From Astropecten irregularis (taxonomy: Eukaryota > Echinodermata > Asteroidea > Paxillosida > Astropectinidae), in contig OZ020255.1 in the NCBI GenBank assembly GCA_963971285.1, positions 19,933,046-19,997,045 on the forward strand: a stretch of 64,000 nt of DNA, given 5' to 3'. This document shows positions 1-64,000 of the stretch, piece by piece; the first letter of the stretch is position 1, and every line of letters begins with the position of its first letter. A program made the translations under genes and the position numbers. The notes beneath the pieces were generated by a model. The model was given only the letters and a program-made list of their open reading frames with translations, did not search any database and had not been told where the DNA came from.

Positions 1-1394
1 TTAAGGGTGCTGATGTGACTAAAACATATTGATGAAGTCAGCATGTTATGCTCTTTAGGGCATTAAGAATCTTTTTGTGATTTTTGTTTCTTTGTTTGCT
101 TTAATTTCTGGGTTGTTTACATTTGGTTTATTTGCTTATATAGTTTTGTTTGTTTGTTTTTATTGAAGGGGTTTTTTTTTTATCTTTTGGTTCTAACGAC
201 CAACACGGGACGATCGACTCGAGTGCAGAAAGCTGCTATACCGTAGCTGCTGTTGTTGTTGCTAATAATGTTGTTGCTGCTGTTGCTGCTTCTGTTGTTA
301 TCACATAAATTCAACTCAACAGCAACACGTTCTGTAAAGGTGAGACCTCTTGCGGCGCCATGAGTACAGTCTGTGCAAGCAATCGAAATGGGCGTCCAAG
401 TTCCGTTCGGCTCCGTGTATACCACGCAGCCGGAAGCCAGCCACTTACTTTGGACTGGAACTGTACCTTTCAGCTTTCTGAAGCGTGGGACTTGGTTCTG
501 GTTAATGGCCTTTCTCGATCTACTTACATGTTATCGTTGAGGTCACTTATCTCTATAGTTACCCCCCTTAAAATATATCTATGTAAAACCATCATGGAGG
601 AGGAAAGTTGCTCCTAGCTTCTCCAACCATCCAATGGTCTGGTTATCTCCGCTTTAATCCTACCCGCCAGAAAACGGATCAGCCGCGAAATGCAATGATT
701 CACAGGCCGGATTCTCCGCACCGTAACTCCGGAGCGCACGAGTTCGCCGCCCGGTGCCGTGACTAGAGTCCAGGCCCCCGGTATCAAAATCATATCGACT
801 CAGCTCAGTTCCGTCCCATGTACGAGGCGTAAGTCAAGGACACGCCGTCAAAACACGTGTCTTCCACCGCCGGGCCGTAATGAAAATCAATGGGTGCTGA
901 CGGAGAGGTCCTAGCAATGCGATGTGGCAATCATTATATACGATGTGAACAGAACAAGCTGGAAAAGCCATCGAGGAGGCAATCGCTATCAATATTCATT
1001 ATTTCAACAAGAGATCTGAGTGGAAATAGTGCATGCATCCTGTGTAGACACTTAAAGCTATGACCTCTTTGACATTTTGATTCAGGCACTTTCATCAAGT
1101 GCAACATTGCCAAGTTACCCTTTATGGAACATTCTCCATACAGGGTCCCTCGAGCAATCTAGGCAGAACATTCCTGAATCTGTCAAAATCCAACACTGTG
1201 TCGTTTCACTTTGTCAAACTGTCTAAACCTTCTGGCTAAAGAACTTTTGATGCCTCAATTTGCCCAAGTCCTACACCACACAAAGAGCATTCGGCTTGTT
1301 CGTTGAAATTAAAGCCAAGCTCAAGCTCGGTCAGCTAGGTTCACCATGAATAAAGAAGTGGTGTCTCTAGTTGTCTCTCCAGACCTCAAACCAT

Positions 1395-1560
1395 CAAGGG
1401 GTTGATTTCACAAAACTTACCGTAACCTACTATCAATCGTAGGACTTGTGATGCATTACAGCCCCACGTAGATTTCGAAGGATACGATGGGTTATCCTTC
1501 GTATCTCGAGTTACGATCGATCGTATAGGGCTCCGTATATCGACCTAGGGTCCACCAACG
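1395..1560. repeat. Palindrome-rich fold-back remnant
   Basis: It starts with GGTTGATTTCACAAAACTTA and contains nested inverted words (GAAGGATA with TATCCTTC; ACGATCGATCGT). The opening resembles 37595-37690 and 50650-50820, which also carry GATTTCAC..AAG and GATTAATCTTA-type words, suggesting a decayed family. Confidence 0.4.
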
Positions 1561-2313
1561 GTACAAACTATGGGTGGTGGCTTAGGTCACAATCTCAATA
1601 TCAGTGTTTTATTACATGTATTATGAAAGGCATGATGCAAATTAATTATCTGCTACGCAATGATTCACAAAGATCTGAAATGTTTAGCTTTAACTCATTT
1701 GGCTCCAATCATTGATGTCTCCAATGGTTGAAGTTGGCATAATCAAACAAATTTACTGATCGCTTTGTAACCACGCGTTGGTGCATGCACCATAACTTAT
1801 CTGAAGCCTACAAGAAATACAAACATGGAGCTATTATTCATAGCTCCGTAATCCAAGCCTAGTTAATCGTCAATTTTTCATTTCAAGAAGTACACGAACC
1901 ATGCATGCAATAACGGCAAGCTTAGTTTGGCTACAAAACCAAAAGCTCATAACCATAGTCTCTTCAAACTTTGCAAAACTTTTCAACGTGTGCGTATGCA
2001 ATTAATTATGTGAGAGCATTTACCCAGTGGTCCGTACTAAAAATAAAGACGGTGCTGCAACGTGGGGCACCATTTCAAATTGAGGGCGCTGTTGTAACAT
2101 GAGGGCGCTAATGCAACAAGAGGATTTAGGAGGAATGCCCAGTCGGTCTTTTAAAGGTGGCAACGAAGTGATACAAACATAGCTGCACATCTGACCCTTA
2201 GGATTTCGTTGTCAATTAAAGTACCCAATTATTATGAATAATAGGTAGCCCTATACATTTATCGAGGAAGGACGGATGGTTGACAAAAAAAGACGTTCAA
2301 AAAAATGGAAATA

Positions 2314-2482
2314 GGGGCGATTCGAAACTAGTGCGCCGAAATGTTTGCAACACGTTGACTAACCACAATGCGCGAAATCTGTCGACCCTTCCCAGATGCG
2401 CGCGCATTGGGTCGACAAAATCCACGCATTGTGATTGGCCAGCGCATTGTAAACTCTTGGGGCGCCCTATTTGAAATCGCCC
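2314..2482. mobile_element. ~165-bp fold-back element, copy 1
   Basis: Left arm GGGCGATTCGAAAC..GTGCGCC and right arm GGCGCC..TTGAAATCGCCC are inverted; inner parts (TTTGCAACACGTTGACTAACC, GATTGGCCAGCGCATTGTAAAC) also pair. Same family as 4683-4845. Confidence 0.65.
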
Positions 2483-4682
2483 ATATTAAGGGAAACCGTT
2501 CCATAACACAGATCAGTGTAAATATACGCACTCTTGCGGTGACATGAATATCATGCTTTGCAATAAATATGGGAATTTCTGATTTTTATTGAAACAGTAT
2601 AAATGTATTAACCTGGAACGAATGTGGAGAGGGAATCTTATCAGTGACAAAGCAAGGAATGGTAATAATTAAAGTTGCATGGATCGAGGAATTCAGTATC
2701 GCATTAAAGGCGCCGTTGCAGGTTCAGTGGTCAGCCTAGACTACCGACGAAAAGGCAGAGAGAGAGCAGACAGAAGATTGCAGTTGATTTGGTTTTGTTT
2801 AGTGCATCTTTCAGCGTGCACTAATTACAAGCATTCCTGTCGTAGCTCGGTTATGCCGTATGATTATGAGTCGTTGATATGAAAATTAGCGCTCGTGCAA
2901 AGCCAATTGTTTCCACATGACTGCCTTATAGAAATTGAGATCACACTATTATAGCCCCTGTATACATACAGTGTCATGTCACGCAAAATGACGTTGCATG
3001 GAAAATCAGCCTATTTCAAATGTAATGGCTTTGTTTTGGTCAAATTCTGACTCGTTTGAAAGGGGGGCAAGTTGTCGTTTCATATCTATCCTGGATGGTT
3101 GCTTATAACAGTCGACTTGAAAATTGTTTCTCTATAATTTATGCAAAATGCTATTGGGCCATCAACGACAGGAGCGTGCAAGAAACGGAGTGTTTCACAC
3201 AGTTTCCGGGCCCAGCCTGGCCAGACTTACAGAGGGCTCCGACAATATTTTTTTGAATGATGATGCGTGAAAAACATGAAGGCGAGACCAGCAATGATTA
3301 AGGTAATCCCAAGCGTAAAATGTTGGCAGAAGGCGGGGTTTATACAAGACATCCGTCCCGTATCATTTCCCAGATAACCACGAGGCAAGGGCTGATATTT
3401 GGTCTCACCCGGCTGCGATTAATATAGACAAAAATTAATAATTTATATCATATGCTTATATTAACACAACTAGCTCGAAGTTAGATTGTGAAAATTTGAT
3501 ATTTATATACATCATAAATTAAACACCAAACAAATTAAAATATGCATACCTCTTCATCCATTCGGGAAATAGAATAATGAAGCTAAAGCTACTAAGCTTT
3601 GTAATAAACTTGTAGTCCTTTTGTGTAACTTTGATTGCTGCAAGTGCAATCAGCTGGTGAAATGTTTTTATTTTAAGATTTCAAAATGCGCCTATCTCGT
3701 AAATTGATGACGGCATATTGGGGGCACTATTTCACAGAAGTATTGGTTGGAATTTTTTTTGAGTAGCGAGCTTTTGGACGGAAATTAAGCAGTGACTTTT
3801 GGTCCTTATACCGAGCATGCAATGTAGCTTTAGGCAGCGCTATTATACCCAATCGGTACCAGAATCTGTATAATACTTCGTGTCGTATATAATGAAACAG
3901 CTGAAACTGTGGAGTTTGGTTTTTTGTTCTGTTCATTATTCTCTCTGTACACGAATCGCTCCCTGGGTAATTCCTCAAGCAACCTTGATTTTGACACCCG
4001 ATAGATTGTAACCAATATCCATGATGGGTGTTCCAGGAGGAAATTAATGTGATACTGAAATCACACCATCAATATACTGTTCTCTTTTTTTCGAATGCGA
4101 GCGGCGTTGCCGTTTGGCGACATCACGATTCAGTGGTTCCCTGGAAGATCTTATCGCGGTAGGTGGTGAGGGTAGAGGAAGAAAACAAAATAATCAATTT
4201 GGCACCGAGTATTCATGTGCCAGCTTCCCCGGCCAAATTGCTATACCAACATGGAAAAAGGTATTGGTATAATACTATAAATAAAGCTTTGTAACTTGGT
4301 ATACACGCAGATATAGTCCAAATCATTAATAAAACGACAATCGAAAAAAAAATGCACATAATTAGATACATCCGTGTCATTTCATGGTGGCAGTGAGGAT
4401 TAATATAACTATATTAACCAAAGCAATATAACACATGCCAATTTGCCCTTTAACATTAAAGCTGCACGAGCCCACGTTTTCGGTGAAATACTCCTACAAT
4501 CATTCAAGGTTTCTTAGGTTACGGAATTTCAAGTCAGAGATCGGATGAGACTCAATTCAACCGTAAATGGTATCGCAAGAGAACAATAAACAAGATATGA
4601 TTTCGTCTCGCCACGCACACATTCAGAATAATTGTGTGTGGATGAGTTGACGGATTTTCTCCAGCATTTGTATAATTATTTG

Positions 4683-4845
4683 GTTGATTCTAAACCGTGC
4701 GCCACCAAGAGTTTGCAACGCGTTCACCAATCACAATTCACGGAATCTGTCCATCAATGCGCGTCTGGAAAGGGTCGACACCACGCACTGTGATTGGCTA
4801 CCGTGTGCGTTGCAAACTTTTGGTGGCGCTCTGTTTTGAATCGAC
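4683..4845. mobile_element. ~165-bp fold-back element, copy 2
   Basis: GTGCGCCACCAAGAGTTTGC at the left pairs with GCAAACTTTTGGTGGCGC at the right; the arms extend with a GATTC/GAATC end. Order and internal words (CCAATCACAATTC, GGGTCGACA) match the element at 2314. Confidence 0.7.
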
Positions 4846-5206
4846 GGATCTCAACTGCACGGCTTTACCAACTTACCAATGACCAAGAGCTAGGATTAAC
4901 TGCAGCACGCACCAGCATTCTGCCACATGGTGGCGCGTCTTTAACCTGTAGGAGAAATAAAAAACGGAAAGAGCGGTTGTTATTCAATGTTAGGTTTGGT
5001 GTGAATGTCCCCAGAATGATGGACTGTACTCGATGTGACTTAAAGCTTCTGTGCCTCATTCTTTTATTACTCATTACTTAGCGAGTCCGTGGGATGAATC
5101 CATCAAATTCACATGGGGTGTTTTGTTTACTTTGCCATACCGAGAATAGTTAAGGTTAAACATTTCTTACATTTTCCATCTTCCGCATGCCCATCTCGAA
5201 ATAGAT

Positions 5207-5235
5207 ATTGGGGATCACTCTGAGTGATCCCCAAT
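5207..5235. repeat. Perfect 14-bp hairpin
   Basis: ATTGGGGATCACTC, one base, then its exact reverse complement. No neighbouring gene explains it; it could be the remnant of a fold-back element. Confidence 0.8.
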
Positions 5236-6207
5236 CAGCAATAGTTTAGTCAACATTTTTTTCATTCGTGCAAACAGGTTTAGTATGGAAATCCTTGATT
5301 TATGTAGATTAGCCTTTTCTTTCGTTTACTTTTCTATACACAAAGATTTGGGTTGCGGGTTTAAGTTGGGTTTTAGGTTTGGGTTTCATCGGAGATTTTT
5401 TTTTTTATAATTGACATTTCCATCACCACAGCTGAAAGTGTATAATGATTGTCGAGGAAAATGTAGCCAGTGCGGCGTACAAGGGGCGGTTCTTTTTGAC
5501 TTTTGAGAGGCGGTGAATTCTCTTTGAATTAGGCCTATAAGATGGCTTGTGTACATGGACTAGCATTACAAGTATAACTAAGTGCAGCAAAGGTGCATTA
5601 TTCAACTGTAAGCCCCGGACCGACACAAATCAATCACTTTCCCCCATAAGCTCAGGCATCTTGAACCGGCCGGCTCTCGGTCAACTTATGCGGGCTCCTG
5701 AAGCTCCGAGCCCCACGAAATAAAACGTCGAAAACAACTCCCGCCCTCCGATGGATTAGCAGGCAATAAATCACAGGATCTACGCTGGCTAAGACCCGCA
5801 GAATACCTAAACAGGATTGTGTGGTTTCAGATCTTTTGTATTAGGAAAAGGGAGCAAGTTCACTTGGACAACACAACAAAATGAAACTTCTCCCCATCCT
5901 CTATCTCCCTCTCCCTCTCCCTCTCTTGAAACACTGCTTTCACTGCATTCCAAGGTTTAAAAGCCTGGAAGGTGGATCAACTCTGAGCCAACAAACAAAG
6001 CCTTGGTAAAATTGGAATCAATACTTTGCCATCCATATAAAATCCTCGCTCTGACCTCGTGATTCTATTTACCCAGTTGGTCCTTGTACTTTCAAAGGAA
6101 AGTGTCGGGTAAAAGCAATCTTTCCAAACCGATGCGTCCCGCATAACCGTTACTAGTCTCCTGACATACAAAGTGGTAAAGCTAAGCGAGTATACGTCAG
6201 TAAATAA

Positions 6208-6338
6208 TGGGTGTATTCGTTTAGCTAACACGGGTCAGCCCTTACTGGGAATGGTCGTGTTATACTGCACAAAACAAGCGAGAGAATGGGGACGAAGTTG
6301 AATGGTGTCGACCCGGGTGAGCTAAACGAATGCACCCA
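6208..6338. mobile_element. 131-bp element with ~30-bp inverted ends
   Basis: TGGGTGTATTCGTTTAGCTA at the left and its inverted partner with GAGCTAAACGAATGCACCCA at the right are about 85 percent identical, followed inward by CGGGTC/GACCCG. No coding capacity and no clear target duplication. Confidence 0.6.
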
Positions 6339-9300
6339 ATGTGTAATGCGAGGCAGATTCTGTGCATTTCCACGGTGACGTCATCACTTTTTGTGCATCT
6401 TGCCACACTATTGGTCACATCATTGAAGCATAGAAAAATGGCACGTTTATGTTTGAGTGAAAGGTTCTACTAAGATTTTAGGAAGACATAAATCATCGGG
6501 AATTTCTTCGTATTAATGCTGGACTTGGGTGAGTCGAGGATTGTCGGTGCACGTGATATTTGATATTTGGACAGAAAGTCGACTTATATCCGTTTCGTAC
6601 TTTCTGCAGCACAAGATGTTTCTTCTTTAATCTTCTTTTTCCTGTTGTGACGAAAATTCGCGTCGCCTCGCAATTTGTATGGAGTAAGGTACTTTTACAG
6701 ATATTGCAGAAAAATAATAATACACGAGTATTTTGATGAAAACTGCACGTCTTCTGTAGCCCATGGTGTGTTTCGCACGTCGCGTACATATCGATCACTC
6801 GTTATGAATGTGGCATATAAGTTCGATATGAGAGCTAGTTTACATCAATCTGACTGCATAATATTTACAGTATGATAAGGGAGTGAAGTAGAAATATTAT
6901 AGGGGACAACATGAAGTTTCCTCGTGGCCATTACTATCCTTGGGGATAGTTAGACTTGAATGAACTTCACTCGCAACTCTCATTCCAAATGTAAATTTCT
7001 GCCTCGAGAAAAGACCAGGCGTTGGTTTATACTTTATGCGTTCGTGTGATGACGCAACAAGAGCCTCTTGGGTGACGTCCGCATTATTAACATCAACATT
7101 CTGTTCAAGGTTAACCGCTAAGGCCATCAACGTCGCAGTCAAAATAAATGAAAACATAAATAGAATACAGAATTATGAATCATTAATTTTGTCAGGAAGA
7201 AAATATTCAAAGTTGTGTGTATCGCTTGTTTGAAAGAAGCAGTTATTGAAAACCACTTCATTTAAATCGAAAGTTAATCATCGTTGGCCCAACCTTTGAA
7301 TCGGACATGAAAGAATGAAGTTTTAATTGGTTCGTAAAATCGGGACTTTTCTTTTTTATTTTGTTAAACAAACTTCTTCTTTTTTAACCTTTCGAGATGC
7401 TTTAGCTCTAGAAATTATTGTTACTATTATTATTCAATGATTTCGCCTACACACGGGAAATGAATGCATCTTTACAGCGAAACATGTAGCTTAACTTCTC
7501 TAATAGGCACTTTATCGCCGGGCTTTGAGTCAAAACGGAAACAGCTTCAGCCGGCACTACTCGCACGTGTTTCCTATTAAGACCAGTGACGTGAGGACCT
7601 TTATACAATAATATTATTTAGATTGTAAACACTCGCGAGCAACAAACATTTGTAAAATAAAAAATAAGTAGAGATTGTTTAAAACTTTGCCATGAACTTG
7701 TAGTTGTTGTTTCCTTTCTTTGTTCATTTTGTTTTGAAGACAACAATATTTAATCCTTAAAATATTATCCTTAGTCGCACTTCGTGTAGTAATGAAGAAA
7801 TGTTGGTAATTAAATGGTTTCATGCATGAACGAGCAGATATTGGAGCAGATAATTGAGGTTATATCCAAGGTTGCTATGCAAGCGTTTCAAGAAACAAGA
7901 CCTGCCCAAGGGAATCTTGGCCCTTTTCCCCTTGACTTTCTGTATTCAGTCAGAAGGCGCGAATGTAATTACCATTTGAACAACTTAATGTCTGAGAGAA
8001 TGCCCGTGGGAAGGAACAGGAAAATCTACGGACCACTTGGGCTGGCAGACGGTCTGACGAAGGGCCCTCGCCCTGGGACCGGGGCATTGCAGTTTTAACG
8101 GCTGGGCGATCCAGCCAGTTTTCCGCTCCACCAGGAGCGCTTGCGTTTCCTCATCATTTCCGCGAAGAGGGTTAAACAACCTTTGGTGTTCTGAGCTTCA
8201 TAAAGTGGTTTTTTTCGTTGGAAGAAAATTCTTTGTTTGTCTCTGTTTGGTATTTGTTTGATTAACTAGGATTAAGTCGTCGACTTGAAGAACAAAGGAA
8301 TACATTTCATTTAAGGTCGACGTTTCATCACCCCACCTCCTTAAATCAAACCTTACATCATTGTCTTTATACCAAGTAATAAGCAATTTTTCGGCCACAT
8401 CGAGAGCAGAAAAGGTCATAACTATGCGTCAATCTGTTTAAATCCAATGGACGGTTTTGTTCATTTATGTATTATTTTTAAAATCGACAACTTCATAGGC
8501 AGAATACAACCCAGCTGCAGTAAGTATTCAAGCAGAATGCCATCTCTATCCTCACGGTACATTAGTTTAATCCCGAATGGAGAGAAATGTGAAAAAAGCA
8601 CCACTATACCAATGGACCCACTGAACCCAATGGACTGGAACCCACAATCTGCAGACTGACCACTACGTCTTGATTACCACACAGCAAATGTGCCCCTACA
8701 TTGGTTCGGTGTTTACAAATACAATGATGTTATCCATCACCAACCATGGATCACCACCATGCATGCAAAGTCTCCCTCACGACAACATTTTACAGGGAGG
8801 ATTTTTCTATGCCCGGCCTGGGCAATCACAGCTGGAGAGATTTCCAACTTAAAGCTCCTGTACCGAGTACCATCTCAGGAGGCCCTTCTTAAAATCAGCA
8901 CGGCCCTCGCGACGACAGCTAATTACCCAACAGCCCCCTGCCGACGTGTGTCCCGGGACGTCCGGATGGGACCCCCTTCAGGGCACTCTTGAAGGACTCC
9001 GAGGGGCAATCTTTCTCTCTCTCTAGGACGAGTCTAGTGTGAGCTTATCCCCCACCGTAGTCTTGACGGCTCCCTCCTCCCTAGATTCTCTCGCGTGAAT
9101 AAGACCAAGTTCCAAAGCCGGAGGAAGCTTTTAAAGAGGAGTGTGGAGAGAACAGAACAAGAGGAGGAGAAATCTTGGAGTGTTTTTCACGGGACAATGA
9201 CGGCGTGAGAAACAAACATGTCCCCTTCAATTTGGACGTCGGTGGTGCCAGACCAGGGTGCGTGTCCCGCTAAAATGAAGTCTATATAAGAGAAGGTAAG

Positions 9301-10080
9301 AAGAGCGAGGACTGGACTTGAATTGTTAATGACTTTGTTTTTGTCTTTGCTATATATTTATATCAAGCGCTTGACTTGTCATCTTTTGTGCCGGTTCTTG
9401 CAGCGTAATACTGAACCCTCGAGTGGTTCTGTACTTCGAACGCCGCGTAATATCTTGTGGCCAATATCAGTATTTCCCTGGTGTAAATCAACAAAAGTTT
9501 TGTTTACATCCATTTTGTCCTTCTGACCATTTTGTAAAAATGCAACAACAACAACAACGACAACAACTTACAGCAACAACAAATACATGTAACGTGTATA
9601 GTGCCTATTTACACAGTGCAAAGAATGAAATCTGATGTCAACATTCCGTGCAAGCAAAGCTGTTATGATGTACATGTACCTTTGAAAATCATTTTTGCAC
9701 GTGCAATGCCTTATGCATGATATCGATCGAATGTATGCATGGGTCATTACCTGTCCTAATTGCATCCCAATCATTGGTCATATGTAGAGTGTATAGCCCC
9801 TAACAACCTGTCTCCTCCTTCCCAGTAACGTCAAGATGTGATGAGGATCGCGCCATGCTGCCTAGGGGTAATAACACGTGATGCTAAGCACCAAGACACG
9901 CCACTGTCGCAATGAGATGACTTGAGATTTTCACAGTTCATCAAAGGTGAGTGCATCCAGGATAACACCTATATGCCGGATGTGAAACGCCCTCTGGCGC
10001 TATGTTTTACTCATTTTCACCGGGACCTTTAGTCATTCGCCAGTGTTTTAATATAAAATAAAAAAAAAACCATAGTATAA

Positions 10081-10111
10081 CGGGTAACAGCAAATTGTTT
10101 GCTGTTACCCG
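10081..10111. repeat. Perfect 14-bp hairpin, 3-base loop
   Basis: CGGGTAACAGCAAA, TTG, then the exact reverse complement. It follows an A-run at 10060-10068. No gene nearby. Confidence 0.8.
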
Positions 10112-11326
10112 AACTGCTGCTGTTGTTGAACGTAACAACTTGACTTACTTGAGCATTAAAGTCTGACTGCATCAGCATTCCAGCCTTCGTGAATTGTACA
10201 CGTCAATCATGGGGGGTGGGGTGGGGGGAGGTGGCCATCTTTTTGGCATGGCAGTTCATTTTGCGTTTCACGAACGGTACCGCAGTGTACGACACGCGTT
10301 AATTTCAGACACTTCTAAGGTAATTGGTCAGAATGTTGATCATTACAGCGCGTTTTGTATAAAAAAAAAACTGAGAGCTTTGGCTATGGTTCGGAGGTAA
10401 ATGAAAACTGAAATTGAAGCTTCAGCTACAATGAAAAACAACAACCAGTATTTTTAGCTTTTGGCTGAAGGAGACGAAGAGCCGAAGCCAAGGTTAAGAG
10501 AAGGCCGACAGTCGCGACACCAACCAAGTGCCCAACTGATGTATGAGTTGAAGTTGAGGGTGGCCATCTTTGGTTCAAAACCTGCTATTTGTAGCAACTC
10601 TCCGTAGCCAGGTCGATGCGCCAAAAAAACAGCAAGTTAATGGCCAAAAGCTATCCGCTAACACAATTACAATCGGTGTTGGCTTTTGATTCACAGCTGG
10701 AGTAGCTAAAAAGCTTCATCATTAGAAAATACAAGAGGGGAAATGGGAAAATTTAATCATATTCCTCATGGTTTCCCTTGGAATGAAACATAACCAGATT
10801 ATTACCAAATGATACACCTCTTAAATTTGAACAATTATGAAATTTTAGTGGCCAACGCGAGATTGTAAGTAACAACTTACAAAACAAAACATGTTTATTG
10901 TGAAAATATGCCATGATTGAATGCCATTTTCGTATACTGACTGTTTTGAATAAAAAAAGAGGAAGCTGTTAAGTATCACTAGAGGGTGAAAGGGACAAGG
11001 ACGTGTATAAGACCCATGCAATCGCAGACAACTGACTGCCGAAAAGTGTAGACTCACACCCGATCATTACGAGTATCATGTTATTATCCTCGTTATAAAA
11101 TCTCTGTGAGGGGGAGGCGGGGGCATTTCAGTTTACGAGTCTTGCTGATGCCGTGACATTAGCAACATTACCCCCCCCCCCCTCCCCAACATTAAAATGT
11201 GTTGACTCTCTCCAGCCGAAAGTCGAAACTCAAAACCCTCCTGCCTCGGCGATACAATTTGTATCGATCCCTACACATTTGCCGGTGAAGAACTGTGTTT
11301 TTGTCTTCTCGTGGAAAACACCGTTA

Positions 11327-11350
11327 GTGTGTGTGTGTGTGTGTGTGTGT
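11327..11350. repeat. (GT)12 microsatellite
   Basis: Twelve uninterrupted GT units. Confidence 0.95.
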
Positions 11351-14300
11351 ACAGATGAGACGCACAGACAAGAAATTATCGAATTCCATTATTTTTTGAA
11401 AGGGGGTGGATCAAAGTTGCAGAGGAGGGAAGGGAGACAAATTTACTTCGAGGGGAAAAATTGTTGTATATGCGAGCAAGAGTTGCCTTGCTGTTAAGCC
11501 AGGATGTGATTGAGGGGATTTGGAGGGGCGCAAGTCAGTCTCGCAAGAATTCGTTGTAAATTGAGCAAATAACGGATTGGCGTTACCAACCGTCATGTTG
11601 ACGGTCTCTTATACGGGCGACTTCTATAGCGCGCCGGTTGCTAGTACTGCTGCCAAAAAAATGTGGGAAAAAGTCAAGGGTCAGCCGAATAACGGGCCCT
11701 GTACGGAAAGAAACAGCTCGGTCTTTTTCTGTCTTTCCTTTCCACGGTGTGCAAATCACTTCGCAGAGCTCGCATGACAAAGTACGCACACTTATCCTGT
11801 TGACATACCGAGATGGGGGAAGCGGGGGTTGTGAAGTTCTTCCTTCTCTTTCTCTCTCCATGTTTGCGCTGAGAAATTGAACGGCGCAAAATAGCACGGG
11901 TTAACGTGGTCTACGTGAGGAAAACGCAACGGTCTGTGTCTCTTTTATATCCGTCCAGAAGCTAGCTTCTTATATCGGAGTCCATTAAGTGTTGATTTAG
12001 AGCACTCTTACACAAGAGGGGCCGTCGGGTCGCGTGGTTCGGTCGCCTGAACTTTTAACGGCCCTACAGGGAAAAAATGTATATAATAATCTTCATAAGA
12101 AAGTTCTTGAGTTTTATTTGATGAGCGCGGAGAAGCAGAAAGGCGCGACTTGTTCCAGGAAGTTTGGAAAAGGCGGAAAGTTTCCGCGAGTTGTTGACAT
12201 GTGATGTTCTCCTCCACGTCTGACTAAGATGTAAGAATTAAGGGGAGGGGGTTGTAGAGAAAGTGTGATTCGTGACTTGCTTTACGGTAGACCAGCTCCT
12301 TCTGACTGTTGACTTGACATAAGTTACTTCCCCAACACTGGTCCAATCCGGAAACATGTATGAAACGCGCGTACAAATTGGACAATAAGAGCTAGGCGCT
12401 CTTTCGACGCCATATTTGGCCGTAAACAAAATTGTATCACATCCCTGTAATTAGAAATATGTAAATTGAGTTAAGTGTCCCGAAACGTTTAAAGGATTGA
12501 GTAGAATGATATATTTATAGGATTTTTCCTCTCTTTTTTGTGCTGCCTTGAACCTTTTAAAGATGGCGTCTGAACAGCCCCCTCGTTGGTCGAATAATGT
12601 TTAAGATACATTAAACGGTGTTAAACACATCTATTATCCTATACAAAAAGCAGCCATTCAAGCAGATTTTCGAGGTTATTCAGTCCCGCGAACACTTTGC
12701 AAGATATGGCTTTCACGATACGACTTGCTATTACCATGCGACACTCCTACAGTGTTTGGTACCGCTCTGTGGAACAATCTATGACAGGCTCCCAGTCTAA
12801 CGACCGACTGTTTCACTTTCAACCCAGTTTGACGATCGACCGAGCAAACCCTCCAACAAAAATCGGTTAAATTCCGACTCCGCCCGGAGCATGAACTTCA
12901 AGCAAAACTAAACCTTAAAGCTAACCATATAAAGATGTTTCTCCTTAAAAAGGTTGATTCTATTCCAGACGAAATGAATAAAATGGGAACAAATATGAAA
13001 CTATTGATTTGAAACGAAATCAACACAGGGTTTGAAATTCCAGCCACAGGCCATTGTGCCAGGGAGAAAGAAAAATGCATACCAAGCACGACTCGTAAAT
13101 TATATTGGTTAAATTACGTGTGTGAACGGATGGTTAGGTCCGTACGCGCCACTGGCATTCTAATGCGATTAGCGCATTAGACGGCGGGAACTAAGACGCA
13201 CAACTCATGAATAAAGAAAAGTTAAAGGGGGTTAGAGGGAAATTAGGTCAATGAACGTCTTGTGGACTGAGGCTCCCTGGTTCATACTTCCTGCCAATTG
13301 CAATGCAAAGCGTATTTGGGTTGCGTCACAATCAATACTCGCTGTTTGTTCCACCATTGTGACACAAGTATTTCATGAAGCGGGTTTAAGTGTATCTTCC
13401 AAGCACACATGGTAAATGCTGGGTATTTACTTTTTGCCGAATAGGAAATGTATTCCTTTTTGTCCGGCGCTAACGGGGGGGGGGGGCAGGGGTGCAAGCA
13501 AACGAGCGAACGAAACAAACAAAAGTTTGACGTCAAGTGCTATGCAACCACACACACATTTACCAGACTTCCAAATTGTGACATTATGTCTCACGAAGCA
13601 GCTTTTTTGGCGGGAAATGTATTACACAGAGTGCATTCTGTTTGATGGGAATTAACTTCAAGAAAAAGACAATTAAACAAGCCACTATTTATCACACGAT
13701 ACGAACGACCTTTTTTCATTGACATGCATTATGAATATTCATGAGCTTGGACATGTAGTTGGTCTATTCTTGAGAGCAACGCACGTGGAACATATTTTTC
13801 ATGTAGTCACATTTTTTTCTAGCTCGCTTCATAGAGTTTGGAACTCGCTAAACCAATCAATATACGACGGGATTCTAAACAGCCCGTGGGGAACTTTTAC
13901 AAGACTCATGTGGTTGACTGATTAATTGAATAAGACTCAACTTGGAGGTTTTGCACTGTGTACAACGACCTTGAAATGGAAAATGAAAATTAAATTCAAG
14001 CCAACATATTATCACACGTGGGGTAAAACCGAGGAGATCTTGTTATTGGCCAGTTGAGGGCGTGGTTCCGGGTGCCATCTTTGGGGTACAAGTCAGTCAA
14101 AATGATGATTTGAATGACGTAAATAAAAAAATCCAAACATGGCATCAAAAGGGTGCCGTCAGTAGTCCAATATCCACAGCATGTTTTGCTTATTGTACAG
14201 CAAATGTCTACCCCAACAACAAACACCAACAAAAACAACAACTCATCTCAAGCTACCAAAAGTAGTTGTTGGTTATCAGTGAGATGTGACAGCCATAACT

Positions 14301-17300
14301 CAGTTGATAAGATGCTTTGGCTTTTAAGGCAAAATTGGTTCCTGTGCGTGATGGGCTTAGTTAAGTGTATTTCGTCTGCTTTCATCGACAATCTGAATGT
14401 TGTCAGTGGCGCCCAAAACGCACAAAAAGGTTTACTTTAATTCGACGTCTGTGTCACTTCCAAGCAGGAAAATACACGAAAATATGTTTGTCGAGTTGTT
14501 TACAGATTAGGCTGGGGTTATGATTGTTGTCACTGGATTTGAATCTGTATTGCGTAGCCGGTTTGTGCTTTTATCTTCTAGTTCGTCTTCTTCTTTGATT
14601 GTTTTTGCTTTTGTCTGTTGTTCTGGGGTTTTCTTTATTCGTTTCAATTTTTACTTAGGGTTATTGGTTTGTTTGTTTATTTGTTTGTTTTGGTTGTCTT
14701 CCGGGATGAGAACAACTTTGACCGGGATTCGTTCACGATAGGCCTAAACCTCGATCACACGACCGTCCATGATTTTGGAGTTTACCTTAAGTCGTACCTG
14801 GGGTAAATAAAATGAGAAGCTATCTTGGAAACGCACATGGTAAGACCCATGCAGAATGAGAGAGAAAAAGGAAAGGTCTAGCAGTCAATCGATGCAACAC
14901 AGAGAGACCTCGATTCACCGTCTCCGTGCAATCTGAGAAGCCGATGAAAAGAGCTCTGGGCCCGCCTAACACCAGGCCTTCGTTAAGGCATCTCTCGGCG
15001 ATGCCGTTAATGCACTATCGCGCGCAGATCCCGTACTCTATCCTTTATTTCTACCCTTTTTATCCATTCATTTTTGGTGTGTTGTTCAACAACAAGGGTT
15101 AGATCTTTCTCCGATCCGGGCAACTTAAAAGGTTTGGAAATTAAAATATGGTCCGGCACATCATTCAGCGAAGGATTTGGTCTCGTTACCCGGTAGTGTC
15201 AGTAATCAAATTATTGGTTAAAAAAGATAGACTGTTGAAAACATGTTGATGCACGTCTGGATTTTTTTATGAGATTCGGTCGGCGTTACTCTGCGGAAAA
15301 ATAATGCACAGAAGCCTCGGGGAAAATCAGTTGGCTCATAATGTCTTGAAATTATCTCTTTTTAAAGTTACAGTTTGCATCTAACAAGATTTGTGTTTCT
15401 CGAAAGCCATTTTGATAAAACAATGTTCGTTTGTCCACGGCGTGTCGCGAGTCCAAGTCACTTCTCTTTAAACTGGAAAATGTTACAGGCATGTTACTTC
15501 CAATGCAGTTTGAGTAAAGACTAAGGGACAAATAGTGAAGACATAATTCCTTCATTAATGGCTATACGGTATGTGGCAATCGATACCCAATTATGTATAA
15601 CTGCTTTATTAGAATGGCATCTTCAGTCAACCAGTAACTATACATTAAATGTACACTGTTACAACACCTAATTACATACAAACGTACACAACTGGTATAG
15701 CAAGCAGGAAAAGTGTATTCCCATGCATGAGTCAGTGGTCTGGCGTGTTGGAGTATTGACGTTGTACATGGCGACTTTCCAACCTCGCGGGAAAATTGGG
15801 CAGTGTCCCTAAGTAAGGTATCTGCTTCTCTCCAACCACACAATCTACATGTGTGGTGTCACTGCGCTGAGTGCACGGCACAAAACTTGACATTTTGTAC
15901 TTTTACTTTGTTAAAGCAATGTTGAGTTTGAGTAATGCACTTCAAATGATAACATCATGATAACAAGAATTCAAATGGGAGTCATTCCATTATAGGCTTA
16001 TTCCAACTACATACATAGATCGAACATTTCAAGGAAATTGAACTCACTGGATTATTGTAATCCATCTGAAAGTATAATTATGTCTGGGAAAGACGATAAA
16101 ACATAGAGAAGACTGACGATCAAATTATTCCAAATGGAGAGGTGTCTACCATGCCGAACGGGACCGGGTTGAATCAGTTGTCCCAGCGAAAAAATGCAGT
16201 AGCATAAAGGCTATGAATTATAGTACTGTTGTTTGGTGTCATTATTGAATATTGATCAAAGACTGCAAGGCTGTGTTGCAAATCAGTGATACGTTTGGTC
16301 AGCGTGATGTGATTGGCTCCTCGATTGTAGGTCCTAGGTTTCTGAGATCTGATCGAGAACATGTTGATGGTAGGTTGGATGTATTATAATGATGCCACGC
16401 TCTGTATAGTGTGGGGAATTCACGTACGGTCCATCTTTATGATGCGATAGTCTCTCCATCAGCCGCGGGGCTCGTGCGCCCCTGGGACGGCGTGGCGTGA
16501 CATGGACACGCCTTCGCTCTGTCTGTCATACGAGAATGTTCCTCGGGCAGTACAGGGAAAGAGGCGTGAGCGATAAGCAACATGCGAATTACAAGTCCGT
16601 GTATACAGTCTAATGCATTATCGTGCCGGGCCGACATTTTAACTCGAGACTGACCACGCCCATTCCAGGGACCACGCCCGTATTCAATTGATTCCCTAGT
16701 CCCCATCACTATAATAACACAACCCATGCACGGTGGTGCTTACAAGGCCAAATTCAATTGCCCATGCCAATCAAGCATAAATTAAGAAACCCCGCCCCCA
16801 ATTACATTCGGTTCCCGAGACCACGCCCATTAACCACACTCTGTTGATAACCAAAGCTCCATTGTTGCCCAATTGTGATTAACCAAATATCTGATATCTT
16901 CAGATTCGATGTCAAATTTACGGATAGATGACATCCGTAGTGAATGAATATATTCAGAGGGAGCTTAGAGGTCTCATCTGCTATAGCCATTGCGGGACGC
17001 TAGGAATTAGTATTTCGGTAGGAATTAGCTTTTGATATGCAGAAAAAAGGGGAAAGACTGAAGAGTCCAGGATGATTCATAACTTCAGGGGCATACCCGC
17101 AGCTGTTTGCCCGCATGTAGACCTACTGCAGCTCCCGAGGCTACGGGAGGGAAGCCCAACGCCTATAAACAACCCCGGGGAAAAGACGAAACTTTGCTGC
17201 CAAGGAGTGCGCCCGTGGATCTTCAAAGCTTCACATAGGCTATGTGTATACTCTCACTAAAATAATGCATTTGCTGAGATATAATACCAATCTAATCGAT

Positions 17301-19799
17301 TAATTGTGATTCATTAAGTTCATTTCGAACATTTACTTCCACTTTTCGAGCCCCACGTTAACGTCTTAAAATCGAAAAAGAAAAGATTAATTAATCGATC
17401 AGTCCACCATCAGGCAATTTTTACCCGGGATTCTCGCACACTTTTCAGCAAATTGTTCGGGCTTAGAAAATATCTGTAGAATACAAATCGCAAGCAATTA
17501 CATTTGTATTTTCATGGTTTTTTGATTTGGTAGGGGCTGGGGCCTCTTAATTGTACGTTGGCGAGTCTAGCGCCCTCCCGTGGTTGGACGAAGTGCATGT
17601 TGTGGGAATTCAAGTACCGGGTAGGTGATTTTGTAATGGACTATTGAGTCAATTTCTTCAAGATATCCAGGATAAGTGGACATTGGTTTCTAGAGATTTA
17701 TAGCTGGACCGGGCAAGCGCCACCTGACGACTTTCCACGTTATTATAGTGTGATGCCTGGCCTGGCCGCGTCATAAATAAATGAAACGAAATGGCGCCAT
17801 CCGCCGGCGGCTATCATTAAGACTGACCTTACATGGAAAATTAAGTGGGTAATTAGTGTAAAACAGCGTGTTTCTGTGGACCAAACGAGCAGTGACGTCA
17901 TCTGAGTAGGCGCCCTCAAGTGTTCAGGATGACACAAAAGAAATGGTGTGTTAAGGCTGCCTCGCGTGGCATTGCCTTAAGTTTATTATTAGCCCTTAAC
18001 GATGCCTCGGCTTGGCTTTTGGCTTATACTTCAGCTCAGTTTGGACAGGAGTTGGACGGTATGGGGAAATGGGATGGTCATGACAAATGCATCACAACCA
18101 CTACAAAAGAGAGACTCATGGCCTCGCTACAGCCCATCAGCAGTCAAGATTTACTGGTCGCACCAGAGATTAAACTACACATCCTTTACCTTTTACATGA
18201 ACAAAAATATCGTAACGCGTTAAGAAAGAACAAAGATTGGCCCATTTTGTTCAAACTCTTCTTTTCTGGTGGGGAAATAGACTAATCTGAAAAAGCCGGA
18301 AGAATTACCTCGCATTTCAGGACAGGAAGGCCAGAGCGGACTAACCGAGTTAAAACGGTCCTCTGGTTCTTCAGAGTTAAACCTCTCTCCGTGTTCTCTC
18401 TCCAGAACATGGAGGATGGCAATTCCGCAGTATGTGTACATGACTTTGTGTACATCTTTGCGTCTTCGCCCTGCCAAGTATTCGATTCGTTATATAATTC
18501 GCCCTGTATACATGATACGATACGGGTTATGTTTGACATATGTCTCTACGAACAGCAGTGAACATTCAAGACATATGTTATAATGCTGTCCAGTTCGTGT
18601 TGCTGCACAAGCTGGAACATTAATGTATATACACAACTGAGACGTGCATCGTTAAAAAGGCCGAGCGGTGCAGGCCTATACCTAATTAAAGCAACTATAG
18701 GCGCGATAGGCCCTTGGGGCGTTCGCTGTTCAACCAACGTCCACGTGCATAATTCCCACCTTTCTGACCTTTTAAACAACTTGATCATAATAATTCACGC
18801 AGTAGTAGAGAGATGTAATATGAGATAACATGCAACTGTATAAAAAAAAATTGTGATGAAAAATTGCCGCGCATGCCTTTTCCTTAAAGGTGAGTGCGAG
18901 ATTGGTGAGAATCAAAAACATTATCGTGTAACTATTAAGCCGGTCAAAAAAATAAATATTTACAAGATTCCCCCAAACCCAAAACCCAACCATTGTTGAA
19001 TATATCTCTTTAATATGCTATCGTATTTAAGAAGTCTGCCTTTGACGCACTAAACAATCGCACCAGCTCATGTCCATTACGGTATTAATCGACATTCGGG
19101 ACGGGAGAAACATCGCGCATTGTACGAAGGTCGCGCACAAAAAAACGCAAACCGCTATCCAATGATGAAAACGTGAATGTCAACTTTTATTAAAGTTCGC
19201 AGGTTAGTCTATAATGTATTGAAACTGGGATGAATCGAATGGACGCTTCCCTTACAAAAAAAACATGAAAACAAACACCCACACAAACAGACAAGCAAAC
19301 CAAAACATGACGAATGGTGCAGCATCATTTCCTCTTTTAGTTTTAGTGAAAAGTGTACGATATTACTATTACTATAGGAAATTTACGTTACATGGCATTT
19401 CGGCAGATGAACTGCGGGGAAATTAAATTAAGTTTGGCGAGATGTACGCACAGAGCGGCTCAATGAAATGGAACCCAAGACCTTAGATTAACCAGGAGCC
19501 ACTTTAAGCACAACCGCTGAGTGAAGTTGTCAAACCTTAGCAAATAATCAGCTGCGTTTTAATACCAGTCATTGAAGGCTTGGAAAACATTGGGATTTGC
19601 GCCGGTGACCCACGGTGGTCGATGAGGAAAGAGTGTTTTTAGCAGATGCTCATTGGCTATATGCATGGTACCAGTTTCATGCCGTGTTGCATCAGATGAA
19701 GGCGACCATTTTTGGTCCACACGGAGGAGGCGACGATACCAAAAATGTGGGAGTAACTTAATGGTCAACGAGCGACAGCAGTCTTTCTCTACACCCAAA

Positions 19800-20060
19800 G
19801 AGACCTCGTTTCACAGGTCTTCATAGACTGACCTATTAAGACGATCACCAGCAATGGCTGCCTCCATCTGGACCATTAGACGCCTGAGTTTAATTCAAAG
19901 ATCCGTAGAAGTTGACCCATCGGTACCAGCTGATCGGATGGTTACAGCAATGGCTGCTTCCATCTGGACAATTAGAGATCCTATTGATGTCCATAAATCC
20001 TGACCTATAGGTTGGTATAATATTGTTACCAGCTATGACTTCCTCCACCTGGAACATTAC
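19800..20060. repeat. Decayed tandem repeat, ~84-97 bp unit
   Basis: ACCAGCAATGGCTGCCTCCA at 19847 recurs with changes at 19944 and 20028, each followed by TCTGGACCATTAGA-like sequence. Three units of unequal length. Confidence 0.65.
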
Positions 20061-23000
20061 ATAACTAATATTGGAAAGATGTAAAGAAGCTCACTAAAGG
20101 TTGCTATGTGATAGTCCCAGGACAGTTACTATTTAATATCAAAGACCTGAATGGCGTAGCTCTACAGAGACTGCTAAATTAATTGCAAGCAATGTCTACA
20201 AGCTCTTCCCTCCTCCTACCATTTAAAAGCCCCCCCCTCTCTCTCTCTCATTGATTTCCTACCTGTTTGTCTTTAATTCAATCGTCATAAACCTTGGCTT
20301 AAAAGGAAAACATGTTCAAACAGTTCGTATTTTTTTAATCTTCATTTGAAAACTGAAAAGGAGAAAAATCCAGTTCAAGGTTAAGCAAATGAATCTAGGG
20401 ACCTGCCGACAAACGACGATGAAAAAGACGGCAACAAAGGAACAAAACAAGAAACGGAAACTATTTCCTCCCTTCCCTTTTTCCTTCTATATATTTATGC
20501 AGATGCAATTCTTGTCTATCGTCCATTAATATCCTCGAAATAGCATTCAATCAAGTAAATTCATGCTTTGCCGGTCTTACATATCTTTTTTTTCAATCCT
20601 GGGCATTTTTCGGGATAATTTGGCAAATATTTTCCGATTCCGGCCCCTTTCAATATTCAATTCGCATTACGTCGCTAGGAATACGATAAACGAGGTTGAA
20701 TTAAGGTATAGACCAATAATAATTGTCTGGCATACGCATAAAGGCATGATAGGTTTGTATTTCTTTTGTGTGCTTTTAACTAATATTATAGGTTTATTTT
20801 TATTGAGTTTTTGGAATTCGCATAATTTCAAACCCAAATAAAAACAAACATAACCGAACAAACGGACTCACAGACAAAACTGAAAGCAAGCCACCAACCA
20901 GCCGCTGCCAGTTAACTCCCTGAAACTATTTGTAAGCCGCTTCGGTACACATAATCATTTCAGTAAGCACAAACATGTTCTGGTTAGCATACTAAGGTTA
21001 CCAGCCACAAATCCCATGTAATCCATTCTGCTCGTGACTGGTTTCCAGGGCATCATTACTTAGCACGCAAAGATATAAAGACCAACAATTTCTGATAAAC
21101 GGAGACCATCAATATTTTATTTTCTTTTTCTTTTAACCGTGTCATTATTTAAACGTCACTCATTTAAATATCAGGAATAAACGAAATAGCGTTACCATGT
21201 ATTTGCCATTGAGTTGAAATTACCAGCAAAATAATGGAAAATGGAAATCACAAAAAAGCACGAAATCGGCCGTTATGTAGCACTAATGAATTTAATTACC
21301 ACCACCTGGGGACTCTTCAGCAAGTACTGTGAACATCAGCTGACATAATGACTTGTAAATTCATCTCCTATTTCACACATGGTGATGTGAAATGAGAATA
21401 ATAGCTACGGGGCTATGCGGTGCGGCCTCGTATACTCCCCCACTATGAATGAACCATAATAGACTGAATACAGGAAGATATCTCAAGATGTCCATGGTAG
21501 CTAGCCCAACGGACTAATATTGTTATACAACAACCTCGAACCCCTCCGGGAAGGAAGAAGAACAAATTATTATTCAGAGATTCACTGAATTATATCATTA
21601 CTCCATATGTATAGAGTGCATGATGCATAGGTCTAGCACACAAGACAAAATAAAATAGCCACTGCCTGTGCTTTTATTATGTGAGTAAGTACTGTTGACA
21701 GATATGTGCATGGAATTGAGGTATATTGTGTAAGAATCTGTACGATGGGACATCTTGAATAATTGTTCGCATTTTTGTTTCTTGTGTGATGCCATAGTGA
21801 GGTGAATAGCACGGAAGGAGGGCACTTTGTCTCCACGGTACATGTTTTCTTGTGCTCAGTCATGTTTCCTTCCCGTGACTATGACACACAATATCTTTGC
21901 GAAATATGCATTAACATGGCATATCATTGATGAATTCAAACAGTAACACCATTGGAAGATCTAGAAGTCGATGTAAAACCAAGTATCATAGATTTTTTTT
22001 TCTCCCTCTCATTCGTTTGATCCTTATACCAAAATGTCCTCATGTTATGAAAACGAGGCGACGAGTGTTTTTTGTTATTTTAATGTACTATTGGCGTCGC
22101 TGCTCTGTGACGTAGTAAACCGCTCGAGTCTGTTGCTGTGCTTATTATTCAACATTAAACAAAGAAATGCGACATTAACGACCTAGATTTGTTGCTTTCA
22201 CAACTGAAGTCTTTGTTAATTATAATTCTACACGGCTTGTTCTGGGTCTTGTGACGTCATCAGCTCTGCACTGCGTGCATGCAATTTGTATGAAGAGCGC
22301 CATTTGACCCATTGGAGTTACAGCCTCAACCTGCTCTGGTCTCGGACGTACCATTGACGTTCAGCAGAATTATATAGAATTTGAAAACGCCTTCTACGAT
22401 TGGTCAATCAGCAACCAGTCCCTTCATTGAGGGCGATGTTACGCGAGGCTTGCTAATCAGCAACACACGTTAGCTCGAACAGAAAAACAACAACTAAGAA
22501 CAACCAACAGGATATGCGAGGTTTAAAAATGACAACTTTCAAAGACCATTACAAGATCATGAGGTGAAAGTCCATGCGATGCCTCAAAATACCATGCCTA
22601 TATATTAAACATATCATTTGTTTTAATCCTCAAATTTGGCAAGGTGACATCTTCTCAGAGTACGTACAGCCGCACAATCAGACTTATACACGTCCCTGCA
22701 ATTAAAGCTAAGAAAGAGTCATCCACCGCTATACATGTACTTTGAAAACCACGTCTGTATATGCTTGGTAATGAGGAATGATAATTAGCATTTATATAGA
22801 TATTTTTAGAGCTCTTTCTTGTAACAAGTACGTCAGCTGCTTAAGAAAACACAGAGGGAAACTGTCTTGACACAAACCTTTGGTCCCCTTGGGGGTCGGG
22901 GTGTTTGTGAGTGTGTGTGCGTTTGCTCCTGCATGCGCTACGGAGCGAAGCTGTCAATGCACCGCTTGGCCGATCAACCTTTAAGTCCGGGTGACCCTGT

Positions 23001-23072
23001 CGATGCGAGGAAGACATTAGGTGGTTGCCGAGTGTGCTGAGAGAGAGGAGATTAAGAGCTGCGCTGAGCACT

Positions 23073-23188
23073 GGCTGAAGTCATGACCGGCTGAAGTCAT
23101 GACCGGCCGGAGTCATGACCGGCCGGAGTCATGACTGGCCGGAGTCATGACCGGCCGGAATCAAGACCGGCCGGAGTCATGACCGGCC
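23073..23188. repeat. 16-bp minisatellite, about 7 units
   Basis: Unit GGCCGGAGTCATGACC, with variants GGCTGAAGTCATGACC, one ending in T and one AATCAAGACC. Each unit contains the palindromes GGCCGG and GTCATGAC, so the array can form several alternative hairpins. GC-rich in AT-rich surroundings. Confidence 0.9.
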
Positions 23189-24180
23189 GAGGGCAAACAC
23201 ACTCTGCCCGTGAGCCGAGCCACATGCATGGTGGGTCATCAGGCGAATTTACTGATCGCACAACGCTTGTATTCAGCCCATGCTTTCATGTATCAGTCAT
23301 TGCTTATGAGGCGGATGATTGCAAAGCGTCTTGCTCAAGAACACACTAGTCGAGGCTGAGTGATTGAAGGTTTGTGCATTTCGAAGTCTAAACCAGGATG
23401 TCCCATACCCAATCAGGGGCCAAACAATTGAAATGCGCGTAAGGCAAAATAGAGAGCTAAAACATTGGCAATGTCCTACCGCAAAGATGGCCGACTACCC
23501 CCTTCCCCCCTTCACCGTTTGGCGGCGGGGGCACTCCAACTATATTGCAACGGTCACAGACTGAGATTTTGCCAATCCAAGATGGCGGAGAGCCATCGAA
23601 GCAAAGCCCAAACACAATAGGCCGAACCACGATTTGAACAGAACGTTTCAAACTCATTCAAAAAGTCTTGAATGTAATGGAAACGACACAAGCAATAAAT
23701 GAGATGTAAGAAAACTTGTAAAAAATGATGAATTTAGTCACATTGTCTTTTAACGAATGCATTGTACCATTTGGCCGCCCATACCAATCACGAGTGGTTG
23801 TTTGTAAAATAACGAATGGACTATAATATACAGCAGACGCACATTATGTGTGCACACCAAACCAAGCAGTCTGGAACGACGCCAGGCAAGACGCAGTCCC
23901 CAGATAACTCATGCTGCATGTCCCGTGACGTCATTTGCAGTACAACTAAAACCGAGTGGAGGTTGATAATGTTTCTCTCTACTGTTGAGAGGAAACGTAG
24001 TATTCCTCGTTTTACTGCAATTAAAACTCGGTCAGGTTCGATCAGCTAACTTCCAGACGGGGCCAAAACATGCAGTCATATTTAGGGTGAATTAAGTCAC
24101 CCAGATTTCGGCATAAGCCCAGACACGGCGGCGGTGCGAGTCGAACATGTTTACACACCCCAAAACAAATGCTTGGTGAA

Positions 24181-24279
24181 AAAAAGATCCTGCTAGAATT
24201 GAAACGTCAGAAACTCCTTACACCAAGACGTTTTAATATTTCAGGTCATTATTTCGGATGAGGAGCAGTTTGCAGCAGT
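24181..24279. mobile_element. Fold-back family, one half
   Basis: AGATCCTGCTAGAATTGAAACGTCAG followed by a TTCAGGTCATT and GAGCAGTTTGCAGCAG end reproduce the right half of the 61245 element. The left half is missing, so this is a truncated copy. Confidence 0.6.
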
Positions 24280-25554
24280 CTTAAAGTATTGTTTGTATTG
24301 AAAACAAAGAAAATGCGACATGTTTCACCAATTTGGCAAACACATTTATGCGCAAAAATATGCAGATTTCTTTCAAACCTCATTTGGTTTCCTTCCCCGA
24401 AAAAGGTAAAATTATGTATTTATTCCCTCGTACTCAACGATGTGTAGGACTGATTCTTAATTGTCACCTGATGAACTTTTCTGCCTGTTTGCACTAAGAA
24501 TCTGATTTTAATTAATATTTAATCGCATTTCTCCTGGAAAACCCCCACATATTTTAACAAAGAGTGACGTTTATACTAAAAAGTACAATGCACATTAATG
24601 TGCACGTACTATCTGATGATTAGGCACACAAAATAAGTGACTTTATACCTAATGTAGCTAAATCATCGTGGCCTGATACGAATCTTTAAGATTGGCAGAT
24701 GGAATAAACACAGGGTAATGACTTCCCAGCGAAACGGCGACAGAACGGGTACAGCACCAAAGGCGGGAACTTCAACACATGAACGAAGTGTGAACTATGA
24801 ATCATCGTGACGGCAAATGTGAATAAGTTAGGAGAAATCAAACGAACTCACCGAAAGAAGACGCCATCAAAAGTTGCTCACTTTCCCGCCAAAAATGTTC
24901 TCGTGTCATCTGCTTTCCTGCACGGTAAACCAAGAAGAAACGGATGACTCAGTTATATTTTATGTTTTTGTTGAGACGCATTGATTCGGCGAGCATTAAC
25001 TTGCGTTCATCTGTTCACCCGAGTGTGCGGACTTAAGTGTGGGCGACAAATGACACGAAGCCCGGCAGCCGACTCTCATCGGACGAGACGGTTAGGAACT
25101 AGCTCCATCACTTGTCTTCACGAATTGGCAAATAATGGAAACTGCACGACATACCGTTATCGGACCCACACTGCCAGGGAGGATGCGATTTGAATAAAGA
25201 GCGCCATCTGTTGACACGATGAAGTCTCGTTCTCAAAGGACGAGACAAATACAGAGTGAAGCAAGCATGTGTATGGTTGGTATTCACATAGTTCAGAAAC
25301 AAACTTTCAAAAAATGATTTACCCCGAAATCCAAATTACCACGACGGAGACGATGAAATTAAAATAAGATATGATTGGGCGGAGAAATTCTACGATTTAG
25401 GATTAATACATGAACGCGTGGCTTAATCAAGTTCAGGAAAATGACGGCGCGACGAAGCCCAATAACGTCCTCTCGTCACAAACAGCTTGCGCCCTCATCG
25501 ACTCCAACTGGCCAGGCCTGAAGCGAACAAAGTGAGGCAAGCAGACGACAGTTG

Positions 25555-25567
25555 GTTGCATGGTAAC
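25555..25567 (+). promoter_or_regulatory. X-box-like RFX site, gene A promoter (distal)
   Basis: GTTGCATGGTAAC fits the RFX X-box GTNRCC N0-3 RGYAAC at 11 of 12 positions with a 1-base spacer, inside the larger imperfect palindrome GGTTGCATGGTAACC. It lies 255 bp before the gene A start codon. RFX factors drive ciliary genes through such sites; function here is inferred. Confidence 0.5.
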
Positions 25568-25601
25568 CAGAGAGGCGCATTGTTGACCGACCGTACCGTG
25601 T

Positions 25602-25615
25602 GTTGCCATGGTGAT
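25602..25615 (+). promoter_or_regulatory. X-box-like RFX site, gene A promoter (proximal)
   Basis: GTTGCCATGGTGAT has a perfect left half-site and a 4 of 6 right half-site with the usual 2-base spacer. It lies about 207 bp before the start codon, almost the same distance as the site in gene B. Confidence 0.45.
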
Positions 25616-25821
25616 TGAGCGGTATCAGCTGCGGTTTTAATACTCAAATATCCATCACGCAGCCAATTACCCTCCACTTTGGGCTGAAGCAGAGACGCGA
25701 TCAACAAGAAGTCCTTTAAGCTATCACAAGGCCCACAGCAACAAGCCAATCGTCTGACGAAGGCTCTCTTTTTCCCGCCCAAAAAGAAGGCAACATCTTG
25801 TCTCTACATAAACCCCTCGAA

Positions 25822-28800
25822 ATGGATGACTACTACGCCGATTTGTACCATGTAAGTCAAGTTTCTTTTGTTTCTATAAATTGTACCGTTAGAATCCGAA
25901 ATAAAAACTAAATGATGAAAATGTCTCTAGACTAAAATGTAATATTGTTTAGCAGTTATGCAAAGTTAAACAAAAACAAAATCGGGAAGAATATTGCTGG
26001 AGGTAAGCTTGTTCGTTTCATTTTGGTTGTAATCAACTGGGGCAGACAAACTGGTATGCATTTTGGTAATGGAGTTTTCGAAAAATAAGGAATCCTAGAT
26101 TTGATTTATTTTCTGCTTTTGTTAATTTCCTGTGTTCAGTATCCATAGCAACGATTCGTACTCGTGTTTGCTCTTTATATAATCAGTTTTGTTTTGTTTT
26201 GTTTGGTTTTTGTTGCTGTTGTTGTTTCGTCGTCGTCGTTGTTTTATTGATGTTTTTGTTTTTTTGTTGCTGTTGTTGTTTCGTCGTCGTCGTTGTTTTA
26301 TTGTTGTTTTGTTGTTGATTTGTCTGTTTGTTGATTTGTAGTGTTTGTTTTCCATCCCCAAGATGAAAATGGTATCTAATGTGAAGTATGAATCTGAAAT
26401 GGTCCCGCAATAATTAAACGCAAACGGAATTTTTTTCAATACTGCATTTTTTCGTTGGTGTACATTTTGTTAAAGGTAATACTGTATCATACTTCAGTTT
26501 TTATCAAAGAAATACAGATTCGTGTGCAAGAATATCAGACAAGGAAGATACAGTAACAGTAATCTGTGAAAATTGCAGCCCCATACCGAGCCCACTTTTT
26601 AAGAATTTGTTTAAGAATATTTTCACTTTTATTTGTGATCTTTAAAAGATCAAAAATAATTTTGGTCATTGGTTTTACTGTTGTCTGGATACAATTACAG
26701 CATTTCAGGCGAACACATTTCAACGGTATATGTTTCTACCACTACCATGTTTATACCCTGTAAGTTATAGGTAAATCTGTGAAGATTTCTGCTTCGGTAG
26801 GCTACCAAAGTATGATACTACTTTTAAAGACTGACGGTAGAAAATTCCAGAATATACTCATTCACTGTGGAAGGCCTTGTTACCAAATTACGATAATGAT
26901 ACTAGCATGTTCTTTCATAACATTAGCCACAAAAAATAACGAGCTGCTTTCTGGTAACCGAAAGCAGCAATTTGTCATTTATTATTCCACGGGGGAAACA
27001 AATGAAGGAGGTAATCAACGTGACAATGCGTGGGTGCTGTCTGTGAAGTAAACAGTAGCAATTTGTGTGTGTTCTCGAAGAATGATTACATTTTTTTTTT
27101 TTTTTTGTATTTTTGTATTTTTTTGTATGTTTTTTTGTATATTTTTTTGTATTTTTGTATTTTTTGTATTTTTGTATTTTATATGTTATCTGACTGACAC
27201 GGCTACCCACCATTATACATTTTTTTGTCATTTTAATGGATGGACGTTTGGGAGTGTCATGCAACCTTGTTAGGTCGATATATGTGGGTGTAGCAAAGAT
27301 ATATAACTCTAGACACAAAACGCACGCAACTTCGTGCTTCATTTTTTCGGAAAAAGGCACACACAAAACAAAACAAAATGTCTACAAACAAAATTGATAC
27401 AAAACAAACAAAAAACCAAACACCCCAACGAAGCTCTGTTTCGTTTTTTTTTTCAAAGAGCAAGCTTTCTACTTTTCGAGTGAAATTTTCACAACCTATT
27501 ATTTGGTCTTTGTTGTTTTGTTTTGTATTTATTTTTGTTTGTGTTTGCTTTAATGTTTGTTTTAGCTGTTTTTTTTATCCTTGCTATTTTTTTGCTTGAA
27601 TTTTTTGTCTTTTGTGTGTGCTTTCGTTTTGTTTTGTATTTATTTTTGGTTGAGTTTTTGTTTGGCATTTATATTAGTATTTATTTACTGGTGTTTTGTT
27701 CGGCTTGGGTGTCTTTCTTTCTTTTCTTTATTTCTTTCTTCCATGTTCTTTAATTCTCGGTGACGGTTCGCCAAAACAAGAGAACTGCATTTGTTCCTGT
27801 AATTTTTCATTTATTTAACATAACGTGTGAAGTGGACCGAGTAGTCCACTCTCTCTTCAATGAATTAAAGCAACAATGCTGATGGAAATTATAATGAGTG
27901 GGCTTTCTGCTAATTGCCATTAAAAACTCAATGACCTGAAAGACAAATTACACGGTTACACGATGACATGTACTGACAGGGAAAATGGGAGAGATCCATC
28001 CCAACCCACCTCATACGAAAAATATAAATAAAATAAAAAGACGCACACACGAGAGCATTTTCATCTTCAGGTAATTAAGCTTATACTCTGCGATTGTACA
28101 TGTTCAACTACCGCGACGTGTCGTCCAGAGCGCACTTAATTTAATTGGACAAGCTTAATAGCAAGTGATCCAATTGTAATGTCAGAGTATCAGGGCAAGC
28201 ACGGTGGGGAATATTGGAGGGGACGGGACATAATTCCTATTTCCCCGCGGTGGCAACAAATAAATAAATAAGCCAACAAGAGAATAATATATTTACCAAC
28301 TTCCTTTCATATTATGATAATATGATAATATGAATTGACACCCCATCCTGTACACACATTATCTCATATTTAGATACATGTACATACAAGACGTAAACCA
28401 CGTTATTACAGTGAAAGGACTTATCAATTTACATTTATGTGTAATTGAGATGGACTAATATCGTTCTTTGTTCATCTGCTAGCCATTTGAAATGTCACAT
28501 GAACCAATTACACGATGCGGGGTATATAGAAATTAATACCCTGTTTGGTGCATCAGCATAAATTCCCTTTTCCCATAATTATGCCCTGCTGAATTATAAT
28601 TTATGCACACTAGGGAAATGTGAGATAATGCTATTCTAATAATAACTAATTACTCGTACAAAAGAGTGGTGGGTTGAAAAAAGGCCAATCCCTCGCCAAG
28701 CGGCAACTCAAAATTTCTTGTCGTATCATCTTGTGAAACATTCTGTTGCTGAAAAGTAATTAGATCATAGGTAGTGATTCTTTTGGGTGGGTGGGGCATT

Positions 28801-31800
28801 TATTCCAATTGTCAAATTTAAAGGAAAATGTTCTAATGCGATAATTGCAATTTAAATCAACTGGGGCGATCTTTTTAGAATAACCAATTAATGCATTTAA
28901 TATTTTATCTTTAAAATAAAGGACAGCATTGTCTTTTTTCAGAGAGAAATATTTCATAAAAGTTATTGTGTTTTTTTTAACCGAAAGTACTTAACCGTGT
29001 TTTCGATCCTTTCTGGTTATGAACATTTTCATTATTTTGTAATGTAAATCCGCCCAGAAATAAGGCTAAAAGCCACTCTAGAAAAGAAACCACATGACAA
29101 AAACAAGAATAAATTCAGAGGAGCTGAGGTTAGAAATTGACATTCCTCTTAAAGCACTCGCGATTTTAGGAAGGAAGGAAAAATGTACCAGGTAAAGAGC
29201 TCCAAAGAGGTGTGGTAGGAGGGGAAAAGCTATTGGAATTGATCTTTGGTCGAAATTATCAATTTGTTTTAGATGTTATGGTTGCTATGAACATTCGCTT
29301 GCTAAACAAAGCAGGAAAAACAATGGCCAAAACCTGCTGCGACCTCAAACTTCACTCGAGACCCGGCAGCTTTTAATTAATTTCTACTATACAAAATTAT
29401 TAATTAGACAATCCATAGGTACAGCTCATAGAACCAAAGACACAACAAAATCGACAAGTTATGTACACTAAGTCTTATTGATGTGCTCACCTGTAATGTA
29501 TGGTTTCAGTGTGCACTGGCTATATGGTGTATAGCTGCAGCTTTACGTATACCATTCACCCAACATGTGGTGTAATGATGTTTACATTTGAAATGATAAT
29601 AATAATGTTGAATACATTGAAATAATGTACAGTGAATCCATGTCAGTTACACCTAGGTCGAGTCGTACGGATAATCCAGGATCTGTTCTTCTCATCTCAT
29701 ATGTCATATTATTGTTATTGTTATTGTTATTTGTCTATTGCTTGCAGCTGCAAGGTCAAGCATCTTTATTCAGGTTGTCAGTACTTCAAATCTTTGCTTA
29801 TTTTTCTAAATAGGTTGACAACATTCGGCTCCTGGCTGTATCGTATTTTCTTTGTAAATTATTTATTGTTTCTGGGATTTTCTTAGCTACTTTGTTTTGG
29901 TTTATTTTGCTTTTTGGCGTTTGGGTGTGTGGGGAGGGGGGCTTTATTTCTAGTTCACATTAATCCAATCTTTTAAAATCTGGCACTGTGGAAACAATGG
30001 ATTTGTTACATGCCACTTTTATGTATGATTAAATATCACAGTATTTTAAATACCGAATCCAAAAAAAAAACGGTCTACTACACTCGACGCGCTACGACGC
30101 TGTATTCTCATTTACATGGTTACCAAGCCACGTCAATATATCGCCCATTCTGACCGAGTGCCTATAAAACCCGTGGATTATTATTAATCCATGCTTACAA
30201 CGCTACCTTGCATTATTGATCCCTTACGAGATCAATGATATTATTATTCCCTGTATATAATTACAACATCGTAACAATAAAGTGGCATGTAGGAAGCATA
30301 AACGGGCTTCATTATTATCATCACCCAAAATGCCGAAAACGCAAACTGGTGTTCTTATGTTTGTTTGGTTGTTTGTTTGTGCGCTCCCTTATTCAAGCCC
30401 CGGATGTAGTTCTACCTCCATGCATCAAACCGTGAGCCATAAGCCATTTCTCAGTTGCCTGTTACTGCAACATGGATTGTATACCAAATGAAGCCCTAGC
30501 TGAGCCTGAGCCAAACTTCGGTAAAATGGCCGTCTACACATCGCAAGCTCAGGGGAGCATGTCGGCGATGCGTTATATCGCTCCGAATTTGCAAATTATT
30601 ACATGCGTAAAAGCCCAAACAAACGAAAACATACAATAATTGTCTCATTTTTGTCAATGGAGAGGAATCCTACATTTGCATTTGTTTGTTTGTTTGTTGG
30701 GGTGTTTGTTTGTTTGTTTGTTTTGCCAAGCGGTACGTACGTTGCTCGCCTCAGTGAGACAAGGCATTGCCACCACCTCATATTACAGTCATGTATATTT
30801 TCTTTCTGCTTGGTTGCATGTATTTATCTGTTACGCCAGATGAATGCTCATCTCAGTCAGACATGACATTGCCATCGCATTCTACATTTTGAATGTTTGT
30901 TTGTCTGTTCTGTCAGGTGGTTACTCACCCGAGTGAGACATGACATTGCCATCGCATTCTACATTTGTCTGCTTGTTTGTCTGTTCTGTCAGGTGGTTGC
31001 TCACCTCAGTCAGACATGGCATTGCCACCATCTTCTACATTTGCCTGATTGTTTGTCTGTTCTGTCAGGTGGTTGCTCACCACCGTGAGACATGGCAATG
31101 CCACCAATTCATTTATCTGGTTAATTGACTGTTCTGTCAGGTGGGAGCTAGCCTCAGTGACAGAATGTCATTGGCCCCGGCTGTTGAATATTTTCCTCAA
31201 CTCTGTTTTGTTTCAGTCAAGAGAAACCATTTTGTCATCAGTATCACCTAATTTTCATCCTATTTATTGAGGGGTTTTCAGTTTCAATACACAATTGAAG
31301 AACAGTTTTTAATTGCTTGAAGTTATGAGAACCTGACGTTTTCAATCCTAGAGAAGGATCTTTCTCAAAAGCATTTTTATTATTCCACGAAAACCACGAT
31401 GGCCCACATATTATACTAGCCACACAATAGTAACACCAACACTTTAAATATTTTATGAAAGTGCGTAATATATAAATTAAACAGCCTTTAAAAAAAAAAA
31501 CTCGAAATGGCGAGAATAATTTTCGAAAATTCAGGGGACAAAACAGACACAGATATGAAATTATAACGAAACGTACAAGTACATAATTATGTATTAAGTG
31601 TGTGTTATAATAATGATTGCTAGTTATTATTACTGAGAATTTGTTTGAAAGCGGCATGAAATATTGTAATGACCATTATGATAAGTTCCACGCGTTGCCA
31701 TGGCAACGGATACTAATTACACACGGCACAACAGCATCAACACATGATATTATCTTGGGCAGTTTCTTTTTATAATGATGATAATGATGGTTATTTGTAT

Positions 31801-34800
31801 TTAATTGGGTGCTTTTTGGAAGATGGCGGTATTGTCCGGCCTTGAGTGACGTAGAAGCAGCAGCCGTGAAATTGCCGCCGATAGCTCCATGAGCTCCTGA
31901 TCAAACGGTGCATGCGACTGCGCGATCGACCAGCCAGGCATAGATAGAACGTACCGATATCTGTGACCACTGTTTAAACCACGTTCTGGAAAAAGGCATA
32001 ATTCGTCTGGAAATAATGGACCTTTCCCATGAAATATGCTAATGAGATACGCGCACGCGCAAATGCATCACTGGTTGGCAAGCTCCATGCCCTCTTTGTT
32101 GTATGTGGTACGTACGTGCCTAATGTAGCTGCAACTTTCTTGCCAACCAGTAGTGCATTTGCGCGTGCGCGTATCTCATTAGCATATTTCATGGGAAAGG
32201 TCCATCGGCCCAAACAATAATGACAATGATGACAACATTCGCTTCCAATAAACCGTAAACAAGTATGACACCTTTTGATAATTACATGATATTAATTCAG
32301 CATTCTGGCGATAGACTTGAGCACAAAAATGGAAATAGATAAAAAAAAATTACCTTTCTTATTTCCCTTGTTAGGAAACCCAGCTGAACCAAACTTTATA
32401 GACAGCAGTTTGGGAATACGATGATTAAAAGAAAACATTTCCGACATTAAAGTTATATCTAGTTATCAAGAAAAACAATATTAGAGCGACACGCACTTAT
32501 TTGATTTGTCGCCCTAAAATAGCTTTTGTTTCCTTAAAAAATGTCGTGCCGAATTCAGTTAAATAAGTTAACTCATAAAACAATACATCCGGCGGGTGTG
32601 TTACCAGTATTTTGCATAAAATTAAATAACAATAAAAACCTTCAAATCAATTTTTTTAAATAATATTAATGCATGCAACATATTTCTGGTCTGTTCTGTT
32701 TTAAATACTCCCTTCTATTAGAAAGACGTTCCGTTATTTATGTGTGATCTTTAGATACTAATTTACATAAATGTACTAATACAAATATTGTATATTTATT
32801 TTGGTTTTTTTTTTTCTATTTTAATCCGGTTTGATTTTTATGGTAATTTGTTTTGAATTATTTTGTTGTTGTTTTCTTTTGATTACAGGCTCATCCTTAT
32901 GAGATGCAAGGAGCGAGCGCAAAGGAGCAAAACTCTGGCATCCACATGCAGCTCCGCAGCTTCGACGAAGAGATCCGTCGAGGGGACTTCATCTTTTGCG
33001 TCTATCGTTTGCACCGACAGCTCCAAGTTATCACCCCCAAGAACATCACCCTGGATTCACTCAAGTCTCTTCAGGAGCTGGTCAGAAAAGCGCCGTCGTC
33101 ACCCCAGCACGGAACCAGCAGGGCCTACTTCTACGCCTTCTTCGACTTCATCGACAGCCTCCGGAGACTGACCAAGAACTTCAAGGAGCGAATCAACGCG
33201 GTCCTTGTCGAGATCTTTTGCGACACACCTTTCTTACATTCGAAAGATATTCACACCCCGGACGAGTGTCCAATGAAGAGTCGGGACCAAGGGCTATCCT
33301 CGGACTCGCTGATGGAGAGTGGCGCACCTTGTTGGCAACTGTCGTGCAATGTGGACGGTCTGGAACGCACGGTCGGCTGCATGCAGCTCCTTCTTGAAGA
33401 GCCTAAAATCGATCAGGATCTCTTTGATGACAGCTCGGCCGTGAAGATCTACCAGTACAGGGACTGCAAGCGGTTCCAAAACGTCCTCAGGCTGGTCCCT
33501 GACGTGCTGTACAAGGGTAGGATGGCCACCATCCTGGCAAGGGCCTGCTTGTACAAGGCGCTGAATATCCGGCAGAATCCGCTCGGGAACCCGGCATCTG
33601 AGAGGGGTTTTTCGTCGTCGGGATCGCCGGATGAGGTTCTAACGGCAACACTCCCCACCGTCAGGGAGAAGGAGAAGACCTCTAGCAATCTGAGGAATGG
33701 GACAAAGAACCAACGGGTAGTCCCCAAACCGCCACCAACACGCAAGTCGAAGCCGACTAGCCTGAAGGACATGGACGAGGAGCGGATGTCTTACGTCCTG
33801 AAGCGGAGCCCTTCTTATGTCCAAAAAGGTTATGGCAACCAGGACAGAGGCCCTAGGTCCAAGTTTATTCCCCAGTCGAAAGCTTACAAGAAAGATGTCA
33901 GCCCGGACCCAGATGAATTAGAGGAGCTGGACAAGGAAGAGACATCTTCTCAGAAGCTTGATTCCTTCAAGATGAGTAGAAGACAAAAAGGGATGAGACC
34001 CACGGTTGGAAAGCCAAGAGATGGTGAGAGCGGAGAGAAGTCACCCCAGACCGACGGTGGAGGAGATTACAATGATGACATCCTGGGTAGAAGCGGCGAG
34101 TACGGCACCTCCTCGGTCACCGAGCTGCCTGACCTGACAACCGGTAGAAATAAACGGGACCTAGGCACCCGAGGCAAGCCCAAAACGGTCACATCAGCTG
34201 GGAGTGAAGAAAACCTGAGGATGCCTCTAATCCGCAGCGATGGGGTTGGTAAAGACAGACGCCAGCCCAAGGACAGGATGACAAACACTCGGGAGGAGCT
34301 GCAGACCAGACGCAGACTGGAGACACAAGGTAGAGATGACAGTCTGGATGATCTACCCACCATCGACCAAGGCATCGATGGCGAGGAAGATGAATCGCGC
34401 GACCAAGCCCCGCTCTCCTGGCAAGAAAGGAAGCTGGAGAAGCTGCGCAAGACCTTAGAAGGGCTCATCGAGGACAAGGAGAAGGCACGAGTGGCTCTGA
34501 AGCGCCTGACAGCCATGAAAGATGACCTGACTACGATGGTAGACAAGTATCGCGGCAGCTACTACCTCAAGCGAAACCTGCAGAAAGGAGTGGCGCAAGT
34601 GACCAACAAGGCTCAAGCATGGAAGGATGACGCCAAGAGCCTGGACAATAAACACCAAGTCTTGGCAAAAGACTTACGACTGGAAATTAAGCTGAATGGA
34701 ATGCTCTACAGGTAAGCCAGTGCATTTTCAATATCAGAACCTGGGCCATGGTGCTATGGAAGATAACCTCGCAATGATACTTCTAACAAGTCACATGTGT

Positions 34801-35412
34801 GTAATGATCACGTTTACATTTCAATCGAGAAAAACATTATGTAAGACATTATCATTATTGTTTTTCTTCAGATACAAAAGCATACTGGATAAGAGGATAG
34901 AGTACATGCGTGACCTGGTACAGGAAGAGCGCGCTGAAATCGAGGAACTTGACAACGGGCTCGCAACCTTGAAGCAGACCACAGACAAGATGCCCTACTA
35001 CGGCCTACCACACGACCAGGACGTTGAGGACTTTGAGGCGGAGTTTGGTTTGGGCTTGGGCCATAGCTGGGGCATGGGCCACGGCTGGGGCATGGGCATG
35101 GGTATGGGTATGGGCATGGGCATGGGTCCTGGCTGGGGCTTGAGCCACGGCTTAGGCTACCGGTACAGGGACTTGGGCAGGAGCCTCCCGTCGCTGGCCT
35201 CGCTCCAGATGATGCGCGATGAGGAGCTCATGCTAGGTCGCAGCTTCAACGGCAGATACGAAAAGTCCCTCTGGGATGCCCCCAAATGGGAGTCCTACGA
35301 CAGCCTTTGGCTTTTGGGTCATGAAGACATGCAGCCATGTCCCTGTCGGGTCCCGGGGGAGGTCGCCGAAGCGGGATCAGAGTACTGGGGGAGATTCCCC
35401 CTTGGGTTCTGA
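25822..35412 (+). CDS. Gene A: unrecognised three-exon coiled-coil protein, paralogue of gene B (797 aa)
   Basis: Exons 25822-25851, 32889-34711 and 34872-35412 join to 2394 nt without a stop. Exon 1 encodes MDDYYADLYH and ends at a GTAAGT donor (phase 0); exon 2 begins after TTACAG with AHPYEM; intron 2 splits an Arg codon (phase 2). The ATG in exon 2 at 32904 would also open the frame, but exon 1 is preferred because gene B has the matching exon. Residues about 31-235 form a helix-rich domain shared with B. Residues 236-515 are charged, Ser/Pro-rich and probably disordered. Residues 520-662 are a coiled coil. Residues 677-710 are a Gly/Met/Trp/His run absent from B, and 720-762 a conserved block (DEELMLGRS, then a YEKS..WD motif). 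No signal peptide or membrane segment. I do not recognise the family. X-box-like sites upstream suggest a ciliary role (inference). Existence of the gene is well supported, the function is not. Confidence 0.85.
26200..26330. repeat. 54-bp tandem duplication in gene A intron 1
   Basis: TTTTTGTTGCTGTTGTTGTT followed by TCGTCGTCGTCG occurs twice, 54 bp apart, inside a G/T-rich simple tract. Confidence 0.8.
26470..26827 (+). mobile_element. TTAA-flanked short element, copy 1
   Basis: A 358-bp element bounded by TTAA on both sides, with diverged inverted ends (AGGTAATACTGTATCATAC left, GTATGATACTACTT right) and a central palindrome around TTTAAAAGATC. It shares its whole length with the copies at 38309, 44899 and 45264. 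No coding capacity. TTAA target duplications suggest mobilisation by a piggyBac-type transposase (inference). It lies in gene A intron 1. Confidence 0.8.
27090..27182. repeat. T-rich tract of TTTTTGTAT units
   Basis: An unbroken T run followed by irregular repeats of T4-10 GTAT over about 90 bp, in gene A intron 1. Confidence 0.85.
30661..31165. repeat. 76-77 bp minisatellite in gene A intron 1
   Basis: ACATGACATTGCCATCGCAT and close variants recur at 30861, 30938, 31014 and 31090 (spacing 77, 76, 76), each followed by TCTACATTTG and then TGTTTGTCTGTTCTGTCAGG and TGGTTGCTCACC. An older, longer unit is seen at 30759. About six units. Confidence 0.85.
31318..31376. mobile_element. Fold-back family, short inner fragment, gene A intron 1
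   Basis: ACCTGACGTTTTCAATCCTA and AGAAGGATCTTTCTCAAAAG are in the same order as in the 41071 copy. About 60 bp remain. Confidence 0.5.
31694..31707 (+). promoter_or_regulatory. Perfect X-box palindrome in gene A intron 1
   Basis: GTTGCCATGGCAAC is a perfect 14-bp palindrome and a full match to the RFX X-box. It lies about 1.2 kb before exon 2, so it could be an intronic enhancer or an alternative promoter. Gene B has a comparable site in its own intron 1. Confidence 0.5.
32017..32204. mobile_element. 188-bp fold-back element with 66-bp near-identical arms
   Basis: Arms at 32017-32082 and 32139-32204 differ at only 2 of 66 positions. They include TTTCCCATGAAATATGC and the Z-DNA-prone tract ACGCGCACGCGC. 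The 56-bp spacer contains GTACGTACGTGCC. It lies in gene A intron 1, about 690 bp before exon 2. High arm identity suggests recent origin or arm conversion. Confidence 0.8.
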
Positions 35413-35830
35413 ATGTGAGAATCTAATAATAACAACAATAATAATAATAAACCACTTTTATATAGCGCAAATCACAATCAAACATGTTTTAAGCGCTTGT
35501 AAGAAAGAAGGAGAAAGAAAGAAATAAACATGGACATCTAGAAGATTCACATAAACACAGTCAAAAATATCAGAATAAACCAAAACAATCAATTTAAGAA
35601 TAGATGTGTTTTAAGGAGCGCCTTAAACATTTACTGTTCAACAGTACCAGCTAGCTTGATGTTCTCTGGAATAGTGTTCCAGAGTTGTGCTGCTGCTGCT
35701 GCTGAAAAAGCTCTACACCCATATGATTTTGTTGAAGTATGGGGGCACACCAATTGAAACTTGGATCTGACAAGATGAGGCAAACCGCCATATTAAGCAG
35801 CCACCAAAATAAGGTTTACATCCAAGCTGT
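35413..35830. repeat. Probable interspersed repeat directly after gene A
   Basis: Starts with an AAT microsatellite and TTTATATAGCGCAAATC, continues through TTCCAGAGTTGTGCTGCTGC. Words of this type (short trinucleotide run, ATAGCGC, TCCAGAGTT) are typical of dispersed repeats in marine invertebrates as far as I recall; no second copy is in this window. Confidence 0.35.
35446..35451 (+). promoter_or_regulatory. Possible polyadenylation signal of gene A
   Basis: AATAAA occurs 33 bp after the gene A stop codon, at the end of an AAT-repeat tract. Because it belongs to a simple repeat it may be coincidental. Confidence 0.3.
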
Positions 35831-37589
35831 TACCCTTGACTTTTATACCCACTCTGCATGCTAAGTCCCTTTCATCAAGTGCCTTGAATTAGCTCATATG
35901 TTTCAATTGATAGTTATATTTTTATTTTTCTCGTCTAAACAAATGGTCATTGAAAAACCAAAAACCAAAAAACACAATATGCGTCACAAAACAAGGGAAA
36001 ATGTCAGGAAAAAGTAAAAATAAAAATACATAAGAGAATAACATCAGAACACAAAAGGAAACATGAAATTAAATGACGAATTAATGTACAGATCTGTTGA
36101 TAAACAATTTTAGGTTAGATTTAATTAAAGTTGTCACAGTGGCTGAAATATTTTGCCTTGTTATCAATGTTAAATAATTATATACTCGTGTAATCCTCTG
36201 CATTTACTTTATCAATATAAATAATATTATAGAGGTGTGAATAATATGAGAATATGAATGAAAATAATTATTTTTGAATGAATTATTTTACTCTACTTTA
36301 AAGTAACACAAAAGTTACAGAATTTTATCCCTTGTATACTATTTTTACTTTCATTCTTTGATATTTTTCAAATTTATCTTGATTAAGAACAAATAATGCG
36401 CAATTTTTTTGTCGGATGAGAGAAACTGAAACAATCGTTTAAAAATCTGTCTGTCTTTTGATCTAACATATTTTCATTTGATTCTAGTTTTTTTTTTCCG
36501 TTGTCATTATTGAGATATTTTTAACTTTTCTTTGCATGTATGAAGTTATGGAGCCAGTAGATAATTATTGCAAAATGTTGGAACAAAAAGCCGAACATTT
36601 TATTACCGTTTTCGTGTGAATTTCTCAACCAAATCGATTTATTCATTGTAAACTGATTTTATGTACTACTAACAGTTGCACATGTCATGGCATGATATTT
36701 TTCTCTGTTTTCTGTTTTCACTTTTCTTTTTTTTTAGAACAAACATTTCACTGAATCATTTGGTTTTGGAAATGCCATACCTTTAAGCTATTTTGTGGAA
36801 ATGACATCATATTAGTGATATGACATATAAGAAGAGACACCACATCATTTGTTGTTTGTTTTTATTATAAATGACTGCGTTCCTACTGCATTTTACAGTT
36901 ACAGTCAAAACCAGCTGCATTTGAATACTGAACACCATTTATTTTACAATGGGAAATATTGCACGGAAATATTAGTTCATAATTGACATTTTCGAAAAGT
37001 ATAAGCTTTTAGACAGACCAAAACGAAATATTTTGGTCCCTTAACGATCTCTATCATTTACCCCCTCTATTAGTTTAAATGCATATTATCGTAATTTCAT
37101 TTGCATGTTGAATTTGATGTTAATTACACAGACACATCTAATAGATTAAATTCGCACAGATGTACTCAGTGTTTGTTCGAAAATGTATCGTTTTTGCAAG
37201 TATTTCTGTTTCAAAGTCCAAGTTTCATCAAAGATAGAAAAAACGACTAACACTTCTCCAAAGATGACAAGAAAAATCTCACAAGCAAAGGACGCGGTGT
37301 TTAAGAAATCATCTAAATTCAAGTGCAATGATTATTAACTTATTGGCAAACTTGAAATGATTCAAACAATTGTCCAAATCATCTCAAATACTAGTTTGGT
37401 TTGTCTACATTCCCAGGGCCATGTACATGAGGCAAATTTTTCACAGGCAACTTGGAGGCAACCAATTGTAGTGTATGCAGCAGGAACACTATTGAAAGTG
37501 CAGAAGACATTATTTTGTGTTCCCATCCAGGGTAGATTTGTAACTTGTCAATGATTGCCCGCGGGGAAAGGTTGGCTGTAAATTGCCTG

Positions 37590-37690
37590 AAGCAGATTTC
37601 ACAAAGCACTAATATTGATTTAATCTTAGTCTTTTATTGTCACAATAGAAATCACCATGGTAATACTGACAACTCATCTTAACATGAACC
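37590..37690. repeat. Decayed interspersed repeat, related to 50650-50820
   Basis: GATTTCACAAAGCACTAATAT, TTGATTTAATCTTAG and ACTGACAACTCATCTTAA recur in the same order at 50655-50780 as GATTTCACCAAGAGCTAG, ATTAATCTTA and ACTGGCAACTCATCTTAA. Confidence 0.45.
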
Positions 37691-37883
37691 GTACTCATGA
37701 ACTAAATGTCCATTCCTTTATATACTTAAGGTCATAAATTCAGGGTTCACTTCGAATGCCACTAGGTGCCTCAAATCTTAAGACATGCTTCCACTAAAGA
37801 ATGTTACCTCAGTAAATGATAGAAAGCTAGCTTGATGTTCTATTCTTATGTGGCACACAATACTTATAGAGATAAATGACAGG

Positions 37884-38028
37884 CAATGGGAGACTTTGGA
37901 GAACCGGTCTTCAAGTCAACAGCGCACGCGCAAACCATGTGCGTGCAATTGTGAGCATGCGCGCGTTGTTTTGCGCGTGCGTGCGCGTGCGCTGTTGACT
38001 TGAAGAGGTTCTCCAAAGTCTCCCATTG
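37884..38028. mobile_element. 145-bp fold-back element with alternating purine-pyrimidine core
   Basis: CAATGGGAGACTTTGGAGAA at the left is mirrored exactly at the right end; the arms run about 48 bp with a 3-base indel, then meet a core rich in GCGCGTGCGTGCGC. It resembles the 32017 element in design but not in sequence. Confidence 0.75.
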
Positions 38029-38308
38029 AATTCTATAATACAGAATGATCACTGTGCATAGCGGAACGGGAACATACCGGTACTAAGTTGCAGCAATGAC
38101 CTCTGACAATTAACATCTGGTCTACTGTGACTGGTATACGGACATTAATTACTTTGTGCATTGGAATGAATACCAGACAAAACCCACAAATTATTCAGAA
38201 CCACACATCTATAAAAGAGATTATACATGGCGTCTCCACAAACCTACTTCATTACGTTACTTCCGGCATGCAAAGCTTCGAATCCTAACCACAAATTATT
38301 CACAAGGT

Positions 38309-38681
38309 TTAAAGGTAGTATCATACTTTGGTTTTTGTCAAAGAAATACAGATTCGTGGACAAAAATATCAAGGAAAATACAGTAACAGTCATCGGTGAA
38401 AATTTCAGTCCCATATACGGTGCCCACTTTTTGAGAAAACAGTGAAAAACGACCACAGTATTTCTTGAGTGTTTTCTCTTTTATTTTAAAATTTGATCTT
38501 TTAAAAGATAAAAAAGATTTTCGGTCGTTGTTTCACTAATTTCTGGATAAATACACCATTTCAGGCGGAAATATGTTAACGGTAGGTTTCTACCAGCACC
38601 ATCTTCATACCCTGTAAGTTATAAGAAAATCTGTGAACATTTCTGTTTTGTTTTCTTACCAAAGTATGATACTACCTTTAA
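38309..38681 (+). mobile_element. TTAA-flanked short element, copy 2 (best preserved)
   Basis: A 373-bp element, TTAA-AGGTAGTATCATAC at the left and GTATGATACTACCT-TTAA at the right, so the terminal inverted repeat is perfect over 14 bp. The centre is palindromic (GATCTTTTAAAAGAT). Same orientation as copy 1. It lies between genes A and B. Confidence 0.85.
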
Positions 38682-39989
38682 AGAAGTGCCATTAGCATTT
38701 ACATGATCAGTCCCCTACGCCTGGTATTTTAATATGGCGCCCTCTTGTGACAAGCTTTAGTACTCACCTTGTGATGTGCAGCATGATGAACTGGTGATCA
38801 TTTCATGTGGGCCGTCCATGGCCAAAGGAACTCCTAGCTCTCCTGCAGGCCTTGTGCCAGGTCACATGTCCATTGATGCAAGGTCAATGGTCGAATCGTT
38901 TCCTAAAGCCTCGCTCTGAAACACTGACCACTGATAAATACCAACCTATAAATACCAAACAGAAAAAAAAACTTTCCTTTTATCTGTTACATACCTCAAA
39001 AAGAATGATAAAAGGGTAATGATGAAAGAAATAAAAACGACTTTGCTTGTCTTTTTTTATCACACCTCAATTAATACCCTCAACAAGTTAACATGAATTT
39101 CATACAGCGAACAATTAAGACTAAGGCCAAATTTCTGTTTGATTTCGCAACAAGGGGCAAAGCAGTTTTATTTCATGGCATTTCTAAACTAAAATTGATT
39201 ATAAACATTGGAGCTTTCATTTCCCAATTTTAGACCCATCTCGCAATTTAAAGAAAAGTTACGAATTTCCGCGAGGCAGGATTTTCATGATAAGTTCTTA
39301 TTTTGTGAATTTTTGATAAATTTCGTATCGGTTTCACGTGATAATGTTGCAATATTTATTTGTGAATTGTGTATCATTAGTCTGGGGATGTAACGCTCGA
39401 CCGGTCTTTTATTAATATCAGAATGAATTATCAATATCTTAAAAGCTAAGAGCGAAAATATGACCTCGCTCTGCCTCACTCATGCGTATTTATAAGGTAG
39501 TCTTATAAATTACATTTTTCTAATGAAACTATTGTTGCTGTAATGTAGGACCACAATTCCATTTTGTGCTGTTTCCCGGTTTAAAAAAAAAAACAGAAAA
39601 AAACTTCACAATTATAGACAAAGTTTTCAAACCACCCACTCAGTAAACATATTATATTACCAGAAATACAAATTGAAAGAAATGTGGGAAATTCATAAAA
39701 AAATAAAAATAAAAAAGTACCCTGTAAAAGGAATAATTTACAGTGAAATTTGGACATGCTCACAGTGCAATTTGAGTCATTGTACAAAGTTTGGGTCAAA
39801 GTGCAAATTGGTGACGATGCAATTTGGTCACAATGCAATTGCCGCACTATCGTTATCTTTAAAGCACAGTGACTGTACACGCACTCAGTATAGTCTCAAA
39901 TTGCCCACACGAGCTGGTACTTTGACCCATTAGCTCTCTTGGCTCTGACCATGGAGAAAGGGGGAGCTCTTCCTTCCTCCATGCTCTGA

Positions 39990-40400
39990 CAAGGCGCGCA
40001 ATAACGATTATAAAACGAAGAAGGCAATTCTCGGTATTAAAATCGATGACTGCAATTTAAAATGAGCGCCCTCTCTGTTTATAACTCTCCATCCCTCCCT
40101 TGTTATTTGCGCCACGCATGCACGAACGACCACAACATTACAATAGCGGCGGGGTTTGTTTATCGGCACAGCGGTTGCCATGGCAATAATTCATCAGACA
40201 TGCTGGAAGGGAAAAGGACGCATGCTGATGAGAGCCATTTCGACGTACGCTCCGTCGCATCACTCATCAACAGGTTATGCTAGCTTGTAACACCGACCAA
40301 TATTCATTCATCAACATCTGACAGCGAAGCCGAATTTCAGTGACGCAGGGGAACAATAACACTTTGTTTTTCCCGAGGCTGCCAGCTGGGCAAAGCAATC
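39990..40400 (+). promoter_or_regulatory. Probable promoter and 5' UTR of gene B
   Basis: GC and CpG content rise before the ATG; an X-box-like site and GAGCGCCCTCTCTG lie here. Start context ATCATGG. The exon 1 donor GTAAGTCAA is identical in genes A and B over nine bases. Confidence 0.45.
40174..40187 (+). promoter_or_regulatory. X-box-like RFX site, gene B promoter
   Basis: GTTGCCATGGCAAT matches the RFX X-box at 11 of 12 positions and lies 213 bp before the gene B start codon. Flanking sequence is CpG-containing and less AT-rich than the surroundings, consistent with a promoter. Confidence 0.55.
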
Positions 40401-43400
40401 ATGGAGGATCACGAAACTTACTACGTAAGTCAACACTCCTTTATTTCACCCAAATCGAATAGATGATCCCCCATTTTATTGAGCAATTGACTCAATTGAG
40501 GGAACAGACCGATGAAAAGCAATGAGAAAACAATTATTATTCATTATAATTATAATAACGTAATGTGAATTCCCACGCTTTTGTTTTGTTTTGGTTCAAA
40601 GGTATAATACATGATTGGTAAACGTCACAGAACAGCACTCACACTTTGACTGATCCAATACTTGAAATGATAAACCTGTGAACATTTGAGCGCAATAGGA
40701 CATCGGAGTCACGAGAAAAATAGCGAAAATCTGTACACGTTTTTGTTTGGGTATGTTAATCCTGTAATGTACCTAAGAAGAATGTATAGTAGTAGGAATA
40801 ATTAGTAAAATCAATAAGCGATTCGGCAATCGACAAAGCTCAGATAAAATGACAAATACAAGTATGCTAAAACAAAATAAAATTACTTACCATCAAATAA
40901 CTACAAAGGAAACTGACTGGTTAATTTGAAGTCATTGAAAATTGAACAAAGAAAAATTGACTGGAAAAGGATTCGAACCGGAAACAACCTGTCAGTTTCC
41001 CTTGTGGTTATTTGATGATTATGACTAATGTCAATGCTATACGCGTATCTGAAATAGGCCTATATCAAATTCTTGGAGTTAGGAAGGCTTGACGTTTCGA
41101 TCCTGAGGCTCTGAGAAAGATCCTGCTATAGGAACGAAACGTCAGACCCTCCTTATTCCAAGAGTTGGAGGCCTTTTTCTGCATGTATTTGTTCTTGTAT
41201 TCTCTTTGACGTGCGTCTCTGTATCGTGTGTTTAATTATTTAATCTTGGGGCAGACAACACATCTGAATCGATCGCATACCGTCAAGTGCATTAATAAAA
41301 AGGGCAGGCACGTGCACTGTCTGTTTGCATTGGTCCTTTCTTTCTTTCTTTATAATTTGAATTTACTTTTTATTTCATTATTTTTACATTGTATATGAAT
41401 TCTTATATTTTTGTAGACTCAGAATTATTTCCATTATAAAATCGAGCAAAGACAATCAAATAACGTGCACTCGATAATAATGCAAGTGACACCTCATGAG
41501 CGCTGCCAGCATTATGGAACAAGCTGTCCTGTATGAAGGGGCACAGCTTATTTTAGGGGTCATTGTTTTATTTTTTTTTCTATCATAATTATTCGCCCAA
41601 AACAAGGTGGGGAAGAGGCAGCCCCGCCCTCCGTTGAGCACCTGCCCCTCCCCTCACACAACCGCCACAATATTCTCTGTATAATGTGCCAGTCCCACCC
41701 TGGCTCGGATCGTTTCCCCGTCCATTATATGCCCCGTGTTACAGGCTGCAAGGCACCACAAAGAAGCTACTCGAACATTCTCGTGATATTTGTGTAAACC
41801 ACAAGCGCCAAAATTATAAACTTGACACATAGGATAAGCCCCTTGATTCCCATTACGGTTCAAATACCTCCTCATGCTTGGAGTGTCAGTGACAAACAAT
41901 GGCGATTCCATCAAACTTCATAAGAGGCGGTAAAGTAAGAACCGGTAGGGCTTAATTATAACTATGTGTGATCGATGATTTCAACTAACAGTTTGCAACT
42001 TTGAATGGAAAGTCGGCAGGATAGAGATTGCCCAACTATAAATCAATAATGTAACATCTCATCCGATGTATTCCTAAAAATCTCAAATCTTACGAGATTT
42101 CCCGAGAGGTCTTAGAAGTGTCATGTTCAGTTCAGTTCAGGCTTTGGAAAACATCCTCAGTTTATGGACTGCAAATTGTTTCTTGGTCACAAGATGTATA
42201 AAGGACTTTCATTTCAACAGAATCATAAAGAAAATGTGCCCTAATCTGGCGATTTTTTTAATAAAACAACAGTATATACAGTCAACCGTTTTCGTGTTTT
42301 CTTGCTCGCTTAATTTCATTCCGTTTGTTTGTCTGTTTTTGTTGAATTTATTTTGCTGTTTGTTGTTCTTTTCTTCTTCTTCCTTTGTTTTGTTTGTTGC
42401 AGCGCCCTGGCCCTCGTAACAGGCGGGTACGTGATGTAAAGAAGATTGTTATTGAAGGCTAAAACAAAAGGAAATAAAGAAAAAACTCAGCAACATTATT
42501 TGGGTTAAAAATTCCCGTTAAAAGCGAAGAATATTGCTTGATGAATCAACACAAATGAAATAAACAACAGATATCAATAAAGAAAACCCTCCTACCCCTC
42601 GGCAAGCAAACAAACTTGTTCATCAAGGAAACAAAATTCAAAAACACTAAATGCTGGTGAAAACATACACACACATATAAATGAAGTAAGAAGAATATCT
42701 CATTGAGATGGTCGAAACGTCGGGTCATAATTATTATACTATTGCGTGTATATGACATGACATTGCAATTCAGTAAGCTATTTGCTGCGTGCAGTTCGTT
42801 AATTAATCAAATAATAATAGGAAAATCAATAGGTTACACGTCGGTGTTCCAAAAATAAAATCCGCTCTTTTGTGAAGAAGGAATTCGTCTCTATAGCACA
42901 CGATTTTCCAGGGAGGGCAATCATTGCATCGACCATACACTGTGTGCATCTATTTCCTCCTTATACTCTAACGGAAAGAGTGTAATTGACGAAAATCTCC
43001 CTTCTTTAAAAAATGAAGAGGTGAACTGAATGCGGCATGGAGGGATGCGTTGCCGTGGCAACTTGGATGCAAGGTCTCACTATTACTTTAATATGCAGAA
43101 ACGTGCAATTCGCCCTATTTGCAAGGTTAAGGTCTCGTGCACAGTATAGCTATAGCCCTATACTCGCAGTTGAGTACCCGTGCTCATGGACTTGCCTAAG
43201 CAATTAGAAGGAACAGTTGCATTTGCCGAGTCAAAGCCATCATGTGGGAGATTGGGGGGGGGGGGGGTGACGGGCGATTTGTATTCATGGACGATATAGC
43301 TGGGAGAAAAACAAACAAATAAATAAGCTAGTTACCCTCTTGAAGCGTATTTGCAAAGCATGACTTAACGCGGTCAATTCACATGTCTGGCTGCATCTTT

Positions 43401-46400
43401 TGTTCAATGACATGATATTGTAAATTGCTCATGATTCTCATTTTATTCACTGAAATGAGATACGAACCAAAATATTGTGAACAGCCTAAAACAATTAATT
43501 AATGCCTCCATTTGCAATGTGCACAATGCCAAATTGTGTCCATACTTGTACGAGATCTACATGTATAATGCCTTTCACATCCTCACTATACATGAGGGTG
43601 AAAATTAACCTCGGAGTTTTCAAACATTTTTGGCTAGTTTTGGAGCGACATGAAAAGAAAAGACAAAACAAACATTTTTCTCGTGCAAACAAATTAAGAA
43701 AGGTTATGTTTGTGTAAGGATAACAATGTAAATTTTAAACAACATGTTTGATATTAGGGACTCTGCATTTGATTTTGATTTTAATGGAATTCATTCAGAT
43801 CTGCATTTTGATCTCTGGTTGTGGAAATCTTGTATCGTTTTTTTTTTATTCCAGCTTTGTTTCTGAAATTCTACTTATTGCCATGATTGTTTTATGTGTC
43901 GGGCCACGGTGGAGGATTACAAGCTTAAAACTTTTCCTGTCTCATGAAATTAGCAAATTAATATAAAATATTATGCTTATTTCATTTTTATCATTTTTTT
44001 TATGAAATGACGAATAAACGGTCTTTCAATTATTGTATCAGTCTTCAGCACATGAGTTTCAAATTGCGACAGCGGAAATTTTTTTTTTTTTTAATAACAC
44101 ACGGCGCAACTAGATCATACAGACCAGAAACAGACGCCATTACATGGTTTTAGCAAACACAAACATTCATGTTTACAACCTTTTGGACTGAAGTCAACAT
44201 TTCTCTCATGAAAAGGCATACATCATTTTAGGAAAGTAGGCCAATTATATTCAAACATTTATAGAGACTACAAAATATCGGCGATGTTTGATATTTCTCG
44301 CTCATAAAATAATCATGTAGGCCTGTAGGCACAACGTACCGTATGGTGTTTCAAGAGTACAGAATGAGACCACCATACGGTTCTCTCCATGAATGAGTTC
44401 AATACCATGCATGATCAGAGACAAGAGAGGTTAAATTAACATGACAGCTCATCGGAACTGTGAGCAGTGGAGTGCTGTTGTTTCATATTGTGTGTGTGTT
44501 GGTCTTTCTTGCATTCGATTATCATAATTATGATTATTATTATGGATGAGTTTTGGAGGCCTTATGTAGAATTTAGAGACAACAACAGCTGCATGGATGC
44601 ATGTGCATGAATTTCTCTTTTCCCAACATAATTTTTTTATAACCAGTATCTGGATAATGTGAACGCATAAAATTTTAAGTGCATCGATTGTCATGTTCGT
44701 TATTGTTTGTCTTTGAAGAGGAAGCAGGGAATAGCGTGTTTGTGTATGTCGTCTCTGGGGACGCTTTTTTATTATTATGATGTATATCATTGAGATCAGC
44801 TAAGGCGTTTTGGGATTGTTTTTCAAATACAGTTTGATTGAAAAAGGGAGGAATATGTTCTACAGAAATAGAAAAACATTCTAGAATGAATATTTCTGTT
44901 AAAGGTAGTATCATACCTTGGTAAGACACCAAAACAGAAAAATGTTCGTATAACTTTACGTATAACTTTCAGTGTATGGAGATGGTGCTGTTAGAAACCT
45001 ACCGTTAAAATGTTTCCACCTGAAATGGTGTATTTATCCAGAAATTAGAAAACAACGACCGAAAATCTTTTTGATCTTTTAAAAGATCAAAAAATAAAAG
45101 AGAGAAGACTTAAGAAATACTGTGGCCGTTTCTCACGATTTTCTCAAAAATTGGGCCCCGTATGGGACTGAAACTTTCACAGATGTTTGTTACTGTATCT
45201 GTCTTGATATTTTTGACCATGAATCTGTACTTCTTTGACAAAAACCAAAGTATGATTCTACCTTTAAAGGTTCTATCATACCTTGGTAAGAACCCAAAAC
45301 AGAAATGTTCACATTTATACGTAGGCCTATAACTTACAGGGTATGAAGATGGTGGTGGTAGAAACATACTATCAAAATGTTTCCACCTGAAATGGTGCAT
45401 TTATCCAGAAATTAGTGAAACAACGACCGGAAATCTTTTTGATCTTTTAAAAGATCTAAAATCAAAGAGAAAAGGCTTAAGAAATAATGTGGCTGTTTTT
45501 CACTGTTTTCTCAAAACGGTGGGCACCGTATGGAACTGAAATGTTCACAGATGACTGTTACTCTATCTGTCTTGATATTATTGCCCATGAATCTGTATTT
45601 CCTTGATAAAAACCAAAGTATGATATTAACTTTAATATAAAAAATGGGGTTTCTGACCGAAATTATAAAGTGTTGTTTCTCAATTCCATGCCAATTTTGT
45701 TTTCTACCTTTAAAATCAGGTGTATAATATTATGGTAAAAGACTGGTTCATTATAAATCTTGTTTGTTTGTTGTTGTTGATGTTGATTTTACAGACCCAC
45801 CCTAAGGAAATGGTAGGAGTCAGCAAGGCGAAGCAGAACTACGCCATGCACCGGCAGCTAAGCTTCTTTGAGGAGGAAGTGGAGCGGGCGGAGGGTCTCT
45901 TTTCTCTGGATCGCTTCTTCCGAAAACTCCGGGACGCCGTGCCGCGGAATTGCAGCGTGGACTCCCTGGATTCCCTCCGGCAGCAAGTGGTGGAGACGAA
46001 CGATGGGAATTCACCCCAACAACGGGCCAGTAAAGCCTTCTTCGAGATTTTCTTCGAGTACATCGATCGTCTCCGTATCCTGAATAAGACGTTCAAAGAG
46101 CGAATCCACGCAGTCTTGTACAAGTACTTCTTCGATCCTGCGTTTATGCAGCTGAGGGACCTCCACATGAAGAAGGGAAGTCCATCGAAGAAAGGTCCAG
46201 GAGGGATATCACCGGACTTGGTAGAGGAGGTGGGCGAGTTGTGCTGGCAGGTATGCTACAGCATCGACAGGCTCGATAACACCGTTGAAGAGTGGCTGCT
46301 GCTTCTACGAGAGTCTGAAATCGACCACAGCCTCTTCGACGACAAATCGGCCTACAGCGTCCGCAAGTTCAAGGACTGTGCCCGATTCCAGAACGTCCTC

Positions 46401-48505
46401 CGGCTGACGCCCGACGTGCTGGTCAAAATTCGGAGGTCAGCCGAGCTGGCCAAGGACTGGTGGTACGCATCGGAGATGATTCGGCGAAAGCTGGCAGGTC
46501 ACCAGGCACCCGACAGCGGCCTATCGTCGTCATCCGAGATGGAGGCTTCTTCGGCTACACCGCAGTCATCTCGTCCGGAGGCCAACAAGCGCCAGAAAAC
46601 CATCAAGGATCACCCCATAACACAGAAGCCGACGGTCTTTCGAAAGAAGGCGAAGAAACCGGAGGATAACACATACGTTATGGGTGAAACTGCTGATCCA
46701 TACAGCCCGGAACCTCCAAGCAGCCAGAGGGTTTCTGGTGAGACGACAAGACGTCCGAAGGTGAAACCATCGAACCAACCCTGGGACAAGAAGAGGCACG
46801 ATCTTGTCCCAGATGAGATGTCGGAGTATGAGAAGCAACAGGATAATTCCCGATCTCATCACAAAAGACAGTCCAAAAAGCCCAAGGTGCGCTCGAAGGC
46901 TACCCAAACTGAGTTTGAGGAAGATGAGCAATTCGAGGAGGATGAGGAGATTGAGGATATTGAAGAGTCTCAACAAAGTGATAAGGCTCAGCAGACTGAG
47001 CAGTATGCTCAGAGTGAGGAGGAGGAGGAGGAGGAGGAGGAGTACGAGGAACCAGCACCGATTCGGAAGACTGAACTCAAGATGCACAAGCAGCCCAAGA
47101 GGGGCAGACCAACAGCCGACAATTCTAGGGACGCAGGTGCTCTGAAACGCGAGAGAGGCCAACAGACCCGTGACCACCGGATGGACAAGAAAATATCACC
47201 CCTACAGGAAGAAAAGACAGACGAGAAAATCAACAAAGCAACTGAGGCGCCAAAACTTAAATCCACCCAAAAGGATAAGCACCAGCGGGGTCAAGGGGGC
47301 AAGAATAAGAATCGAAGAAGCAATCACCCTCAGAAGGATGCAGGCGACAAGCCGCCAACAGTCCGCAAAGATGGCAGAGGTAAAGGGAGGCCCAATGACC
47401 AAACAGGGAGCGCAGAAGACGCCATGGAAGCTCTCTCTCTCGAACAGGATGTCAAGAGCAAAGATGACGAATCTACTGGTCAGTCCCCGATATCTTGGCA
47501 GGATAAGAAACTCGAGTTACACCAGAGGGTGGAGGGGCTCATCCGCGCCAAGGGGGTGCAGCGCGCCGGGCTCAAGCTTCTGACGGCCATGGCGGACAAC
47601 CTGGCCAAGGAAATAGCCAGATACCGGGGTAGCTACCATATCAAGCGAAAGCTGCAGGCAAGAGTGGCACTACTAAGCGACAAGGCGAAAGGATGGAAGG
47701 AGGAGACCAGGCTTCTAGACAATCAACTTCAAGATTTGGAAGAAGACTTGGCAGAAGAAATACAGATAAATGGATCGCTTTACAGGTAAACAGAAAATAC
47801 CATTTATCCCTTTTTCTTGCCAGCTCTGCCACTCTGATCTGTTTTCGGATGCATACCACTCAAGCTGAGAAATAATGAACACGAGAATAATGTGTGTATG
47901 GAACTAAAGGTTTGCTGTAATTCATACCATCCAGTTCCAAAACTACACAATTACTCATGAGACTGTATTTGTGTTATATTTCCAGATACGGGGACATTAT
48001 GAGGCAGGATAGACTAGCTCACTTGAACGACTTGGTGCGGGAGGAGACAGTCAGAATCATGGATCTAGAGGAGGACCTGGAAGTCATGAGCAACGCAGCG
48101 GACAAGCTGGCCCACTACGGCAACCCCTCCGACACGGACCTGGAGTTGGAAGAGTTTGAGGCCGAGTTCGGCAGCCGGGCCGGGCGGCGGGTCAGGAAGA
48201 GCTACGAGAACCTCAGCGGCAACCTGCGGCCTTACCGGTCATTGCAGACCCTACGCGACGAGGAGCTCCTAATGGGAAGAAGCCTCCGGAATAAGTACGA
48301 GAGGTCCATCTGGGACGGCCTCAAGCGGGAGTCCTGCGACAGCACGTCCTCCGCAGTGAGTCTCGACGACAGCGTCATTGTTTCCTCCCGGGCCCCTCCT
48401 CCACCGGCGAAGAAATCAGACGGAACACGGGGCGGGAACAAAGGACGGAAGAAACCAAGGAAGGGGTACGTGAAAGACAATTTCTCGTCATCGGATGAGG
48501 AATAA
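40401..48505 (+). CDS. Gene B: unrecognised three-exon coiled-coil protein, paralogue of gene A (844 aa)
   Basis: Exons 40401-40424, 45795-47785 and 47986-48505 join to 2535 nt without a stop. Exon 1 encodes MEDHETYY and ends at GTAAGT (phase 0); exon 2 starts after TTTACAG with THPKEM, matching AHPYEM of gene A; intron 2 is phase 2 inside an Arg codon as in A. Residues 28-240 are the conserved helical domain (shared pattern KDC.RFQNVLRL.PDVL). Residues 241-570 are highly charged and probably disordered, with a nine-Glu run near 416-424 and basic stretches. The motif KATQT at 376-380 fits LC8 dynein light chain docking, and DSGLSS at 248-253 fits a beta-TrCP degron. The coiled coil spans 575-710. 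The conserved block DEELLMGRS lies near the C-terminus, followed by a tail with PPPP and Lys-rich sequence ending SSSDEE. Function unknown; a ciliary or centrosomal scaffold is a guess from the coil, X-boxes and LC8 motif. Confidence 0.85.
40891..41017 (-). mobile_element. tRNA-derived short element with 27-bp terminal inverted repeats
   Basis: CATCAAATAACTACAAAGGA at the left mirrors CCTTGTGGTTATTTGATG at the right (27 bp, few mismatches). Read on the minus strand, the inside contains a B box (GGTTCGAATCC), then CCAGTCAATTTTTCTTTGTT, the same tail as at 62348. The A-box half is deleted. It lies in gene B intron 1. Confidence 0.7.
41071..41184. mobile_element. Fold-back family, inner part, in gene B intron 1
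   Basis: Inverted halves around CTTGACGTTTCGATCCTGAG and GAACGAAACGTCAGACCCTC, with AGAAAGATCCTGCTA in the middle. It matches the inner region of the 61245 element, and lacks the outer arms. Confidence 0.65.
43049..43062 (+). promoter_or_regulatory. Full X-box in gene B intron 1
   Basis: GTTGCCGTGGCAAC has two perfect half-sites with a GT spacer and matches the RFX consensus fully. It lies 2.7 kb before exon 2 of gene B, parallel to the intronic site in gene A. Confidence 0.5.
44338..44381. repeat. 11-bp inverted repeat in gene B intron 1
   Basis: ACCGTATGGTG and CACCATACGGT, exact complements, are separated by 22 bp. Confidence 0.6.
44899..45267 (-). mobile_element. TTAA-flanked short element, copy 3 (tandem with copy 4)
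   Basis: A 369-bp copy in the opposite orientation to copies 1 and 2, in gene B intron 1. Its right TTAA (45264-45267) is the left TTAA of copy 4, so the two elements abut exactly and share one target site. Confidence 0.85.
45264..45635 (-). mobile_element. TTAA-flanked short element, copy 4 (tandem with copy 3)
   Basis: A 372-bp copy directly following copy 3 and ending only 159 bp before exon 2 of gene B. Its right end is decayed (ATATTAACT before TTAA). It may influence splicing of the acceptor at 45794. Confidence 0.85.
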
Positions 48506-48536
48506 GTCACGGCAGTAACACAACCGTTCAGGCGCC

Positions 48537-48542
48537 AATAAA
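48537..48542 (+). promoter_or_regulatory. Polyadenylation signal of gene B
   Basis: AATAAA occurs 31 bp after the gene B stop codon in non-repetitive sequence and is followed by a T-rich stretch with TCTTTTAAGTGTG, a reasonable downstream element. It implies a very short 3' UTR. Confidence 0.55.
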
Positions 48543-49375
48543 ACAAAATGTAACCTTTCTTTCAAATCTAGTCTTTTAAGTGTGAGCGGATCGTCGTTCA
48601 ATCACATGGATAGACGCACATACACATCTAATGTGCAGTTCCTTATGGAAAGAGGAATCGTACATTTACGGCATATGAATGCTTTTCCATGGGATTTTCA
48701 GAGTTGATTCTAGCGCACAAAAAAACCGCGGACAAACAAACAGAGCAAACATGAAAAGAACTGGAACTTTCAAATTTGGTAAAGCGCTCAAAATGGAGCA
48801 AACTGAAACCTAAATTAAAAGCTACGGCTGAACGATCTACAAAAGTAAGCATTATTAACATAGTATTGCTCAAGAACCTGTCATTGGACCCTGATTCAAA
48901 TTCCCAAACAGGGAAATTTGTTTTCTTGTTAGTATGAATAAATATACTATTTAAAGAATTCTCCCTTTTGATTCATAACCAATTTTCAATTTAGATTGAT
49001 TTTTCAGTCAGTAAACATCTTTCAAACAAACACATAAACAAAAAACCAACCAAACAAAATCAAAAGAAAAACTATAAGAGTTAAGGACACGCATGGTATC
49101 ATTATTTTAGAAATAATTATATCCAAAGACTTCAGATGCCTTGATAAAATACGCATACAGTCATTTATTACCTCATACAATATTGATTGGTTTTTAGTGG
49201 TATCGTAATTTTCATCCGATCAAATATTTTCATGAATATTCCTTAATAAATCTTCACTTCTTTTGGTGGATTTATATTTTTTGTTTTAGACTCTTAAATA
49301 CAAACGTTGATATCAATTCAGTATTCTAACAACCTTTTAATGAATATCTTCATTGAGATGTGAATACAGAAAGAA

Positions 49376-49478
49376 TTGACTGAAGCAGGATTGGAATCCT
49401 GCCCAAGTAAAGTTTTCATTGTTCACATTTCAATGCCTTACTCGATCCTGGGAAGTTCCCTTGTGGTTCTATTTGATG
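49376..49478 (+). mobile_element. Decayed copy of the tRNA-derived element
   Basis: A degenerate B box (GATTGGAATCC) is followed by CCAAGTAAAGTTTTCATTGTTCAC and then by TTCCCTTGTGGTTCTATTTG, reproducing the tail and the terminal arm of the family with many substitutions. It lies downstream of gene B. Confidence 0.5.
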
Positions 49479-50649
49479 AATATAAAGACTCTTCATTGAC
49501 TTATCTTGGCGCATCTAATAGCTATCGAGATTTATTTTTACGTACTTTTTATTCCATCATTAACCTGTTAACATTATCAGGAAGACAGTTTACAGACAAT
49601 TTTTATGAACAACGACATTCTGTTTTCTTTCTACATTTGGCGAATTTTGTCTTGACTGAAATACATGAATTCAACCACACTATACAATGCACAAGAAAGT
49701 TAAACACTATTGTTGGGTTGAATTCTTTCTTTGGTATTTTATTGCCAATCATTTTGAGATTTTTTACTGTTTGTATAATTGTGTATTATACGATTTTTTT
49801 CTATCTTTGCTGATTTGCAAATATCATCTTAGGCTTTTTCACTGAGCAGTGTTAAATTGTTCGTAGTTATATCCCCAATTTGCTATAATATTTCCAAGTT
49901 TGAACATAAGCGAACCGAGAGATGGATAATTTGGGATGAAGCAAATTCACAGCTTCTTTCTCAACAGGATCTGTAAAGGAATTTAATCATGGGGAGACAC
50001 AGTTCACAAGACTGGATAGTTCAAATGGTTCGAGTGCTTGGTCCATGTACATAATCCAAGACGTTTTAGGTCAAGTTCTCATTTAAATTTAAGTTGAGCT
50101 CTCTTTAAAAAAAAAAAAAATTATTATTATATTATTCTTTTTTTTTTCATTTTGAACTGAACAGCAATCAATATTTGCATTAGATGCAATTTGTATTTGA
50201 AAAATAATGTTTTATATAAACGATGACTCAAAGATGTGAAAACAAACAAAATGTGAAACAACAAACCATAGAATTAGGCCTTTGTGTGTAAGTTTTTATT
50301 TAAGTCTGGTTAACTTATTTAACTGATATCACATACACAGTTAATATTTAAATTCCCCTGACTATTGACACTGTTGCTATGTCACATGATTTAGGGGCAG
50401 GCCAGTGCATAGTAACATGTACACGAATGGAGATACAGACTTTGCATCATTAAAAATTTTGCCAGTAAGCTTGTACCAATGTCTAGTCCCCCAACTTCAC
50501 TAATCTCACATGCAGGGGCAACATTTTAATTCCCCAGACTACAGACACTGTTGCTTTATCATGTTATTCAAGGAAAGTCATTGCACTGATAAGAGAAAGC
50601 TGTGGATGCATTGTTCTCAATGGGTGAGAACGTCATCAGGGCACCAGTG

Positions 50650-50820
50650 GTCGATTTCACCAAGAGCTAGATTAATCTTACATGAAAATCATGAATCAAT
50701 CTCAATTGCTATTGCAAAGTGTGATGTCGCAGTACTAATCACTATAATAGTGATACTGGCAACTCATCTTAAGATTAATCCCAGTGTAGTGTTTCATGAA
50801 ATCCAGCCCAGATCATGTAA
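50650..50820. repeat. Decayed interspersed repeat, related to 37590-37690
   Basis: Shares ordered words with 37590-37690 and ends with inverted partners (AGATTAATCCCAGTG, GTTTCATGAAAT), so a fold-back structure is likely. An open frame of 166 codons runs through it but shows no protein-like features. Confidence 0.45.
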
Positions 50821-51160
50821 AAAGAGGGAGGTTAAACTTCCTCCAAAGTACACGACAAGCATCAGTGTACATGTATATACTGAATGTACGCAGCCAATGA
50901 ATAAAGTACTCAAGTTAATTTGCAATAAGTTAATCACCACAACTCTTACATACAACCTCCTACTTCATAGTGGATATGGGGAAGACCAACTGAAGTGCCA
51001 GGGGGGTTAATAATGAAATTTCTTGCAACTACATGTACATAATAAAAAAAGAGTGCTTTCTTAACTTGTACAAGTAGGTCAGTGTGTCATTTTCAAGGTT
51101 AAGAGGAACATGCACATGTAGGAGCTGTGAACGTTCCCTCGAGTCAAACGCCTGAGGCTC

Positions 51161-53641
51161 TTAAGAAGCCTCCACGTTATCGTAAATCTTGACGACGCTG
51201 CCATTATCGTTCAAGAGTGAGATTAGATGGAAAGCGCCCTCTAGGTTCGCATCGCTCAACGCGATGGTGGTTTCCGGCAGGTACTCGAATGATGATGATT
51301 CGACCAAATAATTTAGCGAGGTCAGATTGTTGCGCACCGTGCGGAGATCCCCCATATCACAGATGAACTGGATGTGTAAGACAAAAATAAAATAAAACCA
51401 AACTAAAAAACTTAACAAATGATAACACCAATGAAAGACAAAAAAAAAAATCAAACACGAAGACAAAAAACAACAGGATGAAAAATGACAAAACAAACTG
51501 TTTGCAAAATGCAAATGACAAAAATGGTTTCAAAAGGAGGAAATGGAAGCTTCAGCTTAAAAAACAACAGCTTTCAGCTTTTAGATGATGGATAAGAGGC
51601 AATAGCCCTAGGCAAAGACAAGGCTTTCAATATGGAGCTATGGCTCTAGGATAGGATGTCCAAGAGAGCATCCTATAAACATGATAAAGAGAAAAACAAC
51701 AGTAGACTCACCATGAAGAGCGGAGCGTCGTCATCACTGCTCGTCTCCTGTACGTCCTCAGCACCGACCTCAATAGCGACTTCTGTTGCCAGGTCAAGGG
51801 TCAACGGCTCCTCCTGTCCTTCACTCTGAGGCTGTACGCGGACCACGCCCTTGCGTTTGAAGGCATACAAGGAAGTGCCAAAATCTCCACTACATAGAGA
51901 GACACAAACCATTGGCAGACAACAAAATTGATTAAATCAGGCTATTGAGGGAAGAACCAAATTGGAAAAAAAAACGAGGTTCCCATGGAAACTATTTCAC
52001 CACAATTTGTTTCAAGGAACAGTCAATTTAAAACAGGTGAATGCCCTCCAGTCCTTACCCATTTTTCTGCAGAATTCGTTGGACCTCCATCCTTGTCCGC
52101 TTGGCATTATCGGTCAAGATCTCGATGAGCAGACATGCCTGACCGGGCCCTCGAGCCTCGAGAACCAGCTGGATATCAGCATCGGCCCCACTACCCTTCT
52201 TGACCTGTGACCATAAAATTTTTGTCAAGCAAATACCAACAAAATTGGGCCTCCAAATAAAATTTTGGGATAATTATCACCTCTTGCTCCATACTTTACA
52301 GTTTCAATATAATTGTGCACTTAAAAGCAATAAAAATAGGAGAAACTTTCTAAAAAGACCACATGTTCACCATGTACATGTGAAAATTATTATACACATG
52401 TACGTACATACATACATGTACATCAAATTTGAGGTTCATGTTTTATATTTGGAAAGTATATTTGGACAGACATCTATTGTATTTCAGATAAACAACAAGC
52501 ATAAATTGTTTTTTTTTTACTTTTACAAATCTTACTGTGTACAAACATTCTACTTTTATTAAACTCTTTTTAGAATGTATTTGTGTTTAAGAGACGGGGA
52601 AGGAACTTAGGAAGACTTTCATGAGAAGGTCTCTTCCAAAAAAATCTTCTTTCAGAAATTGTTGACAACTCACAGAATTTTTGATGATGCCTTCAATCGT
52701 CGCCTTTGGCATGGTAATGGACTTGGCTTTTGAAATGAGACTAGCCAAGGCGGAGTTCACATCTGGGTTGGGTCCACCTTCTGAAATGGGAAGAAGGAAA
52801 TGTTATTCAACAGAGATCGAGTCACAGAGAGTGAGGAAGCCTTCATCCAAAGGAAATGACCCTACTGTACCTCATATTTGGAACATGTATGGCCATCAAG
52901 GAAGCCCCCATATGACCTTATGAAATGCTCTGTAGAGTGTATACTCATCAAGGCATCTGCCTCTCATAGAACCAGCCATACAAGATGGATTGTTACGGCC
53001 AGTTTGAAAAGACTTGGAGCAATGTGGATAGAAACCAATCTATACGTAGCCCAGAAACGGTCGGATTCTTGTGTTTGTCCGGATAAAACCTACAGGGAAT
53101 ACTTGCCTCGGATGGCTAGTTTCATTTGCAAGATGAGCTTGTTGTAGAGCAGACTGCGTTGAGCATCCTTGGGCCCTTTGATGTGCTTGACTTTGGACCA
53201 CTTGTTGTGCCCGGCTAGCCTCTGTTGACCCAGGTGCAGTAGCCTCACTTGGTTCGACAGTTGACAACCCCTAACCTCTCCGCTATGCCTGATCCAAGTT
53301 TCCGAACAAATGATAGATCCGATCCTCTGGCTGCAAGATCCGGACAAACGCACCTGTCCCAAAGCCTCATCCATCGAGCCAAGCCTCTGACTCGAAAATG
53401 TCCGCGATGGAAGCTCCGTCATAGAGGATTTCCTGATAGAGTTAGCATCTAAAACATTTCCATTGCACCAATTAACGGAGGACGTTACTCCTATGCTCCT
53501 ACATCTTGTAAATGATCCATGCACCGAGTGGGACAGCTTGGGATTCTGACAGGTGGTATGGAGACATCTCACAGTCCTGAATCGTCCCAGTAGAGCCAGC
53601 CCCTTGATGATGTGTGGGGACAAACAAATGTTAACCGCCAT
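51161..53641 (-). CDS. TACO1: TACO1, mitochondrial translational activator (YebC/PmpR family)
   Basis: Minus-strand exons 53641-53107, 52780-52674, 52204-52059, 51889-51712 and 51367-51161 give 1173 nt, 390 aa. In humans TACO1 supports translation of mitochondrial COX1; the YebC fold is broadly conserved. The family hallmark AGHNKWSKVKHIKGPKD stands at the end of exon 1, followed across the joins by REGGPNPDVNSALAS, MPKATIEGI, EARGPGQACLLIEILTDN, LQKNGG, AIEVGAEDV and FICD, all in the expected order. The N-terminus (about 155 residues before the hallmark) is longer than in human TACO1 (297 aa in total), rich in Arg/Ser and poor in acid, which fits a mitochondrial presequence. The start at 53641 has a strong Kozak context (ACCATGG); an in-frame ATG at 53728 is possible but less likely. 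Intron 1 uses a GC donor (GCAAGT). The gene is transcribed toward gene B and away from the TARBP2-like gene. Confidence 0.95.
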
Positions 53642-55852
53642 GGTTAATGCCAGAAGATTATTATCCGAGTTCACACTGATCGATCGTGGGCACCCTGATT
53701 TGTCGTTCACTTCCAAATCATTGTTCAAATATTATGATGTTTATAACGAGTAGCTTGTTAGAGATGGGTCACATCATAAAATTCCTGCACAAAAAAAAAG
53801 AGGGAAAAGAGGGTTAAAATAGGAAAGACCTATAAGGTTCTACAACTAATGTTCGTGTGTATGATACCTACATGTATGTATTCACCCAAGTCACGTGTAC
53901 GTAATGACTGCATGTTCACTTATTAACCTGGCACATTCATTCATTATGTACACTGCTGTCATTCAATAAACATTATTGCTTGAGCTTAGGAAACATAATG
54001 GAAAGAGTTCCACTGATGGACATTACTTTGGGGTCCAGACCAGTAAACTGTAGTTCCAAACATAGAGGAAGGGTCCAAATCAGTCCGCGGAGCTCATTTA
54101 CTTTTTGTATATACCCTAAAAATCTTCTTCTTTTTTAAAGCATGATCTGCTTGAGGCCATACTACATGGTAGGTCTTGTACAGAAATGGCTGATTGAAAA
54201 GTTTGGGATCTGTGTTTTTATCACACATCTTCTGCTGTGCATGCTGTGCATAAAATCACATGTAACAGGATCCTGAACTTTACAAATACAGTCGCCAAAA
54301 AAATGATGGAACCCGGTATTACTATTAGACTTTCAGTTCACCTTTGGCTTTGTTATTCAGTTGTTGTTTTGAGCTGTTTGGATGAAAAAGCTCAACTGAA
54401 TAGTTTCTACTGTTCCAAAATGATATTTTTTACTTTCAGCAAAAGAATTTTGTGCAACATTTCAGAGTAAAAATACAATTTTCTGACACGCTTGTTGCGA
54501 ACTTGAAAACAGCCAGTCGGCCATTTTGTTTGGTCTAGCTAGTCTAGCTTAGTCTGGTACCTACAGTACAACTACAAGGCTACAGCCAACGTATTAAAAG
54601 TCCACACAATGAGAGCAGACACTAGAGTTATTCTCGTCTGCGGCCGTTCCGTGCGTTCGTGAAAAGTCGTGTCTTCATTACCGTTTTTACCCCATAAATT
54701 TCAAAGGCAAAGCCCTGCCCTCTTTCCACAAATTTAACCTTGCCAATCCCCAATAATTAATAATAATATTGAAGATAAGAGGACACCACGAACGTGTGTT
54801 TAAGTCAGTCTCTTTACAAAAAGTTGTTTTTATTTCCTTTAATAGGTATCGTACCTGACAGTACACTATTTCATTACTTTTTAGTAAAACATGTAACGTA
54901 GGCCTAGGCGCCAAGTTTAGGCCTAATTACTGAAATGGTTGCCGCCCACTCCCCCATTGTAAATTGTTGTTTGGCGCTACATTTTTTTAGGTAAAAAAAA
55001 CACCCAGTAAAACTCACTTTTCAGATATGCTATCCCAGTTTTACAAAACTGACACTGAAGACTGAGACTAGATAAGTTCTTAAAGGATATTTAACGCCCT
55101 TTCTGTAATATCCGTCAGTGAAATTCTTCCCTCAATTCAGCAGGCGATTTGCAGAATGGAAATTCACCAACCAGCATGCGCACATGTAATACAGTCGTAA
55201 ATCCAGATTCTATACGGGATTTTTCACACAACAATCCTCATGGGCACGGTAGCCAGACGAAACTGGCAAAGTTGGGTCATAAAATTGACCAATCAGCGGC
55301 GTGTTCGTAAGTCATCACTTGGTGGCGCTTTCCTAGCAGACGAAGAGCAATTATCTTGAGTATCATCGACCTCCGAGAAGGGACAAAGCAAAAAACCTCC
55401 AAAAAAAAACAGGAAACACTGCGAATTGCCACAAATACAGGTAAGGATCTGTAAGGTGTCTGATATGTAATGAATCCGAATGTCATATTTTGCAATGGGT
55501 AGGTGTATAAAAGGGAATAAAGAGCTCTCTTCTTGTGTTTTATTTCGGAGACGGAGGTTCAGGTTGAGTCATTTTTTTGTACGTACGTGTGTGCATGGAC
55601 ATGGAGGCTACCTCCATGGTGTGTGTAGGGGGAGTGGAGGGGGAGGGCGTGAGTGCACATTTTTATCACGTCACGGTAGGCCTAACGTTACAACTTACAT
55701 TATGAATATGATTATCAACACATTGATGAGACATAGTTTTATTTCCATGTGCAGTGCAGTGGCCTCGCAATGTACTAGTCCGAGTAACTTGGACCGGTAA
55801 AAATCGCCTTTTATTTTACATTTGGACATGATCCGGCGATAGTAGGGTCCAA

Positions 55853-57993
55853 GTAGGCCTGTTGCAACGAATCCGACGAAACTAGATCATAAACGCCCTC
55901 TATCGTCCAATTCCTAATTTCGGTACCGAATTTGCAAATCCTTTAAGTAGACTCATTGCCAGTCCCCATATTGTTTATGTAAAGTAAAAAAAAAATAAAA
56001 CTATGCCAGCCAGCCCTCAGTCAGCGGCAGTAAAATGTTTTACCAATGCCGCAGCACGTGTGTGATGTGCATGTGCAGCCTGTACGCATAGCGTTCGATG
56101 GTTTAAGTAGCCTGCAGACATCGGTTTCCGATGGGATAACGGGAAAACTTCTATAAAACAGAAACGAAATAAAATTTCAGAAAATCACTTCACCAACTTT
56201 GAACTAGACACTTCCAGATTATAATCTGTAAAAATCCCCGAAGTTCAAGTCTTTTCTTTGGAAATATTGTCCGTCATTTACAGCGACACCGATTCCGCTA
56301 TGTAAACAAAGCGTCACCAGTTTTCGGTAACTTGGTTGTGCGGCAAAGTTCGTTGCCATCGGAGTAGCTATGGCGCGCCAAGTCACTCAAAAATTGATGA
56401 AATATTTTCCTGACTCGATTTGATCGAACTGGGTCGATAGAGTTATTTATAAAAGGTTCTGAAACGGTTTTGATTCCAAGATCGTGAATGATAAATTATG
56501 AGAATTTGGTACAGATCATGGTAGGTAAAATTATTATCACAACATTTTTATAATATCTGGCATCATTATGAGAGGCATAAACGTGGATAGCTTATGTTCA
56601 TCAGCTGAGCAAAGTTTCAAATTAAAAAGAGAAATATAAAATCATGGCACTTCGATTTGAGAAAGACTTTAACACTTTTGTTACATTGGCATGCCATAAA
56701 AACCCAGATCGCAACGGGATCACGTGACCTGCCTTCTGACATCGGAAGAATGAAAGTTGCTCGAGCAGACGACAGTTTAGTTTGGAATATTTGACCACAA
56801 ATTGTGTCTTTTATAAATGTTTGAACATTAGCCTTAAAATGCATTAGTAATCTTTACCCAAAATTACATAGTTTTTTACTTTTGAGCATCACTCACAACT
56901 GAAAACTTTATTCTCAACATCCTGAATGTCGGAGATAGCCCTGAGTGTAGTCATCACTTCAGGTATACTGATCACAAAGTATCACGCACGGTCTCGCGGT
57001 AAATGGGAATCAAATGGGAATCATCGGAAATACATGTCCATCGGAAACTCATGACCGGACGATATTTAGTATTTATTTCATTTCTCGGGTAGAACAAGTT
57101 ACAAAGCACAAGAACAACAAATTAACACTTTCAGTAGATAGAACAGGACAAAACAAAATACTAGTTATATAAGAATCCAAGTAGCTCCCGAAGGATTGCC
57201 CAAAGGAATTATTCTTGTCAAAGGGGCTCTCCAGTCTAATTGAATGAAATAAATATAAATGAATATAAATAATCATTAATTATAAATAATTTAAATAATA
57301 ATAAATGCAAAAAAATAACCAGAATTCATTAAGATAAAGCAAAGGGGTTCTCCAGACTGATTGAAAATTAATTAAATAGAAATAAATATATATTTAAATA
57401 AAAATAAATTTAAGTAAATAAATACATTCATAACCAAAAGATTTAATTAATAAAAAGAATAGGTATTATGGCGCATCTAAGCAGCTGTTTATTTAATGTA
57501 CATGTATTGTTACATACAAGTTTCTATTCCTGTTAATACTTTTATTCTTGTATTAGTCTCAGTGTTGAAGTACTGGTCAATGACAATCTTTGTAGATCGT
57601 TTTCTGGGCCCCCAAACGTACAGAATTGTGTGCCCAAACCCTATTGTGGACTGGAAACCATTCTAATAAAGATGCGGAAAGTATGCTTAACTAACGAGGG
57701 CGATCGACGAGCCGCGGGCGATCGACGAGCCGCGGGAAATCAACGAGCCTCGGCCTCGCCGTCCACTTAAAAACTTTAATCCTAAGTTGTTTTCAATTCA
57801 ATTCAAATAAACCACGACCAAATCAGCCAATACACAGGAATTATAGTGCCTTACAAACGTTACCACGGTATTCGCGAACACCTCTGAAACACAACAACGG
57901 ATTTGCAAATCCGTCAACGACACTAGGATTCCTAGTTTCGTCGCACCGAATTTGCAAATCCGACGATTTTAAGATTCGTTACAACAGGCCTAC
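55853..57993. mobile_element. 2.1-kb element with terminal inverted repeats, non-autonomous
   Basis: The left end GTAGGCCTGTTGCAACGAAT and the right end match as inverted repeats over about 21 bp with one mismatch. Both ends carry subterminal copies of a palindrome of the type CCGAATTTGCAAATCC (55930s, 57899, 57947) and of a GACGAAACTAG motif. No transposase frame is visible inside. A clear target-site duplication is not evident, so the superfamily is undecided. Inside are an 18-bp tandem repeat at 57698-57751 and a duplicated CTCTCCAG segment near 57225 and 57345. It occupies most of the non-coding stretch between TACO1 and the TARBP2-like gene. Confidence 0.6.
57698..57751. repeat. 18-bp tandem repeat, 3 units
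   Basis: GGGCGATCGACGAGCCGC twice, then GGGAAATCAACGAGCCTC. Lies inside the 2.1-kb element. Confidence 0.85.
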
Positions 57994-58579
57994 CTTGTTT
58001 GCATTTGAGTGGCAAGAGCTCCATTTTGCCTCTACCCTGAGTCAAAATCCTGTGATTTCACCTCCAAAACGATCGTAAAATGTCTCATGCGTCCAGCTAT
58101 GGACCAAGGGAGAATTGGAGATTCCAATAATGACAAGGTTTACTCACATTTTTTAAAGAAAAGATCATTTTTTCCCTAAAAATGGGCACAGAGACCTCCT
58201 ATTCATGAGCACAGTGTCAGTTGGGTCAGCCATCTTGGTTTTTCAAATTGTACACTGGTACCCAGAAAAAGTTACGGAAAAATGATCTTGACATTGACAT
58301 TATTATTAAGATGCTTGACTTTTCGGATGTAATGCAATGTACATGTACACCCTACATCTGACTAGGACTAACGTTAGGCCTACATTTTGATTTTGGGGCA
58401 ATGTATCACAATCTCACAATAGCACCCTGTGCCTATAGACAGATAGAGTTTTAAAAATAATTTTTCACCATTCCAAAATAACTGTTTAAATGTTTTTTGG
58501 TGATGTATAATATTTTATTATTCTCCGACAGAGGACAGAGGGTGCTACTAGCTGCAAATAAGACTCAACCAAGCTGTTG

Positions 58580-58735
58580 TGGTAAACTGGCCGGACTGTC
58601 AATAGTAGACTGGTTATGCTATCGTAATATTACTGTCCATGCTCTCCAAATGACAAGTGGACTGGCCAGATTGTCAAAGAATACTGGTCACACTGCTAAA
58701 CCAGCCAGGTTGTCACAAAATACTGTCAGGCTGCC
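58580..58735. repeat. Degenerate repeats just upstream of the TARBP2-like start
   Basis: CTGGCCGGACTGTCAATAG, CTGGCCAGATTGTCAAAG and CAGCCAGGTTGTCACAAAA are related and each is followed within a few bases by ACTGG or ACTGTC. Likely 5' UTR or promoter sequence. Confidence 0.4.
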
Positions 58736-58792
58736 ATCATATAGACGGGCTACATTGTCTTCAAAAGGCTAGCCCAAGCTGTCATTATCGCC

Positions 58793-61749
58793 ATGGCAAA
58801 CTGCAAGACAGCAGTGAGTATCCTGCAGGAGCACTGTGCCAGGCAGGGTATGACTCCAATCTACAGCACCATCAGCCAGGAAGGACGCTCCCACCAGCCC
58901 AAATTTACCATCAGCTGCACGGCCGGAACGACTACAGGAACAGGTGGGTGAACTCTGACCCCATGTAACCCCCTTCAATCCCCTATCCCAACATGACGCC
59001 AAGAGCTTGAATTTCAAGAGAATGGAGTGTCCTCATTTGGCTTTGGGTTGGTGGAATGATTCAAATCATTTCATCTGCTACCTGCCCAAGTTCTAATCAT
59101 CAGTTCATTGTTTAAGGTCATTAATTAGAAGTGTAATCTAGGGTCTTATTTCACACGGTTCTCATTTGTATTGATTTGAAATTGTGAATGTGCACAATAA
59201 TTTGTCATTAATCACCATCATTTGTCACCATACATTAGAGTTTGTGTTCTTATCTGGAAACGTTGTTAATTATTCCTTGTGATGGTGAAATGAACTGTTC
59301 CATACGTATGCTAACAACATGAACAAAGCAGGAGTTACCAGCTACAAACTCATGTGATGTTTGTAATTGCTTTGAGTTGGTTCCCAGCTGATCTTTGCTT
59401 ACATTTAGCTGCATTTCAAGATTGCTGAGCAGAATGTGAAAAAGTTGGTTTGTGTTTTTGGTGTTTTGCACAGGGGAGGGCGTCAGTAAGAAGAGCGCTA
59501 AGCAGGCTGCAGCCGAGGCAGTATTACAGCAGTGGGAGGTGGAAATCCCAAAGTTGGACAGCGTCAAGGCCGAGGCGTAAGTTATGTTTATTTTCTAGTT
59601 TGTTGTACAACCTCTGTGTAAATCATTAAAACCCAGTTCATGATGTTTCATGTAAAAGTGAATGCAAAACATGATGCAAGAAACTTCACAATTTGTGTGA
59701 ACCAGGCTTGAGGCGTTCTGTTGCTTCTGTCGGCTGTGATCACTGCTGCTGCTGCTGCCACTGCCGCTGTGGTTGTTGAGGCAGCATGGCATGTATGTAC
59801 TATAAATGCAGCAAGCATGATCTTGTGAACATTGCAGTTGCTGCTGCTATCAACAATAATGTTGCTCCTGCAGCCACTACTGCTGGTGTTACTGTTGGGG
59901 CAACTACAAAGGGCTGTTCCATTTTAACTGCTGCAGTGCTGAAATTTAATTTGCTGTCGTTGTTGTTGCTGTTGTTGCTGTTATCGCTTCTTTTCAATAT
60001 GTCTCTGCTCTGCTGTTGATTCACAGTGTAGATACACCGAACCCGGTGGGTGAGCTGCAGGAGCTGGTGACATTCCTAGGATGGAGGAGGCCTGAGTACG
60101 AGGAAATTGAGGAGACCGGCCCACCCCATGACAGGAGCTTCGTGGTCGGAGTCACAGTGGGCAAGTTCAAGGAAAAGGGTCAGTCCATAATAATTATAAT
60201 CATCTTTTTAGTATTGCGCCCTGTCTATCCAGGGATGTTGGAAGGTGCAGTTTATACTGAGCCCAATATTCAGTTTTTACCATGCGGTTTTCGTGTCATA
60301 AAGTCCCTGTCAAATCTTGCCTTGAGTTTATGAAGGATCGTTATGGGATTGGGACTTGAGATTAGACATTAACAGTATCTGTGTTCACATGAAATGACCG
60401 AAACAATAGAATATTCTCCATCACCTTCAAGATATTTAATCCCTTTTAATCCATGTTATCCCTTTAATCCCTTTTATCACATTCAGCATTAAGTGACTTC
60501 TCAAGATGAAGTCCAAGAGCTGAAATTAACGGAACTTTTTCTCCCTGACTCCTGTAGGGTCAGACAAGAGCAAGCGTCTTGCCAAGCGGACAGCCGCCAA
60601 GGCCATGCTGGAAACAATCAAATCCCTCCCCCCGGACACAGACCCAGGAATTGAACCAGGAACCACCAAACCAAAGGTACGGCAGGTTGCATTCTGGCAA
60701 GCTACCATTATCCAGAAAACATACAAAAGAAAAGTTAACCTCCTTTACAGCTTTCATGATCACATACTTGCAAAATAAACAAGGGCAAAGTTCTAAGTTC
60801 AGATGTAAGTACAGGAACATGCAATTCCTCAAAAATGAAAATGATTTTGTTGATGAAAATGCAGTGCTAAGTCTCTTGCCTCTGTACGCGTAGAAAATAA
60901 GCAGTCTACGGTAGAGCCATGCTCTTTGCTGAAAAATCCATTTCCCATGAGGGGTCCACTCCATCAATTGGTCTGTGTGTCAGTGACTGGTTGAGTTGCT
61001 CTCTTCAGTCCTGTAGAGAAAGTATTGGCAAGTCTACATGTTACCCCTCCTGAGGTGGTTATTTGAAGCTTACATGATGGTTGTAGTAGTCAACTAGACC
61101 ATTAATTATATAATCTGTTTGAGACATGGCTGAAACAACAGAATAGCACTGTTTGAACATGCACTTGAATGATGAACAAACGAGATACTCTTGATTCCAT
61201 TTTAAACTTCAAACATTGACCTCCTGTTGTCAATACAAGTAATCAACTGCTGCAGACTTCTCACCGACCAAACTAATGACCTGAAATTTACTTAATGCTT
61301 GGAGTAATTGGAGGGCCTGACGTTTTGATCCTAGCCTTTGAGAAAACACTGATTGAAACATTAGGCCCTCCCAACTCTTGAGCGTTTTGATGCATTTTAG
61401 GTTATTGTTTTGGTTGATGAGCAGTTTGTAGGAGTTTATGACTTGTATGTTTGTTTTTATTAGTGCGAGACAGTTTGGACAAGTACCTTATTCTCTCAAA
61501 ATCCTAGTTGAACTCTCTACTTGCACTGACATATAAAAACAAGGTCACCCTCATAAGAGACTCCTCCCCAGCCTGGTATACCCACCTGGAGATGAGGACA
61601 AACTGTTTATACTGATCTTGTTTTGATTGTGTCTCTGTGTGTTTAGAAAAAGCAGGCTGCATTGGCTTCCAAAGTCACAGCCTGCACACTGCAGAATGCC
61701 GTGGGACCTAACATTGAAAGGCTGTGCAACAACCAACTTGATTTCCCAG
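58793..61749 (+). CDS. TARBP2: TARBP2/PRKRA/Loquacious-like dsRNA-binding protein, 5' part
   Basis: Exons 58793-58943, 59474-59576, 60027-60178, 60558-60676 and 61647-61749 join in frame (628 nt, 209 codons plus one base); the last donor (GTAAGC) leads to exons not found before the window end. Members of the family are Dicer partners that help load small RNAs into Argonaute. Residues 5-71 are the first dsRNA-binding domain (TPIY, EGRSHQPKF, TGTGEG, then SKKSAKQAAAEAVL), split by intron 1. Residues 91-157 are the second (NPVGELQELV, GWRRPEYE, TGPPHDRSF, then SKRLAKRTAAKAML), split by intron 3. The KKSAK and KRLAK motifs are the RNA-contacting helix starts. The third, Dicer-binding, domain would lie downstream. 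The ATG has a GCCATGG context and an in-frame stop 49 bp upstream; an upstream non-coding or coding exon is still possible. Naming as TARBP2 rather than PRKRA is a best guess. Confidence 0.9.
59735..60015. repeat. CTG/GTT-rich simple sequence in TARBP2-like intron 2
   Basis: Runs of GCTGCTGCTG, GTTGCTGCTGC and TTGTTGTTGCTGTTGTTGC fill the intron up to the acceptor at 60026. Confidence 0.75.
61245..61436. mobile_element. ~190-bp fold-back element, best copy
   Basis: The two halves are imperfect inverted repeats of about 85-90 bp: outer ends CTGCTGCAGACTTCTC and GAGCAGTTTGTAGGAG on opposite strands, inner parts GGGCCTGACGTTTTGATCC and its complement-like partner. It lies in intron 4 of the TARBP2-like gene. 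Related pieces are at 24181, 31318 and 41071. No coding capacity. Confidence 0.7.
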
Positions 61750-62096
61750 GTAAGCCACTCTATTGCATGTTTTTTCTTCCTCACCCATCAGCTTTTATAC
61801 CTCTCCCCAGTCTCATACTGCATGATAGACTTCTCTCTTCCCAGCAAATATCTCTAGCCAAGTCTAAAGAGTTGGTTTTATTGACTCTCCACGAGTCATC
61901 ACAAGTCACCTCACAAGTCAATTCACATGTCTGGCCTTAACCTTTGTAAGAAGCAATCTTGTGAATTGACTACATAACTAGTGAGGTGACGTGTAGTGAC
62001 TTGTGATGAGTCATAAGCATGATCTTGATGCTTATAAGTGTATCTCACTTGTGATGAGCTGATTTGGGGTGCTTTTGCTAGAAGCATTAAATTGTA

Positions 62097-62167
62097 TACG
62101 TTAAATAACCACAAGGGAAACTGACTGAGTTTCAGTCAGTCAGTTTCCCTTGTGGTTATTTCACGTA
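62097..62167. repeat. Near-perfect long hairpin with the ends of the tRNA-derived family
   Basis: AAATAACCACAAGGGAAACT and its inverted partner form arms of about 33 bp with a loop of a few bases. The same arm sequence is the terminal repeat of the 40891 element and appears degraded at 49450. It stands 180 bp before the tRNA-like head. Confidence 0.75.
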
Positions 62168-62347
62168 TATATTAATTAAAAAGCCGTATCCTCGTCGAGT
62201 GATCCCCCATGTACCGTTCCCAGGTTGCAGCATTGTTGCGTGTATCATTGAAACGATCCCTGGGTGTGGCGGTGTGTGCGTGGTTTCATGGCTTCTGACT
62301 GCCAAACGAACAAAGATAGTTGACTATTGGGGTCACCACCAACGTAG

Positions 62348-62419
62348 GGCTGGATGGCTCAGTTGGTAGAGCGCCTGTACGGTATTCAGGAGGTCACCGG
62401 TTCGAATCCCGCTCCAGTC
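62348..62419 (+). mobile_element. tRNA-like head of a tRNA-derived element
   Basis: A 72-bp sequence with a 7-bp acceptor stem (GGCTGGA with TCCAGTC), a perfect polymerase III A box (TGGCTCAGTTGG) and B box (GGTTCGAATCC). The T stem has mismatches, and position 33 of the anticodon loop is C instead of the invariant U, so it is not a standard functional tRNA. The downstream 40 bp (CAATTTTTCTTTGTTCAC..) recur beside the other copies, which points to a SINE-like unit. Confidence 0.65.
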
Positions 62420-64000
62420 AATTTTTCTTTGTTCACTTTTCAATGAGCATTAAATTGTGTTATAAATGTACCAGTAATCCCGGGTTTCAGGGAAAGAAAA
62501 AAATGCAGCCCACTTTTAAACATCGTGATATCCAATCCCAGATTTGTTTATCAGTAAATTTGCGATCAGGTGGTTACCTTCACATAGTGTTTCTGCCCTT
62601 GCCTTCCATCTCAATGGTCTCTAGTTTGAATCCAGCCCAGCACATTATAAGGAATTTGTTTTCAGTCCCTATTCCTACTTACTACACGGTTTTCATCAGA
62701 TACTTGTCTCTGCGGTTCCTTCGATAATTTAACAAAATGCTGACATTTTCAGACATATTGGCAGAGAATTAAGACATGAAATGAGCTTGTGATAAAACCG
62801 ACGATTCTTTTGTGAACTATGAAATCACGATGTTTGAAATGGAAAACTTGTTGGCTTTTAGTGTGTTTAATGCTAAGCATCAAATTTGTAATACGCTTAG
62901 CAGCTTTATGAATTATTATGCAAGTATTCAGGTGATTCCTGCAGAGTGCATGAGAACTTTGTCTATCTGCGCTGGTTTCTGTCTCTGGTGTAGCTTTGGT
63001 TTTTCTTTTCTTATGATTAGTGTTGGTGAATTCAGACGTTTGTCTGCCTTAGCGTGCATTAACAGTATAATAGTTCATACTTCACAAGTTAAAATATGGA
63101 TACCTGTAAATAATAAATAGGTTTGCTAATTTAATAATAATACTAATAACTGCGTATGTGCATAGTATTCTAGTTTGATGATTGGTGTGTAATGAAATTG
63201 AAGTACATGTAAACACTACTGTCATAGTGTCTTTCCTAAGTTAATATTGCGGTCTTTTCACGGTGAAAACTAACAAACAGCTTCCCTCACAATTCTCTGT
63301 CAAGAATATGTCATCTCAGAATGGCACTAGGTAGCATGTGATTGTAAATGTTTTGGGGGTGTTTTTTAAGGAGAGTTGCCCTCCAAGGTGTTATCATTTA
63401 CTTTATGATTTCCAGCGTTTTCAGATGAGATTTACATTAGTGGGGTTTTACAAAGCTGGGACTTCCTCCTTCAAAAGGCACATTGAGGCAATTTTTGTTC
63501 CTCGCCAAGGGTCACTTCTTTGAGAGAAATTAAAATGTAGCGGATCATTTGAAGGGGTACCCGAAGGCAATGCAGTCTGGAAGTTCCTGCCCTGCCTGGC
63601 AGCGGCTCGTAACCATTTCTCAATTTCTGTCACCTCAGGGCCTCGGGCATTTCATCTGTAGTTCTACCCGACTGGATTTTTGTAGTGCTGTGGCAAATAA
63701 TCAGTGAAATAGATTGATCAGTTCTCAATCTTCAAATTTGAAAGTAGCGGGGATGTTGTATTTGTAACTAACAACATAAATCAGTCTTTTAAAATTGCCC
63801 CGAACAAACAAATACAAATATGAGGGGAGCCAGTCAGCCAAGGTATTCTTAGCTTGTATGAAGATGCAACTATCAACAAGCTGTTTAAAGTATCCCCCAC
63901 CCATCCACCCAACCCTCTCAATTCCTCTCTGCAAGTAGCATGCCTGTCCGACAAAAAGGCAATCAATGCAAACTCTCTCGCTTAAGGACATTAAGAGTGC

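What the first reader, a model, noticed from the sequence alone, without database searches (positions are those of the whole stretch)
25822..48505. Tandem pair of an unrecognised coiled-coil family with identical gene architecture
Genes A and B share a tiny first coding exon (10 and 8 codons), a 5-7 kb phase-0 intron, a large second exon, a phase-2 intron within the same Arg codon, and a third exon ending with a conserved block. N-terminal domain and coiled coil align along their length; the disordered middle does not. I know no named family with this layout. It looks like a duplicated, lineage-restricted or strongly diverged protein family.
Basis: partly seen in the sequence, partly recalled or inferred. 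Interest (0 to 1): 0.85.

Follow-up and report, generated by a model that had tools for sequence, protein, structure and literature searches.

The report
Duplicated echinoderm coiled-coil gene pair
Two neighbouring genes of an echinoderm (starfish-like) genome are old duplicates of one uncharacterised coiled-coil protein gene, and matching RFX switch sites at both suggest that they are used in cells with cilia.

Summary
Genes A (25822-35412, 797 aa) and B (40401-48505, 844 aa) are tandem paralogues with three matching exons, a phase-0 intron 1 and a phase-2 intron in the same Arg codon; protein identity is 43-47% outside the linker. The host is an echinoderm by its mitochondrial code. A genome search with B's exon 2 lists no third member. 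No Pfam model reaches its cut-off and no PDB sequence matches convincingly. My own lead, the MIEAP/SPATA18 domain, failed: its model finds pieces on contigs C18 and C20, not here, and profile comparison scores like shuffles. New: a published strict RFX X-box motif occurs four times in the window, each time at this pair, 220/227 bp upstream of the two start codons and in the two first introns; looser scans are less clear. Best reading: an uncharacterised, RFX-driven, probably ciliary coiled-coil scaffold gene, duplicated long ago. The fold is unresolved (pLDDT 46 and 40). Presence in other animals could not be tested.

The parts
25555..25567 (+). Weak X-box-like site in promoter of gene A (spacer 1, one mismatch)
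25602..25615 (-). Strict-motif X-box, promoter of gene A, 220 bp upstream of the ATG; the weakest of the four (3 mismatches to the palindrome)
25822..25851 (+). Gene A coding exon 1 (MDDYYADLYH), GTAAGT donor
31694..31707 (+). Perfect palindromic X-box in intron 1 of gene A
32889..34711 (+). Gene A exon 2: N-terminal domain, linker, most of the coiled coil
34872..35412 (+). Gene A exon 3: end of coil, conserved block, Gly/Met/Trp/His repeat (tandem repeats called at 35052-35139), stop
40174..40187 (-). Strict-motif X-box, promoter of gene B, 227 bp upstream of the ATG (one mismatch to the palindrome)
40401..40424 (+). Gene B coding exon 1 (MEDHETYY), GTAAGT donor
43049..43062 (+). Strict-motif X-box in intron 1 of gene B (one mismatch to the palindrome)
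45795..47785 (+). Gene B exon 2: N-terminal domain, acidic/basic linker, most of the coiled coil
47986..48505 (+). Gene B exon 3: end of coil, conserved block, basic tail, stop

Best explanation
SHOWN: A and B are paralogues side by side, each coding for a conserved N-terminal region (about 215 aa), a charged low-complexity linker, a conserved segment of about 150-170 aa with heptad-like hydrophobic spacing, and a conserved C-terminal block. SHOWN: each carries a strict-motif X-box 220 or 227 bp upstream of its start codon and a second in intron 1. INFERRED: one gene was duplicated in tandem long ago. INFERRED: an RFX factor binds both sites, perhaps looping the intronic element to the promoter as proposed for Rfx2 at cilia genes, so that the genes are switched on in ciliated cells (larval ciliary bands, epithelia) and/or sperm. 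INFERRED: the proteins dimerise through the C-terminal coil, with a helical N-terminal domain held off on a flexible linker, and act as a non-enzymatic tether or scaffold at the basal body or axoneme, A and B having diverged in linker and tail.
For: Gene structure and protein homology. Composition and heptad-like spacing (no control run). X-box: the strict published motif RTNRCC N1-3 RGYAAC (PMC2375033, passages seen) has 4 sites in 64,000 bases, 4 of 4 at these genes; 2 of 200 dinucleotide shuffles reach 4, mean 1.06. Within two mismatches of GTTGCCATGGCAAC there are 4 matches, against a shuffle mean of 0.29 and 0 of 100 shuffles with 4; within one mismatch there are 3, each at A or B, against 0.006 expected from base composition. 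The 169,064 bases of flank have 6 strict-motif sites and none within one mismatch of the palindrome. In blastn of the two 300-bp upstream regions the top match is the X-box itself (10 bp, offsets 81 and 74, E 0.066); around the intronic sites the top match is the X-box (16 bp, one mismatch, E 0.032; those windows were centred on it) and the others are 8-13 bp. PMC5245798 (abstract and passages): in Foxj1-bound regions of multiciliated cells Rfx motifs are equally present at promoters and distal sites, and Rfx2 is proposed to bring them together.
Against: The motif was chosen after seeing the sequence. A looser scan (spacer 0-3, up to 1 mismatch) is not enriched: 6 observed, shuffle mean 3.35, maximum 7 of 40 shuffles; with up to 2 mismatches 59 against a mean of 49. 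One of the four 2-mismatch palindromes (51979) lies in the TACO1-like gene, and 3-mismatch sites lie elsewhere too. A's promoter site is weak (3 mismatches). The real flank is richer in strict sites (6 in 169 kb) than the shuffles suggest. The blastn of A against B at E <= 1 did not list the coding exons either, so unalignable introns say only that the split is old. PMC2375033 says an upstream X-box alone does not predict RFX dependence; PMC5245798 says that few genes bound by Rfx2 alone rise in multiciliated cells. RFX factors also control non-ciliary genes (recalled). Full-length B matches no PDB chain at E <= 1, though the PDB holds a sea urchin sperm doublet model (8snb, seen). No expression or localisation data. 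Positive-control searches (tektin genes, genome-wide palindrome count) did not complete.
Confidence: 0.5

Rival explanations
1. The pair is RFX-regulated but not ciliary: coiled-coil cytoskeletal or scaffold proteins of neurons, secretory or other cells, where RFX factors also act.
For: Same X-box evidence; no convincing match to PDB chains; few genes bound by Rfx2 alone rise in multiciliated cells (PMC5245798 passage). RFX roles outside cilia are recalled.
Against: A promoter-plus-distal pair of RFX sites is the pattern reported for multiciliated-cell genes (PMC5245798 passages).
Confidence: 0.25
2. Strongly diverged relatives of the mitochondria-eating protein MIEAP/SPATA18, with the MIEAP-like domain moved to the N-terminus: a regulator of mitochondria built on a coiled coil and disordered regions.
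For: By eye, the motif LCWQ...FDD..Y...NVLRL.PDVL resembles the MIEAP C-terminal pattern (C/W ... F.D ... VWPAL); human MIEAP also combines disordered regions and coiled coils (PMC10845071, passages).
Against: PF16026 gives nothing for A or B and in this genome lists 5 pieces on C18 and C20, none at A/B. hhalign scores 8.9 against the recalled human sequence (best of 200 shuffles 23.9) and 12.7 against a 3-sequence profile (60 shuffles, mean 13.6, best 21.6). Domain order is reversed.
Confidence: 0.07
3. The X-boxes are chance or relics and the genes are ordinary coiled-coil proteins of unrelated function.
For: Post hoc motif choice; looser motif not enriched; a weaker site lies in the TACO1-like gene.
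Against: 4 of 4 strict-motif sites at equivalent places of two old duplicates, where they are the top shared non-coding words of the regions compared; none within one mismatch of the palindrome in 169,064 bases of flank.
Confidence: 0.18

Closest known systems
MIEAP / SPATA18 (Pfam PF16026)
   Same: Globular domain plus coiled coil plus disordered charged region; a vague motif resemblance seen by eye
   Different: No PF16026 match, no profile support, reversed domain order; MIEAP-domain pieces lie elsewhere in this genome
RFX/X-box ciliary genes
   Same: Strict-motif X-boxes near the start codon and at a distal intronic site, compatible with the promoter-plus-distal pattern of PMC5245798 (passages)
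   Different: No recognisable ciliary domain or homologue; expression and localisation unknown
Solved coiled-coil and axonemal proteins in the PDB (including the sea urchin sperm doublet, 8snb, seen)
   Same: A long segment with coiled-coil-like spacing
   Different: No sequence match at E <= 1 for full-length B; best Foldseek hit for the low-confidence model has E 0.6

Membership tests
MIEAP/SPATA18 | Match to Pfam PF16026 above its cut-off (27 bits) | tested here: not met
   no hit; 5 pieces on C18 and C20, none on C19
MIEAP/SPATA18 | Profile-level relation of the N-terminal domain | tested here: not met
   hhalign scores within or below the shuffle range; only 2 and 3 sequences in the profiles
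MIEAP/SPATA18 | Coiled coils before a C-terminal MIEAP domain (order of human MIEAP, recalled; coils and disordered regions in PMC10845071 passages) | tested here: not met
   conserved domain first, coil last
RFX target gene | X-box close upstream of the start codon, kept between related genes | tested here: met
   (25602, 40174); A's site is weak
RFX target gene | RFX binding and RFX-dependent expression | not testable with these tools
   no expression or binding data
Ciliary/axonemal protein | Homology to a known axonemal or basal-body protein | tested here: not met
   (Pfam and PDB only; full-length A not searched in the PDB)
Ciliary/axonemal protein | Localisation to cilia or sperm | not testable with these tools
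   no such data
Lineage-restricted family | Absent from non-echinoderm animals | not testable with these tools
   no eukaryotic genome collection; only the own genome

The most novel reading that the evidence does not exclude
A and B are the founding members of an echinoderm-restricted ciliary protein family with a new all-helical N-terminal fold, recruited into the RFX programme and then duplicated, each copy keeping the paired promoter and intron X-boxes while its other non-coding DNA turned over.
Probability: 0.2. Interest if true: 0.6.

Novelty: new member of a known kind. Interest (0 to 1): 0.42.

Why it matters
Animal genomes hold many unnamed coiled-coil genes (general knowledge). Here two diverged copies keep the same regulatory motif at matching places, which turns an anonymous gene pair into a concrete, cheaply testable ciliary candidate. 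If confirmed, it would give an echinoderm cilia or sperm component without a named family, and a neat pair for studying promoter-enhancer RFX sites after duplication.

Tried and rejected
MIEAP/SPATA18 homology: suggested to me by a motif resemblance recalled from memory; tested with Pfam, the genome's own MIEAP pieces and hhalign with shuffles; not supported.

Structure: two AlphaFold2 jobs on the two-sequence alignment gave pLDDT 45.8 and 39.7. Both models are helical but unreliable. The second model was not searched.

Relatives elsewhere: viral contigs and prokaryotic genomes gave none confirmed by tblastn, as expected for an animal gene. In 100 kb upstream and the 69 kb down to the contig end there is one tblastn hit at E 0.29, taken as chance. 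The genome protein search with B's exon 2 scored 14 of 14 candidates and listed 4 places; the one other than A and B (C8, E 1.4, 40 residues of the linker) was dropped as chance. Searches with A's exon 2 and B's exon 3 did not complete.

Alternative start of B upstream of exon 2 (a hydrophobic stretch in the same open frame): rejected because it covers the pyrimidine-rich end of the intron and A's open frame starts only two codons before its exon 2.

Forkhead (FOXJ1-type) sites near the X-boxes: present, but the motif is common in the window, 227 sites or about 1.1 per 315 bases; not used.
Full report
Check of the observation. Rebuilding the exons gives open reading frames of 797 aa (A: 25822-25851, 32889-34711, 34872-35412) and 844 aa (B: 40401-40424, 45795-47785, 47986-48505), with GT...AG introns, intron 1 in phase 0 (7037 and 5370 bp) and intron 2 in phase 2 within an Arg codon, both in the context L-Y-R-Y. 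blastp with A as query gives E 5.6e-61 and 2.8e-50 for the two halves. Identity by segment is 43% (N-terminal domain, 215 aligned residues), 30% (linker, 232), 45% (coil, 164) and 47% (C-terminal block, 62). The third codon position is the least conserved in 5 of 5 segments compared, as expected for coding DNA under selection on protein. The tiny first exons score best of the 12 pairings compared, from 5 candidates in A and 3 in B; 3 of the 15 pairs, with a peptide over 25 codons, were left out. A codon-usage scan ranks the exons of A and B as the four top-scoring stretches of the window; that model was trained partly on them, so this is not independent.

Where it is. The window is base 19,933,046-19,997,045 of a 20.07 Mb contig (C19) in a 475.7 Mb assembly of 168 contigs. 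The mitochondrial cox1 on contig C168 has ten TGA inside the frame. In one search its four AAA codons fall at positions that I recall as conserved asparagine (IYN, INM, RNVN, LWN), its three AAG read as lysine, and its six AGA codons would be stops in the vertebrate code. AAA as Asn is the code shared by echinoderms and flatworms (table 9); I take echinoderm rather than flatworm from the look of the protein and the genome, which is recalled judgement. Contigs of about 19-20 Mb (C18-C20) suit a starfish with 22 chromosome pairs, but that step is recalled too.

How many copies. A protein search of the whole genome with exon 2 of B scored 14 of 14 candidates and lists B itself, A in two pieces (E 4e-59 and 6e-23) and one chance place on C8 (E 1.4). 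No further copy shows in the 100 kb upstream or the 69 kb down to the contig end (best E 0.29). So the family has two members here at that sensitivity. Searches with A's exon 2 and B's exon 3 did not complete.

What the proteins look like. The N-terminal domain is rich in hydrophobic residues (34-35%); the linker is charged and poor in them (12-18%); the coil has heptad-like hydrophobic spacing over much of its length, a measure for which I ran no control. Two low-confidence models are helical in the N-terminal domain (pLDDT 45.8 and 39.7) and support no fold assignment. The C-terminal block (EFEAEFG; SLQ..RDEEL..GRS....YE.S.WD..K.ES.DS) is shared. A alone has a Gly/Met/Trp/His repeat and B alone a basic tail.

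No known family. No Pfam model reaches its cut-off for whole proteins or domains; the coil pieces draw weak hits, best E 0.011 at 16.2 bits against a cut-off of 34.5. PDB sequences give none for full-length B (E <= 1). For the N-terminal domain they give only weak hits, best E 0.16 for B alone and 0.023 for the profile, a 50-residue stretch of the chain named hypothetical protein BSU31320. My own idea, the MIEAP domain, failed each test that could be run. No eukaryotic protein database was on hand, so 'no relative in other animals' is not shown.

Regulation. The finding I did not expect is a set of X-boxes, the binding sites of RFX factors. The strict motif of PMC2375033 (passages seen) occurs four times in the window, 4 of 4 at this pair: 25602 and 40174, which lie 220 and 227 bp before the two start codons, and 31694 and 43049 in the two first introns. 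Of 200 dinucleotide shuffles 2 reach four sites (mean 1.06). A stricter count, within one mismatch of the palindrome GTTGCCATGGCAAC, gives 3 sites in the window, each at A or B, against 0.006 expected from base composition and 0 in 169,064 bases of real flank. The flank has 6 sites of the strict motif, or one per 28 kb. By that density the chance of one in each of two 300-bp upstream stretches is about 1 in 10,000 (my arithmetic); by shuffle density it is 2.5e-5.

Results against this reading. The motif was picked after looking. A looser version is not enriched (6 sites against a shuffle mean of 3.35, maximum 7). A's promoter site is weak (3 mismatches to the palindrome). One 2-mismatch palindrome lies at 51979 in the TACO1-like gene. 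PMC2375033 warns that an upstream X-box alone does not predict RFX dependence, while conservation does so better; PMC5245798 says that few genes bound by Rfx2 alone rise in multiciliated cells. Here the conservation is between paralogues: the top shared word of the two 300-bp upstream regions is the X-box (10 bp, E 0.066), and around the intronic sites, in windows centred on them, the top match is the X-box (16 bp with one mismatch, E 0.032) with 8-13 bp matches otherwise. These E-values are weak by themselves. blastn of the two gene regions lists a mobile repeat and short words and not even the coding exons, so the split is old and a kept 10-16 bp word stands out only against that background. 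Of the two other recognisable genes of the window, the TACO1-like gene and the gene with dsRNA-binding motifs, neither carries a strict-motif site.

Mechanism proposed. Rfx motifs are reported at promoters and distal elements of multiciliated-cell genes alike, and Rfx2 is proposed to bring the two together (PMC5245798, abstract and passages). A promoter X-box plus an intronic X-box fits that scheme. I therefore take the pair to be expressed in ciliated cells and/or sperm, and the protein, with no sign of an enzyme domain in Pfam, to be a dimeric coiled-coil tether. Regulation by RFX is likely, ciliary use is plausible, and the molecular role is a guess.

Verdict. A sound observation of an old tandem duplicate of an unnamed gene, with a modest but concrete regulatory clue. 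It is not a categorically new system. Whether this pair is already in print was not searched for, since it has no name; the eight literature searches concerned MIEAP, RFX, cilia and echinoderms.

Noticed in passing
51164-53731 (minus strand): TACO1/YebC-like gene in five open pieces with PF20772 or PF01709 matches, 4 of 5 over the cut-off.
   Followed up: partly
58745-60775 (plus strand): Gene with double-stranded-RNA-binding motif pieces in four open frames (PF00035, 3 of 4 over the cut-off); from recall it looks like TARBP2/PRKRA.
   Followed up: partly
26485-26817, 38309-38677, 44903-45267, 45268-45640: Four copies (72-85% alike to the last one) of a roughly 370-bp repeat; two of the copies show 24-25 bp terminal inverted repeats (TTAAAGGTAGTATCATAC...): a miniature transposon-like family; two copies sit head to tail just before exon 2 of gene B.
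   Followed up: partly
32016-32205 and 37884-38028: Two foldback elements (67-bp arms, 97% complementary; 25-bp and 22-bp arms, 100%).
   Followed up: no
30845-31158: Minisatellite of about four 76-bp units in intron 1 of gene A.
   Followed up: no
35052-35139: Gene A has a Gly/Met/Trp/His-rich tandem repeat in exon 3 that B lacks.
   Followed up: partly
L002 (G000 C18:9945670-9945948) and L003-L006 (C20:11570466-11571826): The genome has a MIEAP-like gene on C20 (60% identical to the recalled human protein over about 40 residues near its end) and a second, diverged MIEAP-domain piece on C18.
   Followed up: partly
L028 (G000 C131:32162-33484) and L030 (C25:9951047-9952018): COX1 match with an open 552-aa frame and no stop on contig C131, perhaps a bacterial contaminant or symbiont; and a 345-aa cox1 stretch with 7 TGA on contig C25, probably a mitochondrial insertion.
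   Followed up: no
62348-62420: tRNA-Thr (anticodon ggt), the one tRNA predicted in the window.
   Followed up: no
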